Shown here: in pieces, positions 1 through 46,080 of the stretch | How the letters are laid out: every line of letters begins with the position of its first letter | Position numbering within the stretch: position 1 is the stretch's first letter | Source: a virus | Length of the DNA: 46,080 nucleotides | Virus record (IMG/VR): IMGVR_UViG_3300035660_001479 | Coordinates: 1-46,080 of that record | Strand: one strand, 5' to 3' | Program-made: the position numbers and the translations under genes | The notes under the pieces: generated by a model | Seen by the model: only the letters and a program-made list of their open reading frames with translations | What the model was told of the DNA's origin: nothing | Databases searched by the model: none

Positions 1-585
1 GAGTTCAACCTGCTGGATGCGCGATGCCGCATCGCCCTGGGCAGCGGTTTCGGGCGGCGCTGGCCGGGGCTGAATCAGAGCTTCACCGGCGTGCTGATGG
101 TCGGCTACCACGCGATGGAAGGCACGCCCGACGGGATTCTGGCGCATAGCTACAGCCCCTCGGCCTTCCGGTGGGTGCGGGTCAACGGCCTGGAGATGGG
201 GGAGATCGCCCTCGATGCGGCAGTAGCGGGGGCCTTCGGCGTGCCGCTGATCTTCGTCTCCAGCGACGAAGCCGGGTGCACCGAGGCCGGGCGGTGCGTC
301 CCCTGGGCGGAGACGGTGGCCACCAAGCAGGGCGTGGGGTGCAACGCGGCCTTCAGCAAGCACCCGGCGCGAGCCGTGGAGGAAATCTACCAGGGCGTCT
401 GCCGGGCTGTCGCCCGAATCAGCGGGATGAAACCCTTTGTGTTGCCCGGCCCCGCGGTCGTGGAGATACGTTTCAAGCACGTCCTCCAGGCCCTTAACGC
501 CCGCCTCCGCCGCCCCGGCTGGCGCCTTTCCGGCCCGCTGACAATCCGCAGGGAACTGGCCAGCCTGGCCGAGTGGTGCTGCTGA
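1..585 (+). CDS. D-aminopeptidase, DppA (M55) family, C-terminal part
   Basis: The frame is open from the first base, so the 5' end lies outside the window. The visible 194 residues match the second half of DppA-type zinc D-aminopeptidases, decameric enzymes that release N-terminal D-amino acids from peptides. Family landmarks include the GYHA motif followed by EGTPDGILAHSYS, then the VNG..MGEIALDAAVAG stretch, the GVPLIFVSSD strand, and a VATKQGVG segment near the end. GYHA supplies a metal-ligand histidine in characterised members. The zinc site residues of the N-terminal half cannot be seen. The assignment rests on motif memory, not a search. Confidence 0.8.
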   Translation, partial: EFNLLDARCRIALGSGFGRRWPGLNQSFTGVLMVGYHAMEGTPDGILAHSYSPSAFRWVRVNGLEMGEIALDAAVAGAFGVPLIFVSSDEAGCTEAGRCVPWAETVATKQGVGCNAAFSKHPARAVEEIYQGVCRAVARISGMKPFVLPGPAVVEIRFKHVLQALNARLRRPGWRLSGPLTIRRELASLAEWCC

Positions 586-761
586 GGTCCGCCTTCCATG
601 TCAGCATCTCCACGGTCCGGCGCCACGTCCGCCGCTGGCGGTCCCACAAGCACAGCAGGATTGTCTTTGTCTCCTTCGTCGCGACGGCATCCTAGAGGCC
701 GAAACACTTCAGGCCCCCAAGCAGCCGGCCCGGTGGCGGGCGTGTGCGAGTGGGAGGCCGG

Positions 762-890
762 CTACTTCTTTTCGCCGATGACACACGGCTTGGCCTTGTA
801 CTCGAACGGACCGGAGATCAGGACGGTTGCAGTAAAGGGACCCTTGACGTTCTTGGGCTCTCCCCATGAGAGCGCACACGTGCTGCCTCA
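762..890 (-). other. In-frame extension after TGA: possible Sec/readthrough or nonsense mutation
   Basis: Reading on after the TGA at 890-888 in the same frame gives 41 more codons to a TAG at 764-762. They include GSTCALSWGEP, then VKGPFTATVLISGPFEY and a lysine-rich end. The composition and codon use look like genuine protein, continuing the SMEYG that precedes the stop. A six-base-pair hairpin (GCTCTC, loop ATGGG, GAGAGC) lies 14 bases after the TGA, about where a bacterial SECIS would be. However, its loop lacks a G in the first two positions, which the usual SECIS rule requires. A simple nonsense mutation is the main alternative. Confidence 0.55.
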
Positions 891-2141
891 CCCATACTCC
901 ATGCTGAACTTCTTGTCGTAGCTGCCGTCACTGTTGATGATGCGGACCTGCGGCGCGGCAGCGCGCTGCCCGTTGCGAAGGAGCGAGATCCTCTCGCCCA
1001 GACTGCCCTTCAATTCCTGAGTGAGCTGCCACTGGCCTCCGTAGTTTTGTGCCCGGACCAGGGACTCAATCGGGCCCCCGGCGCCAAGGGCGGTTTCCTG
1101 TCCTTCCGTCACCTTGACGAGATCCCGATGGTCAGGAGCCTGTGAGGAAAGGCCCAGAAGCCGCCACTTGAGGCCCTTGTCATCGGTCTTTGTCTTGTTC
1201 CACCGGACCAGTCCATATTCCCCGGTGGGAACGGCGAACAGGCCATCCTTGGGCCGGCGATCGAACATGCCCTGCTTGCCCGAGAGTGTGATGTCATCCA
1301 CGTCCGCGGCCACGCGGACGGTGCCAGTCGGTACCTCTCCGGCAGGGGCGAATTCGACGAACGCCCCGTCGGGGGAGATGTCTAACTGGTAGAGTTTACC
1401 ATCGACCTCAACGTGCTGGCCGACGCGCCGGGTGGTTCGGTCGGACTCCGGGTTGTCGAAGGACCTGTCGCCCCTTGGCGCCAGGCGAATCCTGTCCGCC
1501 GTCCACCACTCCGACGAGCTGTCGTTGAACGCCCCATTGCAGTTGTCGTCGATGAGCGTGCACCAAAGCTCACGTCCGTCGAGGGTGACCGGGCCTTCGT
1601 ACCAGCAGGCCAACTCAAAGACGAGGCCCCTCCCGTACGGGTAGTCGATAAACCGCACCTCCATATGGTAGGCCCTCGGACCTGTCTTCCAGGGCAGGAC
1701 CACCTTGACCGGTATGAACTTGGAGACGGCGTACTCCGGAGGATACCCCTCAGGCTGCTTCTCCGCTTTGATGGGCTGTTCGTCGGCCAGGCTGCCGTCA
1801 AAATCCGAGTCGATGTAGAGGAGGTCGTACGGCCCGCCCTTTCGGGAGCAATCCAGCGCCAGCCAAGCCCCGCGGGCGTTCCCGTCGGGGTGCTTGGCCT
1901 CGCCAAGAGACGCCTTCCAGAGGCAAAACAGGGGTTTGTCCGTGTTGAACTTGGGCAGCTCCAGATTCCCAGGCGCTTGGTCCCGAATCTTCCCGACGCA
2001 CCGCCCATGCCCGCCGATTACGGGATAGGTCTGGGCCGCCATGCGATACTGAAGGTGCTGTTGCTGCTGCGCTGAGGCGAGATCCGCTAAAGCGACCACG
2101 ACCGTTAGAAGGGCCAAACAGGAGCACGTTCTAGTTCCCAT
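888..2141 (-). CDS. Secreted protein of unknown function, stops at an in-frame TGA
   Basis: A 417-residue protein with a clear signal peptide (hydrophobic LALLTVVVALADLASA ending in an AxA-like cleavage site), so probably periplasmic or exported. The start at 2141 is supported by AGGGAG seven bases upstream. The rest is beta-rich with repeated short motifs such as DSDFDGSLADE and DDNCNGAFND (residues about 130 and 200), which look like Asp/Asn-rich calcium or dockerin-like turns. I associate this kind of protein with planctomycetes but do not know a function. The frame ends in TGA at 888-890, yet the next 41 codons in the same frame read as good protein (separate entry). No operon partner: the neighbour at 1-585 converges on it. 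Confidence 0.75.
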   Translation of the reverse strand: MGTRTCSCLALLTVVVALADLASAQQQQHLQYRMAAQTYPVIGGHGRCVGKIRDQAPGNLELPKFNTDKPLFCLWKASLGEAKHPDGNARGAWLALDCSRKGGPYDLLYIDSDFDGSLADEQPIKAEKQPEGYPPEYAVSKFIPVKVVLPWKTGPRAYHMEVRFIDYPYGRGLVFELACWYEGPVTLDGRELWCTLIDDNCNGAFNDSSSEWWTADRIRLAPRGDRSFDNPESDRTTRRVGQHVEVDGKLYQLDISPDGAFVEFAPAGEVPTGTVRVAADVDDITLSGKQGMFDRRPKDGLFAVPTGEYGLVRWNKTKTDDKGLKWRLLGLSSQAPDHRDLVKVTEGQETALGAGGPIESLVRAQNYGGQWQLTQELKGSLGERISLLRNGQRAAAPQVRIINSDGSYDKKFSMEYG

Positions 2142-2622
2142 GGCCTGACTCCCTATGTGACGCCTACGAGAATGATACGTCCGCGGCTCCTGATGCGCCC
2201 AGCGGTTTTCTGTCAGGCGTGTTGGCGTTTCCCATGCTCTTCCGACTGAATCGCCAGCGGCGGGAGAGCACTACGCCCGCCAGAGTTATCAAGGCCGGCG
2301 TTGCGATACTATGGCCTGGCCCGGTCTGTTTGCGGTGCCGGCCCGGGAAGGAAGGCGGAGTTCTTCACGCATACCGCATCCACAGGACCGCCGAAGTTCG
2401 ATAATCAGGCGTATCGGCAACGCGGCTTATTGGGCGCTGCATCCGCGTTTTGGTTGCGGCACAGCTTTTCAAGCTGTGCGCAGGTTCCCAAGCGTTCATC
2501 CCGATGGGGCTTGCACGGGTTCGAAAACCTGTGCCACCCCAAGAGCCACGAAAACATTAATGCGCCCCATAGAGCCTATCCCCTCCGTGTCCTGCCCGTC
2601 TGTGTGGTAGATTGTTGTCGTT
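2142..2622. other. Intergenic spacer with divergent promoters expected
   Basis: This is the divergent gap between the secreted protein (-) and asparagine synthase (+). I see no convincing gene; short open frames here have repeat-like translations. A pair of REP-like hairpins occupies 2459-2533. No clear sigma-70 promoter could be picked out for either gene. Confidence 0.5.
2459..2533. repeat. REP-like pair of hairpins
   Basis: A perfect 9-bp inverted repeat (GCACAGCTT, three-base loop TTC, AAGCTGTGC) at 2459-2479 is followed by a second imperfect hairpin at 2514-2533 (CACGGGTT / AACCTGTG with one G-T pair). The translated form of the first hairpin (TAFQAV) is a familiar spurious peptide in annotations of planctomycete and related genomes. 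I therefore take it as a host-wide dispersed repeat. Only one copy is in this window. Confidence 0.6.
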
Positions 2623-4551
2623 ATGTGCGGGATTTGTGGAATCGTGGATTGGGAACGACCGGAGGTGGATCGCGCCGTGCTCGAGCGGATGCGCGACGTG
2701 ATGATCACTCGCGGCCCCGATGACGCCGGCCTGCACATCGAGCCGCACGTGGGACTGGGCCACCGGCGGTTGAGCATCATCGACCTGTCGGCCGCCGGGC
2801 GTCAGCCGATGGCCAACGAGGACCGGACCGTCTGGATCGTCTTCAACGGCGAGATATACAACTTCCTGGAGCTGCGCGACGAGCTGGCGCATGCCGGCCA
2901 CGCCTTCGGCTCGCGGACCGACGCGGAGGTCCTGGTCCACGGCTATGAGGAGTGGGGGCTGGCGGGCCTGGTCGAGCGGATACTGGGAATGTTCGCGCTG
3001 GCGATATGGGACCGCCGGGCCCGGCGGCTTCACCTGGTGCGCGATCACCTGGGCAAGAAGCCGGTATTCTACAACCTAGTCGGCGGGCGGGTCGTCTTCG
3101 CCAGCGACATCAAGGCAATTTGGATCGAATCGAACGCCCTCGGCGGCAGCGGCAAGCTGGAAATCGACGAGCGAGCCATTGACGAGTTCCTCTACTATGC
3201 CGCCATCTCGCAGAATCGGACGATCTGGCGCGGCGTGCACAAGCTGCCGCCGGCGCACGTGGCCAGTTTTCACGAAGGCGGCGTCGAGCTTCGGCGGTAC
3301 TGGTCGCCGGACTATACCCGCAAGGCTGAGCGAAGCGTGAGCCAATGGCTTGAGGGGATGGACTTCCACCTCCGCCGCGCAGTAAGGCGACGACTCATCG
3401 CCGACGTGCCCCTGGGAGGCTTCCTGTCGGGCGGCGTGGACAGCTCGACTGTCTGCGCCCTGATGGCCGCCGAGGGCAAGGACAAGCCGCGGACGTTCTC
3501 GGTCGGCTTTGAGGCGTCGCTGCGGTACGACGAGCGGAAGTACTCGCGCATGGTCGCGGAGCATATCGGCTCTGTTCACACCGAGCTTGTCCCGCGACCC
3601 GACGTTGCGCCGATACTGTCGAGCATCGTATGGCACTGCGGCGAACCGTTCGGCGATTCGTCAATGATCCCTACGTACCTGATCGCCCGCGAGGCCCGCA
3701 GGCACGTGACGGTGGTGCTTACGGGCGACGGCGGCGACGAGACGTTCGCCGGGTACAGCCGGCACCTGCGGGCCAGCCGCGACAGGCGATACGCCGCACT
3801 CACGCCACTTGTGCGCAAAGGCCTTGTGCCGCTGCTGGCCCGGGTCGTGCGGGCGATGGCGCCGACGACCCTCTTTGCGCGGAACATTGACATGTCGGCC
3901 AAGTACCTTGCCGGGCACTGGGCGTCGGTCGCGACTGACACGACGTGGTTCGACGGGCTGCGGGACCGACTTTACAGCGGGGGTTTCAAGCGCCGCCTGG
4001 GGGGTTTCCATCCGCTGCGTGCACAGCGCGAGTTCCTGATGTCCCTTGGCGGGCCGACGAACGTTGACAGGGCGATTGAGTACCTAATGCTAACCACGCT
4101 GCCCAATGACTACCTGGTCAAGGTCGACGTCGCCACCATGGCGCACTCCCTTGAGGCGCGATCTCCGCTGCTTGACAAGGAGCTTATCGAGTTCGCCGCG
4201 ACTATCCCCTCAGAGGTCCTCACCCAGGGCAACCAGGCCAAGGCGCTGCTCAAGCGATACGCATCCGGCCTCGTGCCAAGCGAGGTCATCTATCGCAAGA
4301 AGCAGGGGTTTGCCGTGCCGATACGTCACTGGTTCCGACAGCAGTGGCGCGAGCCGCTGAGACGGATACTGCTGTCCGAGCAGTGTCTGGGGCGCGGGTA
4401 TTTCGAACGGTCCTTCGTAAAAAAGGTGGTGGACGAGCATACGGACGGCGGGCGCAACCACGCCCCGCGACTGTGGACGCTGCTGGTGCTGGAACTGTGG
4501 CACCGGCTGTTCGTCGACGGGACCCTCAGCAGCGGCGATCCGGTCCTCTAG
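2623..4551 (+). CDS. asnB: Asparagine synthase (glutamine-hydrolysing)
   Basis: Makes asparagine from aspartate, ATP and glutamine-derived ammonia in the cytoplasm. The 642-residue length is typical. The start is fixed because the N-terminal Cys after processing (MCGICGI) is the glutaminase nucleophile. The class II amidotransferase domain covers roughly residues 1-210, with RGPD at 30-33 and NGEIYN near 76-81. The synthetase domain carries the PP-loop SGGVDSS at 269-275, followed by TGDGGDE and later SLEARSPLLD. Members of this subgroup often sit in exopolysaccharide clusters and may amidate sugars or peptides rather than make free asparagine, but nothing next to it shows this. No obvious Shine-Dalgarno sequence is visible. 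Confidence 0.93.
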   Translation: MCGICGIVDWERPEVDRAVLERMRDVMITRGPDDAGLHIEPHVGLGHRRLSIIDLSAAGRQPMANEDRTVWIVFNGEIYNFLELRDELAHAGHAFGSRTDAEVLVHGYEEWGLAGLVERILGMFALAIWDRRARRLHLVRDHLGKKPVFYNLVGGRVVFASDIKAIWIESNALGGSGKLEIDERAIDEFLYYAAISQNRTIWRGVHKLPPAHVASFHEGGVELRRYWSPDYTRKAERSVSQWLEGMDFHLRRAVRRRLIADVPLGGFLSGGVDSSTVCALMAAEGKDKPRTFSVGFEASLRYDERKYSRMVAEHIGSVHTELVPRPDVAPILSSIVWHCGEPFGDSSMIPTYLIAREARRHVTVVLTGDGGDETFAGYSRHLRASRDRRYAALTPLVRKGLVPLLARVVRAMAPTTLFARNIDMSAKYLAGHWASVATDTTWFDGLRDRLYSGGFKRRLGGFHPLRAQREFLMSLGGPTNVDRAIEYLMLTTLPNDYLVKVDVATMAHSLEARSPLLDKELIEFAATIPSEVLTQGNQAKALLKRYASGLVPSEVIYRKKQGFAVPIRHWFRQQWREPLRRILLSEQCLGRGYFERSFVKKVVDEHTDGGRNHAPRLWTLLVLELWHRLFVDGTLSSGDPVL

Positions 4552-4935
4552 GCCGTGTCTGAGAAACGCCCTATCAGCCGATAGTGCCGTTGATTCCCGC
4601 GCCTCGGATTGCCGCTGTCTCCGTTCACTGGCGATCTCACCCGGCAGGCTTGCGTACTCCCGGACCAGGGGCTGAAGCGCGATGTGAAGCGCCTCAGATT
4701 CCCTCAGGAACGCCCCGGAGGCTTCCCAAACCGCAGGGGTTGCGGCGTATCAGCCTCTCGTGATTGGACCTATGGCAATCAGTGAGACGAGCTTGGCGTT
4801 TCAATTGGCGCCGAACTGTGGATTTCCCGGGATTTCGGCGGACGCCGACAGGCTCACGACCGCCCGATCTGACGGCGAGACAATCGACGAAAAAGCCCGC
4901 AAAACCGTGGAAAACTGCGGTCTTGGCGGCCTCAA
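4552..4935. other. Intergenic spacer before the prophage
   Basis: 384 bases between the asparagine synthase stop and the tRNA fragment. Open frames here have irregular codon use and are judged shadows. No RNA gene, clear promoter or terminator was found. This would be the region downstream of the intact serine tRNA before integration. Confidence 0.45.
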
Positions 4936-4965
4936 CGGAGAGGTCGGGATTCGAACCCGAGCCTT
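4936..4965 (-). other. 3' fragment of tRNA-Ser: probable attL
   Basis: On the minus strand this reads as the end of a tRNA: a 5-bp T stem (TCGGG/CCCGA) around the loop TTCGAAT, then a 7-base acceptor strand CCTCTCC and discriminator G. G73 and the long variable region before it point to serine. No CCA is encoded. The upstream 60-70 bases contain no D arm, anticodon arm or matching GGAGAGG strand, so the gene is only a 3' end. Its 3' end faces the host side and its broken end faces the phage, as expected for the duplicated attachment core of an element inserted in a tRNA 3' end. Confidence 0.75.
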
Positions 4966-5305
4966 TCGCTGAATCGGCCCTATCATCGTCCGCGTGAAGC
5001 GGACCTGGGACATCACCAACAAACGAGGCGGCGCATGGAGGCGCGGCGGGCCCTTGAGCGTATCCGTCAAGGGCAGGCGATGGGCGCGCATGGCCGCCGC
5101 CGTCACGGTCATCCGCCGACGGGTCGCGGATAGATCCTCCACCCAGGTCCCCGCGGCCCGCGGCGGAGTGTTGCCGCGGTTCTGGCGCAATGCAAACCCA
5201 ACGGGCCGATCGCAAGATCAAGACCATCGCTCCGATAGCCGTCTGTGGGCGGGGTCCAGCCGGGGCCTCCAAGTCCGCAGGGCATTCTATCCGGAGGGGA
5301 TTGCC
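4966..5305. other. Left-end noncoding region of the prophage
   Basis: 340 bases without a convincing gene. A perfect 6-bp hairpin (GTCCGC, GTGAA, GCGGAC) at 4988-5004 is next to the attachment fragment and could be an integrase or excisionase arm site or just chance. The first prophage palindrome is at 5050-5074. A strong GGAGGGG Shine-Dalgarno precedes the tiny frame at 5306. No sigma-70 promoter is clear. Confidence 0.4.
5050..5074 (+). repeat. Prophage palindrome, copy 1
   Basis: GCCCTTGA, nine bases, TCAAGGGC, perfect arms, followed by AGGCG. It lies in noncoding DNA upstream of the first phage genes. Confidence 0.8.
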
Positions 5306-5326
5306 ATGTCAAGAGAACGGCCATGA
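5306..5326 (+). CDS. Possible six-residue leader peptide (MSRERP)
   Basis: This tiny frame has the best Shine-Dalgarno of the area (GGAGGGG five bases before its ATG). It ends in ATGA overlapping the start of the next gene, which itself has only a weak site. That layout suggests translational coupling of the lysozyme-like gene to a leader. It could also be an accident of start choice. Confidence 0.35.
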   Translation: MSRERP

Positions 5327-6420
5327 ACGGGATCAGCCGGGATCCGTCACGATTGCTGATCGCGGCCCTTACGGCGATCGGCGCCGAAGACGGCGGACAG
5401 CGATGCGAACTCTGCCGATCCTTCATCGACGGCGATTGCGATGGCCTGCCGGGCGGGGGCCCTGCGCCCAGCTGCTTCGAGCGAGCCATCGATCAGCACG
5501 GCGACATCGACCCGGAAACGGGCGATTGGGATCGAGAAAAACCCCTGAACGGCCGGGCGGCTCCCCACACGCCCGGTGCTTCGGCCGAGCCGCCGGCGGA
5601 AGGCGTCCCCCCCGGCGCCCCCGCCGCGGCCGGCCGGTTGTTCGTGGGAGAGATGCTGGATTGGATCCGGCGGCGGTACTCGCCCGTCGAACGGGCGATG
5701 GCCGCGGCGCTGCGAGGAGGCGCCATCGCCTGCCTCGTGGCCGCGCCGGCGGTACTGGGGGTCATCCATACTGAGGCAAGCCGACCTGGGACGGGACCGG
5801 CGGCGGTTCTGCCGAACCTGCCGCCGGCCCGCCCGGCCGGATACCTAAGCCCGAACGGCGAAAAGTTCTCCTTTTTCCAAGCGGCTGTGGCGCGAGGGCC
5901 GGAAAGATGCGCCCACGCGGCGGCTCCCTCCTCCGCCGCGGGGCGCAACCGCAGCGAGGCATCCGGGCCACAATCCCGGCGTCAAGCTGGGCGGGCGGCC
6001 GGGTTCCTCAGCCGGTCCCTCGCGCTCGGCCGGTTCCTCGATGCCGTGGAGGCGGTCGAGTCGGGCGGGGACGCCCAGGCCGTGGGCGACGGCGGACGGT
6101 CCCTTGGCCCGTATCAGATTTCCGCGGGATATTGGGCCGACGGGGGCGGGGATCCCGCGGTCTATCTGCGGGAGGTATGGCACCGCCAACCCTGCCGGGC
6201 CGTGATCGTCGAGTACTTCCGCCGCTACTGCCCGGCGGCCCTGGCGCGCGGGGACTGGCGGAGGCTGGCGGCGGTCCACAACGGCGGCCCCGACGGAGGA
6301 TCCAAGCCGGCGGCAGGGCGGTACGCGGCCCGCGTGGCTGAACGGATGCAGAGAATCCAGGCGAAAGGACTCCAGCATGTCGAGCGACCCGACTCGCCCG
6401 TGGACTGCCGCGGAGTTTGA
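5323..6420 (+). CDS. Membrane-anchored lysozyme-like cell wall hydrolase
   Basis: A 365-residue protein. The C-terminal third looks like a lysozyme fold of the i-type/transglycosylase kind: AVEAVESGG with likely catalytic Glu246, GDGG, SLGPYQIS at 261-267, and VHNGGPDGG near 318-326. Residues about 126-148 form a hydrophobic segment that could be a membrane or signal-anchor helix. The N-terminal part has a CELC pair and is otherwise low complexity. Likely role: phage peptidoglycan degradation at lysis. Its position at the left end of the rightward genes is unusual for an endolysin, which normally sits late. It overlaps the next gene by 44 bases. An internal-virion role is possible. Confidence 0.65.
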   Translation: MNGISRDPSRLLIAALTAIGAEDGGQRCELCRSFIDGDCDGLPGGGPAPSCFERAIDQHGDIDPETGDWDREKPLNGRAAPHTPGASAEPPAEGVPPGAPAAAGRLFVGEMLDWIRRRYSPVERAMAAALRGGAIACLVAAPAVLGVIHTEASRPGTGPAAVLPNLPPARPAGYLSPNGEKFSFFQAAVARGPERCAHAAAPSSAAGRNRSEASGPQSRRQAGRAAGFLSRSLALGRFLDAVEAVESGGDAQAVGDGGRSLGPYQISAGYWADGGGDPAVYLREVWHRQPCRAVIVEYFRRYCPAALARGDWRRLAAVHNGGPDGGSKPAAGRYAARVAERMQRIQAKGLQHVERPDSPVDCRGV

Positions 6421-6690
6421 TCATTTCCTCGAACTTGCCGCGACGGGCGTGAGCTGGGCGGAGATCTCCCGCCGAATCGACCGAATTCAATTGCCGCCAC
6501 CCCGGGGAGTTGATCCCTATCGTACAGAGGGCCCTGTCCCGGCAGGTATTACAGCTCTTGCAGGATCAACTCGAGGGGATGAGGGCGGATATTGCGGCGA
6601 GGCATCAGGCGCTCCTCGAGGGAATCCGGCATGTCTGCCGATCGCTCGACCCCGTCATCAAGGCCCTCAAGAACACCACGACGGAGTAAT
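6377..6690 (+). pseudogene. Small SANT/Myb-like protein, split by a +1 frameshift
   Basis: The frame starting at 6377 (AAAGGA upstream) encodes RPWTAAEFDHFLELAATG followed by SWAEISRRIDR, a SANT/Myb-like helical DNA-binding pattern. It then turns into proline-rich nonsense. Near 6485 the next frame takes over with EFNCRHPGEL, a coiled-coil-like stretch QLLQDQLEGMRADIAARHQ and an end at TAA 6688-6690. Joining the two gives the expected RT/EF-xCRH ending of the motif, so one ancestral gene of about 100 codons is likely. The second frame has a stop just upstream and no good start. It could be a mutation, an assembly error or programmed shifting. Confidence 0.5.
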
Positions 6691-6765
6691 TAACGTCCCC
6701 CCCCTTGGCAGGCGCTTTCGGAGACCCGCCATGTCCTCTGGGGCGGGGCGGGCGAGGAGATCGAG

Positions 6766-7047
6766 ATGGACGTGAGCATACTCGGCGAGGTCGAGGTCCT
6801 GGTCCCGGTGGCGGTCATCATTTTGGACGGGGGGGTCTGCCTGGTGCCCCAGCTGCACCGGATGAGATCGGCCCAGCATATTACACCCTCGTCACCGCCA
6901 TCGGGATCGGCCGTGACAGGGCCTGTCAAGAGCCCGCAGACCGAGATGCCGCTCCTGATCCTGGGCCCGGGCGGCGATTATTTCCGCAACATCTATGCGG
7001 CGGACCTGACCGGGGGCTGTGCCCGATGCAACACCGGAACCAATTGA
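6766..7047 (+). CDS. Small phage protein of unknown function
   Basis: A 93-residue frame with a good GAGGAG six bases before the ATG. The N-terminal part is hydrophobic (VEVLVPVAVIILDGGVCLV). The C-terminal part has DYFRNIYAADLTGGCARCN with a CxxC pair. No family recognised. The spacing to the next gene is 14 bases, and GAAGAAGGG at the junction serves that gene. The middle portion is low complexity, so a partly wrong frame is possible. Confidence 0.45.
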   Translation: MDVSILGEVEVLVPVAVIILDGGVCLVPQLHRMRSAQHITPSSPPSGSAVTGPVKSPQTEMPLLILGPGGDYFRNIYAADLTGGCARCNTGTN

Positions 7048-7061
7048 AGAAGGGAAATCCG

Positions 7062-7628
7062 ATGCCGAGGAAAAAACGCCCCAAGAACGCTGATCGACGC
7101 GATGGAGAGACCTCGCCGTTATTGGCCGATGTCACGGGCGGCGACCAGCTCGCCAACATCCTGGACGCCGCGGTCGAGGTCGATGGGGCCAAGGCGGCCC
7201 TCTTTGCCCTGCGCGAGACGCTGAAGGAGGTCCGGGCCGCGCTGGCGGCGGCAGATAAACGGCTGGGCGATCTCCTCCGCGAGGCCCGCGACGGGCTGCC
7301 CCTCCAGAACGCCGCGAGCTCGCCGGATCCCCCGAGCATGACCAGCGCCGCCGGAGAGGCCGCCAAGAAGCGCGAGCAGGCCGATTGGCGGGCGGTCCGG
7401 CTCGATTCGCTCACGGACCCGCACATCAAGGGGCGGTACCTCAAGGCGCTGGCCGAGCACGACCCGCCCATCGTCACCCTGGGCGATTGGACGGATTGGG
7501 TCGCGGCCGGCGACTTCTGCATCATGAGGGATGTACCGGGACTCGGCGAGGCGGCCCGGGCCAACATCGACGAGGCGACGGCGGCGTTCTGGGCGAAGCT
7601 GAAGGGGCCGGACCAGGCAACCGCCTGA
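7062..7628 (+). CDS. Phage protein with C-terminal helix-hairpin-helix-like region
   Basis: 188 residues, starting after GAAGAAGGG at a 7-base spacing. Lysine/arginine-rich N-terminus, a helical coiled region (about 30-80) and a C-terminal part with LGDWTDW, then VPGLGEAARANIDEATAAF. That end resembles the helix-hairpin-helix arrangement of the RNA polymerase alpha C-terminal domain, so DNA binding is plausible. Exact function unknown. It lies between the small protein and the ParB-like gene, all rightward with short gaps. Confidence 0.6.
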   Translation: MPRKKRPKNADRRDGETSPLLADVTGGDQLANILDAAVEVDGAKAALFALRETLKEVRAALAAADKRLGDLLREARDGLPLQNAASSPDPPSMTSAAGEAAKKREQADWRAVRLDSLTDPHIKGRYLKALAEHDPPIVTLGDWTDWVAAGDFCIMRDVPGLGEAARANIDEATAAFWAKLKGPDQATA

Positions 7629-7661
7629 GAGCAAACCCCTAAACCCGCGAAAGGCACTGCA

Positions 7662-9728
7662 ATGTCAAAAAGACGAAAAACCAATGGCGCCGGCGAGGCC
7701 CTTGACACGTCGCATCAAGGCCAGGCCGCGCCGGCTCGCCGACAGCAGGAATGCGACGAGATCTTTGCCGAGTACGATAAGCACCCGCCCGGCGATCGCC
7801 CGAAACCCGCGGCCAGGGCGCACCTGGTCATGGTGCCCATTGCCTCCATCGCCGCCGGGGGCAACGTTCGGGCCAAGCCCGATGAACCGTTCCTCGTCGG
7901 GCTCCAGACCTCGATCAGCGAGCTGGGGATGCTCGAGCCGATCATCCTGCGGAAGATGCCCGATGGGCCGTTCCGCGTGGTGGCCGGGTTCCAGCGCCTG
8001 GAGGCGGCTCGCCGGGCGGGCGAGGAGATGATCGAGGCGAAGCTCTATTCCGGTGCGGGGATCGACGACGCCTGGGAGGCTGCGGCGCGCCTGGCCGAAA
8101 ACGTCCAGCGTCGGGATCTCTCCCACATGGAGCTGGCGGGGATCTTCGGGGCGGCGGTCAAGGCCGGCATGGCGCCGGCCCAGATCGCCGCGGCGGCCAA
8201 CGTCAGCGACGACATGGTCCGCCGTCATCTGTCGCTCCTGCGGCTGACGGGGCCGGTGGCGGAGCTGGCTGAATCCGGCAGACTGCCGGTTCAGCACGCC
8301 GAGATCATCGCCCGCGTGGGTGATACGGCGAAACAGATCGAGCTGGCAGAGCATTGCCTGCGGATGGAGTGGTCGCCCGGAAAGAAGAAATGGACCGAGC
8401 AGTCCTGGCGGCCGCTGGGTGTCGCGCACGAGGACCCGGTGGATTATGTCGCGCCCCTGGAGGAACTACGGGCGGACGTGGCGCGGGCGATGCGCGGCCT
8501 GGCCGCATGCGGGTGGCTGAGAATCGAGCGCGAAAGCGCCCGGACCGACGGGATACAGATAGCGTCCGCGGGAAAGCCGCCCTGCGAGGGTTGCCCGGAC
8601 AACACGGCCACCCACGCCGGCGAGCCGGCCCTTTTTGCGGGGATCCACCCGCGAGGGAGCGACAAGCGCGGATTCTGCTCCAACCCCGGCTGCTACGAGG
8701 CGAAGACTGCCGCCTGGGAAAAGTTCCGCCAACGACGTAAGGCCGCGGAGGAGAAGCGGCTCAAAAGCAAGATCGCCCAGGCCCGAAAGGCGGGTGCGGA
8801 GATCTGCCAGGAATGCGGCGCGGCCGCGGAACTGGTCAAGACCCGCGATGGGCGGGAACTGTGCGGGAAATGCCGCGCCAAGGCGGAGCATCCCCATAGC
8901 CGGCGCGGGGAGAGCTGGGAGACGCGGGAAGAGCGGGTGGCGGCGATCAAGAGGAAGTTCCCCTGGGAGCCAGAGCAGCGGTTCGCCCTGGGGACGTACA
9001 AATGGGCCGGGACGGTCAGCGAGGCGATCGGCGGGGCGATCTCCGCCGGGACCATCAACGACGATCCCGACGTCCCCGAGGTGCTCCTGGCCCTGAAGTT
9101 GCGGCCGCTGACGCGGCAGGACTGGTTTGAGCCGCGCGAACTGGCGGGGATGCCCACGCCGATGCAGATAGGCGCTGGCAAGCACTTCAGCGGTGCTGAT
9201 CTCGCGAAGATCTGGAAAAAACTTGGGCGGCTCGATCCGGATGACCGGCCCTCGATCCATTACGACGGTGAGGCCCGCAATGTGCCGCTGCCCCAGGACG
9301 CGCTGGAGGGGATTGCGTTGCTGGAGCGTCTGGCGAGGGCGTGGCAGGTCTGGCCGAGACTGGCCCCCAAGCCGCGGGAGGAGGATTTCCGGCAGCCCGC
9401 GGAGAAGAAGCCCGCGACTCCCATCGGGAATGGGAAGGGCAAACCTGACGCCGCCGGACGCCGCGCGTGTCTGCTGTGCGGATGCACAGAGGACGCCGCC
9501 TGCCCCGGGGGATGCTCCTGGTTCGATCCGCAAAAGACGATCTGCAATCGCTGCGCCGACCTCATCCGCGGCGGCCAACGCCCCGTGGCCGAGCCGCTGA
9601 TCGCCAAGGCGCCCCTGTGGCTCCTCGAGCATATCGTCACCACCGGGAAGCTCCATGGGGACTGGCGCCGGAGCCGGATATCGCAGCGGATCCAGAAGGT
9701 CCTGAAAGCCCCGCCGGAGGCGCACTAA
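7662..9728 (+). CDS. ParB/KorB-like DNA-binding protein with C-terminal zinc fingers
   Basis: 688 residues. A ParB N-terminal domain lies at about 53-130 (VPIASIAAGGNVR, LQTSISELGMLEPIILRK, VVAGFQRLEAARRAG). It is followed by a helix-turn-helix at about 148-195 (MAPAQIAAAANVSDDMVRRH). Later parts carry several zinc clusters: CEGCP.., CQECG..CGKC, and a final CLLCGCTEDAACPGGCSW..CNRC block common in phage and plasmid proteins. Family knowledge suggests site-specific DNA binding, possibly with CTPase activity. No ParA partner is present, so plasmid partition is doubtful; a regulatory or DNA-organising role is as likely. A prophage palindrome lies in its first codons, in frame, so the true start might be further in. 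Confidence 0.75.
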   Translation: MSKRRKTNGAGEALDTSHQGQAAPARRQQECDEIFAEYDKHPPGDRPKPAARAHLVMVPIASIAAGGNVRAKPDEPFLVGLQTSISELGMLEPIILRKMPDGPFRVVAGFQRLEAARRAGEEMIEAKLYSGAGIDDAWEAAARLAENVQRRDLSHMELAGIFGAAVKAGMAPAQIAAAANVSDDMVRRHLSLLRLTGPVAELAESGRLPVQHAEIIARVGDTAKQIELAEHCLRMEWSPGKKKWTEQSWRPLGVAHEDPVDYVAPLEELRADVARAMRGLAACGWLRIERESARTDGIQIASAGKPPCEGCPDNTATHAGEPALFAGIHPRGSDKRGFCSNPGCYEAKTAAWEKFRQRRKAAEEKRLKSKIAQARKAGAEICQECGAAAELVKTRDGRELCGKCRAKAEHPHSRRGESWETREERVAAIKRKFPWEPEQRFALGTYKWAGTVSEAIGGAISAGTINDDPDVPEVLLALKLRPLTRQDWFEPRELAGMPTPMQIGAGKHFSGADLAKIWKKLGRLDPDDRPSIHYDGEARNVPLPQDALEGIALLERLARAWQVWPRLAPKPREEDFRQPAEKKPATPIGNGKGKPDAAGRRACLLCGCTEDAACPGGCSWFDPQKTICNRCADLIRGGQRPVAEPLIAKAPLWLLEHIVTTGKLHGDWRRSRISQRIQKVLKAPPEAH
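7698..7722 (+). repeat. Prophage palindrome, copy 2 (in frame)
   Basis: GCCCTTGA, nine bases, TCAAGGCC (one arm mismatch), then AGGCC. It lies within the ParB-like gene near its start and encodes ALDTSHQGQA without breaking the frame. Confidence 0.75.
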
Positions 9729-10096
9729 TGGACATCATCGTGAGGACCCCCAAGAGCGAGCAGGCCCTTGACACGAGGTGTGAAGGGCGGGCCAAGGGGC
9801 CGGCACGGTTTGCCGATATGAGGTTTGCAATTGTACTGATCTGCGCGGCGCTGATCTTAGCCGGGTGCAATTGTGCGCCGGGACCGGAAGAACCGGCGGG
9901 GACGCTTCTCTCGATCACGGCGAATCCCAACAGTTTCACGGATGCCATCACCTGCACCGTGACAACGACGACCCACGTGTTGATCGTGTCGGGCCGGGTT
10001 TCGGGCAGGATCGGGGCCTGCTGTCGAATCGAAACTAGGTCTGGGTTTCGGTGGCTGCACATCGACGGCACTGAAGGCCGAATACGGATTCTCTGA
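9728..10096 (+). CDS. Small lipoprotein, probable lysogenic-conversion gene
   Basis: The frame opens at 9728 (TAATG overlap with the ParB-like gene, GGAGG upstream) with MDIIVRTPKSE, then a palindrome, then an internal ATG at 9820 starting a classic lipoprotein signal (MRFAIVLICAALILAGC, lipobox LAGC). The mature part is about 70 residues with two Cys near its middle (ACC). The true start is uncertain: 9820 gives a normal lipoprotein but has no clear Shine-Dalgarno; 9728 adds a 30-residue leader. The leader repeats the start of the next gene (MDIIVTTPKSE). Small phage lipoproteins often block superinfection, which is only inference here. Confidence 0.6.
   Translation: MDIIVRTPKSEQALDTRCEGRAKGPARFADMRFAIVLICAALILAGCNCAPGPEEPAGTLLSITANPNSFTDAITCTVTTTTHVLIVSGRVSGRIGACCRIETRSGFRWLHIDGTEGRIRIL
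9764..9788 (+). repeat. Prophage palindrome, copy 3
   Basis: GCCCTTGA, nine bases, TGAAGGGC (one mismatch), then GGGCC. It sits between the duplicated MDIIV start and the lipoprotein signal, and reads ALDTRCEGRA in frame. Confidence 0.75.
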
Positions 10097-10104
10097 GGGA
10101 CGTC

Positions 10105-10566
10105 ATGGACATCATCGTGACAACGCCGAAGTCCGAGCGGGCCAACGCGGCCGCAGAGGCCCGCGACTGCATCGCCGCCGGCAACGGTTCCGGGGCCGAG
10201 TACTTCCGGCGCTTCGCTTCGCAGGCGGCGCCGCGGAAGCTGCGGGTCGGGGAACGCGTCTACTACGTCGAGGACGGCTACGTCCGCGGGTACGCGATCG
10301 TGAGCCGCATCGAGGTCCGTCTGGTCTGGCTGTATTGCGAGACGAGCGGGCGGATCTGGCCGGCGGGGTTTTACGTCTTCATGCCCGCCAGCAGCTGGCG
10401 GTGGATCGCCCCGATCGCCATGCGGGGGTTCCAGGGCTTTCGATACGCCCCGCCGGCCGGGGTGGGCGGAGAGCGCCGGCTGGGCGACGTCCTGGATAAC
10501 GTGGTCCAGGAGATCGGCGGGTGGCTGGACCCGATGCCGGCAACCGCGACGAAGGGCCGGCCATGA
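10105..10566 (+). CDS. Conserved-looking phage protein of unknown function
   Basis: 153 residues, start MDIIVTTPKSE. The central region has KLRVGERVYYVEDGYVRGYA and later a Trp-rich patch (MPASSWRWIAPIAMRGFQGF), which suggests a small beta-barrel, perhaps nucleic-acid or ligand binding. I recall similar frames in other phages but no function. The stop overlaps the next ATG (ATGA), indicating coupled translation. The first eleven residues are nearly duplicated upstream at 9728. Confidence 0.65.
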   Translation: MDIIVTTPKSERANAAAEARDCIAAGNGSGAEYFRRFASQAAPRKLRVGERVYYVEDGYVRGYAIVSRIEVRLVWLYCETSGRIWPAGFYVFMPASSWRWIAPIAMRGFQGFRYAPPAGVGGERRLGDVLDNVVQEIGGWLDPMPATATKGRP

Positions 10567-11150
10567 GCGACGAGATGACGGACCGCGAACGGATCGCACG
10601 CCTGGAGCCCGAGATTGCCGAGAGCTTGCAGGAAATCGGCCGGCTGAGGAGCCGCTGCGGGGGGCTGCCTGGCATGCTGATGCAGGCGGCCGTGAATGAG
10701 ACAGAGACCGGATTCGATGACGAAAACAGGCCCGCCAATGGGCCGGAAAGGATACCAACCATGTCCAGCCAAGCGATCGTAGCGACGGCAAACACCGTCC
10801 CCGACATCCCGCTCTACCCGGAGGATAACAGGGTGTCGGTGAACCTGGATTGCCAGGAGGTCGGCAGCGGCAAGGAGACGCTGCGCCTGTGGTACGAGGA
10901 AGGCGTCCTCTCGCAGAGGAGCGCCGAATCGATGATGCAACTGGCGGCGGCCTCGGCGACCCTGCTCAAGGGGCCTCACCAGTACGCTGGCAAGCTCATC
11001 GTGCACCAGGAGGCCGAGGTCAACGGCGTCCGCTACGAGCAGGGCTGCGCTGTGGGCGTGCTGACCGAGCCCGACGTGCTGAATTTGCACGAGGCCAACG
11101 CCAAGAACGTCCTGGAACGACTGGCCGCGCAGCGCGCGAAGCACCACTGA
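10563..11150 (+). CDS. Phage protein of unknown function, possibly two starts
   Basis: 195 residues if begun at the ATGA junction 10563. The first 66 residues are a helical, charged, coiled-coil-like stretch. A second in-frame ATG at 10761 has a better ribosome site (GGAAAGGA) and begins a compact 129-residue domain (IPLYPEDNRVSVNLDCQEVGS..., then WYEEGVLSQRSAESMMQLAAA). Either one long protein or a shorter one from 10761 could be made. No family recognised. Confidence 0.6.
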   Translation: MSDEMTDRERIARLEPEIAESLQEIGRLRSRCGGLPGMLMQAAVNETETGFDDENRPANGPERIPTMSSQAIVATANTVPDIPLYPEDNRVSVNLDCQEVGSGKETLRLWYEEGVLSQRSAESMMQLAAASATLLKGPHQYAGKLIVHQEAEVNGVRYEQGCAVGVLTEPDVLNLHEANAKNVLERLAAQRAKHH

Positions 11151-11164
11151 GATCGCCAACGCCG

Positions 11165-11434
11165 ATGGACCCGAAACTGGAACGGGCGGTGATCGCGGAG
11201 ATCACTGACGAATTGGGCATCGACCCCGCGGGCGTGAACCGTGCGTCGCGCCTGGCCGAGGATCTGGCCGTCGATTCGCTGGAGGCGGTGGAACTGATGA
11301 TGCGGATCGAGGATGCCTTCGGACTGCGACTGCCCGAGGCCGACGTCGCCTCCCTCCGCACCGTCGGGGACGTGATCGACCTGATCGGTCGGGTCGCTGC
11401 GGGCGACACCGACGGGAGAGGAAGAGCCGGATGA
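11165..11434 (+). CDS. Acyl carrier protein
   Basis: 89 residues with the ACP pattern: a helical N-terminus, DELGIDPAGV, then DLAVDSLEAVELMMRIEDAFG, where Ser38 in DSL is the 4'-phosphopantetheine site, then LPEADVASLRTVGDVIDLI. ACPs shuttle acyl or aminoacyl groups as thioesters in the cytoplasm. Here it is embedded in rightward phage genes, coupled to the next gene by ATGA overlap, with no ketosynthase or other lipid gene nearby. A partner such as a host acyltransferase, or the phage GNAT domain at 18.5-19.6 kb, is only speculation. The family call is strong; the phage role is unknown. Confidence 0.85.
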   Translation: MDPKLERAVIAEITDELGIDPAGVNRASRLAEDLAVDSLEAVELMMRIEDAFGLRLPEADVASLRTVGDVIDLIGRVAAGDTDGRGRAG

Positions 11435-11784
11435 GCGACGCCCGGCAGCACGAACGCCTGGCGAGGTTGCGGACTGACGAACTGGTCTCGGTCCTCAACG
11501 GCTGCATGATCGGCTTGGCCGAATGCCGGGCGGACTGCCAACAGTTCGCCGAAAAGATCGCCGCGGTGGCCGAGGAACTCCTGGGACGCTGCGGGCGGGG
11601 CCGCGCGGCGCCGCCGGCGGCTGAGCCGTTGAGCCAAGACGTCAAGGGCGTGAGGGAGAAAGGACGCTCCCATGATCACAGCACGGTGCATCGCGCCGGC
11701 CTGCGACCGGCCGGCCAGGGTGATGGATTCACTGTGTCTCAAGCACTACGTCGAATCAAGACGGATCTCTCCAAGGGGCAATGA
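11431..11784 (+). CDS. Small phage protein, C-terminus altered by a palindrome
   Basis: Starts in the ATGA overlap with the ACP gene. The first 65 residues look real: helical, with MIGLAECRADCQQFAEKIAAVAEEL. The palindrome at 11625-11649 then removes any natural end. The frame runs on for some 45 codons through the start of the next gene, where the translation is poor. I infer that the gene originally ended near the palindrome. Function unknown. Confidence 0.5.
   Translation: MSDARQHERLARLRTDELVSVLNGCMIGLAECRADCQQFAEKIAAVAEELLGRCGRGRAAPPAAEPLSQDVKGVREKGRSHDHSTVHRAGLRPAGQGDGFTVSQALRRIKTDLSKGQ
11625..11649 (+). repeat. Prophage palindrome, copy 4
   Basis: GCCGTTGA (one mismatch), nine bases, TCAAGGGC, then GTGAG. 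It lies at the likely original 3' end of the preceding small gene, 23 bases before the next start. Confidence 0.75.
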
Positions 11785-12346
11785 ACCGCGCCTTGAAGAC
11801 CTCGACGGGGCGGCTGAGGCGGCGCCGCCCGCGTTGAAATTTCAAGCACCAGCCGCCGAGCCCGCGGGCGGGCCCTTGACAGAACTTGTCAAGGGCGGGA
11901 CGGCCCTAACGGCCGGGACGTCCGCGCTATCAGAGGAGACTCCGATGAGCAGCGAAGCTGAAGCCACCAAAACGCAGTGCGCCGTGCCGGCCTGTCCCCG
12001 CGCGGCCGACACCCGCGGCCTGTGCGGGTGCCATTATTCCCACCGCCGCGACGAGAGCGAGACCGGGCAGCTCGTCCGCAGGCACATCCTGCCCTCCAGG
12101 CGGGGCCGGAAGCGCCAGCCGGACCCCAGAACGGCGATCGATCGAACGGTCGGCCCCAGCGGGGCCCGGCCGGCCTCGGCGGACCAGGCGGCGGTGGGGG
12201 CCATACGCGAGGTTCTGCGGCTGCTGAACATCCGCTGGGTCGATCTGCCGACCGAGATCGGCCATGCCTTCATCGGCAAGGACGGCGTGGCCGTGCTGCG
12301 GGCCGATGGCACCCTGACGGCGGGCCGGCTGAACATCGGGGCCTGA
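11672..12346 (+). CDS. Zinc-motif protein, possibly two genes fused across a palindrome
   Basis: One open frame of 224 residues with two similar cysteine motifs: CIAPACDRPARVMDSLCLKH at about 6-25 and CAVPACPRAADTRGLCGCHY at about 101-120. Both look like small Cys/His zinc knuckles. An in-frame ATG at 11945 has an excellent AGAGGAG site and starts the second motif. A palindrome at 11872 lies between them. Two tandem duplicated genes, now joined in one frame, fit best. The C-terminal part (IREVLRLLNIRWVDLP...) is a separate small domain. GAAAGGA precedes the first ATG. Function unknown; nucleic-acid binding is plausible. Confidence 0.6.
   Translation: MITARCIAPACDRPARVMDSLCLKHYVESRRISPRGNEPRLEDLDGAAEAAPPALKFQAPAAEPAGGPLTELVKGGTALTAGTSALSEETPMSSEAEATKTQCAVPACPRAADTRGLCGCHYSHRRDESETGQLVRRHILPSRRGRKRQPDPRTAIDRTVGPSGARPASADQAAVGAIREVLRLLNIRWVDLPTEIGHAFIGKDGVAVLRADGTLTAGRLNIGA
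11872..11896 (+). repeat. Prophage palindrome, copy 5 (in frame)
   Basis: Perfect arms GCCCTTGA and TCAAGGGC around nine bases, followed by GGGAC. It reads PLTELVKGG in the zinc-motif frame, 49 bases before the internal start at 11945. Confidence 0.85.
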
Positions 12347-12352
12347 CGGGCG

Positions 12353-13255
12353 ATGAGCCACGGCGGGACCCGCGAGTGGAGCGAGACGAGCGTCAACTGC
12401 TGCCTGGGCTGCGCCCACAGCTGCGTCTATTGCTACGCCCGCGAGATCGCGATGCGGTTCGGCGGGCTGAAGCGTGGGATAGACTGGCAGATGGAACGCC
12501 CCATGAACCTGGAAAAGGTCCGGTGCGAGGAACGGTTCGCCCGCCGGTATCGCGGCGTGGTGATGTTTCCCACCGCCCACGACGTCACGCCGGGCAACAG
12601 GGACGCCTGCCTGGAGGCGCTCCGATGCCTCCTGGCGGCGGGAAACCGTGTCCTCCTGGTCACCAAGCCGCGTCTGGAGATCATGCCACGGATCGTGGCG
12701 GCCCACGCCGCGGCCTTGCGGGAGCAGTTGCTATTGGGCGCGGATCCGCCGTATGGGCGCTTCGAGGTCCGCTGCTCCATCACGTGCATCGACGACAGAG
12801 TTCGTCGGCTCTGGGAACCCGGGGCGCCGAGCGTCGAGGAACGGATTGACTGCATGCGGTACCTGCGGGAAAGCAGCGTGCGCACCAGTCTGTCCATCGA
12901 GCCGTGCCTCCAGCCGGAGCGGGTCGAGGACTTGATCGCGGCCGTTGGGCGATACGTCAGCGAGACAATCTGGATCGGGATGTGCCGCAACCTGGGCCGG
13001 CGGATCGCCTGGGCGTTCAAGCCCCGCGGTGGCCTGAGCCTCGAGGAACGGCTTGAGCTGCGGAAGGCCGCCGATTGGCTGGAATCGCAGCAGACCGACG
13101 AGAAGGTCCTTGATCTTTATCGCCGCGTGGCGGCCCATCCCCAGGTGCGGTGGAAGGATTCCATCCGCGAGGTGGTGGAACTGTGCGGGCTGAACGCGGT
13201 CGGCAAGGACGGCCAAGATGACGGGGAGCAGAGCGGCGACGATGACGGGCAGTGA
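12353..13255 (+). CDS. Radical SAM protein
   Basis: 300 residues. The cluster-binding motif C20-AHS-C24-VY-C27 (CxxxCxxC) is preceded by NCCLGC, so the protein should bind a 4Fe-4S cluster and cleave S-adenosylmethionine. Layout resembles the SplB-like/DUF5131-like group found in phages: VMFPTAHDVTP, then LLVTKPRLEIMPRI, RCSITCIDD and SLSIEPCLQP, matching barrel strands of that fold. The substrate is unknown; DNA or nucleotide chemistry is usual for phage members. It starts 7 bases after the previous stop and overlaps the next gene by 38 bases. The acidic low-complexity tail may be unstructured. Confidence 0.8.
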   Translation: MSHGGTREWSETSVNCCLGCAHSCVYCYAREIAMRFGGLKRGIDWQMERPMNLEKVRCEERFARRYRGVVMFPTAHDVTPGNRDACLEALRCLLAAGNRVLLVTKPRLEIMPRIVAAHAAALREQLLLGADPPYGRFEVRCSITCIDDRVRRLWEPGAPSVEERIDCMRYLRESSVRTSLSIEPCLQPERVEDLIAAVGRYVSETIWIGMCRNLGRRIAWAFKPRGGLSLEERLELRKAADWLESQQTDEKVLDLYRRVAAHPQVRWKDSIREVVELCGLNAVGKDGQDDGEQSGDDDGQ

Positions 13256-14711
13256 TGAAACGGTGCTATACATCGCGGAACTCTGGCAGCTCCTCCCGGA
13301 GGACGCCAAGCGGAAAGGGCGGTCTACGCCCCTGGAATGGGGCAAGCTGCGCACTCCCGCCGACGATAACGAGGGCGGAGTCCGCCACCAGATGCGCTGT
13401 CAGGCGGTGAAAGCCATGCGGGAAGGCTTCGGCATCCTCGGGGTTTACTACGATCTGCTGGCGGTGTTCGGGTTTGCCCGGTCGGCGGCCCTGCGGGGGT
13501 GGCTGATCAATCACGACTACCAGGCGGCGACGGTCGCCCAGATCGGCCAGGCGATCGGATGCGCGGATGCGGGTTTCCTGGGGCGGGCGATCAGGGGACT
13601 GGTGAAGATCGGACTCCTGGTGCGGGCGAAGCGCCCGGATTTCCATGACGCGATCGCCAACGATCGGACCATCCGCGCGGGTGCGGCCGAACCGGCGACA
13701 CCGGGCGTCAAAGGCGAGCCGCCGCCCGAGGGCGAGAAGGGCGCCAAGGAGCGGCCTTCTGGGGCCATGCGACGCCGCGGGCACAAGAGCGACAGGCGCC
13801 GAGTTTCCGGCGTGCGGCCGGCCGGCGGCCGGAAACTGGCCGGACGCCGGGTGGACGCGGGCCGGACGCCGGGTGGACGCGGGCCGGACGCGGGCCGGAC
13901 GCCGGCCGGCCCGGGGCCGTCCGACGTCTCAGAGTCTAAGAATCAAAGACAACGAGACTCTCAGACAACGAGACAACGAGACTCTCAGACCGGAGACCCT
14001 CAGACGCCGACAACGGCTGCGGCTACGGCTTCGCCTTCGCCTCAGCCGTTGTCGGCCCACGGCAACGGCGAGACCTCGGGAGACTCTGAGACGGCAACGG
14101 CCCGGCCTGCGCCCGCGCCGTCGCCAGACTCGCAGACGAGTGACCTGCCGACGGGCGAAGCAGGCGACACGTCCAGACCGGCCATGCCAAGGCAGCCAGC
14201 GGAGACAAACCAGGGGGGCGACGCGGAGACAAGCGACGCGGGCGAGCGACAGACGGCCGCCACCACAGGCCCGCCGGCTTCGCCCGACGCTCAGCCGCGG
14301 GCCTCCCCGGCCACCACCCCGCCGTCGGAAGCGGCCGCTGCCGAGGGGCCGAGGCAAGCCGACCCGGCCATAGCCGACGTGGAGCTCGGGGCCGAGCGGC
14401 ACGGCGCGGCCAGCGTGGAGGCATTCGTCAACGAGATGATGGCGGTCTTGTATCCGACACGGGAGGATCTGCTGACGGAAGGTCGAAAGGCCGAGCCGCC
14501 CCAGTCGGTGGAGCGGTTCGAGGCGCGGGAACGGGGGGCGCTGGCGAGCGGGATCGCCAGGGCGATGCGAGGGCTGGGGCAGATCGGCGTCGTGGAGATG
14601 CTGAGCGCCGGGGTCAAGCAGGCGGAGCGGTTGCGGCGGCGAACGACGCGGCGGCCGAGGGGCGCGGTCTGGCTCTACTGGCTAGCCAGGCACAGGGCCA
14701 GGGGACGGTGA
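13218..14711 (+). CDS. Probable phage replication initiator / replisome organiser
   Basis: 497 residues if started at 13218 (AAGGA upstream); ATG 13242 is an alternative. The N-terminal 150 residues contain a winged-helix-like pattern (DYQAATVAQIGQAIG then FLGRAIRGLVKIGLL). It is followed by a long basic linker rich in Arg/Gly and Thr/Gln/Ser (about 160-400), and a helical C-terminus (AFVNEMMAVLYP..., GALASGIARAMRGLGQIG). The plan (DNA-binding head, disordered linker coded by repeats, helical tail) matches phage initiators such as lambda O or DnaD-type organisers. The linker DNA holds iteron-like repeats. It sits just before the terminase genes. Identity is inferred from layout, not strong sequence match. 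Confidence 0.5.
   Translation: MTGSRAATMTGSDETVLYIAELWQLLPEDAKRKGRSTPLEWGKLRTPADDNEGGVRHQMRCQAVKAMREGFGILGVYYDLLAVFGFARSAALRGWLINHDYQAATVAQIGQAIGCADAGFLGRAIRGLVKIGLLVRAKRPDFHDAIANDRTIRAGAAEPATPGVKGEPPPEGEKGAKERPSGAMRRRGHKSDRRRVSGVRPAGGRKLAGRRVDAGRTPGGRGPDAGRTPAGPGPSDVSESKNQRQRDSQTTRQRDSQTGDPQTPTTAAATASPSPQPLSAHGNGETSGDSETATARPAPAPSPDSQTSDLPTGEAGDTSRPAMPRQPAETNQGGDAETSDAGERQTAATTGPPASPDAQPRASPATTPPSEAAAAEGPRQADPAIADVELGAERHGAASVEAFVNEMMAVLYPTREDLLTEGRKAEPPQSVERFEARERGALASGIARAMRGLGQIGVVEMLSAGVKQAERLRRRTTRRPRGAVWLYWLARHRARGR
13691..13715 (+). repeat. Degenerate prophage palindrome
   Basis: Agrees with copy 7 at 31202 in 19 of 25 positions and encodes PATPGVKGE, similar to the PLTPGVKG read from that copy. 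The left arm has decayed. It lies in the linker of the putative initiator. Confidence 0.45.
13840..13915 (+). repeat. GC-rich short tandem repeats in the initiator linker
   Basis: Repeated GCCGGACGC and GGGTGGACGCGG units encode an Arg/Gly/Asp/Pro-rich linker. Such repeats arise by slippage and may be functionless. They lie directly before the iteron-like block. Confidence 0.6.
13927..14056. other. Candidate replication origin: iteron-like repeats and 14-bp inverted repeat
   Basis: Two exact 20-base copies (starting AGACAACGAG, ending ACTCTCAGAC) occupy 13947-13966 and 13971-13990, separated by AACG, with a weaker third copy after them. An imperfect inverted form (GTCTCAGAGTC) lies at 13927. 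A perfect 14-bp inverted repeat follows (GCCGACAACGGCTG at 14006-14019 and its complement at 14043-14056). Repeats inside the linker of the initiator gene are the lambda O pattern. The block is also less GC-rich than its surroundings. Confidence 0.5.
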
Positions 14712-14714
14712 GGC

Positions 14715-14984
14715 ATGGTTAGACGGGCAAGCGGTAGAGCTACACGGGCTGCGGGCGGCCCCTTCCGACGGCGGGGTGGTGATGGGTGGGCTGCGGGTCC
14801 TTCATGCGGATCCGGGGGCGCGCGGGTTTGGGGAGTGGTGGTTCGTGAACGCGAGTGCCCTGGGAAAAAGCAGTCGCGCAGGTGCGCACCGCGGAAAGCG
14901 CATCGGGCGGGGCAGTTGCGTGGGGCCGGTTGTGGGGGTCGGCAAGGCCGGTGCGCGGGGGCGGGAAGGATCGGATCGTGGTGA
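14715..14984 (+). CDS. Doubtful small reading frame before terminase
   Basis: An 89-codon frame starting three bases after the initiator stop. Its product is very rich in Gly, Arg and Cys and shows no recognised family; other frames over the same bases are equally open. It fills the 266-base gap before the small terminase. I list it only because the gap is otherwise empty. Confidence 0.2.
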   Translation: MVRRASGRATRAAGGPFRRRGGDGWAAGPSCGSGGARVWGVVVRERECPGKKQSRRCAPRKAHRAGQLRGAGCGGRQGRCAGAGRIGSW

Positions 14985-15505
14985 CAAGGAATCGCCCTGT
15001 CCCGGCACGATCGATACGATCGTTGGCCCGCCTGGTGGGCAAGGCGGAATCCACGGTGCGCAAATGGATTGCGCGCCGCGACTGGATGTTCGCGCTCGAG
15101 CCGCCATGGGACGTCGCCAAGGTCCGGGCCTGGGCGGAGATTCATGTTCATCCCGACCCGGCGGCGGCGTACCGCAAACGGATGGCGGCCGCTGAAATGG
15201 GAAGCGGGGAATTCGGGCGGATGGAGCCGCTGACGAAGGCGCGGTTCCAGGCGACGCTGGAGCGCGCGCTGCTCATCCGACAGCGGCGGCTGGTCGAGGC
15301 CGGCCAGCTCCACAACGTCGAGGAGTGCCGGCAGCGACGGCTGCGCCAGGTTCACGAGGTGAAGAGCCGGCTTGTGGATCTGCCCAGGGCGATGGCCAAT
15401 GCCCTGGCCGGGCAGGATGCGGAAACAATCGAGCGGGTTTTGATGGAGCAAGTGACGGCAATGCTCCAGGAGTTGGCGGCGGATGGCGGCAAGGGCACGA
15501 CATAA
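14978..15505 (+). CDS. Terminase small subunit, Nu1-like
   Basis: 175 residues starting at GTG 14978, chosen because GGGAAGGA lies seven bases upstream; the open frame extends further but with poor sequence. The N-terminal helix-turn-helix (SIRSLARLVGKAESTVRKWI followed by RRDWMF) matches the winged-helix DNA-recognition domain of Nu1-type packaging proteins. The middle and C-terminus are helical, as expected for the part that holds the large subunit. It directly precedes and overlaps the large subunit gene. It would recognise the phage cos/pac site, which I could not locate. Confidence 0.7.
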   Translation: MVTRNRPVPARSIRSLARLVGKAESTVRKWIARRDWMFALEPPWDVAKVRAWAEIHVHPDPAAAYRKRMAAAEMGSGEFGRMEPLTKARFQATLERALLIRQRRLVEAGQLHNVEECRQRRLRQVHEVKSRLVDLPRAMANALAGQDAETIERVLMEQVTAMLQELAADGGKGTT

Positions 15506-17702
15506 GGGTGTTGCCGGGGCGACCGCGATGGCCGAGCCGGTCTGGGACGAGGCGGAACGGGCGGCCTGGGCGCCGCCGGCGCCCATCCTGCCGAGTGGAT
15601 GGGCGGAGCGGCACCGCCGCCTGCATCGGGGCCGGTTCAAAGGCCCGTGGAGAAACGCGAACGCGCCGTACCTTCGCGGCATCATGGACATCCCGACGCG
15701 GCCGGGTGTGGTCCAGGCCAACCTTGAAAAGGCCGGACAGATCGGTGGCAGCGAGGCGATGCGAACGCTGACAGGTTACTGGGCGCACGTTGACCCCGCG
15801 CCGATGGCGCTGACGCTGCCTAACCAGCGGAAGGGCCGCTCGATCATGAAAAGTGACGTGCGTCCGCTCTTCCGCCGGACCGCCGTGCTGCGGGAACTGA
15901 TCGGTCACCAGACGGACGCGCTCCTGGAGTCGATCAGCCTGGTCAACGGATTCTCCCTCGATCTGATGTGGTCGGGATCGGCAACCAGCATGGCGGCCAA
16001 CCCGTACCAGCGATGCATCAATGACGAGGTGGACAAATTCGAGCCATGGACCGGGGAGGAATCCGACGCGGTGGCGGCCACCGAGGGCAGATTGACGGCG
16101 TACGAGGAGCGCCGATGTCAGGTCAACGTGTCCACGCCTACCACGACTGCGGGCAAGATCCATCAGCTGATGCAGCAGTCCACGGTCAGACTCGAGTGGC
16201 AGGTCCCCTGCCCGCACTGCGGGAGGTTCCAGGCGTTGCGATGGGCGGGGCTGAAGTGGATGGACCTCCAGGCGGCCCAGGTTCATCTGGCGGCGGCCGA
16301 GGCGGCCGCGGCGGGGGGCAAGACGGGCTACGCGGTCGGCTGGGATGAGAACAGGCGATGCTGGAAGGAGGCGGTGGATCCTGCGGCGGGATCGGGCCTC
16401 ACATTCCCTGACCCCATCGAACTGGGTCGCCACGTCGCTTGGCTGAGACGGATGATCGAACGTCTGGGAGCTGCGGAGGACCGCTCCGGCCTGGCGGATG
16501 TGCTGGCGGCCGAGAGGGAGGCGGCGGTCTGGTACGAATGCCGCCACTGCCGGGGCAGGATCTTCCCCAGACAGAAGGCCGCAATGATCCGGGCGGGCCG
16601 ATGGAGCGGGCCGGATGGTTACGTGACGGACTTCTGGGGCGCCCGGCACGAAGACGCGGAAGGAGTCCTGCGATGGCCGTGGGAGACCCGCATCGGGTTC
16701 CAGATATCCGCCCTGTGCTGCCTGTGGGTGCACTGGAGCCGGCTGGCGGGAGAGTGGCTGCGATCGCAGGGCGACCCGGCGGCGCTCTTTTTCTTCACGA
16801 CCTTCCGGCTCGCGGAGGCGTTTGAGTTCCGCACACGCCGGATACCGGAGACGATGCTTGCGGCCAAGACGGCCAGGGCCGGGTTGGAGGAGGGGATCGT
16901 CCCCCGCTGGGCGTGGCTGCTCCTGGCCGCCATCGACACGCAGGCGGATGGATTCTACGCGGTGCTGCGGGCCTGGGGCGGCGGGATGCGATCGGCCCGC
17001 GTCTGGCATGGGAAGCTCGCGACGTTCGTGGAGCTGGACAGGTTGCTCTTCGTGCGCCAGTGGCCGGTCGAGGGCGGGGAGTTCCCGCCGATGCTGGTGG
17101 CCAAGACGCTCATCGACAGCGGCGGCACGGAGGACCGGATGCTGGAAGTGAGTCGCACGCAGCAGGTGTATCTCTACGCGATCCCCCGGCAGCCGGCGAT
17201 CGTGGCGATCAAGGGCGCGAGCCGCCCGGGGGCGGGCCTCTTCTGGCCGATGAGAAACCCGATGGCCGGCGGAGGCAAGACGGAACTGACCGATCTGAGG
17301 GCCTTGCTCGTCGATCGGCACATGGCCAACGACCTCCTGGCCGAGATGATCACGGCGGGTATCCCGTCGGAGGAACCCCGCGCCGGGGGGCCGGGGCTGG
17401 AGCAGTGGCTCCTGAACAAGCGCCAGGACGAGGAATACGAGGCGCACATGGCGGCGATGCAGCGGACGATGGACCCGCGGACGCGGGCGGAGATATGGAC
17501 CCCGCGGGCCACGGGGACGCCGCATGACTACCGCGACTGCGAGGCCTACCAGGTCGTGGCCGCGTACCTGACCAACGTGCACCTGCTGCCGGAGGAGAGC
17601 GAGGTCCTGGAATGGAAACGTCAGCAGAAAACGATCGGCGAAACCAGGCCGCAGACCGGCCCGTCCCCCGGCGGGGATCCGTGGGCGGTGCGGCCGCTTT
17701 GA
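15483..17702 (+). CDS. Terminase large subunit, GpA family
   Basis: 739 residues, the usual size for lambda gpA-type packaging motors. It pumps DNA into the procapsid and cuts it. The N-terminal ATPase has the P-loop-like KAGQIGGSE at 83-91. Two CxxC pairs (CPHCG near 241, CRHC near 345) form the zinc ribbon seen in this family. The C-terminal nuclease region includes LLAAIDTQADG and HDYRDCEAYQ, which carry likely metal-binding Asp residues. AGGAG precedes the ATG at 15483; a second ATG at 15528 is possible. A very long open frame on the opposite strand is a shadow. Confidence 0.9.
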   Translation: MAARARHKGVAGATAMAEPVWDEAERAAWAPPAPILPSGWAERHRRLHRGRFKGPWRNANAPYLRGIMDIPTRPGVVQANLEKAGQIGGSEAMRTLTGYWAHVDPAPMALTLPNQRKGRSIMKSDVRPLFRRTAVLRELIGHQTDALLESISLVNGFSLDLMWSGSATSMAANPYQRCINDEVDKFEPWTGEESDAVAATEGRLTAYEERRCQVNVSTPTTTAGKIHQLMQQSTVRLEWQVPCPHCGRFQALRWAGLKWMDLQAAQVHLAAAEAAAAGGKTGYAVGWDENRRCWKEAVDPAAGSGLTFPDPIELGRHVAWLRRMIERLGAAEDRSGLADVLAAEREAAVWYECRHCRGRIFPRQKAAMIRAGRWSGPDGYVTDFWGARHEDAEGVLRWPWETRIGFQISALCCLWVHWSRLAGEWLRSQGDPAALFFFTTFRLAEAFEFRTRRIPETMLAAKTARAGLEEGIVPRWAWLLLAAIDTQADGFYAVLRAWGGGMRSARVWHGKLATFVELDRLLFVRQWPVEGGEFPPMLVAKTLIDSGGTEDRMLEVSRTQQVYLYAIPRQPAIVAIKGASRPGAGLFWPMRNPMAGGGKTELTDLRALLVDRHMANDLLAEMITAGIPSEEPRAGGPGLEQWLLNKRQDEEYEAHMAAMQRTMDPRTRAEIWTPRATGTPHDYRDCEAYQVVAAYLTNVHLLPEESEVLEWKRQQKTIGETRPQTGPSPGGDPWAVRPL

Positions 17703-17714
17703 GGAGTTTTTGCG

Positions 17715-17969
17715 ATGACGGATGAAAAACGCACGGATGCGGCGGGGGAGACCCCGCGGGGCAAACGGCTCACGCAGGCGGCGCTCAATGACGCGCTCGC
17801 GCGAAAGCGGTGCTCCCACTGCGCCACCCGCGGGGCCTGGAAGATATACAGTCAGGATGGAAAGGGCGGCGCGGTGCGGTATGTCAAGTGCCTGGGCTGC
17901 GGACGCACCGACAAGGTCCCCGTGATCGCCACCGAGACTGATGATGAAACCCAGACGCGCCAAACGTGA
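17715..17969 (+). CDS. Small zinc-ribbon protein
   Basis: 84 residues with a compact zinc ribbon: CSHC at about 33-36 and CLGC near 59-62. GGAGTTTTTGCG precedes the start. It overlaps the ParB-fold gene that follows by 29 bases, so it probably belongs to the same translational unit as the ParB and ATPase-GNAT proteins. Function unknown; nucleic-acid contact is typical for such ribbons. Confidence 0.65.
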   Translation: MTDEKRTDAAGETPRGKRLTQAALNDALARKRCSHCATRGAWKIYSQDGKGGAVRYVKCLGCGRTDKVPVIATETDDETQTRQT

Positions 17970-18564
17970 CCCGTCGCGGATCAGTGCGGGCCTGGCGAGG
18001 CTGGCCGTGCCGATCAGGAGCCTCCGGGGCGACGACGGCAACGTCCGCCGCCATCCGGAGCGGAACATCGAGGCGATCAAGCACAGCCTGGCGGCCTTCG
18101 GGCAGCAGGCGCCGGTCGTCTTCGTGGTGCGCGGCGGCCGGCGGGTCGTCATCAAAGGCAACGGCGTCCTTGCCGCGGCCCGCGAACTGGGCTGGAAACA
18201 CCTGGCCGCGATCGGAACCCGCCTGCTGGACAACGATGCCAAGGCGTTCGCCATCGCCGATAACCGCACGACCGATCTCAGCGAGTTCGACGAACAACTC
18301 CTGGCGGCACAGCTCCAGGACCTGGAAAAACCCGGGTATGATCTGGCAGCCGCCGGATTCAGCGAGGATGAATTGCGCGAACTACTGAACGGCGCCGGAG
18401 TAGACGCCGAACAGCAGGGCGAGAAAAATGCCCCAAAGCGCCGAGCCAAAGCGCTTTCGGAACTCTACACCGTAATCGTGGAGTGCAAAAACGAGCGCGA
18501 TCAACTGGCGTTCTATCGCCGGATGCAGAAAGAGGGCCGAAAATGCAAACTGTACGTGCTGTAG
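17941..18564 (+). CDS. ParB/Srx-fold protein of the DNA-modification type
   Basis: 207 residues. The ParB-like fold covers about 20-130: VPIRSLRGDDGNVRRHPERN, then IKHSLAAFGQQAPVV, VIKGNGVLAAARELGW, then AIADNRTTDLSEFDE. The GNG..AA..LGW box and the ADNRT segment are those of ParB domains usually attached to or next to DNA methyltransferases. Instead of a methylase, the C-terminus is a short domain (YTVIVECKNERDQLAFYRRM) ending at residue 207. The gene overlaps the downstream ABC ATPase-GNAT gene by 22 bases, so the two are very probably partners. Confidence 0.75.
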   Translation: MMKPRRAKRDPSRISAGLARLAVPIRSLRGDDGNVRRHPERNIEAIKHSLAAFGQQAPVVFVVRGGRRVVIKGNGVLAAARELGWKHLAAIGTRLLDNDAKAFAIADNRTTDLSEFDEQLLAAQLQDLEKPGYDLAAAGFSEDELRELLNGAGVDAEQQGEKNAPKRRAKALSELYTVIVECKNERDQLAFYRRMQKEGRKCKLYVL

Positions 18565-19649
18565 CCGCGGTTCAAATCCGCGACTCCCCCCGCGTGCAGT
18601 ACATCGGCGCGATGTTCGATCTCGGCGTGCCACGACGAGTCGAGCGGGTTTTTGAGGCCAAACTTCCGGACCCGAGCGAGGAATGGCGGATCGGGGCGAT
18701 AGTTGGCCCAAGCGCCAGCGGCAAGAGCACGCTGGCCCGAGCGGCGTATCCCGGCGGGTACTGGCGCGATCAAACATGGCCGGCGCGGCAGGCCATTGTG
18801 GACTGTTTCGGCCGGCGCGACGTGAAGGTCGTGACGAGCATGCTGACGGCGGTGGGATTCTCCTCGCCGCCGGCGTGGATCAGACCCTTCTCAGCGCTCA
18901 GCACGGGTGAGCAATTCCGGGCGAACCTGGCCCGCGCGCTTCTGACGGGCGGCGATCTGGTCGTCTATGACGAGTTCACCTCAGTCGTGGATCGCACGGT
19001 CGCCCGCGTCGGGAGCGCCGCGGTGGCAAAAAGCATCCGCAAAGCCATCATCGGATGTCGGTTTGTCGCCATCTCCTGTCATTACGACATGCTGCCGTGG
19101 CTCCAGCCCGATTGGGTGTTCGACACGTCCGATTTCACGCTCTCCCGGAGGCGCCTTCGGCGACCGAAAATGCGCCTGGAGATATGCCGCTGTCTGCCCG
19201 CCGCATGGGGCCTGTTTAAGGTCCATCACTATCTGAGCGCGGAGATGTGCTCCCGCGCTGCGCGGTGTTTTCTGGCGATCCACCACGGGCAGCCCATCGC
19301 GTTCGCCTCCGTCATGCCCTGCCCGGGGGTGAGCCGCGTGAGCCGCGTGAGTCGGATCGTGGTACTCCCGGACTGGCAGGGGATCGGGATCGGGCGCGCC
19401 TTCTGTGCCGGGCTGGGGTCGCTGTACGCGGAGCAGGGCAGACGACTCTGTCTACGGACTAGTCATCAGATGATGATCCGCTGCCTGGCGGGCGACCCGA
19501 GCTGGCAAATAGCCGCCGTGTACCCGCGCGGTTCACCTCCGGCCCGGGGGGAGCTGCAGGGCCTCCACCGCGTGAGCCGGCGCGCGGGGGTCAGCTTTTT
19601 TTGGGCCGGGGATTCGCGGAGCGGTAATAGCGGGGCGGGCAGGACTTAG
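18543..19649 (+). CDS. ABC ATPase-GNAT (Mom-like) fusion protein
   Basis: 368 residues. The ABC-type ATPase has Walker A GPSASGKST (55-63), signature LSTGEQ (119-124), Walker B DLVVYDEF (138-145), D-loop SVVD and an H-loop His180. The second half is an acyltransferase: HHYLSAEM near 228, and the acetyl-CoA loop LPDWQGIGIGRA (275-286). I recall this two-domain arrangement as a conserved phage family, related to Mu Mom, the GNAT-fold enzyme that modifies adenine in DNA. AGAGGG before ATG 18543 decides the start. Base modification as the role is inference; antitoxin or protein acylation are alternatives. It ends the inserted unit before a promoter at 19686. Confidence 0.8.
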   Translation: MQTVRAVAAVQIRDSPRVQYIGAMFDLGVPRRVERVFEAKLPDPSEEWRIGAIVGPSASGKSTLARAAYPGGYWRDQTWPARQAIVDCFGRRDVKVVTSMLTAVGFSSPPAWIRPFSALSTGEQFRANLARALLTGGDLVVYDEFTSVVDRTVARVGSAAVAKSIRKAIIGCRFVAISCHYDMLPWLQPDWVFDTSDFTLSRRRLRRPKMRLEICRCLPAAWGLFKVHHYLSAEMCSRAARCFLAIHHGQPIAFASVMPCPGVSRVSRVSRIVVLPDWQGIGIGRAFCAGLGSLYAEQGRRLCLRTSHQMMIRCLAGDPSWQIAAVYPRGSPPARGELQGLHRVSRRAGVSFFWAGDSRSGNSGAGRT

Positions 19650-19685
19650 GCGAGCCGGAAAACCGGGGAAAATCGGGGATTTCTG

Positions 19686-19713
19686 TTGACTGCGCCAGCT
19701 CGCGCGGTACAAT
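19686..19713 (+). promoter_or_regulatory. Sigma-70 type promoter
   Basis: TTGACT, 16 bases, TACAAT: near-consensus -35 and -10 boxes at 19686-19691 and 19708-19713. Transcription should begin near 19720, about 90 bases before the next start. This is the clearest promoter in the prophage. Confidence 0.7.
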
Positions 19714-19809
19714 GGCGTCATCAGCGTCACACGACGCGACGGCGAGCCTCCCCCGCAGCGGAGGCCTCTGAGGAGCCGGCCCATGGGCGCGGCAGACAGG
19801 AGATCGACG

Positions 19810-20925
19810 ATGACCCCCCCGAACAGCCCCAATCAATCAACAACTGCACCGCAATGGTTGCGCTCGCTGGCGCGCGCGGCCGGATCCACCGCCGGGACGC
19901 GGCGAGGCATGATCCGCGCGGTCCTGGCCGCATGGCGAGTGCGCAGAAATGAGCCGCTCCCGGCCCCGCTGCCCGATACGGCGCTGGGCCGAAACCGCCT
20001 GCGTCAGGGCGACTGGCGCCTGCCGCAGCGCAACCGGGCCGACTGCGTGACACCCAGCCGCCGCGCACTGGACGAGATCACGCTGGTACATCCGTACGTG
20101 CCGATCTCGCTGACCGTGCGAGAGGCGCGACGAGCGATCGAGGATCGGCGGTTCGCCCGCCAGTGCCGGCGGCGCCAGCGCGAGGCGCGGATGCTGCTGC
20201 ACATCGCCAGGCGCTATCATCACACCGTCTCGGCATTGTGGGCGTCGCAGTTTGCCGACGTCGAGATCGGCACCGGCAGCGTGGTGCGCGAGTGGCCGTA
20301 CCGCGGGCGGTCGCGCGGCTATTGCCGAGAATACCATACGGCGGGCATCAGGATCGACCGTGCGGCGCCGCGCGCCCGACAGATCGTGATCTGCGACTCC
20401 CGATCGAGGATCATCAGACTGCCGGCGGTCCCTGTCGCGTTGGCGCGAGCGTGGAGCGCCGAGGCGCCGCATCCTGTCGGGCTGCTGGCGGCGCGGACGG
20501 CAGACCCCGATATCGTCGCCTGCTGGGCGCCGATCGACGGACGTTGGGGCGTGATCGCCCTGGCGTGCCGGGGCGTGGCGATCCCGCAGACCGTGGCGGC
20601 AGGCTCCTACACTGCGGCGGATGTGCTGGCGGAGGCCAACTCGCAGGTGCGAGCGGTGATGACGGCCCGATATCCGGGAGGCGCCGAGCGCCTCATCGCG
20701 GACCTGGGGCTGGAGCCGCTGCAGCAGGACGATTTCGGCAGACTCTACCAACTGCCGGGCGGGCGACAGGGCATCGTGCAGGTCACGGACGCCACGCCGG
20801 GGCCGGATGGCACGCACCGCGTGCATTGGCTGTGCGTGCCGCCGACGATGCGGACGGCCAGAGATGCGGTCGCCTGGACGTTCGACGTCGAGCCTGAGGC
20901 ATACGCGCCGCAATTAGAGGCGTGA
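19810..20925 (+). CDS. DUF6745-like protein, cargo gene
   Basis: 371 residues; start chosen at 19810 because AGGAGATC lies just upstream. The C-terminal third (LGLEPLQQDDFGRLYQLP, then IVQVTDATPGPDGTHRVHWL, PPTMRTARDAVAWTFDVEPE) matches my memory of the DUF6745 family, whose function is not known. The N-terminal 120 residues are Arg-rich and helical. It is transcribed from its own strong promoter and followed by a partner gene, so the pair looks like a self-contained cargo unit between terminase and head genes. No signal peptide or membrane segment. Confidence 0.7.
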   Translation: MTPPNSPNQSTTAPQWLRSLARAAGSTAGTRRGMIRAVLAAWRVRRNEPLPAPLPDTALGRNRLRQGDWRLPQRNRADCVTPSRRALDEITLVHPYVPISLTVREARRAIEDRRFARQCRRRQREARMLLHIARRYHHTVSALWASQFADVEIGTGSVVREWPYRGRSRGYCREYHTAGIRIDRAAPRARQIVICDSRSRIIRLPAVPVALARAWSAEAPHPVGLLAARTADPDIVACWAPIDGRWGVIALACRGVAIPQTVAAGSYTAADVLAEANSQVRAVMTARYPGGAERLIADLGLEPLQQDDFGRLYQLPGGRQGIVQVTDATPGPDGTHRVHWLCVPPTMRTARDAVAWTFDVEPEAYAPQLEA

Positions 20926-20975
20926 GGCCGGCACAAGCGGCGGGTGGGTGCGAGCACCGCCGCCGGCCATGATAC

Positions 20976-20996
20976 GGCCGGGGATGGTCCCCGGCC
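20976..20996 (+). terminator. Intergenic hairpin without T tract
   Basis: Perfect 9-bp stem (GGCCGGGGA / TCCCCGGCC) with loop TGG, in the gap between the two cargo genes. No T run follows, so it may slow rather than end transcription, or protect mRNA. Confidence 0.45.
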
Positions 20997-21035
20997 CGGA
21001 CGTAGCATACATCGCGTGAGAGAGGAGCTAGTCAG

Positions 21036-21386
21036 ATGAGCGAGCGAGTGATGATCAGACAGGGAGACGTGCTGGTCTGCCAGCTGGAGACGTTCCCACG
21101 GATGGCGAGGCGCCGGCGTGGGGCGATGGTGCTGGCTCGGGGAGAAGCGACGGGGCATGCGCACGTGCTGGAGGCGCCAACGGTCGACGGCGCGTTGGCG
21201 GAACTGCTCGAGCTGGACGCGCGGCTATTCGCGCGCGTGCGGGGCGGCGACGCCCGCGTGATCCACCAGGAGCACGGCCCCGTGGTGCTGCCGCCGGGGG
21301 ATTACGAGATCGTGCGGCAGCGAGAGTACGTGCCGCCGCCGGCGGGCATGCCGACCCGATGGAGCACGCGGCGCGTGGCGGATTGA
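21036..21386 (+). CDS. Partner protein of the DUF6745-like gene
   Basis: 116 residues: MIRQGDVLVCQLE at the start, ARGEATGHAHVLEAP in the middle, then VIHQEHGPVVLPPGDYEIV and QREYVPP near the end. I recall a small bacterial family with exactly these motifs, found beside DUF6745 proteins, with unknown function. Three conserved His residues (two in GHAH, one in EHG) could bind metal. GAGAGGAGC precedes the ATG. Shares the unit started by the 19686 promoter. Confidence 0.7.
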   Translation: MSERVMIRQGDVLVCQLETFPRMARRRRGAMVLARGEATGHAHVLEAPTVDGALAELLELDARLFARVRGGDARVIHQEHGPVVLPPGDYEIVRQREYVPPPAGMPTRWSTRRVAD

Positions 21387-21409
21387 TTGGCGCGATGACG
21401 GATCAAGCA

Positions 21410-21441
21410 GGCGCGGCGGGGCAGAGATGCTCCGCCGCGCC
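21410..21441 (+). terminator. Strong GC hairpin closing the cargo unit
   Basis: A 10-bp perfect stem (GGCGCGGCGG / CCGCCGCGCC) that can extend to 13 pairs with a G-T pair, loop AGAGAT. It lies 24 bases after the cargo stop codon. It lacks a T tract, so termination efficiency is unclear. Confidence 0.5.
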
Positions 21442-21458
21442 GCAACGAGGAGACGGAA

Positions 21459-21932
21459 ATGAGTCCGAGCGATCGGGTGAGCATCTATCTCCCGGAGCAC
21501 CTCCGGGGCGTAGTGGACCTGGTTTCAGGCGATCCGGGATTGTCGGCCCGCATCGCGTCGATCCTGGATCGATACCGCCATCTGGTCCGCGTCTCACGCC
21601 CGGCGCTGACGCGGGCTGAGTGGTGCCTGGTTTTGGACGGCTGCAGCGGGTGGGCGACGCCGCAGGAGCCGGCGGAATTGCTCCTGAGCGGCCTGGCGCT
21701 GGAGGTCCAGGACCACATCCGGCTGAATGACGCCGGGGAAAAGTGGGGGCTGACGACGGCTCAATGCGACGCCCTGCTGGGCCGATTGATCGCGCTGCGG
21801 CCGGTGGAAACCCTGGCGGTGATGGAACTGGTCGAACGTTTTTGGCGGCGCTCCGGTCTGGAGACCGATGAGGCCATGCGAGAGGCGGGCATAGTTCCGA
21901 CCGACCCGGGGTTTCGAGTCCGAGAGGATTGA
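21459..21932 (+). CDS. Phage/plasmid-type protein of unknown function
   Basis: 157 residues after GAGGAGACGGAA. Begins VSIYLPEHLRGVVDLVSGDP, GLSARIASILDRYR, which resembles a ribbon-helix-like or helical DNA-binding start. The rest is helical (LTRAEWCLVLDGCSGW, LTTAQCDALLGRLIALRP). I do not recognise a named family. It opens a run of small genes leading to the head genes and is outside the hairpin that ends the cargo unit. Confidence 0.55.
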   Translation: MSPSDRVSIYLPEHLRGVVDLVSGDPGLSARIASILDRYRHLVRVSRPALTRAEWCLVLDGCSGWATPQEPAELLLSGLALEVQDHIRLNDAGEKWGLTTAQCDALLGRLIALRPVETLAVMELVERFWRRSGLETDEAMREAGIVPTDPGFRVRED

Positions 21933-22041
21933 TTGGGTCGGCGGCGAGCCGCCCATCGAGGACGCGGAACTGATCGCAGATCTCATGCGAGAGGCCGGCG
22001 AGGCGATGTTGCAGGAGCGAAAATCGTTGGGTGCCACATGA
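21928..22041 (+). CDS. Very small coupled frame, non-standard start
   Basis: The frame read from ATT 21928 encodes IDWVGGEPPIEDAELIADLM followed by REAGEAMLQERK and about five more residues, acidic and protein-like. It ends in an ATGA overlap with the ASCH gene. The only ATG is at 21985, giving 18 residues; ATT 21928, after GAGAGG, would give 37. It could also be a frameshifted tail of the preceding gene. Function unknown. Confidence 0.3.
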   Translation: MDWVGGEPPIEDAELIADLMREAGEAMLQERKSLGAT

Positions 22042-22382
22042 AGGCCCTGGTGGTCCGCCAGCCCTGGGCGGCGATGATCGCCGACGGGCGAAAAACAATC
22101 GAGGTGCGCTCCTGGCGCACGTCGTTTCGAGGGGATCTCCTCATCATCGCCGCCAGATGCAACCAGGGCACCGAGCACGGCATGCCCAGGGGCGTTACCG
22201 TGGGTTTGGTGAGGCTCATGGAATGCCGGTCCATGCGCCCGGAGGATGAGCCGGCGGCGTTCGTGACCTATCAGCCCGGTCAATGGGCGTGGGTGCTCGA
22301 GTTGATCCGGACGCTGCCCCCGGTACCGATCCGGGGGATGCGCGGGGTTTTTGAGGCGAATTTCACGCCGGAAATAATTTGA
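22038..22382 (+). CDS. ASCH domain protein
   Basis: 114 residues. MKALVVRQPWAAMIADGRKT, IEVRSWRTSFRGDLLIIAA is the standard beginning of ASCH domains (beta-barrels related to PUA), including the RQPWA..I..G.K..E.R.W signature. ASCH proteins bind or hydrolyse RNA or modified nucleosides such as N4-acetylcytidine. Starts in an ATGA overlap with a tiny upstream frame. In a phage it may act on nucleotides or RNA; the specific substrate cannot be seen. Confidence 0.8.
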   Translation: MKALVVRQPWAAMIADGRKTIEVRSWRTSFRGDLLIIAARCNQGTEHGMPRGVTVGLVRLMECRSMRPEDEPAAFVTYQPGQWAWVLELIRTLPPVPIRGMRGVFEANFTPEII

Positions 22383-22450
22383 GACTTCCTACAACGCCGT
22401 TGTAATGACCTGGTTGTCGAGCGGGCGGGGGCCGTCGATGATTCCCCTAG

Positions 22451-22696
22451 ATGGCCCTCACGCTCACACAGGTCGACGCGCTGCTGGATGCCGCGTACGT
22501 CGCCAGCGCCAACGACCAGCTCTCCTTCCGCACCCCCGGCGGGCACGAGGTGGTTTTTCACACGCTCCAGGCCCGCACCGCCTACATCGACTGGCTTGAG
22601 GGGAAACGCCGCGAGCTCATCGATGAAGCCGCCGCCGCCAGCGGCGACCCGGCCTCCGCGGCGCCGGTGGTGAGCTTTCAGGAGCCGTGCCCATGA
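22451..22696 (+). CDS. gpW-like head completion protein
   Basis: 81 residues, helical with a central beta hairpin (LSFRTPGGHEVVFHTL), the size and arrangement of lambda gpW, which plugs the portal after packaging. Position immediately before the portal gene, overlapping by ATGA, is the lambda order. Sequence match is by pattern only. Confidence 0.65.
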   Translation: MALTLTQVDALLDAAYVASANDQLSFRTPGGHEVVFHTLQARTAYIDWLEGKRRELIDEAAAASGDPASAAPVVSFQEPCP

Positions 22697-24438
22697 ACGC
22701 CCGGAAGGCAGCCATCGGCGCGATTGAGATCGCCGCCCGGTCGCCGGGCTGGCTGCTTTCTTCGCTGGGCGGGCTGGCCGGGAGGCTGGTGGGCGGATTT
22801 CTGTCCAGCATCTCCGGCGGATTCAGCGGCGGATACTGGGGCGCTTACCACGACGCGGCCCGCCGCGACTCCACGACCGCGGACTGGCGGGCGAGGCTCT
22901 CCAGCGCCGACGCGGCCATCGTCGAGGACCTCGACGTGATGCTCGCGCGGAGCCGCCTGGAGATCGCCAACAACGGCTATGCCGCGTCCATCCAGGGGGG
23001 CTACCGGCGGTATGTCGTCGGCGGAGGGATAACGGCACGGTCCGCGGCACGCCACCCCGAGACGGGCGAGATGCTGAAAACCTACAACGCCCAGCTCGAC
23101 GCGATCTGGGAGGAATGGTTCTGGGAGTCGGCCCTCTGCGATGGCGAGGCGACCAAGACCATGCCGGAAAAACAACAGTTGTGGATGAACGAGTTGGTCG
23201 GCGCCGGCGGGGTCTTCGTCCTGCGAAATTACCTGCCCGCCGCCGACGGCGTCGGGTTGGCGCTCCAGGAGATCGAGTACGAGCAGCGGGACACGGTGAC
23301 GAGCGAATACCAGGGGAGGGCCGTCCGCGGCGGCGTGGAAACCGACGTCTACGGTCGCCCGGTCGCCTACCACCTCTACGAGGCGGGCCACCCGCTGGAT
23401 GATCTGGGGACCAAAGCCACGCGGGTCGAGGCAAGCCGATGCTGCCACGTCTACCGCCAGGACCGCGTGCGCCAGCGGATCGGGGCGCCCTGGATGCGGC
23501 CGGTCCTGGCACGCCTGCGCCAGCTTGCGATGTACGAGGCCTATACGATGATCCAGGCGAGGACGCGGGCGGCCTATCCCGGGTTCATCAAGCAACAGGC
23601 CGGCAGCGTGCCGATGACGCCGGCGGTGGTGGCAAGGCAGTTTTCGGCGTCCCAGGCGGCGGGCGCGGCGGCGATTTCGGACGCGGGTGAGTTGCGGATC
23701 AATATCGCCCCCGGCGTGATCCCGGTCCTCAAACCGGGGCAGGAGCCGTACTTTCCGACGCCATCGGTGCCGGACTCGATGTTCCCCGCGTTTGTGCTGG
23801 ACCAACTCAAGGGCATATCGGCCGGGTGCGGACTGGACATCGCCACCGTCGCCCGCTGGTACGCCGACGGGAACTTCTCCAGCCAGCGCCAGGGGAAACT
23901 CGACATCTGGGCGGAGGTGGACTGGATACAGGACCTGCTCTTTGTCCACAAGATCATGCGGAGGGTCCGGCGGCAGGTGATCGAGATCGCGATCGCCGAG
24001 GGCCGGCTGGCGGCGACCGGGTACCGGGAATCGGACCGCTGGCGGCGGGCCTATCTGATGACCAACTGGCAGGGGCCCCCGAAACAATCGGTTGATGAGA
24101 TCAAGGACGAGGCGGCGTGGGACATGCGGTTCAAGAGCCTCCGGGCTAGCCCGATGGAGTACTGCAACGAGCGGGGCAAGGACCCGCGCGACGTGCTGAG
24201 CGAATGGCGGGAGTTCGTCGAAATGGCCCGCGACGACTACGGCCTGGGCGACCTGCTCCAACGCTATTTCGGCACTGACGTCGCCAACAGGCCGCGGGAG
24301 GGCCAGCGCCCTCCAGGCGCGCCGGGCGGGGATGACGGCGGCGATGGGGGCGGCATGAGCGGCCTCGTCGCCCGCCAGGCAGTCCTGCAATCGCTGCTGG
24401 AGGAGGACCCCCCCATTAGGAGCAGGCAATGGCCATAA
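22693..24438 (+). CDS. Portal protein, lambda family
   Basis: 581 residues from ATG 22693 (ATGA overlap; a GTG at 22687 is also in frame). Forms the dodecameric ring at the capsid vertex through which DNA passes. Family landmarks: YRRYVVGGGIT near 100, a W.EWFWESALCDGEA stretch, LWMNELVGAGGVFVLR, and LQEIEYEQRD. In the C-terminal half, IKQQAGSVPM, then YFPTPSVPDSMFPAFV, and DLIQ-type helices follow. A low-complexity Gly/Asp tail ends the protein. The long minus-strand open frame over this gene is a shadow. Confidence 0.85.
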   Translation: MNARKAAIGAIEIAARSPGWLLSSLGGLAGRLVGGFLSSISGGFSGGYWGAYHDAARRDSTTADWRARLSSADAAIVEDLDVMLARSRLEIANNGYAASIQGGYRRYVVGGGITARSAARHPETGEMLKTYNAQLDAIWEEWFWESALCDGEATKTMPEKQQLWMNELVGAGGVFVLRNYLPAADGVGLALQEIEYEQRDTVTSEYQGRAVRGGVETDVYGRPVAYHLYEAGHPLDDLGTKATRVEASRCCHVYRQDRVRQRIGAPWMRPVLARLRQLAMYEAYTMIQARTRAAYPGFIKQQAGSVPMTPAVVARQFSASQAAGAAAISDAGELRINIAPGVIPVLKPGQEPYFPTPSVPDSMFPAFVLDQLKGISAGCGLDIATVARWYADGNFSSQRQGKLDIWAEVDWIQDLLFVHKIMRRVRRQVIEIAIAEGRLAATGYRESDRWRRAYLMTNWQGPPKQSVDEIKDEAAWDMRFKSLRASPMEYCNERGKDPRDVLSEWREFVEMARDDYGLGDLLQRYFGTDVANRPREGQRPPGAPGGDDGGDGGGMSGLVARQAVLQSLLEEDPPIRSRQWP

Positions 24439-27089
24439 GGCACAACAGCAAGATCGCCGACCGGGAACCGGCCTGGGGCGACGTGGACAAGGGCAGACTG
24501 CCGCGGGCGGCGTTCGCTGATGCGGGCGAGCCCGCCAGCAAAAGCACCTGGGGCTACCCGCACCACTGGGTCGCCGACGGCGGCGACCTGGACGAGGACG
24601 GGATCTACACGACCGGGACAATGTACCTCCACCGCGGCGGCCTTAATGCCGCCTGGAGCGCCGCCCAGGGCGGCAGATCTGGCGAGAAGGCCTCGGCGGC
24701 CGTGATCAGCCATCTCCAGGCCCACAGGCGGGCCGTCGGGGCCGAGAGCGACTCGGACGGCAAGGATCGCCGCGAGACATTCCTGGTGCAGTCGATGGCG
24801 GCGGGAGGCGGCATCGAGGTCCAGGACGAGGGCGGGGAACTGGGCGGCGGGATGATTGGAAACGTCGCCGTCCTGACCGCCGGGATGGCCTACCCGGCAA
24901 CCGGCGAGCCGTTCGAGGTTGATGACGTGATGCTGGACCAGGTCGCGGTGTCGATCAACGCCGCCGCCGGCGGCGTGAAGTGCCGCATCAGCCACCCGGA
25001 ACTGGGCGGCGGGCTGGGCGAATACCTGGATTCCATCTTCTACCTGGTGGGCCGGTGCCGGGATGCGCGGATCAGCGGCAACCAGGTGCGGGCGGATGTG
25101 CACCTGGGCGCTTACGCAGACGACGGCCCCCAGGGACCGGCCGGGACATACCTGCGCGGGATCGCCCGGCGCGACCCGGCGGCGATCGGCATGTCGCTGC
25201 GGTACATACCCGCCCCGTACGTGGAGCGCGAAGGCCGCTCTCCGATAGGGCGGGTGGCGATGCTGACGGCGTGCGATTTCGTGGGCACCCCGGGCGGCAA
25301 CCCGGCGGGATTGCTCGCGGGCAAACAAGGCAAACAATGCGTCGGCGATGGATCGCCGGCCGAAACTTTTTGGCATTCGGACTCTGACGGAGAAACGGAC
25401 ATGAACAAGCGACAACGGAAGTACCTGCAACAGATCGGCCTGGTGGCCGGCGCCGATGAAACGCAGGTGGAGAAGTTCCTGGCCGGACTGAGCCAGGAAC
25501 AGAAAGAGATCTACGACGCCCTGGCCGGCAAGGGCGAGGAGGCCAGGAAGGCCCCCGACCCCGGCGAATTGTCGGGCGAGCGGGCGAAGCCGGCCGCTTC
25601 GATCCCTCCTGCCGCCGGCGGCGAGCAGATCAGCGACGAGACGCGGCGGCGGATCGGCGAGCAGGCCCTGGAGGCCGACCGGAAACGCCGCCAGGAAATC
25701 GTGGCGCTCGCCAAGGCGAGCGACCTGCCCGAGGAATGGGCGGCCGGGCTGGCCGACCGAGGCGTCAGCGTCGCCCACGCCCGCGAACTGGTCGAGATGG
25801 CTCGGACCATGCGGCCGTTGCACGCGGCGGCCGGCACCGACGGCGTGCGGGTCGGCGAGGACCGCAACCTGGCAAGCCTGTCTGCGGCGATGGAGGACGC
25901 GATCTGCCTGCGGGCGGGCGCGCCGCTCCTGGAGATGCGGGGAGAGGAGATCATCCGCGATGACGCCGGGCGACCCAAGGCCCGCGCGCCCCACGAGCGG
26001 GCGCTGAGGTTCCGCGGGCTGTCCATTGGGGACATGGCCCGCGAGTACCTGTCCAGCATGGGCGTGCCCGACGCGCGGATGCTGGGCATCGACCAGGCGG
26101 TGAAACTGGCGATGGACCGCCGGGCGCAGATACAACTCGGCGTGCCGGTGGCCCTGGCCATGGGGACGAGCGACTTCACGTCGATCCTGTCCAACACCGT
26201 GGGCAAGAGCCTGCGGGCGTTCTACGAGCTCGCGCCCATCACCTGGCCGGTCTTCTGCCAGCGCGAGACCAACCCCGATTTCAAGGTCCGGGTGATCGCG
26301 GCCCTGTCGGAGGCGCCGTCACTCGTACTCAAGGAAGAGGGCGGGGAGGTGCGTTACGCGCAGTTCAGCGACAACGGGCGAAACGTCCAGGTTGCCACCT
26401 TCTCCCGTGGCGTGCGGCTGACCCGCGAGGCGATGGTCAACGACGATCTGGGCGCGTTCCGGTCGATCCCGATGCTGTTCGGGCGGCGATCGCGGGACAA
26501 GGAGGACGATGTGGTCTACGCCCTCCTCAACGCCAACGGGACGATCGACGGCGGGCTGCTCTTCAACGCCACTGCGATCACGACCCCCGGCGGCCACGCC
26601 AACCTGGCGACCTCCGCCCACGCCCCCGACGTGACGCGGCTCGACGCGGCCTACGCGGCCATGGGCGTGCAGCGCGGGATGCTTTCGACGGTCGAGGGCG
26701 ACGACGGCCCGGCGTTCCTCAACATCACGCCGACGGTGATGCTCGTGCCCCACGCCCTGCGCGGCACGGCCGAGGCCCTCATCAACGTCAAGGACCTGGT
26801 CCAGCCCAACCGCTACAAGGGCAACTTGGCGATCGTGCCAAACGCGCGGCTCGACGCCGCCAGCGCGGCCGCGTGGTACCTGGTAGCCCCGCTGACGCCG
26901 CCCGCCGAACTGGCGGGGGCGCCGATGGGCGTCGACACGATCGCCGTCTGCTTCCTCGAGAGCCAGCAGTCGCCTGTTGTCCGCAATGAGCAGGACTTCG
27001 CCACGCTCGATATCAAGATCGCCTGCGAACATATCGTGGCGGCCTACGTCATCGACTGGCGAGGCCTGTACATGAACGCCGGCGTCTGA
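24429..27089 (+). CDS. Prohead protease-scaffold-major capsid fusion protein
   Basis: 886 residues. The N-terminal part (about 1-310) has WGDVDKGRLPRAAFADAG, WGYPHHWVAD and GVKCRISHPELGGGLG, then RGIARRDPAAIGMSLRY, patterns of phage prohead proteases. A charged helical scaffold-like zone follows (about 325-480). The last 400 residues look like a HK97-fold coat protein: DFTSILSNTVGKSLRAFYEL, FKVRVIAALSEAPSL, GVRLTREAMVNDDLGAF, then SRDKEDDVVYALLNANG. An in-frame ATG at 25401 (residue 325) with GGAG upstream could start a separate scaffold-capsid product, like nested Nu3 in lambda gpC. No stop separates the parts, so cleavage by the protease domain is expected. Confidence 0.8.
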   Translation: MAIRHNSKIADREPAWGDVDKGRLPRAAFADAGEPASKSTWGYPHHWVADGGDLDEDGIYTTGTMYLHRGGLNAAWSAAQGGRSGEKASAAVISHLQAHRRAVGAESDSDGKDRRETFLVQSMAAGGGIEVQDEGGELGGGMIGNVAVLTAGMAYPATGEPFEVDDVMLDQVAVSINAAAGGVKCRISHPELGGGLGEYLDSIFYLVGRCRDARISGNQVRADVHLGAYADDGPQGPAGTYLRGIARRDPAAIGMSLRYIPAPYVEREGRSPIGRVAMLTACDFVGTPGGNPAGLLAGKQGKQCVGDGSPAETFWHSDSDGETDMNKRQRKYLQQIGLVAGADETQVEKFLAGLSQEQKEIYDALAGKGEEARKAPDPGELSGERAKPAASIPPAAGGEQISDETRRRIGEQALEADRKRRQEIVALAKASDLPEEWAAGLADRGVSVAHARELVEMARTMRPLHAAAGTDGVRVGEDRNLASLSAAMEDAICLRAGAPLLEMRGEEIIRDDAGRPKARAPHERALRFRGLSIGDMAREYLSSMGVPDARMLGIDQAVKLAMDRRAQIQLGVPVALAMGTSDFTSILSNTVGKSLRAFYELAPITWPVFCQRETNPDFKVRVIAALSEAPSLVLKEEGGEVRYAQFSDNGRNVQVATFSRGVRLTREAMVNDDLGAFRSIPMLFGRRSRDKEDDVVYALLNANGTIDGGLLFNATAITTPGGHANLATSAHAPDVTRLDAAYAAMGVQRGMLSTVEGDDGPAFLNITPTVMLVPHALRGTAEALINVKDLVQPNRYKGNLAIVPNARLDAASAAAWYLVAPLTPPAELAGAPMGVDTIAVCFLESQQSPVVRNEQDFATLDIKIACEHIVAAYVIDWRGLYMNAGV

Positions 27090-27117
27090 CCCGGGCGAGG
27101 CGAGTGATTGAAACCTT

Positions 27118-27148
27118 CGGGGCCGCGCGGCCCGCCCCGGTGGCCCCG
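27118..27148 (+). terminator. GC hairpin after the capsid gene
   Basis: CGGGGCC and GGCCCCG can pair over a 17-base interval that itself contains the palindrome GGCCGCGCGGCC. It lies in the 165-base gap between capsid and decoration genes. No T tract. A faint relic of the prophage palindrome (GCGTTGACGGCGGGCG) follows near 27190. Confidence 0.35.
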
Positions 27149-27254
27149 GAGCGACTTACGACGCACGACAGGGGCGGCGCCACCCGCAGGCGTTGACGGC
27201 GGGCGCGAGACGGGCCGCGAGATGCCCGGAAAAGCGCAGGTTGGAGAATCGAAA

Positions 27255-28334
27255 ATGAGCAGCACATTCAGAGGCGAAGGCAAACGGGTACGTTACTACA
27301 ACGCCGGCGGGACCACCATCGCCGGCGGCACGGTCGTGGAACTCAACGCCATGATCGGCGTGGTCGTCGCCGACATCCCCACACTCTCCTGGGGGACGCT
27401 CGAGGTGGAGGGCGAGCACGAGCTGGCCGCCACCAGCGGCGACACGTGGGCAGTCGGCGACATCCTGTACTGGAACGCCGGCACGGACAAGCTGACCAGC
27501 ACGGCCCAGGCGCTCCTGGCGGGCCACGCCACGCGGGCCAAGGCGGGCGGCCAGGCGACGAACACCGTCAAGCTCGGCCGGACGGTCCTCAACGCGTCGA
27601 TCGCGGATGCGCTCGTGGCCAACTCCATCAGCGGCGGCGACTCCAGCCTGGGCATCGATGGGTTGGCTGCCGCTCAAGGCGGGGCGGTCCCGATTAAGGG
27701 CGGCACGAGTGCGACGGCCGGCAACGCCGGCGGCGCCGCCAGTCTGACCGGCGGCACGCCCGGCGCTACGGGCGTCGGCGGCGCGGCAAGCGTCGTGGGC
27801 GGCATCGGCGGGGCGACCTCTGGCACGGGCGGCGCGGCCACCGTGGCCGGCGGGGCAGGGACCAACGGCAACGCCAACGGCGGCGCGGCCAGCCTGCTGG
27901 GCGGCAACGCCCACGGGTCCGGCACGGACGGCGTGGCCAATGTCGGGACCTCCAACACCTCCGCCGTCAACGTCGCGGCCGCCAGCATCCCGACCAATAT
28001 CGGCGGGCCGATCACGGCAGGCGTCGGGGCATCGACCGCGGCACTGGGCAGCACCTACGCCGACGCGGCGGCCCTGCCGGCGGGAACAGGGACCGTCTAT
28101 CCGACCACGGACGCCAACGATACCAAGGGCGTCATCATCGACGCGGCGGACCAGGTGACGGGCCGGATGCTCCTCATCGGCAACGGCGTCAGCAACAAGA
28201 TCCTGAAGGCCTACGGGCCTTCGGGCGCCGTCATCAACGGCGCGGCGGCCAACGCGGCCTTCTCATCGGCCAGCGGCAAGGGCGTCATCGCCGTCTGCCT
28301 GTCGGGCGCCGGCAATACCTGGCTGATGTGGTGA
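27255..28334 (+). CDS. Capsid decoration-type protein (DUF2190-like) with glycine-rich repeat
   Basis: 359 residues. The first 110 follow the DUF2190 pattern (RVRYYNAGGTTIAGGTVVEL, IGVVVADIP, GDTWAVGDILYWNAGTDKL), small beta proteins that coat phage capsids. Residues about 145-240 are a Gly/Ala/Thr repeat with recurring GGAAS, GGATS and GGAAT units, as in flexible fibre shafts. The C-terminal 100 residues (KGVIIDAADQVTGRMLLIGN) form another small domain seen at the ends of virion surface proteins. It sits right after the capsid gene. The start after GGAGAATCGAAA is chosen over upstream frames with poor sequence. Confidence 0.7.
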   Translation: MSSTFRGEGKRVRYYNAGGTTIAGGTVVELNAMIGVVVADIPTLSWGTLEVEGEHELAATSGDTWAVGDILYWNAGTDKLTSTAQALLAGHATRAKAGGQATNTVKLGRTVLNASIADALVANSISGGDSSLGIDGLAAAQGGAVPIKGGTSATAGNAGGAASLTGGTPGATGVGGAASVVGGIGGATSGTGGAATVAGGAGTNGNANGGAASLLGGNAHGSGTDGVANVGTSNTSAVNVAAASIPTNIGGPITAGVGASTAALGSTYADAAALPAGTGTVYPTTDANDTKGVIIDAADQVTGRMLLIGNGVSNKILKAYGPSGAVINGAAANAAFSSASGKGVIAVCLSGAGNTWLMW

Positions 28335-28348
28335 GTTCGAAGAGACGC

Positions 28349-28378
28349 GGCGTCCGGGATCGGAGTCCCCCGGACGCC
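28349..28378 (+). terminator. Intergenic hairpin after the decoration gene
   Basis: Perfect 10-bp stem (GGCGTCCGGG / CCCGGACGCC) with a 10-base loop, 15 bases after the stop. No T run, so a weak terminator or processing site. Confidence 0.5.
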
Positions 28379-28400
28379 GAGATGGAAAAGAGGCCCCAGC

Positions 28401-28425
28401 GCCCTTGACGGCCAGCGTCAAGGGC
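28401..28425 (+). repeat. Prophage palindrome, copy 6
   Basis: Perfect arms around CGGCCAGCG, then AGGCC. Noncoding, between a hairpin and the next gene. Flanking GAGGCC and GGCCTC could extend pairing. Confidence 0.85.
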
Positions 28426-28503
28426 AGGCCTCGCCACTGGGCCGGAGGTCGGGCGGAACGGAAGCCGCCCGGCCCGAAGCCCCTGAATGGAGCAGGAACA
28501 GAA

Positions 28504-29073
28504 ATGGGCAAACTGAACAAAAGCACGAGCTTGATCACGCTGGCGGCGCTGACCGTCTTCTGCCTGATGGCGATCCTGCTGTTCTGGTCGTGCGGGTGCA
28601 TGAACCCGCCTGCCCACACGCTGTACGTGGATGCCAAAGGCCAGACCGTCGATCCGTGGCTGTCCGGCGTGAAGGCCGACGCCCTGGCGTGGGACCGCAA
28701 CGGCGACGGCATCCCCGACCACGACGCCAACGGCCACGTGGCAGTCGTCAGCGGGAGCGAGGGCTACAGGACGGCGGAGATCATCGACGAGGCGGCGCCG
28801 TCGGCGTTGGGCGTGGTCGGGTCGCTTCTGGGCGCGACGGGGGCGGGGGCCGTGCTGGTCGGCCTGGGCGCGGCCTGGAAACTCGCGCGCTTCGGGCGGA
28901 TCTTCATGAATACCGTCATGTGCGTCCAACAGGCCAGACTCGCCCTGAAGAACAGCGACAACGCGGCGGCCCTTGCCATCGTGGACGAGGCGCTGTCCAA
29001 ACAACTGCCGGAGACGATCGCCAAGGTGGCCGAGATCAAGGAAAAATGCTTCGCGCCCCCGGTGACGTCGTGA
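28504..29073 (+). CDS. Membrane protein of unknown function
   Basis: 189 residues. A hydrophobic N-terminal segment (SLITLAALTVFCLMAILLFW, about 9-28) precedes SCGC and could be a membrane anchor or a lipoprotein signal. A second hydrophobic Gly/Ala stretch lies near 98-122. Between them, DRNGDGIPDHDANGH looks like a calcium-binding loop. The C-terminal 60 residues are helical. Could be part of the lysis set with the two genes that follow, but no family was recognised. Confidence 0.55.
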   Translation: MGKLNKSTSLITLAALTVFCLMAILLFWSCGCMNPPAHTLYVDAKGQTVDPWLSGVKADALAWDRNGDGIPDHDANGHVAVVSGSEGYRTAEIIDEAAPSALGVVGSLLGATGAGAVLVGLGAAWKLARFGRIFMNTVMCVQQARLALKNSDNAAALAIVDEALSKQLPETIAKVAEIKEKCFAPPVTS

Positions 29074-29372
29074 GAAGCGCGGGCGGGACGCCCGCGCCAT
29101 CAGGACACCAGGACGTGACGGACGAGGACTGGACAAGGCGGTTCGATGAGTACTGCCGCCAACGGCGGCTGGACGAGGATTCAATCGGCCGGGTGCGGCG
29201 GAGCCAGTTCCACGACATCGCCCGCGCGCAATTCCTGTGTGGCGCCAGCGAACGGGTTGTGGCGGCGTTACTGGAGCGGGCGGAGATCGAGTGCGAGCAA
29301 GCCCTTGCCGCAGACCGCCAACGGCAAGACGAGGCGGCGAGGGCGGGGTCGAGGGGCGGCGATGGCCAATAG
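29046..29372 (+). CDS. Small helical phage protein of unknown function
   Basis: 108 residues. The start at 29046 has AAGGA upstream; GTG 29070 at the preceding stop is an alternative. Helical and charged (WTRRFDEYCRQRRLDEDS, then ERVVAALLERAEIECEQAL). Overlaps both neighbours, so it belongs to a tightly packed unit between decoration and connector genes. Confidence 0.5.
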   Translation: MLRAPGDVVRSAGGTPAPSGHQDVTDEDWTRRFDEYCRQRRLDEDSIGRVRRSQFHDIARAQFLCGASERVVAALLERAEIECEQALAADRQRQDEAARAGSRGGDGQ

Positions 29373-29712
29373 TGGAAAAGTGATCTTCTGGGAGGGCGTG
29401 AAACTGGCCCTGCCGGTGGCCTGCGTGATCGCGGCGACGGCGGTCTCATTCCAGGCCGTGCGTTCGGCGACGGCCGACAACGCCGCCTCGATCGGCGAAC
29501 GCCGCGAGGAAATAAGGGCGGTGGCGGCGGAAACGGAGCGGATCAAGGGGATAGTGAACAGCCAGCGGGAGGACCTTCTGCACCTGCTGGCGCAGCAGAA
29601 CGAGCGGACGATCCGCGAACTGAGCGCGATACGCGAGGAGCTTGCCGCCCTGCGCGAACGGATCGGGCCGGGTCGGGCGGGGCAGCGGGCAGGCTCGGAG
29701 GCGGCCCCATGA
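29362..29712 (+). CDS. Small membrane protein with coiled coil, spanin- or holin-like
   Basis: 116 residues: one transmembrane helix (VKLALPVACVIAATAVSF) followed by a long coiled coil (ERREEIRAVAAETERIKGIV, then QNERTIRELSAIREELAAL). This build is that of inner-membrane spanins or XhlA-type hemolysin proteins used in lysis. Overlaps the previous and next genes by a few bases. Sequence is too generic to decide. Confidence 0.5.
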   Translation: MANSGKVIFWEGVKLALPVACVIAATAVSFQAVRSATADNAASIGERREEIRAVAAETERIKGIVNSQREDLLHLLAQQNERTIRELSAIREELAALRERIGPGRAGQRAGSEAAP

Positions 29713-30083
29713 CCAGCGAGATCGAGACGAAACTGGAGGCCTGCCTGCCGACGATCTTCGCGGCGGCGGGGACCGCGGTGAACTACACCCCCGCCGGCGG
29801 GAGCGCCAAGCAGGTCCCGGCGCTCCTGGAACCGATGAGCGAACACCTCATCGAGGGCGATGAACGCCAGCGGGCGGTGCGGCGATTGATCGCGACCATC
29901 CGGCGCGATGCCGAGACGGGGATCGCCGAGCCGGCCCTGACAGACCAGATCGAAATTTCGGGGGAGACCTTCGCCGTGGAGGGCCTGCTGGAACGCACCG
30001 CCGGCACGGCGAGATTGGCATTGGTAGGAGTCGAGACGCGGATGATCCGGGACCCATCCGGGGCGATGAGAACGGGAAGGTGA
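29709..30083 (+). CDS. Head-tail joining protein
   Basis: 124 residues with a barrel-like pattern: AGTAVNYTPAGGSAKQVPAL, then IEISGETFAVEGLLERTAGT and RLALVGVETRMIRD. Size, the Y-x-P-gly pattern near residue 25 and position between head and tail genes fit FII-type connectors that accept the tail. ATGA overlap with the preceding gene. No search done. Confidence 0.6.
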   Translation: MTSEIETKLEACLPTIFAAAGTAVNYTPAGGSAKQVPALLEPMSEHLIEGDERQRAVRRLIATIRRDAETGIAEPALTDQIEISGETFAVEGLLERTAGTARLALVGVETRMIRDPSGAMRTGR

Positions 30084-30086
30084 TCC

Positions 30087-30617
30087 GTGACCGTCGAACC
30101 GACGGGACCGATCAGTCTGCCGATGGAACGGGCGGCGGCCCTCCTGGCGGCCTGCGACACGTGGCAGCTTGCCTGCGGGATCGACGAAGACGACCTGGGC
30201 GAGCCGGAATCCGTCGCCGCGGCCCGGGCGCACGTCTGGCTGGGAGAGTTCGATCAATCGGCCATGGATGCGGAAGAGCGGCTCGCGGCCAGACCGGTGG
30301 CCCTGGTCTACGCCGGCGTAAGTTCGGCAAGCTCCCGCGTGGCCTCGCCCAACACGTGGGCCGATTCCGGCGGGCTGGCGATGGTGATATCCGCCCTGCC
30401 GGCCGGAGACGACCGCGGGGAGAACTACGTGAGTTTCACGAATTTCCTTGGGGACCTCATCAGCGAGATGAGGGCGCTGTCGGGCACGGCCGGATACCTG
30501 AACGTGACGGCGATCGAGCGGATAGCGGGGCCGACGAGACCCGAGGCCGAGGCGGTCGCCGCCGGGGAGATGGATGAGCTCCAGGCCAAGCTCGAATTGA
30601 CCTGGCAGGACGCCTGA
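30087..30617 (+). CDS. Tail completion/minor tail protein
   Basis: 176 residues starting at GTG 30087. Helical N-terminus (PMERAAALLAACDTWQ), a strand-rich centre (PVALVYAGVSSASSR, MVISALPAGDD) and a last line ELQAKLELTWQDA as often seen in tail-completion proteins that cap the tail tube. Follows the joining protein by three bases. The exact lambda equivalent (Z or U) is uncertain. Confidence 0.5.
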   Translation: MTVEPTGPISLPMERAAALLAACDTWQLACGIDEDDLGEPESVAAARAHVWLGEFDQSAMDAEERLAARPVALVYAGVSSASSRVASPNTWADSGGLAMVISALPAGDDRGENYVSFTNFLGDLISEMRALSGTAGYLNVTAIERIAGPTRPEAEAVAAGEMDELQAKLELTWQDA

Positions 30618-30618
30618 G

Positions 30619-31185
30619 ATGTTGTTCGTCAAGATCAGATACCGCGGGGCGGGCGATATGAGGCTGGTGGGCCGGGTCTGGAATGACATCGTGAATGAGG
30701 CGATGGCCGTGGCAATCCTGTATTGGCACCGTATGCTCCTGCCTATCCACTTCACCACCCGCGGGGCGACCATGTACGGCTATCAACGCCGAAGACCATA
30801 CAAGGTCCGAAGCAGGCGCGAGGCCAGCGGTTATAGGGAGATCCCGTACGAAACCTACAAGTTCAAGCGGCTCGGCCATTCATACCCGCTGGTCTGGAGC
30901 GGGACGATGCGGAGCATGCTCACTCCCGGGATCAGACTGACCCCGGCGGCCAACAAGGCCAAGATCGCCGGCCACATGCGAGGGCCGGACTATCTCCGCC
31001 CGCCGGGCAGGCCCGCCCTGATCCGCAGAGGGCGGTTGGCCCAGCGGATGCCGGACATGGGCAGCGAGCTGCTCGCCACCACCGGCGCGGAGCGCGAGAC
31101 GCTGAAACGGATCGTGGCGACCGAGACGCGGCGGAGGCTGGCGACGCTGTCGGCCGTGCGGACGATCGCCATCGGGGCGGCGTAA
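30619..31185 (+). CDS. Basic tail-region structural protein
   Basis: 188 residues, strongly basic (YQRRRPYKVRSRREASGYRE), with FKRLGHSYPLVWSGTMRSML in the centre. That resembles Z/gp10-like tail-completion proteins that read out mounted tail pieces. Position between the previous minor tail gene and the tube gene agrees. Assignment is by position and general pattern. Confidence 0.5.
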   Translation: MLFVKIRYRGAGDMRLVGRVWNDIVNEAMAVAILYWHRMLLPIHFTTRGATMYGYQRRRPYKVRSRREASGYREIPYETYKFKRLGHSYPLVWSGTMRSMLTPGIRLTPAANKAKIAGHMRGPDYLRPPGRPALIRRGRLAQRMPDMGSELLATTGAERETLKRIVATETRRRLATLSAVRTIAIGAA

Positions 31186-31201
31186 GGCAGAATAGAGACG
31201 A

Positions 31202-31226
31202 GCCGTTGACACCCGGTGTCAAGGGC
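31202..31226 (+). repeat. Prophage palindrome, copy 7
   Basis: GCCGTTGA (one mismatch), nine bases, TCAAGGGC. Its centre CACCCGGTG lengthens the stem to a 3-base loop. It ends 12 bases before the tail tube ATG, next to the ribosome site AAGGAG. Confidence 0.8.
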
Positions 31227-31238
31227 AAGGAGACGACA

Positions 31239-32147
31239 ATGGCACAGGGAGATCGAGGCACGCTGGGGCTGGTCAAGATCGCTAGCCCGGCGCTCACGAT
31301 AGGCGGCATCCAGAGTTGGGGGCTGACCAGCAACCTGGCCCGGCAGGTCGAGGGCAGCGGCGGGATCGTGGACCCGACGTTCGTGGCGCTGATGAGCCTG
31401 AAACCCACGCTCACGTTCACGACGCTCCAGCTCACCGCGCTCAATAGCTGCGGGATCGCCGGCTGCCAGGTGACCACGGCGGACTTCTACGTCCAGAAGC
31501 TCGCGCCCTACGGGACGCGGGCGGGGGCGGGTAGCCACACCAAGCTCTCGGCGGGTGCCGGCATCATGGTGCCGCGGACGCTGACGGCGTCGCGCGGGCA
31601 GCGGGCGACGATAGAGTTCGAGGTCATCCCCATCTCGGCCGATGGGGCGGCGCCGGCGGTGGAGATCACGCCCTCCCAAAACCTGCCCGGCGGCGGGACG
31701 GTGGGCGAGGCCTTCACGATCGGCCCGGCGGCCTTCAACGGCACGGGGATCGACGTGGAACGGATCACCGTCAACTTCGGTCTGGCCGTCCAGGCGGAGG
31801 GTTCCGGCGGGCAGCCCTACGATACGTTCGTCTCGGTGATGGACCGGCGGCCGTCGATCAGCATCTCCAGCCCCGATCTGGATGCGATTGCGACGGTCGG
31901 CCTGGAGGGGCTTGCCCAGACGGCCGGCGACTCGCTCCTGTACTTCCGCCAACTCGCCGCCAACGGCATGCGCTGGGCGGAAGGCGAGAACAAGCACGTC
32001 AAAATCAGCCTGGACGATGGCCTGCTGACAATGGACAGCGTGCGGGCCGACCACAACGGCGTGTCCATGGCGGAACTGACCTACACGCCGACGTGGGACG
32101 GCAGCATCGCGATCATGGTGGTCACGGTCAATACGCCGATCGTCTGA
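31239..32147 (+). CDS. Major tail (tube) protein
   Basis: 302 residues, all beta in pattern, with two similar halves: PTFVALMSLKPTLTFTTLQL and YDTFVSVMDRRPSISISSPD. Such internal duplication and the position before assembly and tape-measure genes fit a siphophage tube protein. Start 31239 follows AAGGAGACGACA. No catalytic motif. Assembly of hexameric rings around the tape measure is the expected role. Confidence 0.65.
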   Translation: MAQGDRGTLGLVKIASPALTIGGIQSWGLTSNLARQVEGSGGIVDPTFVALMSLKPTLTFTTLQLTALNSCGIAGCQVTTADFYVQKLAPYGTRAGAGSHTKLSAGAGIMVPRTLTASRGQRATIEFEVIPISADGAAPAVEITPSQNLPGGGTVGEAFTIGPAAFNGTGIDVERITVNFGLAVQAEGSGGQPYDTFVSVMDRRPSISISSPDLDAIATVGLEGLAQTAGDSLLYFRQLAANGMRWAEGENKHVKISLDDGLLTMDSVRADHNGVSMAELTYTPTWDGSIAIMVVTVNTPIV

Positions 32148-32217
32148 CGAATCGTCTTTTAGACCATTAGACCGTTAGGCGGCAGAGGGCGGACAGCCGG
32201 CCGCGGCGAGGAGACAA

Positions 32218-32964
32218 ATGCAGTTTCTGTACTTCATACCCGACCGCACCAACGCCCCGCCGGAGGTCCTGGCGGAACTGGGGATCGCCGCCGTCCTGGG
32301 CTGCCCGGCCGCCACGGGCTATATCGACGCCGGGCCGAGCGGGGCGGGCGGGGTGCTCGTCGCCGCCTCCGTCGGGCCGCCGACCGCGCTGGCCTTCCGC
32401 AAGGACCGTTGGCGATGGATCCCCCGGCATGACGCGGCCGAGCCGGCGAAGGTCATTTACCACCTCGGCGTGCCGCAACCTCCGCCGGGACCCGAGGACC
32501 TGGCCAGGCCGGAAATGCTTGCGGGCAAGGCGATCATCCTGGCCGACGGGCGGGAATGGATCGTGCCCCTGGCGCGGTACTACGACGGCGGGACGCCCCT
32601 GGGACGCCGAGTCACCCTGGATGAGGCGGGAAACGAGGTCCTGGGCGTCCTGGAGGCCCGCAGGGGCCTCTGGGAGGCCGCCTGCGAGGTCTGGGAGGAG
32701 TTTGTCGCCCAGCAGGCCCTTGACAGTGAGTCTCAAGGGCAGGCCGTCGCAACGGACCGCAAGGCCCGTGAGGGCGGTATGACGCTGCTGCGGGCAAAAC
32801 AGATCGCCTCAATGGCCCTGGGGGCCAACTACCGGGTCGGCGAGTTCGAGGTTTCCGCCCTGGGCCTGCTCTCAACCGAGAACATCCATGCGGCGCTCGC
32901 CGCGATGGCCGACGTGGACGGTTTTTGCGAGATGCTTAAAAAAAAACGGGCCGACGGCGCATGA
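32218..32964 (+). CDS. Tail assembly protein, with a palindrome in the linker
   Basis: 248 residues. The first 165 residues form one domain (MQFLYFIPDRTNAPPEVLAE, then ILADGREWIVPLARYYDGG). The palindrome at 32716 lies in frame and encodes ALDSESQGQA. Then a small helical domain starts at an internal ATG 32779 (MTLLRAKQIASMALGANYRV, EVSALGLLS). It could be one two-domain protein or two genes merged. Place between tube and tape measure fits assembly chaperones. ATGA links it to the next small gene. Confidence 0.55.
   Translation: MQFLYFIPDRTNAPPEVLAELGIAAVLGCPAATGYIDAGPSGAGGVLVAASVGPPTALAFRKDRWRWIPRHDAAEPAKVIYHLGVPQPPPGPEDLARPEMLAGKAIILADGREWIVPLARYYDGGTPLGRRVTLDEAGNEVLGVLEARRGLWEAACEVWEEFVAQQALDSESQGQAVATDRKAREGGMTLLRAKQIASMALGANYRVGEFEVSALGLLSTENIHAALAAMADVDGFCEMLKKKRADGA
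32716..32740 (+). repeat. Prophage palindrome, copy 8 (in frame)
   Basis: Perfect arms around CAGTGAGTC, followed by AGGCC. Inside the tail assembly gene, 39 bases before an internal ATG with GAGGGCGG. Confidence 0.85.
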
Positions 32965-33104
32965 TGCATGAGATGTGGCGGGCGGGACTGGCGGGAGGTT
33001 ACGCCCCGACGGCGGCGGATGCATGGATCCTCGCCCGGGAGACCGAAGAGGCGCGGGCGCGGATGGAGATCGCGGCTGCGGTGACGCGGCCCGCGACCGA
33101 GTGA
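32961..33104 (+). CDS. Small protein before the tape measure gene
   Basis: 47 residues (MMHEMWRAGLAGGYAPTAAD, then WILARETEEARARMEIAAAV) in an ATGA overlap with the tail assembly gene and three bases before the tape measure start. The location and size are those of the second tail assembly chaperone (gpT-like), usually made by frameshift; here it is a separate frame. Confidence 0.55.
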   Translation: MMHEMWRAGLAGGYAPTAADAWILARETEEARARMEIAAAVTRPATE

Positions 33105-33107
33105 GAA

Positions 33108-34616
33108 ATGACAGAAGGCGGCGGAATAGATTTTGCGATGTCGGCGGACCCGCGGGACCTCCTGCGGGCCCTGGAGCAGATCGCGCGCAGCCAGGCCCGC
33201 CTGGAACAAGGCTTCGCCAAGATCGGCCAGGAGAGCCGCAAGGTCGCCGTGGAAATCAAGGAGGGCTTCGGGTCCAGGGCAATCGCGGGGCTGGAGGGTA
33301 TGGCGGTCCGATGGTTCAGCGTCGCGGCGGCCATTGGGATCGCCCGCGAAGCCCTCGCGGCCAACCTCCGGGAATTGACGCGGATCGAGGAGGCGAGCGA
33401 AAGGACCACCACCAGCCTCACCAGGATGATGGCGGCCACAGGGATGCTGGCCGAGGCCGAGCGGCTCAAGCCGTTTCTGCTCACGCTGACCCCCAGGGGC
33501 GTCGGCATCCAGGAAGGCATCGGAATGCTGGCGGCGCTGCGGGGGGCGGCGCCCCAGATGCCGGTGGAACAATTGCTCCGGATGACCGGGGTCGCCGCCA
33601 TGGGCAAGATGGCCGGACTCGAACCCGCCGAGCTGGCCCAGACGATGGGCGAACTCTCGAAGGTCAGGGGCATGGCGGTCAAGGGCGGGCGGCCGGAGGC
33701 GGAGCAGATAGGCAGCATCGCCGCGATGGTGCGCCAATATGAGGGTCGGTACGGCGCGAGGTTCGAGCGCGGCGGATGGGGCAGGCTCCAGGCCTGGGGC
33801 GAACTCGGGCTTGATCCCCGCCTGGGTCTGGGCTTTGGCATGGCCAGCCTGCAGGCCGGGCAGCGGGCCGAGGGGTTTTCGGCCCTGGTGGATATCCTCC
33901 AGGAAAAAAAGGAAGTCAAGCCGAGACTGGGCGTCGCGCTGAGTGAGACCGAGAAGGCGGAACGGGATTTCTACCGGCTCGGGGCGGCGGAACGGTTGAC
34001 GGCCATCCAAGGCAGCGAGGCCCTGCGCAAACAACTGTTCGGGACGCAAGCCGCGGGGATCGGGGCGATGTTCGCGGCGAAACCCACTGAGATTGCCGCC
34101 GGGATCACCAAGGCCGCCGGGGAGCCGCGCCTTCAACAAATGGCCGTGATGGCCTTGAAGGACCGCGAATGGGCCGAGACCGCGGCGCTTGAGGTCGCCA
34201 AGGCCGCGGCCGAGGCAACCGAATACCGCCGTCAGGCCGGCGAACCGCTCCACGCGCTGGAATTGCGACTGGCCACAAGCCGCGCAAAGGGGCAACCAGC
34301 GGTGGAAAGAATGATTGAGGAGTTCGGCAGCAAAGCGGTCATCGCAGCCGGTTTTCGGCCGGCGACACAAGCGAAAGAACTTCAGGAGGCGGCGGATGCG
34401 TTACAGAGGGCGGGGGACAAATTAGAGCAGGTGGCCGACAGACTGTCCCGAGGATTTGGCGGGGAGGCGGCGGTGCCCGGGCCGGCAGACCCTAACCTGG
34501 TCCCGCCCCCGTCGGCCGATCCCAATGTCTTCAGGCGACGCGTCCTCTGGCATACCCGCGACATGTTCGGCAGGGACATCCAGCGGGAGTACACCCCCGA
34601 TGCGGCGATGGATTGA
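33108..34616 (+). CDS. Tail tape measure protein (short)
   Basis: 502 residues, mostly helical, with long amphipathic stretches (LEQIARSQARLEQGFAKIGQ, then REALAANLRELTRIEEASER) and a small hydrophobic patch (FSVAAAIGIA, about 70-80). It sits where the tape measure should be, between chaperones and tail tip genes. At about 0.15 nm per residue, 502 residues predict a tail near 75 nm, short for siphophages. Acts inside the tail tube and sets its length. Confidence 0.65.
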   Translation: MTEGGGIDFAMSADPRDLLRALEQIARSQARLEQGFAKIGQESRKVAVEIKEGFGSRAIAGLEGMAVRWFSVAAAIGIAREALAANLRELTRIEEASERTTTSLTRMMAATGMLAEAERLKPFLLTLTPRGVGIQEGIGMLAALRGAAPQMPVEQLLRMTGVAAMGKMAGLEPAELAQTMGELSKVRGMAVKGGRPEAEQIGSIAAMVRQYEGRYGARFERGGWGRLQAWGELGLDPRLGLGFGMASLQAGQRAEGFSALVDILQEKKEVKPRLGVALSETEKAERDFYRLGAAERLTAIQGSEALRKQLFGTQAAGIGAMFAAKPTEIAAGITKAAGEPRLQQMAVMALKDREWAETAALEVAKAAAEATEYRRQAGEPLHALELRLATSRAKGQPAVERMIEEFGSKAVIAAGFRPATQAKELQEAADALQRAGDKLEQVADRLSRGFGGEAAVPGPADPNLVPPPSADPNVFRRRVLWHTRDMFGRDIQREYTPDAAMD

Positions 34617-34619
34617 GCG

Positions 34620-35000
34620 ATGCCTACGATAGGCGGATTGGGCTACGCGGCCCTGTACGGGACGCCCGATCCCCTCGGCGAGGGGATCGAACGGATCCAG
34701 CGCCGCGACCGCGACGGGCCGCGATGGCGCCGGATAGGCCGCACGAGCCAGACCCGCGAGGTCCGGGCGATTGCCTACGTCAGCGGCTCAAGCGGCCTGG
34801 TGGCGGCCCTCGAGGCGGCCAAGGGGCTCCAGGGCGAGCTCGTGGACCTGGTCGACCCCCACGGGCTGACCTGGCACGACTGCCGCGTGATCGCCGTCAC
34901 GGTGGGGGCGGTCGCCGCGTGCATCCGCAACGGGGCGGCGCAGAAACGCGTGGAATTCGTCTACGCCCTCGAGATGGAATCGCAGACGGAGACCGGATGA
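34620..35000 (+). CDS. Minor tail protein
   Basis: 126 residues, strands (RIGRTSQTREVRAIAYVSGS) and a helix (AALEAAKGLQGELVDLVDPH), a build seen in tail-tip or DNA-circularisation-like proteins that follow the tape measure. Overlaps the next ATG (ATGATG). No clear family name. Confidence 0.5.
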   Translation: MPTIGGLGYAALYGTPDPLGEGIERIQRRDRDGPRWRRIGRTSQTREVRAIAYVSGSSGLVAALEAAKGLQGELVDLVDPHGLTWHDCRVIAVTVGAVAACIRNGAAQKRVEFVYALEMESQTETG

Positions 35001-35518
35001 TGGGCATCGTGTGCACGGACAACCGCGTCACGATCCGCTTCGCGGTACGCTTGAGCCTGCCGCTGGAGGGCTGCTACAAGATCTTCGGCGCCCGCGGCGG
35101 AGCGGAGATCGACTTCGCCGCGCCGCTTTGCCCCAAGGCCGTGGAGGGCTGGCCCGCCTGGGCGCGGCAATATAAGAGCGGGTTCGGCCTCGGCCGCATG
35201 GGCATGCATGCCCTCGGCTATGGGCATCTGGGAACGGGATTCGGCAACGGCCCGTTCGGGCAAGGCCCATTGGGGCGGGGCACGTTCTGCCTGGAGGCCC
35301 AGACGAGCGGACTGGCCGATGGAGACTGGCAGATCGTCATCGTCGGCTGCGACGGGGCGGGAAATTTCCTGGCCGACCCTGGGCAGCTCCAGGTGGCGGA
35401 ACTGGCGATCGCCGGGACGCCCGCGCCGCCGACGGCGCCGGCGGCAAAGGCCTATAACCCGGAAACCGACGCGCTCAGCCTGGAATGGGAACTGAGCGAG
35501 GATGATGAGGCGGCCTAG
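34997..35518 (+). CDS. Phage structural protein with Gly/Phe-rich repeat
   Basis: 173 residues. The centre carries a GFGLGRMGMHALGYGHLGTG stretch continuing as FGNGPFGQGPLGRGTF. This Gly-aromatic repeat is known in phage tail-tip proteins of GC-rich hosts. The last third resembles a small beta-sandwich (LADGDWQIVIVGCDGAGNFL). Start at 34997 in the overlap with the previous gene. Probably virion surface. Confidence 0.55.
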   Translation: MMGIVCTDNRVTIRFAVRLSLPLEGCYKIFGARGGAEIDFAAPLCPKAVEGWPAWARQYKSGFGLGRMGMHALGYGHLGTGFGNGPFGQGPLGRGTFCLEAQTSGLADGDWQIVIVGCDGAGNFLADPGQLQVAELAIAGTPAPPTAPAAKAYNPETDALSLEWELSEDDEAA

Positions 35519-35559
35519 ATGAGTCGCGAGTCGCCAATCGTAAACTGAAGGAAATGTCC

Positions 35560-36891
35560 ATGACCGAGACCTATCCCAGCGACGTGACGCTCAACGGCCT
35601 GTCGGGCCTCTCCGATGAGGGCCAGGAGGTCCTCTACCCGCCCTGGAATGAGGAGCCGTACTACACCAGCTTCTACAAGATGCTCTACCGGCTCCTGGAC
35701 GCCAGCCGGCGGGCAGGCGACCTGCGGGTGTACAAGGACTCCGGCGGGGCGCTCAAATTCGGGGTGCGGGCCGGGCGGTGGCTCAATGGCGACGCGGCGG
35801 TCAACTATGCCGGGGCGACGAACCAGTCGCTGACCGACAACGCGACCAATTACATTTACCTCACCGCCGCCGGGGCGCTGGTCGTCAACACCACCGGCTT
35901 CCCCGTGCCGTCGGTGACGCCGCACATGCCCCTGGCCACCATCGCCACCGGGACGGCCTCCGCCGGCGGCGTCGCCGGGCAATATGCCCACGCGGACATC
36001 ACCGACTATCGCGGCAGGGCCTTCCTCAGCATCCCCGGCGCTTCAGGCTCAGGGGGCGGGTCGAAGGTCTTCGACTGGCAGACCTCCGTCCTGGATGAGA
36101 TCAACTTCGTCACGTCCGAGCCGGCCAGCCCCACGCTCGGCGATCGGTACATCAATACCGCAACCGGCAACTCAAGCGTCCGTGGCCAGGCGGTCGTCGC
36201 CAATCGCATCTACGAATGGAACGGGACCTCCTGGACGGAATCGACGCCGTCGGAGGGCTTCTGCTGCATGGTCGAGGACCGCGACATGCTGATCGGCTAC
36301 AACGGGTCGGCCTGGGTCGACATCGGGACCTTCGCGTTGCTTGCCGAGGCAAAGACCTTCTTCGCCGCAACCGACATCAGCGCCGCCGAGGCCGAGACGC
36401 TCACCGCCGGGGCCGCCAGCGACGCCGATGCCCTCCACAAACACGCGGCCCTGGATGAGGCAAAAACCTTCTTCGCCGCAACGGATATCAGCGGGGCGGA
36501 GGCCGAGACGCTCAGCGACGGTTCCAACGCCGACGCCCTGCACAAGCACGAAGGGGTCGAGGCCGACACGCACGGAGTTGGAAGTCCTAACGTGCTGACG
36601 GCCGCCGAGAGCGGTAAGACGCTCACAAACGAGGGTGCAACCGAGGAGAATTATCACCTGCTCCCATCCGCTGCGGCCGGCCTTACGTTCTATTTCTACT
36701 GTCAGGACTCGGACGGCATTCGTGCCACGGCGGGAAGCGGCGACACGATCCGGGTTGGCGAGACCGTTTCGGTGGCGGCCGGATACGTCAAGAGCACAAT
36801 CGTCGGTTCGTACCTCGGCCTGAAGGCCGTCAACGCGACGGAATGGGTCGCAAGGGAAATCGTCGGGACCTGGGACCTCCAGACCGCATAG
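35560..36891 (+). CDS. Tail fibre protein with DUF2793-like domain
   Basis: 443 residues starting at ATG 35560, seven bases after GAAGGA. N-terminal 200 residues probably attach to the tail tip. Residues about 190-265 carry NFVTSEPASPTLGDRYI, IYEWNGTSWTESTPSEG, MLIGYNGSAWVDIG, the DUF2793 tail fibre pattern. A 37-residue unit (EAKTFFAATDISAAEAETL... DALHKH) is then repeated twice and looks like a shaft with His residues that may bind metal in a trimer. The C-terminal 80 residues are a distinct beta domain. Confidence 0.7.
   Translation: MTETYPSDVTLNGLSGLSDEGQEVLYPPWNEEPYYTSFYKMLYRLLDASRRAGDLRVYKDSGGALKFGVRAGRWLNGDAAVNYAGATNQSLTDNATNYIYLTAAGALVVNTTGFPVPSVTPHMPLATIATGTASAGGVAGQYAHADITDYRGRAFLSIPGASGSGGGSKVFDWQTSVLDEINFVTSEPASPTLGDRYINTATGNSSVRGQAVVANRIYEWNGTSWTESTPSEGFCCMVEDRDMLIGYNGSAWVDIGTFALLAEAKTFFAATDISAAEAETLTAGAASDADALHKHAALDEAKTFFAATDISGAEAETLSDGSNADALHKHEGVEADTHGVGSPNVLTAAESGKTLTNEGATEENYHLLPSAAAGLTFYFYCQDSDGIRATAGSGDTIRVGETVSVAAGYVKSTIVGSYLGLKAVNATEWVAREIVGTWDLQTA
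36346..36558 (+). repeat. Tandem duplication of a 111-base unit in the fibre gene
   Basis: Unit 1 starts GAGGCAAAGACCTTCTTCGC at 36346, unit 2 GAGGCAAAAACCTTCTTCGC at 36457. The copies differ at scattered third positions, so the duplication is not recent. It lengthens the fibre shaft. Confidence 0.75.
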
Positions 36892-36902
36892 GAGATGAGG
36901 CA

Positions 36903-38207
36903 ATGACACTGACGCGCATCAACGCGGCCGGCGCCGCCAAGGCGAGCAGCATCCTTCGCACCCTGCTTGACGACATGCTGATAAACGGCAGGCGCGGCTC
37001 CATCGTCAACTGCAAATACACCGAGACGCCGGATGACCATCTTGGCGTGGATGACACGACGCACAACCGGACGTACCTTTTCATGAACCGCGCCGCGCGC
37101 CTGGATTTCCGTGGGGTCATCAACCGCGTGAAGATCAACTTGGGCGAACTCGACGACGTGGACCAGATACGCTTGTGCGTCACCCGGTTTTCGTATTCCA
37201 CCGACGACTACGCCGCCTATCGGTTCCGGGTCATCTCGACCAGCCAATGGTTCGCCGCCGGCGGCCTGGCCGAGAACGCCGAAAACGATTTCACCTCGAT
37301 CACCTGGAGCTGGGGCCTGGCCGAGCATTGGCATGACTGCGGGGATTTCCTCGGGATCGAGATCGACGGCAAGGCGACCGCGGACTCGACAACGGACATA
37401 CTCCCCGTGGATACGGGCCTGACCGCCAGCTGGTACGATTGCCGGTACGTGAGCACCCTGCCGGATGCCGGGACGGTGACTGAGTGGAGCAGCACCGGGG
37501 CGACGGGCAAATCGCCGAGATTCACGGTCTACTCCAACATCCCCCACCTGGTGATGTTCGGCGATTCCATCTCCCTCGGCTCCGACAGCGCCAATCCCCG
37601 CTGGGACGCCTTCGCCAACGTGGGCCCGAGCCTCACGCCTTCCAGTTGGGACCCGTGGCACAGTCCCGCCAAGTGGATCGCCGAGGGAACCGGCCTTGAC
37701 ACGGGGATCATCGGGATGGGCGGCACGTCTCGGACGGATTGGAATCCGCCCAGTGCGACGTACTGGGCACGCGTCGCGGCCTGCACGCCGATGTCCGCGG
37801 CGCTCGTCCTGGGCACCAATGACATTCTCAATCAGGCGGGGGCGGGCGAGGCGCTCCTGGACTTCACGAATAAACTCTTCGGCGGCATGGGAGAGGACGG
37901 CGTTTTTCCCACGCTCAAGACGATGGGATGCCGCGGGATCATGGTGTCCGTTCCGCCGCTGGCGAAGATCTTCGGGATTTGGACCAATCTGGACCTTCTC
38001 CACCATGAGATTCGGGCATGGAACGCCGTCCTAAAGCGGAAGTGCCGCGACCAGGGAATCCCGTTCGCCGATCCGTGGAGGGGCTTGGCCAGTCCGTATG
38101 ATCCCCGCCAGACGGGACCGCCCCTTGTCACCCTTGATACCCATCCGTCGGTGGCGGGATACAAGGTCCTGGCGGAGGCGGTCATCGACGCCATGAAGGA
38201 GATATGA
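36903..38207 (+). CDS. Virion-associated SGNH/GDSL hydrolase
   Basis: 434 residues. The C-terminal domain has all SGNH blocks: FGDSIS near 219 (nucleophile Ser), the Gly-rich GMGGTSRTDW, LGTNDI near 308, and LDTHPSVAGY near the end with the Asp-x-x-His pair. The N-terminal 200 residues are a beta-rich domain, probably trimer or virion attachment. These enzymes deacylate esters; on a phage tail the likely target is acetyl groups of surface polysaccharide. GGAGATGAGGCA precedes the start. Neighbours are fibre and beta-helix genes. Confidence 0.85.
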   Translation: MTLTRINAAGAAKASSILRTLLDDMLINGRRGSIVNCKYTETPDDHLGVDDTTHNRTYLFMNRAARLDFRGVINRVKINLGELDDVDQIRLCVTRFSYSTDDYAAYRFRVISTSQWFAAGGLAENAENDFTSITWSWGLAEHWHDCGDFLGIEIDGKATADSTTDILPVDTGLTASWYDCRYVSTLPDAGTVTEWSSTGATGKSPRFTVYSNIPHLVMFGDSISLGSDSANPRWDAFANVGPSLTPSSWDPWHSPAKWIAEGTGLDTGIIGMGGTSRTDWNPPSATYWARVAACTPMSAALVLGTNDILNQAGAGEALLDFTNKLFGGMGEDGVFPTLKTMGCRGIMVSVPPLAKIFGIWTNLDLLHHEIRAWNAVLKRKCRDQGIPFADPWRGLASPYDPRQTGPPLVTLDTHPSVAGYKVLAEAVIDAMKEI

Positions 38208-38208
38208 G

Positions 38209-38802
38209 ATGGGCGGCAATACCTATTTTCGACCGAGCCTGAGCGACACGCCGGCGGGTTCCCTCGCCAGATCGTACATCACCGAGGATTCGCTGGCGCG
38301 GTACCAGATCGAGCTGATGAAGTGCCGCAACGCCGACGGCACGGTCATGGACGCGACCGGAGCCGCGGGCAACTTCAAGATTTCCGCCGGAGGCTGGGGC
38401 AGCGGGAGTTTAACACTCCTCGGCGAGGCCGCCCAGGGCAACACCAAGACCGATACCCTGGCCTTCGAGTTCGCCCTGGCGCCGGAATACATCGCCGATC
38501 AGGACGCCAAGATCATCGTCCAGGCCCGCTACGCCGGCAGCGGGACCGCCGGGGCCAAGACCATCGACCTGGAGGGATACGAACTCTCGGACGCCGGGGT
38601 TGCGACTTCCATCAGGGCGTCATCCACGCTGACGCTGACGGCCTCCTTCGCCGACTATACCTTCGCGCTCACCGACACGAACCTGACCGCCGGCGACAGG
38701 ATCATGTTGCTCGTGCGCTCGATCCTGGAGGAAACCGGCGGCAGCAGCAGCCTCCAGGTGGAGATCGGCAACATCGAGGTTCAACTGGACATCAAGGGAT
38801 GA
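38209..38802 (+). CDS. Beta-rich tail fibre/adhesin protein
   Basis: 197 residues, start YFRPSLSDTPAGSLARSYIT, with repeating strands (NFKISAGGWGSGSLTLLGEA, LAFEFALAPEYIADQDAKI, LTLTASFADYTFALTDTN) typical of a jelly-roll adhesin. AAGGAG precedes the ATG and the end overlaps the next start. Family not identified; by position part of the tail fibre complex. Confidence 0.6.
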   Translation: MGGNTYFRPSLSDTPAGSLARSYITEDSLARYQIELMKCRNADGTVMDATGAAGNFKISAGGWGSGSLTLLGEAAQGNTKTDTLAFEFALAPEYIADQDAKIIVQARYAGSGTAGAKTIDLEGYELSDAGVATSIRASSTLTLTASFADYTFALTDTNLTAGDRIMLLVRSILEETGGSSSLQVEIGNIEVQLDIKG

Positions 38803-39569
38803 GCGTGTCCGTCGTGACCTATACCACACTTCTGGGAGCGCTTGGCTCGGCCAACAAGGCGGGCAAACCTCTGCATCTGACCGCGGGCAAGTACTACGTC
38901 GATGGTCCCCTTTTGACCACCGTGCCGATCCGGGGCGACTGGTCCCGCACAACGACCCTCTTGCTTCGCGGGGCGACTGCCCGGTTGATCGTCGGGCAAA
39001 GCGAGCAGATCCACCTACGGGACTTTTCCATCGAGGGCAACGGATCAGGCGATCAGATCGGAATACAGGTCGGCGGAATCGGGATGCAGGCCGACTTCTG
39101 CTATCTGTCCGGCCTGGAGGTCCGCCGTTGCGGCGGTGACGGCGTTCGATTCGTCAGGGGCAACTGCGGGTCGATCCGGGATTCCCATTTCTTCGCCAAC
39201 GGTGGCAACGGGATCAATCTCGACAGCCCGGATGGTTGCTCAAACGCCCACACGATTCATGCGTACTGCGTCTCCAATACTTTGAATGGGTTGCGAATCG
39301 GCTGGTCGAGCGCCAACGTCATCGACGTTACCGCCGAGGGGAATTCGGGATGGGGATTGGAAATCACGAATCCCCAGCGCATCGTCACCTGTTACACCGA
39401 AGGCAACGTACTCGGCGGGCTGAAATGCACCGAGGGATGCTACGGCGCAATCATCAACTGCTGGTCCTGGGAGGGATGGCAGGATAAGCCGGGCAACCCG
39501 CCCCTGGTGCTGAATCGCAACAATCTGGCCATCTGGGGGCAGACCCAGAAGGCGCCTTGGGAGACGTGA
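38799..39569 (+). CDS. Parallel beta-helix tailspike-like protein
   Basis: 256 residues. Repeating short strands with Gly/Asn turns (LRDFSIEGNGSGDQIGIQVG, LSGLEVRRCGGDGVRFVRGN, GSIRDSHFFANGGNGINLDS, then NVIDVTAEGNSGWGLEITN) form a pectate-lyase-type right-handed beta-helix. On phages such proteins bind and cut host polysaccharide. No catalytic Asp/Glu pair can be picked out by eye. Overlaps the previous gene by ATGA. Confidence 0.75.
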   Translation: MSVSVVTYTTLLGALGSANKAGKPLHLTAGKYYVDGPLLTTVPIRGDWSRTTTLLLRGATARLIVGQSEQIHLRDFSIEGNGSGDQIGIQVGGIGMQADFCYLSGLEVRRCGGDGVRFVRGNCGSIRDSHFFANGGNGINLDSPDGCSNAHTIHAYCVSNTLNGLRIGWSSANVIDVTAEGNSGWGLEITNPQRIVTCYTEGNVLGGLKCTEGCYGAIINCWSWEGWQDKPGNPPLVLNRNNLAIWGQTQKAPWET

Positions 39570-39572
39570 AGC

Positions 39573-40808
39573 GTGACCGTGCTCTTCCACATCGACAACG
39601 AGGCCCCGGATTTCGGCGATTGGGACGGCGTGGAGACCGACTGCGCGACGATCGCGCAGGCCCCCGGTGCGAGCCTGCCGGGAAGCGGCGGGGTTCTGGG
39701 CCTGCGAATGGTCGGCGGGGATTCCCCGGCGGCCGCCTACGCCTTCAAGACCCTACCTGCCCTGGCCCCCGGTTCGACCCGATATGTCGGGACCTTCATC
39801 CGGATGAACAGCACGCCCGGCGCTGATGAGAAGCAGGTGCTGATTGAGTTGTGCGGAACCCTGCCGTACGCCCGGATCAAGGTCCACGCGGGCAATGAAA
39901 TCTACTCCAGTTGGTTCGGTTGGGTTCTATCCTCCGGTCATGCAACGCTTGAGCAGGGACGCTGGTATTACCTGGTCCTGGCCGTCAAGCGGGCCACGAC
40001 GCCTGAATCCTCCGACGGTCAGGTAAGGTTCTATCTTGATGGCGTACAGATTCACGCGTCCGGAGTCTTGAACAACTATGACCATTGCGCGGGAACTGGC
40101 CAGGTCCGCGTGGGCTATGTCGGCACGCCGTATGGGGATGACTTCGTGGCCAACGCGGACATGGACGAGGCATGGGCCACAGACGATCAATACCCCACGC
40201 CCCCGGGCGATCCGCCATCGGGGCGCTACGAGATATACCGGGGCGTGCATTCGGCCGCCGCGATCGACTGGGACTCACCCGTCGCCAACGCCCCCGCGGG
40301 GACCGCCCAGGCGGTGCTTGCCGGCCTTGGTCACCAGGTCGGCGTGGATTACTACTACGGCCTCCGGGCCGTCTCGGATGCGGGCGTCCAGGAACAGGGC
40401 ACCGCCGCGGTCTGCCGGGTCGTCATCGACGGCGACGGGAACCTGGCGGGCAATCGGCCCAACGCCGTGGCCTGGGCATCGGCCAGCCCGTATGCCGGCG
40501 GCAAGATCGTCCTGGCGTTCGAGTATGACGCCGAGGGAGAGCGGGCGGAGGCGGCGGGTCTGGAGCTGGCGGAGGTCCGCTGCGGCCAGCCCGATTGGAC
40601 GGAGCTGCTCCAGACGATCAGCTTCAGCGGATCGGTACGCCGGCAGGTGCTGCTCGAGACCGTCTGGGAACACCAGGCGACGGTGCGGCTGGCCGTGCGG
40701 GCGGTCGACGCCGACGGCGCGGCCGGCGAAGCGCTAACCTTGGCGCCCGTCGCGGCCGACGCCGAGGCCCCGGCGGAGGTGGCGATCGTCTCCGCCCAGG
40801 CGACGTGA
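39573..40808 (+). CDS. LamG-like plus FN3-like tail protein
   Basis: 411 residues, GTG start. Residues 1-215 read as a concanavalin/LamG-type jelly roll (VLFHIDNEAPDFGDWDG, TRYVGTFIRMNSTPGADEKQ, GRWYYLVLAVKRAT, VRFYLDGVQIHASG). Later segments (GRYEIYRGVHSAAAIDWDSP, YYYGLRAVSDAGVQEQGT, VRLAVRAVDADGAAGEAL) resemble FN3-like domains. Such combinations bind sugars at the tail tip. Three bases separate it from the beta-helix gene. Confidence 0.7.
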   Translation: MTVLFHIDNEAPDFGDWDGVETDCATIAQAPGASLPGSGGVLGLRMVGGDSPAAAYAFKTLPALAPGSTRYVGTFIRMNSTPGADEKQVLIELCGTLPYARIKVHAGNEIYSSWFGWVLSSGHATLEQGRWYYLVLAVKRATTPESSDGQVRFYLDGVQIHASGVLNNYDHCAGTGQVRVGYVGTPYGDDFVANADMDEAWATDDQYPTPPGDPPSGRYEIYRGVHSAAAIDWDSPVANAPAGTAQAVLAGLGHQVGVDYYYGLRAVSDAGVQEQGTAAVCRVVIDGDGNLAGNRPNAVAWASASPYAGGKIVLAFEYDAEGERAEAAGLELAEVRCGQPDWTELLQTISFSGSVRRQVLLETVWEHQATVRLAVRAVDADGAAGEALTLAPVAADAEAPAEVAIVSAQAT

Positions 40809-40819
40809 ACGAGGCGGCA

Positions 40820-43273
40820 ATGGCGCTCCTGCGGGTCCCCAAACTCATCGTCCAGGTCAAGCGGAGCTGGCAGCAGCCCTGGGCGGATCTGCCGCAGCTC
40901 GACGTGCTCCGCTTCAGCGCCTCGCTCCAGCCCACGATGCCCTCGGCGGCATTCGTCTGGCGATACGGGGCGATCGACGACGGGGGCGGGGAGTTCTGGC
41001 CGTACCTGCCCCTGCTGGACGGCCTGATCGATCAATTCGTCCGGATCTGCCGGCTGCCGACGGCCGGGACCGAAGGCAGCTCGCCCATCCCCGTCTGGTA
41101 CGGGATATTCGCCGAAGAGGACGATCTCGCCGGGGCGGTGAACCCCTACCAGATCGCCACCGGCGACCAGGTACTGACCGCACGCGGGCTGGAACTCCTG
41201 CTCGCCCGCTGCGCGATCGAGGGGGCGGTGGCGAAGATATCCGGCGCGGCGGCGAGGATCGACACGCCGCTGGTCTTCAACGGCCGGCCCCAGTCGGCGT
41301 CGCGGCCCTTCGGGAACCGCAGTTCCGCCCGTTACGCCAACGCCGAGACGGGCGTGACGTCCTACGTCTTCAGCGACGACGGCGAGCCGTGGACCGCCGC
41401 GGACATCCTGGAATACGTCCTGGCGTGGTTCGGCCCTGCGGGCCTGGGCTTCCGGCCCGCCGGGGAACTGGCCAACCTCGCCCAGTTCACGCCGTCGGCG
41501 GCCCCGGCCAGGACGGTGCTGGCGGCGATCAACGCCGTCATCGACCGCCGCCGGGGCGCGGCGTGGCGGGTGACGCTCACGCCGAATGACGAGGCCCCGC
41601 AAGTGCGGGTCTACAGCACGTTCGATCAGGACGTGACCGTCGGGGAGACGAACCTGACGGGGGCGTCCGTCAGGATCGACCTGGACGGCGACGCCGACGC
41701 GGTCGAGGAGGTAAGGATCGGGCGGAGTTCGGCCCACCGTTACGACCGCATAATCGCCCTGGGCGGGCCGATCGTCGTCTGCGGGACGGTGAGTTTCCAG
41801 GCGGGCACACTCTGGGAGGCCTGGGGCGCGGAGCTCCAGGAGGAATACCAGGCCGCTGACGAGATCGCCCGCACCGCCGACAAATACGTGCATGTCTTCT
41901 GCGCCTACACCGTCGCCGGCTCGGATGCCATCGCCGGCCCAACCTGCGAGGGCGACGGCAGCCTGGACCTCGAGCCCCCGCCGCAGTTCTGGAGCGCGAA
42001 GCGCCTCCTGCGGCGCCTGCCGCTCGCCCTAGGGGGCGAGGACGAGGACGCCCCCGATGAATACCGGCCGCCCCTGGTGGTCTGCCAGATAACGGTCGAA
42101 GGCCAAACCAACTGGGTCGCGGTCGACAGGATTGACGAGCTGGCGCGCTCGCTGGGCGGGTCGGGGCCGTCGATGTCCGTCCGGCTGCTGGATGGCGAGA
42201 TGGGGTTGCTGGTCCACGCCCGGCCCAATTATCTCCTGGCCAAAAACGACTGGACGCCCTCCGAGGACGATATCGCCGAACCCATCGTTGATTATCAGAC
42301 CATCCGGGCGACCGTGGCCTGGTGCAGCGACAGGCGGCTGGAGGTGATCGCCGAGGTCCCGGGGGCGAGTCCCGCGGGATTCCCGCGGACGCTCACGATC
42401 GACGTCCCCGACGCGGAGTGCTGGGTGATCCTCCAGGGGACGGTGCTGGATGTGCAGGAGGGAGCGCTGGTCACGCAGGGCTCGTTCGATGAACTGCGGA
42501 ATGACTCGGCGCGGCTGGAGGCGGTCGCGGCGATGGCGGCGAGCTGGTACCAGCGCCAGCGGCGCCGGCTGGGCCTCCGCTGGGCGAACCTGGTCTTCGA
42601 GGCAGCCCCCGGAGACATGGTCGGGCTCATCACCGCGGGCGGGTCGCCCGTAGCGGTCAACTCCACCGTGAGCGGGGTCGTTTGGGATGCATCCGGCGGG
42701 ACGACGACCCTGTCGGCGGATTTCGAGGAACTGGACTTCGCCGGCATGGCCGGCCGTCGCGGTGGCCTGCTGGTTGAGGGAGAGAACCTCGCCGGGTCGG
42801 CGTGGGGGGCGGATTTCCCGGCGGCCGGGGGCGGCCGCGGCGGGCAGGACCGGCTCGTCAACCTGCCCGTGCGTTTTGGCGCCGGCGGCGGTGGGCGATT
42901 GGCCCCGGAGGTGTTTTTAGGCAGGCCGACATCGGCCTTCTCCAGCGGCGCCACGATCACGCTGGACCCGTGTGACATACACGGAACCGACGACGGCCAG
43001 GCCAATCGGGCGGTCTACGTCAAGGCCGATCAATCATCCTATTCGATGACCAACTCCACCAGCATCGCAACCAGCGCTATCGTTCCTCACGTCCTGGCCG
43101 ACGACGGCTGCTACTACATGCTGGGGGAGCCTGTCGAGATGGTCACGGCCATGCAGGTCGATGATGTCAACAGGAAGATTCAGAAGAAGACCCGCAACGT
43201 CTGGGTGCCCACCGCCGGCGGCGAGAGCGGCTGGGTGGATTGGTACACCAACGGCCAGGAGTGCCCGGAGTAG
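40820..43273 (+). CDS. Tail hub/baseplate-type protein, large
   Basis: 817 residues. The first 300 residues (LRVPKLIVQVKRSWQQPWAD, WYGIFAEEDDL, ATGDQVLTARGLELLLARCA, DILEYVLAWFGP, AINAVIDRRRGAAWRVTL) have the alternating strands and helices of phage tail hub proteins. The middle is a second domain with many aromatic residues (LWEAWGAELQEEYQAADEIA). The last 120 residues are a separate C-terminal extension of Gly-rich and beta character. The ATG at 40820 follows GAGGCGGCA. It follows the fibre genes, an order opposite to many siphophages. Confidence 0.6.
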   Translation: MALLRVPKLIVQVKRSWQQPWADLPQLDVLRFSASLQPTMPSAAFVWRYGAIDDGGGEFWPYLPLLDGLIDQFVRICRLPTAGTEGSSPIPVWYGIFAEEDDLAGAVNPYQIATGDQVLTARGLELLLARCAIEGAVAKISGAAARIDTPLVFNGRPQSASRPFGNRSSARYANAETGVTSYVFSDDGEPWTAADILEYVLAWFGPAGLGFRPAGELANLAQFTPSAAPARTVLAAINAVIDRRRGAAWRVTLTPNDEAPQVRVYSTFDQDVTVGETNLTGASVRIDLDGDADAVEEVRIGRSSAHRYDRIIALGGPIVVCGTVSFQAGTLWEAWGAELQEEYQAADEIARTADKYVHVFCAYTVAGSDAIAGPTCEGDGSLDLEPPPQFWSAKRLLRRLPLALGGEDEDAPDEYRPPLVVCQITVEGQTNWVAVDRIDELARSLGGSGPSMSVRLLDGEMGLLVHARPNYLLAKNDWTPSEDDIAEPIVDYQTIRATVAWCSDRRLEVIAEVPGASPAGFPRTLTIDVPDAECWVILQGTVLDVQEGALVTQGSFDELRNDSARLEAVAAMAASWYQRQRRRLGLRWANLVFEAAPGDMVGLITAGGSPVAVNSTVSGVVWDASGGTTTLSADFEELDFAGMAGRRGGLLVEGENLAGSAWGADFPAAGGGRGGQDRLVNLPVRFGAGGGGRLAPEVFLGRPTSAFSSGATITLDPCDIHGTDDGQANRAVYVKADQSSYSMTNSTSIATSAIVPHVLADDGCYYMLGEPVEMVTAMQVDDVNRKIQKKTRNVWVPTAGGESGWVDWYTNGQECPE

Positions 43274-43276
43274 GCG

Positions 43277-43867
43277 ATGGCCAACGCGATCCAATGGTAC
43301 AAAGGCGGGATTCTCTGGCGCAGCGGCGGCATGGCGTTCAACGCAGCTTGTTGCTGCAAGACCTACACGCCGGGCAACCCGTGCCCCTATTGTTCCGGCG
43401 GCACTCCGCGTTCATACGCCGTGACGTTCTCCGGCATCTCCGTCTGTGCGCCATGTTACGGGTTTACGAGCGAGAGATACGAATGGGTGGGTGCACCTGA
43501 AATCAATGGTTCCTTCCAGATCGACCAGACGGGCGACTGGCTGAACTGCGAGTGGCAACGCCTTGATGAGGGGAACTACGGGACGGTGAGGTGGTGGCAT
43601 CTCGACCCGGATTGCTCCGGCTCATACGTCTCCATCCCGATGACCCACAGGGCGATCAGGCTGCTCAACATCAACATCCCGGTCTTGAAGTACGTATTTA
43701 AGGGCTGCACCGAGGGGCTGTATCCGGATTGTTTCACGGCCATCGCCTTTCGGTGCGAAGGCGACGTATGGGACAGGTGCGCGGAAGGCCTGGTGCTCGG
43801 GAACCAGGCCGGATGCAGCCTTGGCGACAGTGCCACGGGCGGCCAAGCCGTCCTAGAGCCGGTATGA
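43277..43867 (+). CDS. Cysteine-rich tail protein of unknown function
   Basis: 196 residues with about 17 Cys, many paired (ACCCK, CPYC, CAPC, then CTEGLYPDC, CEGDVWDRC). The central pattern (RSYAVTFSGISVCAPCYGF, INGSFQIDQTGDWLNCEW) resembles repeated Cys-stabilised beta domains that I recall from planctomycete proteins. No signal peptide. It follows the hub gene by three bases and is probably carried on the tail tip. Confidence 0.55.
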   Translation: MANAIQWYKGGILWRSGGMAFNAACCCKTYTPGNPCPYCSGGTPRSYAVTFSGISVCAPCYGFTSERYEWVGAPEINGSFQIDQTGDWLNCEWQRLDEGNYGTVRWWHLDPDCSGSYVSIPMTHRAIRLLNINIPVLKYVFKGCTEGLYPDCFTAIAFRCEGDVWDRCAEGLVLGNQAGCSLGDSATGGQAVLEPV

Positions 43868-43903
43868 AGCCGGCCAGGGCGGCCAAGTCCTCTGTGAGCC
43901 GTT

Positions 43904-44467
43904 ATGAAACTGAGTAGGCAGGAACACCGAGATCGAACTCCCGTGAGACCACTGGCCAAGACCCAACTCTGCCGACAATGCGCGCGGGGAAGATTCCTGC
44001 CGACCGAATGCCGCAACCTGGAAGGGGGCATGGCCTGGCGGGGGAGCCTTATGGCCTGGGCGGCGGTCCCAGGCAACCTGGTTGACTTCGACTGTCCCCT
44101 TGGCCGCCCGTGGGGATGGAAGCCCGAGAAGCAGAAAGGCTCAGACCACAGGCCATTAGACCATTCGGCGCAGAGGTTCGCCGCCGAGCGGCGTGCGATC
44201 TGTCAGGAATGCCCGCACTGGTCCTCGGCGGATAAGCGCGGCGCGAAGTGCGCTCTATGGGGCGGCAGCCCATGCCGGTGGAAAATATACGTGAATCTTA
44301 GGGGAGCCGTTTGCCCCGCCGACCCGCCGCGCTGGGGGCCCTTGACGGTCGGCGTCAAGGGCGGGCCGGTGGATCCTAAGCTGGAAATCCCGGCGGCGAT
44401 GACCGCCGCCGAAGAGCCAGGATCACCACCGCCGCCAGGATCGCCTGAACGCCCAGGCACTGCGTGA
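43904..44467 (+). CDS. Cysteine-cluster protein, end modified by a palindrome
   Basis: 187 residues. CRQC near 23, CR near 36 and DCPLGRPW form one Cys cluster, and CQECPHW, CALW, CRW, CPADPPRW form a second. They look like small zinc or Fe-S sites. A palindrome at 44338-44362 lies after CPADPPRW in frame, encoding PLTVGVKGG. The rest of the frame is a low-complexity Pro-rich tail. The natural end was probably near the palindrome. Function unknown. Confidence 0.5.
   Translation: MKLSRQEHRDRTPVRPLAKTQLCRQCARGRFLPTECRNLEGGMAWRGSLMAWAAVPGNLVDFDCPLGRPWGWKPEKQKGSDHRPLDHSAQRFAAERRAICQECPHWSSADKRGAKCALWGGSPCRWKIYVNLRGAVCPADPPRWGPLTVGVKGGPVDPKLEIPAAMTAAEEPGSPPPPGSPERPGTA
44338..44362 (+). repeat. 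Prophage palindrome, copy 9 (in frame)
   Basis: Perfect arms around CGGTCGGCG, followed by GGGCC. It lies near the 3' end of the cysteine-cluster gene. Confidence 0.85.
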
Positions 44468-44738
44468 GCTTCACGCGGATGGCGAAGACCACGGGGGCAA
44501 AGTTCACGGGAAACTGCCGCTGATTATCTCCCCGAGGCCTGCCCTTGACACTGAGACCTTGTGTCAAGGGTCTGCCGGCCGAGCGTTCCATCGGCGACGC
44601 GACCGCCTCCGGCGGCGGATGGCGCAGTGACCACTCGCACGCGGCGATCAGGCCCGCGCCCGAGATTACGAGAATCAAGGGCCAGAAGTTTTTGCGACTG
44701 GATTCAGCGATCCTCGGGGATAATGATCGGACGCTCAT
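44376..44738 (-). CDS. Small membrane protein with palindrome-encoded insert
   Basis: 120 residues on the minus strand. A transmembrane helix near 18-35 (NFWPLILVISGAGLIAACEW) and another at 95-108 (VQAILAAVVILAL), separated by a loop that contains the palindrome-encoded PLTQGLSVKGRPRG (44541-44571). The start overlaps the stop of the upstream gene (ATGA), so it is the third gene of the integrase operon. It overlaps the last part of the plus-strand cysteine-cluster gene by 92 bases. Function unknown; could be lysogenic conversion or superinfection exclusion. Confidence 0.5.
   Translation of the reverse strand: MSVRSLSPRIAESSRKNFWPLILVISGAGLIAACEWSLRHPPPEAVASPMERSAGRPLTQGLSVKGRPRGDNQRQFPVNFAPVVFAIRVKLTQCLGVQAILAAVVILALRRRSSPPGFPA
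44541..44571 (-). repeat. Prophage palindrome, copy 10 (minus orientation)
   Basis: CCCTTGACAC and GTGTCAAGGG, ten-pair stem, nine-base loop. On the minus strand it is followed by AGGCC, the same flank as plus-strand copies, so it is oriented with the minus-strand gene that contains it. Confidence 0.85.
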
Positions 44739-45103
44739 CGTTTTCGTAGTTCCCTTACGATGTCTCCAAGTACGTCAATGGCCAGCCCTAGCCCTAGCTC
44801 CAGAAAACCCAGGGCCGTGAATATGGCTGCTTGCCCGAACTGCACGGACAGACCGGGGTCCATGTTTGTCACGATCGCACAGCCACCGAGCATGATTGTT
44901 AGGACCCCTACAGCCACCAAGATGCTGCTGACGAAGGCCCCGGTGGTATACCTGATCCTTTTCCATCGGATGATGGGCGTCGGTCGGTCAGTCGATGGGA
45001 CGCCGATGCTGAAGTTGCAGTCCGGGCAAGACTCCGTCTTGCCGGCCAGGGATTCGGGCGACTCCATCCGGTGCCCGCAGTTGGGACAAGTGTAGGTGAT
45101 CAT
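44735..45103 (-). CDS. Zinc-ribbon membrane protein
   Basis: 122 residues. N-terminal zinc ribbon (YTCPNCGHRMESPES, then SCPDCNFSIG), then two predicted membrane helices (GAFVSSILVAVGVLTIMLGG and QAAIFTALGFLELGLGLAI). This is a common build of small bacterial membrane proteins without known function. The start overlaps the integrase stop (ATGA). Its stop overlaps the next gene. Expressed in the lysogen if the integrase operon is. Confidence 0.6.
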   Translation of the reverse strand: MITYTCPNCGHRMESPESLAGKTESCPDCNFSIGVPSTDRPTPIIRWKRIRYTTGAFVSSILVAVGVLTIMLGGCAIVTNMDPGLSVQFGQAAIFTALGFLELGLGLAIDVLGDIVRELRKR

Positions 45104-46080
45104 GGATTTACCCTTTCGATGTCGAGATCATAAGCGGCCGCGAGGCGCGCGTACCGCCTGGTCATCTTGACATCCGAGTGGCCCATCCACTCAGCGATTT
45201 TGTAAATAGAGACGCCGCGGCGCGCCAACAAGGACGCGAAACAGTGCCGCAGCAGGTGAAAGCCGCGGCCGACCCGCTTGCCTGCCAGAGACCGGAATTC
45301 GGGGAACGCATCCTGAAGCGGACGTATCCGCAGCCCCATCGACTGCGGCGAGCATGGGCGCGGAACGTACCGAGATCCGCCGGGAAAGGTCTGGCGGGCC
45401 GGGAAGACCCAGCCGGTTGAAAACGTCCGGCGCCGCTGTCGGCGGAGGATGCGGCCGAGCAGCCGACAGACGGGGACGCAACGGAAGCGGCCGCTCTTGG
45501 ATTGCCTGACGAGGACCCGCGAGCCGTCGAGATCGACGTCCTCCCATCGCAGGCGGCACATTTCCGATCGCCGCAGGCCGCAGAAGACGCCAAGTCCGAC
45601 CTCGGCGCAGATGCCATGCCGGCGGGCGACCCGGATTGCCTGCTTGATCGTCAGCGGGTCCAGGATCGGGGGAACGATCTCCGGGGGTCTGCGGATTCGC
45701 ACCCCCGCGGCCGGGTTGGAGTCCATCAACTCCTGGCGCCGCAGATGCTGACAAAAGCGGCTGATCGCGGCGCGGACGTTAAGAAGGGTCTTCAAGGATT
45801 TCCCGCTATCGAGCAGGGCGGCCATGTGACCCTCAATCGATCGGGCGGTGATCTGCTCCGCCGACTGCACGAGTCGCTCCTGCAAAAAGCCCCGCACGAG
45901 GCGAAGGTTCTCCCGCACCTGCCTTGGGCCGGCAGTGACGGAATTGAAAGCGGCAAAGTTGCGCAGCATCCCTTCCCAACTCGCCAAAGCGGCCGCGCTG
46001 GGCAATTCCGCCACCGGGGCGTCAAGACCAATTTTGGAATTTCCCGAAAAATAATCATTTTGCCATCCCAACGCTAACAT
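45100..46080 (-). CDS. int: Tyrosine integrase of the prophage
   Basis: 326 residues to the ATG at the last bases of the window; the frame may continue beyond. It inserts and excises the phage by recombining attP with the tRNA-Ser site. The catalytic set is visible: Arg in CGLRRSEMCRLRWEDV, Lys in QSKSGRFR, HLLRH with the His/Arg pair, the second His in MGHSDVKMTRRYAR and its nucleophilic Tyr. N-terminal residues 20-130 are the usual SAM-like core-binding domain. It lies at the expected right end, reading leftward, so attR should be immediately outside the window. It heads an operon with two membrane proteins. Confidence 0.9.
   Translation of the reverse strand: MLALGWQNDYFSGNSKIGLDAPVAELPSAAALASWEGMLRNFAAFNSVTAGPRQVRENLRLVRGFLQERLVQSAEQITARSIEGHMAALLDSGKSLKTLLNVRAAISRFCQHLRRQELMDSNPAAGVRIRRPPEIVPPILDPLTIKQAIRVARRHGICAEVGLGVFCGLRRSEMCRLRWEDVDLDGSRVLVRQSKSGRFRCVPVCRLLGRILRRQRRRTFSTGWVFPARQTFPGGSRYVPRPCSPQSMGLRIRPLQDAFPEFRSLAGKRVGRGFHLLRHCFASLLARRGVSIYKIAEWMGHSDVKMTRRYARLAAAYDLDIERVNP

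Follow-up and report, generated by a model that had tools for sequence, protein, structure and literature searches.

Short palindromes of a phage genome as probable members of a MITE-like mobile element with relatives in a Planctomycetota chromosome

The short palindromes dispersed through the window analysed here (the whole stretch of 46,080 nucleotides, positions 1 to 46,080 of IMG/VR virus record IMGVR_UViG_3300035660_001479) are, in our assessment, very probably short representatives of a mobile element that is MITE-like, non-autonomous and similar to the Rickettsia palindromic elements (RPEs), and they are probably not operators. Among the roles that an earlier note on this DNA had listed, the last, a mobile palindrome, is supported by relatives of 79–82 bases, CNNG duplications, in-frame lengths and an insertion relative to homologues of solved structure. 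The literature search, based on sources available in part, found no report of this element.

Short copies in the window

A palindrome search of the window returned 14 matches at up to three mismatches, compared with 0.25 expected and a shuffle maximum of three, and nine of them had at most one mismatch and a 9-base centre. Exact arms were found in five copies: 5050..5074 (centre GCGTATCCG; PLSVSVKG in the weak gene ORF 4994-5326), 11872..11896 (plus strand; PLTELVKG in ORF 11672-12346, which has a weak codon signal; identical flanks CGGG/CGGG), 28401..28425 (3' of the cement-protein gene), 32716..32740 (plus strand; ALDSESQGQA in gene 32218-32964; identical flanks CAGG/CAGG) and 44338..44362 (plus strand; PLTVGVKG in ORF 43904-44467, also with a weak codon signal). 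Four copies carry a single arm mismatch. That at 7698..7722 (plus strand) lies within the ParB-like gene 7662-9728, at codon 13, and reads ALDTSHQGQA; that at 9764..9788 (plus strand) is preceded by sequence repeating the start of gene 10105-10566 (family D12). The copies at 11625..11649 (plus strand) and 31202..31226 share the left arm GCCGTTGA; the former reads PLSQDVKG in ORF 11431-11784, with codon signal on the upstream side only, and the latter adjoins an AAGGAG ribosome-site-like sequence followed by an ATG at 31239.

All 11 positions given in the earlier note were borne out, with several corrections. The minus-strand copy at 44541..44571, which reads PLTQGLSVKG in ORF 44376-44738 and has an insert length of 33, was thought to have a 9-base centre; its centre is 15 bases, the left arm being perfect and the right arm having one change. 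The decayed copy at 13691..13715 (plus strand, ORF 13218-14711) is weak, with fewer than 12 of 16 arm letters, and was recovered solely as the peptide PATPGVKG. A probable decayed copy at 6909..6933, which matches 13 of the 16 arm letters around the centre CAGGGCCTG, had not been listed, and the 11625 copy likewise lies inside an open frame. The window copies fall in two different codon phases, and at least five of them (7698, 11625, 13691, 32716 and 44541) are in coding frames by codon signal. No relatives of the ParB-like protein or of the protein encoded at 36843-38207 were found in the viral collection.

The arms in the window are near-invariant and the centres variable. Such hardly varying arms would not be expected from neutral decay, and a further constraint on them is therefore possible. 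In each of the copies at 7698, 9764, 11625 and 31202, the arm change disrupts one pair, with no compensating change opposite. In 12 copies (the 44541 copy excluded for its centre length, and the short copy of phage contig L108 not yet added), pairing across the centre exceeded shuffles at only one of four positions (p 0.028); neither the centre nor the flank statistics include the decayed copies at 6909 and 13691. The RGGCC previously noticed on the 3' side was confirmed, being exact in six of the 10 intact window copies when 44541 is taken on the minus strand. It had also been proposed that all copies point with the local gene; this orientation is read from the flank alone, and by the same rule the copy at 3056 in phage contig L024 opposes its gene. 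As reported, the 4.9 kb of host DNA contain no copy, the best score there being 12 of 16; this says little, because about 1.3 copies would be expected there at phage density and the chance of zero is about 0.27.

Relatives in other phages and in Planctomycetota

Beyond the window, contig L108 contains one short copy, located in the frame of a capsid gene and similar in its centre to the window copy at 7698, together with four copies of 79–82 bases sharing the common ends GCCCTTGAC...GTCAAGGGC. Further long phage copies were found in L222 (two) and L232 (one). In L024, three short copies occur at unrelated places with centres agreeing at 7–8 of nine letters. One of them, at 8767, matches the place of the window copy at 28401, with unchanged arms and a changed centre; the other two have no window counterpart, which indicates turnover, and at these two sites the net difference is about 15 bases, with no clean 27. 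L024 was the only one of seven terminase relatives with copies. A gapped-palindrome count in nine other relatives revealed no comparable family; what L021 and L023 have are GC-rich repeats of CGGCCG and CCGCCG. Of the 68 stretches from a relaxed scan, those judged to be members were confined to L008/L024 and L108, with L169 doubtful. Genes of other phages that encode PLTKTVKG ahead of an SDIHCEE-like stretch look like matches within one gene family and were rejected. Rfam gave no match at the elements in L108, L222, L232 and L024 at gathering level, nor in L108 300-1400 up to E = 1, and BLAST with an 82-base copy gave none in plasmids or phages.

The suggestion that the family is restricted to the prophage proved wrong: the chromosome of one member of Planctomycetota, G317, has 41 long copies with exact 8-base ends, and 34 when exact 9-base arms are required. 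The short form was not found in G317, and across 392 Planctomycetota genomes its pattern was matched once, by an isolated hit in G012. A scan of 324 genomes for the long arms produced matches in three, G317, G158 and G148; the 11 matches in G158 are CTTGAC/CTTGCC arrays and the single match in G148 has a different fold, so that both were rejected by sight. Four further genomes of the family of G317 had no copy, and a search of 246 Planctomycetota genomes with a covariance model, scoring 18 candidates per genome, was negative, a sample from which G317 may be missing. In Omnitrophota, one of 193 genomes (the seed) had matches (two). Asparagine synthase was uninformative as a clue to the host, reaching the cut-off in two of 294 genomes at 40–43% identity. 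The 46 host copies analysed below come from the fetched G317 loci and match 15 or more of the 16 arm letters, and so are a subset of the genome total; candidate scoring covered 150 of 7527 candidates.

Insertion, flanking repeats and fold

A full copy is about 77–86 bases long, and two frames without stops are used where inserts in genes are translated. As RPEs are, the element was in frame in unrelated genes, in eight of eight clearly coding host copies; one copy lies in DNA topoisomerase I and a nested pair in an RsmD-like methyltransferase. Alignment with homologous genes lacking the element, a check that the earlier note had suggested, identified the topoisomerase I copy of G317 as an insertion relative to solved relatives: residues 440-472, of which the element makes up 444-471, stand opposite two residues of 6ozw. 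The flanks of this copy, CTCG/CGAG, are not identical, and the protein past the element aligns weakly (19.9 bits to 6ozw and 27.4 to 1cy0). In the RsmD-like protein, 62 residues lie opposite six of 3p9n at a nested insert of 57 codons; past the insert the score against 3p9n is 4.1 bits, which is non-significant, and Pfam gives two stretches. A kinase shows a 21-residue alignment gap at the element. At the nucleotide level, no exact empty site was seen.

Insert length was a multiple of three in all 14 short and all seven long phage copies, 21 counts that are not independent events because few lengths occur (25 or 31; 79 or 82). In G317, it was divisible by three in eight of eight clearly coding copies and in 21 of the 38 remaining ones (p 0.016 by Fisher's test, before which a duplicate reading of the L273 copy had been removed). 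It should be noted that 18 of the 46 host copies have a frame-breaking length or flanks agreeing at two letters or fewer, and that in-frame status could be read for only a minority of them.

The 4-base flanks of the host copies were identical in 16 of 46, every one of them CNNG, compared with a shuffle mean of 2.1; no shuffle out of 20000 reached this level in a test on 47 rows that included one duplicate. The tetramers compared include the G and C that end the stem, and the shuffle allows for both. Identical flanks were also present in five of the seven long phage copies, with four different tetramers. Among short copies, which taken by themselves give a weak signal, they occurred in four of 14 (3.1 by shuffle, p 0.37), with 43 of 56 flank letters matching (p 0.03; 8-letter version p 0.011). 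The CNNG flanks of the long copies resemble target-site duplications. Four nested copies were found in G317 (L267, L282, L283 and L298), in which the outer arms enclose an inner copy; all four outer inserts are multiples of three, and the outer flanks are identical in three (CAGG, CCCG and CCCG).

The long copies fold into one stem with three hairpins, a cloverleaf. In five aligned long phage copies, 16 of 35 pairs were changed on both sides and 98.3% of cells were paired, with none of 500 shuffles as high on either measure. This alignment took five of the six long copies then known (two of them, L108d and L232, turned over); L108 451-529, whose hairpins are arranged differently, was left out, and L222 2335-2416 was added to the known copies later. 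In a fitted alignment of 101 strand-matches, 28 of 35 pairs were changed on both sides, a count inflated because both strands of many elements were included and the alignment was fitted to the model; there, stem pairs 3, 4, 7, 8 and 9 were invariant and pairs 2, 5 and 6 rarely varied. The earlier suggestion of selection for a structure is borne out in the long form, whereas the uncompensated arm changes and the single centre position above shuffle speak against it for the short form.

Alternative readings and known systems

Scattered sites bound by a DNA-binding protein of the phage, as in a repressor, stoperator or ParB-like system, would fit near-invariant arms around a free centre at a mostly fixed spacing, the ParB-like gene of the window itself and the site retained at 8767 in L024. 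They also have a close published analogue in the cluster O mycobacteriophages, among which Corndog carries 34 copies of a 17-bp dispersed palindrome whose role is described as unknown (PMC4351075); it is likewise phage-wide, with invariant arms and a variable centre, inside and between genes. The cluster O palindrome has a 3-base centre and most of its sites are similarly placed in five phages, and the consulted part of that report mentions neither long relatives nor flank repeats (PMC4351075). However, binding sites leave unexplained the long relatives with the same ends, the length classes, flank duplications, nesting and cloverleaf, as well as the 15-base centre at 44541, the near-identical centres at unrelated L024 sites and the insertion in a host enzyme. 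Moreover, the occurrence of copies in only one terminase relative and the lack of a comparable family in nine others led us to set the operator and ParB readings aside, and we regard the operator, stoperator or ParB roles raised in the earlier note as unlikely.

RNA hairpins in the message, for example terminators or structures near ribosome sites, appear less probable still. By eye, isolated matches of the 18-letter pattern in unrelated genomes are often terminator-like, and the copy at 31202 is just 5' of its ribosome-site-like sequence; on the other hand, the copies lie repeatedly in coding frames, four arm changes break pairs uncompensated and no T-run follows the copies. Least credible of all is selection of a peptide motif PL[TS]xx[VIL]KG at the protein level. 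Several coding copies do read so, with arm changes that are synonymous or mild, but the copies at 7698 and 32716 use another frame (ALDxxxQGQA), and the leucine is TTG in every intact PL-frame copy listed, a codon that makes up 7.3% of leucine codons; this reading was rejected on these two grounds. Among the nine relatives searched, the motif is present only in L024, at palindromes.

The mobile-element reading can be placed among known systems. RPEs are dispersed palindromic elements of about 150 bp, in ten families, that lie in frame in unrelated genes of Rickettsia and are read through (PMC10969869). The element described here is likewise palindromic, dispersed, in frame and read through, whereas its inserts are 27–33 or about 81–90 bases, GC-rich, with a three-hairpin fold and CNNG flank repeats, and it resides in Planctomycetota and their phages. 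MITEs are resembled in terminal inverted repeats (CCCTTGAC/GTCAAGGG), flank duplications, absence of an own gene and many copies; unlike MITEs, the element has 8-base ends and a covarying cloverleaf interior. MITEs are also usually much larger than the 27-base form. REP/RAYT palindromes are extragenic by name, are not known to have flank duplications, and are tagged at one end; here, in contrast, copies also occur in genes and flanks are duplicated. REP/RAYT palindromes measure 20–40 bp and are present in many copies (PMC3733652). MITEs are known to fuse in frame with genes, RPEs being the extreme case (PMC10969869).

In the proposed mechanism, a putative transposase acting in trans would recognise the near-invariant ends CCCTTGAC/GTCAAGGG and make a 4-base staggered cut at CNNG, which would be duplicated upon insertion; in the interior, folding would count and sequence would not. 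The window copies, with a 27-base insert of nine codons, may be an internally deleted or minimal form with the ends kept. This short form would have spread within the lineage of this phage, where spacers, linkers and disordered tails would tolerate it. We see an even chance that the family represents a class of mobile DNA, absent from the literature consulted, whose sequence is conserved at the short ends only and whose interior is conserved as a cloverleaf, and which moves between planctomycete chromosomes and phages in multiples of three, adding segments of 9 or 27–30 residues, with nesting, to working proteins including topoisomerase I.

On this reading, a phylum unrelated to Rickettsia and the phages of that phylum share the RPE-like habit, accompanied by flank duplication, nesting, a covarying fold and the topoisomerase I insertion. 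The adaptation of mobile elements to insertion within genes could be tested in this system, and phages may carry such elements between hosts. It also advises caution, in that dispersed palindromes of phages are not necessarily operators.

Short palindromes in the window and in a related phage

The window is a prophage (virus record, 46,080 bases) whose left flank is host-like, with an asparagine synthase gene at 2623-4551, and whose right end carries an integrase. The sequence at 4936-4975 resembles the reverse complement of a tRNA T-arm and is possibly the left attachment site; ARAGORN reported no tRNA there. The pattern GCCCTTGA-N9-TCAAGGGC matched 14 times in the window at up to three mismatches, compared with 0.25 expected, and nine copies had at most one mismatch. 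The centre of copy 44541 is 15 bases long, and sites 6909 and 13691 are probably decayed copies. In the earlier note, a search by eye had turned up none of these palindromes in the host flank; none could indeed be found there, but this says little, as only about 1.3 would be expected at the phage density.

Flank alignment revealed a fuller unit: GGCRGGCC, then CTTGAC-N7-GTCAAG, then GGCRGGCC. The insert made up by a short copy is 27 or 33 bases long, divisible by three in 14 out of 14, with one length common to 13. Flanks resembled each other more within a copy, left against right, than between copies (77 of 104 letters against a shuffle mean of 71.6; p 0.011, two copies turned over). Taken alone, the short copies hint only weakly at a 4-base flank duplication (43 of 56 letters agree, p 0.03; identical in 4 of 14, p 0.37).

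On either strand, the arms are free of stops in two of the three frames, and codon signal indicated the use of both. The ALDxxxQGQA frame was seen at 7698 (in a ParB-like gene) and 32716, and the PLTxxVKG frame at 11625 (upstream side only), 13691 and 44541 (minus strand), as well as in copies 2300 and 3056 of the phage contig L024, the latter at a gene start and on its downstream side only. The signal was weak or unclear at 5050, 9764, 11872, 28401, 31202 and 44338. Leucine is encoded by TTG in every intact copy among the listed peptides, TTG being 7.3% of leucine codons. The signal is therefore one of the DNA rather than of a single peptide. Across five genes that were compared, copies occupy tails or linkers that vary among homologues.

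Seven contigs encode a related terminase, and among these, copies were present only in L024 (78% identity over terminase residues 233-739). It has three, whose centres share 7 or 8 of 9 letters despite unrelated places. One matches window 28401 in position, with arms unchanged and centre changed. The remaining copies, one in a ParB-like linker and one close to the N-terminus of the portal protein, lack a counterpart in the window; the lengths at these sites differ by about 15 bases net instead of exactly 27.

Several other repeats were observed. The L024 copy at 8767 adjoins sequence of a second palindrome family, CCGCAGGCGGGACGCCTGCGG and variants, which occurs at L024 5931-10440 and window 29077-29097, partly inside capsid and other genes; its 19-base core was present in 2 of 159 Planctomycetota genomes. 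The window also contains an 11-base GC-rich tandem repeat (13804-13924, within gene 13218-14711), a 94-base direct repeat, 79% identical (36333-36537, in ORF 35554-36891), and, shortly before gene 32218-32964 ends, a run of nine A (32938-32946) that could be a frameshift site in a tail assembly gene.

A long form in phages and in one planctomycete

Scanning for the right arm together with RGGCC revealed a short copy in another phage contig, L108, in frame of the major capsid gene and with a centre close to that of window 7698. Four further L108 copies have the same arms and centres of 61 or 64 bases, and these long copies fold as RNA into one stem and three hairpins. The long-form scan yielded 40 stretches, most with a different fold; members were found in phage contigs L222 and L232, and another copy in L222 was recovered with a covariance model. 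Across an alignment of five long copies, 98.3% of cells are paired and both sides changed in 16 of 35 pairs, exceeding all 500 shuffles and all slid versions in pairing and covariation, while the nine outer pairs are invariant. Rfam gave no match at the elements.

Two other structured sequences were noted in phage contigs: a Type II hammerhead ribozyme in L232 (951-1018; score above gathering), and a hairpin repeat, GGGTCA-GCCCTTGACATGTGACAT...GTCAAGGGC-TGACCCC, in L224 (4585, 5245) and L245 (2099, 8970, 9630), perhaps a different mobile element.

The long pattern was matched in 3 of 324 Planctomycetota genomes, and by sight this element was present in G317 only, with 34 copies having exact 9-base arms and 41 exact 8-base arms; none of four further genomes from the same family and order had a copy. 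The covariance model gave at least 83 strand-matches there (150 of 7527 candidates scored). In an alignment of 101 strand-matches that was fitted to the model and counts both strands, both sides changed in 28 of 35 pairs and end pairs 3, 4, 7, 8 and 9 never varied. Thus, the ends are conserved as sequence and the interior as fold. In another Planctomycetota genome, G158, contigs C71, C103, C144 and C166 contain arrays of intermixed CTTGAC and CTTGCC units surrounding short spacers.

Signature of insertion

Identical flanks were observed in 5 of 7 long phage copies (four different tetramers) and 16 of 46 host copies, the latter all of form CNNG; on 47 rows (one duplicate), shuffles averaged 2.1, and 16 was not reached in any of 20000. 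Insert length was in frame for all eight copies flanked on both sides by strong coding signal vs 21 of 38 others (p 0.016), and identical-flank copies leaned the same way (14 of 16 vs 15 of 30, p 0.012). At four G317 loci (L267, L282, L283 and L298), a copy with differing flanks of its own is enclosed by an outer arm pair, whose flanks are identical in three (CAGG, CCCG, CCCG); the outer inserts, 177, 150, 171 and 171 bases, are all multiples of three.

Solved structures offered a further comparison. Residues 440-472 of host topoisomerase I stand opposite two residues of 6ozw, the element being 444-471; its flanks, CTCG and CGAG, differ, and the sequence beyond it aligns at 19.9 bits with 6ozw and 27.4 with 1cy0. 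An RsmD-like methyltransferase has 62 residues opposite 6 in 3p9n, where a nested pair adds 57 codons; the stretch after the insert, too short for significance, scores 4.1 bits to 3p9n, and Pfam matches two stretches. A protein kinase shows a gap of 21 residues where its element lies.

Nature and relatives of the element

Shared ends, flank pattern, frames and co-occurrence in L108 suggest that the short form was derived from the long one. Its near-invariant arms and variable centre match the long form, in which the ends stay and the interior drifts. The element has two of the three listed features of a MITE, and works like Rickettsia palindromic elements, which enter unrelated genes without shifting the reading frame (PMC10969869). 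Among published phage repeats known to us, the closest is that of cluster O mycobacteriophages; its authors considered dimeric binding proteins and found a transcriptional role unlikely (PMC4351075). No report of the present element was found in the open-access literature searched. The findings are most simply explained by a non-autonomous mobile element that has inverted ends of 8 bases and duplicates a CNNG target; it would be present in many copies in one planctomycete and be carried by phages, the window holding the short form only.

Follow-up and report, generated by a model that had tools for sequence, protein, structure and literature searches.

An ABC ATPase-GNAT gene with a conserved ParB-type partner replaces mom in related phages and may encode a DNA acyltransferase

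Analysis of the window (the whole stretch of DNA studied here, an entire IMG/VR virus record of 46,080 bp) indicated that its ABC ATPase-GNAT fusion protein is probably an ATP-gated, CoA-dependent DNA acyltransferase, and the cassette a late phage DNA-modification unit equivalent to Mu Mom and using a different acyl donor. DNA modification was taken as the best explanation because of the ParB adaptor, the late gene position and the exchange with a proven DNA modifier. As relayed in a paper on jumbo phages, Iyer et al. (2013) predicted that an ABC-GNAT family acylates DNA bases, naming Tenacibaculum phage pT24 (PMC7824862). Since pT24 was matched by the window protein in a tblastn search (35% identity, 81% of the query, E 3e-40), the window protein can be assigned by sequence to this Iyer-Aravind family, with the same predicted role; the published statement, as relayed there, is likewise a prediction. 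The initial annotation had proposed DNA modification or anti-restriction as the role of the cassette. This role, arrived at there independently, was already a published prediction and has good support from context (exchange at the mom slot, Com on the 5′ side, ParB genes common to Mom), although the three detailed arguments given for it did not hold in the form given.

The description of three overlapping genes (zinc ribbon, ParB fold and ABC ATPase-GNAT) between terminase and head genes was confirmed: all three are present on the plus strand at 17715-19649, with the terminase large subunit gene (15483-17702) on the 5′ side and the portal gene (22687-24438) on the 3′ side (Table 1). The overlaps are 29 nt between the zinc-ribbon and ParB genes and 22 nt between the ParB and ABC ATPase-GNAT genes, and the codon-position GC of the trio is close to that of the adjoining phage genes. 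The ABC ATPase-GNAT gene starts at ATG 18543, where the family alignment begins, and not at GTG 18483, which is merely the first start codon in the open frame. The zinc-ribbon protein gave no family match above the cut-off. Its identification as Com (PF10122) was rejected, as it had no Pfam match and scored 2.3 bits against the Com profile with all filters off.

Table 1. Features of the cassette and other genes of the window, in order of position
Feature	Positions	Strand	Remarks
Peptidase M55	91-585		Near left end
Asparagine synthase	2623-4551		Near left end
Second ParB protein, large (688 aa)	7662-9728		ParB_N + HTH_ParB; 5′ of terminase genes
Radical SAM protein	12353-13255		In phage part
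Zinc-ribbon protein, 84 aa	17715-17969	+	CxxC...CxxC (two CxxC pairs); first gene of overlapping trio
ParB/Srx-fold protein, methylase-associated type, with C-terminal partner domain, 207 aa	17941-18564	+	phrog_620, phrog_498
Partner domain, about 40 aa, beta-alpha-beta, LYTVIVECKNERDQLAFYRRMQKEGRKCKLYVL	18433-18564	+	ParB C terminus; profile match E 4e-15 in window
ABC ATPase-GNAT fusion, 368 aa	18543-19649	+	phrog_11143; AlphaFold2
Walker A, GPSASGKST, residues 55-63	18705-18731	+	G55, S57, G60 and K61 invariant in 52 members
ABC signature, LSTGE (family LSxGE), residues 119-123	18897-18911	+	L119, S120 and G122 invariant
Walker B and catalytic Glu, LVVYDE, residues 139-144, then D-loop SVVD	18957-18974	+	D143, E144, S147, V148, D150 and R151 invariant
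H-loop, His180	19080-19082	+	Invariant
GNAT domain, residues 205-360	19155-19622	+	Separate AlphaFold2 model, pLDDT 87; Foldseek
HY motif, GNAT N-terminal helix (H229, Y230)	19227-19232	+	Y230 invariant in 52 members; H229 in at least 90%
Acyl-CoA pyrophosphate loop, RIVVLPDWQGIGIG, residues 271-284	19353-19394	+	Motif conservation
ASCH (PUA-like) protein	22035-22382	+	Pfam ASCH 4e-9; farther off than in relatives

The ABC ATPase-GNAT protein matched phrog_11143 over its full length (residues 11-357, E 6e-93), a family listed as 'unknown function', and in Pfam it matched ABC_tran (5e-7) and Acetyltransf_7 (5e-6). Relatives were found in 54 phage records, 252 viral contig stretches and 333 bacterial genome contig stretches, and the family spans phages of Gordonia, Streptococcus, Lactococcus, Pseudomonas, Porphyromonas, Aeromonas, Leptospira and planctomycetes. 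An alignment of 52 diverse members showed that the ATPase motifs, which the initial annotation had judged complete, are conserved across the family; because they are invariant or nearly so, the protein is expected to hydrolyse ATP. The full protein was modelled by AlphaFold2 with a mean pLDDT of 90 and a pTM of 0.85, and its ABC part (about 200 aa) resembles transporter-type nucleotide-binding domains, so that the ATPase is ABC-type by both motif and fold. The good CoA loop noted in the GNAT part likewise proved to be a family feature, the pattern PDxQGxGIG being present in 48 of 52 ABC-GNATs versus none of 86 Mom proteins.

The relation to Mom turned out to be one of position. The GNAT domain had been called Mom-like, and membership in the Mom family was rejected: PF25680 gave no match to it (Mu Mom itself scored 253 bits), and comparison with a profile built from six and then 72 Mom sequences gave an hhalign probability of 1.6-2.8%, which is not significant. 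In Porphyromonas transposable phages, however, the ABC-GNAT gene lies in the slot that follows the last tail gene and extends to the right end, and in ten related phages this slot holds ABC-GNAT (five), Mom (four) or nothing (one). In phage 008a it contains a small ORF, ABC-GNAT and a formyltransferase gene and in phage 012a it contains Mom, while the flanks of the two are 88% identical before the slot and 82% after it. Phage 010a is a close relative without ABC-GNAT. The slot states are interleaved on a tail-gene tree on which some branches are weakly supported, and 013a (Mom) does not group with the other Mom phages. A Mom and an ABC-GNAT gene occur together in Aeromonas phage PX29 (L094:1932-2816 and L096:2896-4074), showing that the two can coexist.

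The two systems also share their 5′ partners. Com is an RNA-binding activator of mom translation (PMC6483171). In Pseudomonas phage Komp_PAO1_1 a true Com gene (PF10122, E 9e-21) lies directly 5′ of a small ORF and ABC-GNAT, and Com also precedes this pair in two more Mu-like loci; the com overlap is 77 nt in this arrangement, compared with 80 nt between com and mom in Mu. A ParB gene was found directly 5′ of Mom in 87 of 153 non-redundant Mom loci, a fraction that is not a population estimate, the set having been enriched by Appa-type Mom queries with a ParB neighbour; in the first, Mu-centred set the figure was 11 of 86. The mom-slot position and the Com and ParB partners were thus observed at the level of the ABC-GNAT family, the window itself having ParB and no Com. 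Together, these three independent links of context equate the GNAT with Mom in position, while neither its sequence nor its fold is Mom-like. It shares with Mu com-mom a GNAT-fold enzyme, an equal genomic slot, Com or ParB on the 5′ side, a late phage gene and the HY motif, whereas Mom has neither an ABC domain nor a canonical CoA loop and shows no profile similarity to ABC-GNAT.

The ParB protein of the cassette matched phrog_620 (E 4e-33) and the ParB-methyltransferase family phrog_498 (E 1e-29); by tblastn it gave one match in phages, being too diverged to be useful in this way. That its domain is also fused to DNA methyltransferases counts in favour of DNA modification: in phrog_498, too, a ParB domain serves a DNA-modifying enzyme, although there a methyltransferase is fused to it and in the window the enzyme is the ABC-GNAT of the next gene. 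The initial annotation was right that a methylase partner is lacking here, but this is not unusual, since ABC-GNAT is itself the usual partner of this family. The ParB/Srx GHGR-type motif reads GNGV in the window, and its R is present in 69% of the ParB partners of ABC-GNAT; catalysis by this motif therefore appears not to be conserved.

The survey of co-occurrence proposed in the initial annotation linked two of the three genes. ParB lies directly 5′ of ABC-GNAT in 38 of 49 non-redundant loci, while the zinc ribbon had no relative in the loci searched. ParB ends in the partner domain (LYTVIVECKNE...GRKCKLYVL), which from its sequence looks like a small beta-alpha-beta fold. A profile search detected this domain on the gene directly 5′ of ABC-GNAT in 43 of the 49 loci, either fused to ParB or, in transposable phages, as a stand-alone protein of 42-58 aa, and in none of 153 non-redundant Mom loci. 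Between the 5′ gene and ABC-GNAT the overlap is exactly 22 nt at 22 loci and 4 nt at seven. Because the 5′ position and the overlap lengths are so constant, the partner-domain gene is suggested to be an obligate, co-translated partner of ABC-GNAT.

A side observation concerns tRNA genes near mom. ARAGORN found 31 tRNA genes in 329 Mom loci (185 non-redundant), 30 of them tRNA-Gly. Among the non-redundant loci, tRNA-Gly accounts for 19 of 20 tRNA genes; all of these abut mom or lie no more than 60 bp from its frame, and they have three anticodons (TCC, ACC and CCC); the lone exception lies 1.2 kb from mom. Examples are L093:3654-3728, L113:2800-2873, L160:3715-3789, L268:983-1056, L289:3149-3221, L317:1919-1992 and L338:2423-2497, with 12 more non-redundant loci. 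Ten tRNA-Gly examples all begin with GCG and end with CGCU, which gives G1-C72, C2-G71 and U73, which are bacterial glycine identity elements. The tRNA-bearing fraction is biased upward, as the Mom set was widened partly by queries from tRNA-bearing loci; the isotype purity is less exposed to this bias, although a single ancestral tRNA could be common to related loci.

The modification made by Mu com-mom is N6-carbamoylmethyl-adenine, and the Mom product bears a glycine-derived group. Because tRNA-Gly adjoins mom and the Mom product is glycine-derived, the data suggest that Mom takes glycine from glycyl-tRNA as donor. The jumbo phage paper proposes an acyl-CoA such as glycyl-CoA as the Mom donor (PMC7824862), and a literature search for glycyl-tRNA together with Mom returned nothing. 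The ABC-GNAT loci, used as controls, gave another picture: five tRNAs of mixed type, none within 600 bp, in the viral loci, and in the planctomycete loci six tRNAs, each of a different type. An aminoacyl-tRNA donor for ABC-GNAT is not indicated by such mixed-type, unlinked tRNAs. The link to tRNA-Gly belongs to Mom and not to ABC-GNAT, and since ABC-GNAT has the CoA loop that Mom lacks, the two enzymes are suggested to use different donors. An acyl carrier protein elsewhere in the phage had been put forward as a conceivable acyl donor, and this idea was dropped, as no such protein was found among about 40 ORFs scanned by Pfam or motif search. In Streptococcus phage MismyG, a tRNA annotated as Tyr lies about 100 bp 5′ of the ParB-ABC-GNAT operon (L002:3319-3399); ARAGORN could not assign it because of an odd anticodon loop.

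Two kinds of gene recur on the 3′ side. An ASCH gene lies within about 1.5 kb 3′ of ABC-GNAT in 12 of 49 loci (L002, L003, L004, L011, L015, L049, L054, L056, L060, L062, L086 and L089), versus 0 of 154 Mom loci; by this association, the ASCH protein might read or erase the modified base. A formyltransferase-domain gene, annotated as phosphoribosylglycinamide formyltransferase, lies directly 3′ of ABC-GNAT in transposable phages only (L007:5077-5694, L006:5095-5568, L079:7029-7649 and L262-L264) and possibly provides a second step of modification. Either protein might act upon what ABC-GNAT makes or read it, and neither is required.

The ASCH fold includes an N4-acetylcytidine amidohydrolase, and the ASCH genes just 3′ of ABC-GNAT are thus also compatible with an RNA acetyltransferase like TmcA/NAT10, in which the ATPase would drive the GNAT to acetylate tRNA or rRNA cytidine and so help the phage in translation or in evading defences that target tRNA. 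TmcA/NAT10 resembles ABC-GNAT in that an ATPase domain and a GNAT are fused and acetylation of a nucleic-acid amine needs ATP. With the whole model as query, Foldseek matched TmcA (2zpa, E 3.6e-7, 425 columns), one chain among the top PDB matches that aligns to both domains. However, the rmsd was 12, the domains match singly and their arrangement differs; the TmcA ATPase is a helicase and not an ABC protein, so that ABC-GNAT does not belong to the TmcA type, and TmcA acts on RNA, whereas the ParB partner and the exchange with Mom speak for DNA. Nor are tRNA genes linked to ABC-GNAT. An RNA acetyltransferase is therefore considered unlikely.

A protein acetyltransferase is also improbable. In this reading the GNAT would aid takeover by acetylating RNA polymerase, the ribosome or a defence enzyme of the host, and the ABC part would serve as a sensor of DNA or nucleotides. 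Modification of RNA polymerase by phage GNATs has precedents, cited in the jumbo phage paper (PMC7824862). The nearest solved folds are generic GNATs: with the GNAT domain alone, Foldseek found canonical GNATs (E 1.5e-8), the top PDB matches including RimI-type enzymes, and among viral proteins other ABC-GNATs matched first. The closer kinship to protein or ribosome acetyltransferases that the initial annotation had named as counting against its reading is therefore found in part, by fold. But the fold is a generic canonical GNAT fold, which does not outweigh the context, and a search of PDB sequences with the GNAT profile gave weak generic GNATs alone (E ≥ 0.007), so that the likeness to RimI is one of fold and not of sequence family. 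Moreover, action on a protein leaves the fixed ParB partner, the exchange with Mom and the control by Com unexplained.

Modification at the nucleotide level, where a free (deoxy)nucleotide or a precursor would be acylated in the manner of pre-replicative base replacement, is very unlikely: the formyltransferase gene of the transposable phages could be a biosynthetic step, but no nucleotide-pool or polymerase genes accompany ABC-GNAT, the ParB and ABC architecture suggests polymeric DNA, and the late-gene location fits post-replicative action. A DNA-handling machine, in which ParB and an SMC-like ABC ATPase work in packaging or segregation with a regulatory GNAT, is equally hard to credit, for although the cassette adjoins the terminase gene in the window and in many relatives, the protein has no coiled coil or hinge, its ABC part of about 200 aa is of the transporter type, and in transposable phages the gene is placed at the far end, in the mom slot, and is absent from 010a.

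Against DNA modification itself, it must be said that neighbours sharing one slot can be unrelated cargo, that ParB-like genes are common in phages, that the GNAT does not resemble Mom in profile comparison and folds like generic protein or small-molecule GNATs, and that TmcA, the one chain aligning to both domains among the top PDB matches, is an RNA acetyltransferase. If DNA modification is nevertheless the function, ParB would bind DNA and its C-terminal domain of about 40 aa would recruit or activate the ABC ATPase-GNAT. An ABC dimer may then, by ATP binding and hydrolysis, clamp, open or distort duplex DNA and so expose an exocyclic amino group of a base, onto which the GNAT would move an acyl group from acyl-CoA shortly before packaging; the modified DNA would be packaged and the genome protected from host restriction. 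The chances are about even that such an ATP-driven, ParB-guided, acyl-CoA-dependent enzyme installs an undescribed acyl base, as a module swapped with Mom between close phages, followed in some phages by formyltransferase processing or ASCH reading.

In a search of bacterial genomes, the best 80 of the 333 matching stretches were all from Planctomycetota, from several orders and including isolates of Botrimarina and Bythopirellula. Among these 80 loci (L178-L257), ParB was found in 73, the partner domain in 75 and a portal homologue in 43, the commonest distance being about 3.3 kb 3′ of ABC-GNAT; in the Botrimarina locus (L179) the gene order is terminase small, terminase large, portal and protease. 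Because these best matches are all from Planctomycetota, with ParB, partner domain and portal, the window is most likely a planctomycete prophage, and the loci would represent a very widespread prophage lineage or, possibly, a gene-transfer-agent-like element. The peptidase M55 and asparagine synthase genes (91-4551) were rejected as parts of the system, as they resemble, and may well be, the bacterial flank of a prophage.

In the literature other than Iyer et al. (2013) itself, no statement of the mom-slot exchange, the Com-controlled version or the ParB tail domain was found, nor any DNA product of a family member. The slot exchange and the common Com and ParB partners make the published prediction directly testable in cultured phages. 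If it is true, the family would add to the known hypermodified bases and couple DNA modification to ATP, which would bear on phage escape from restriction and on tools that discriminate modified DNA.
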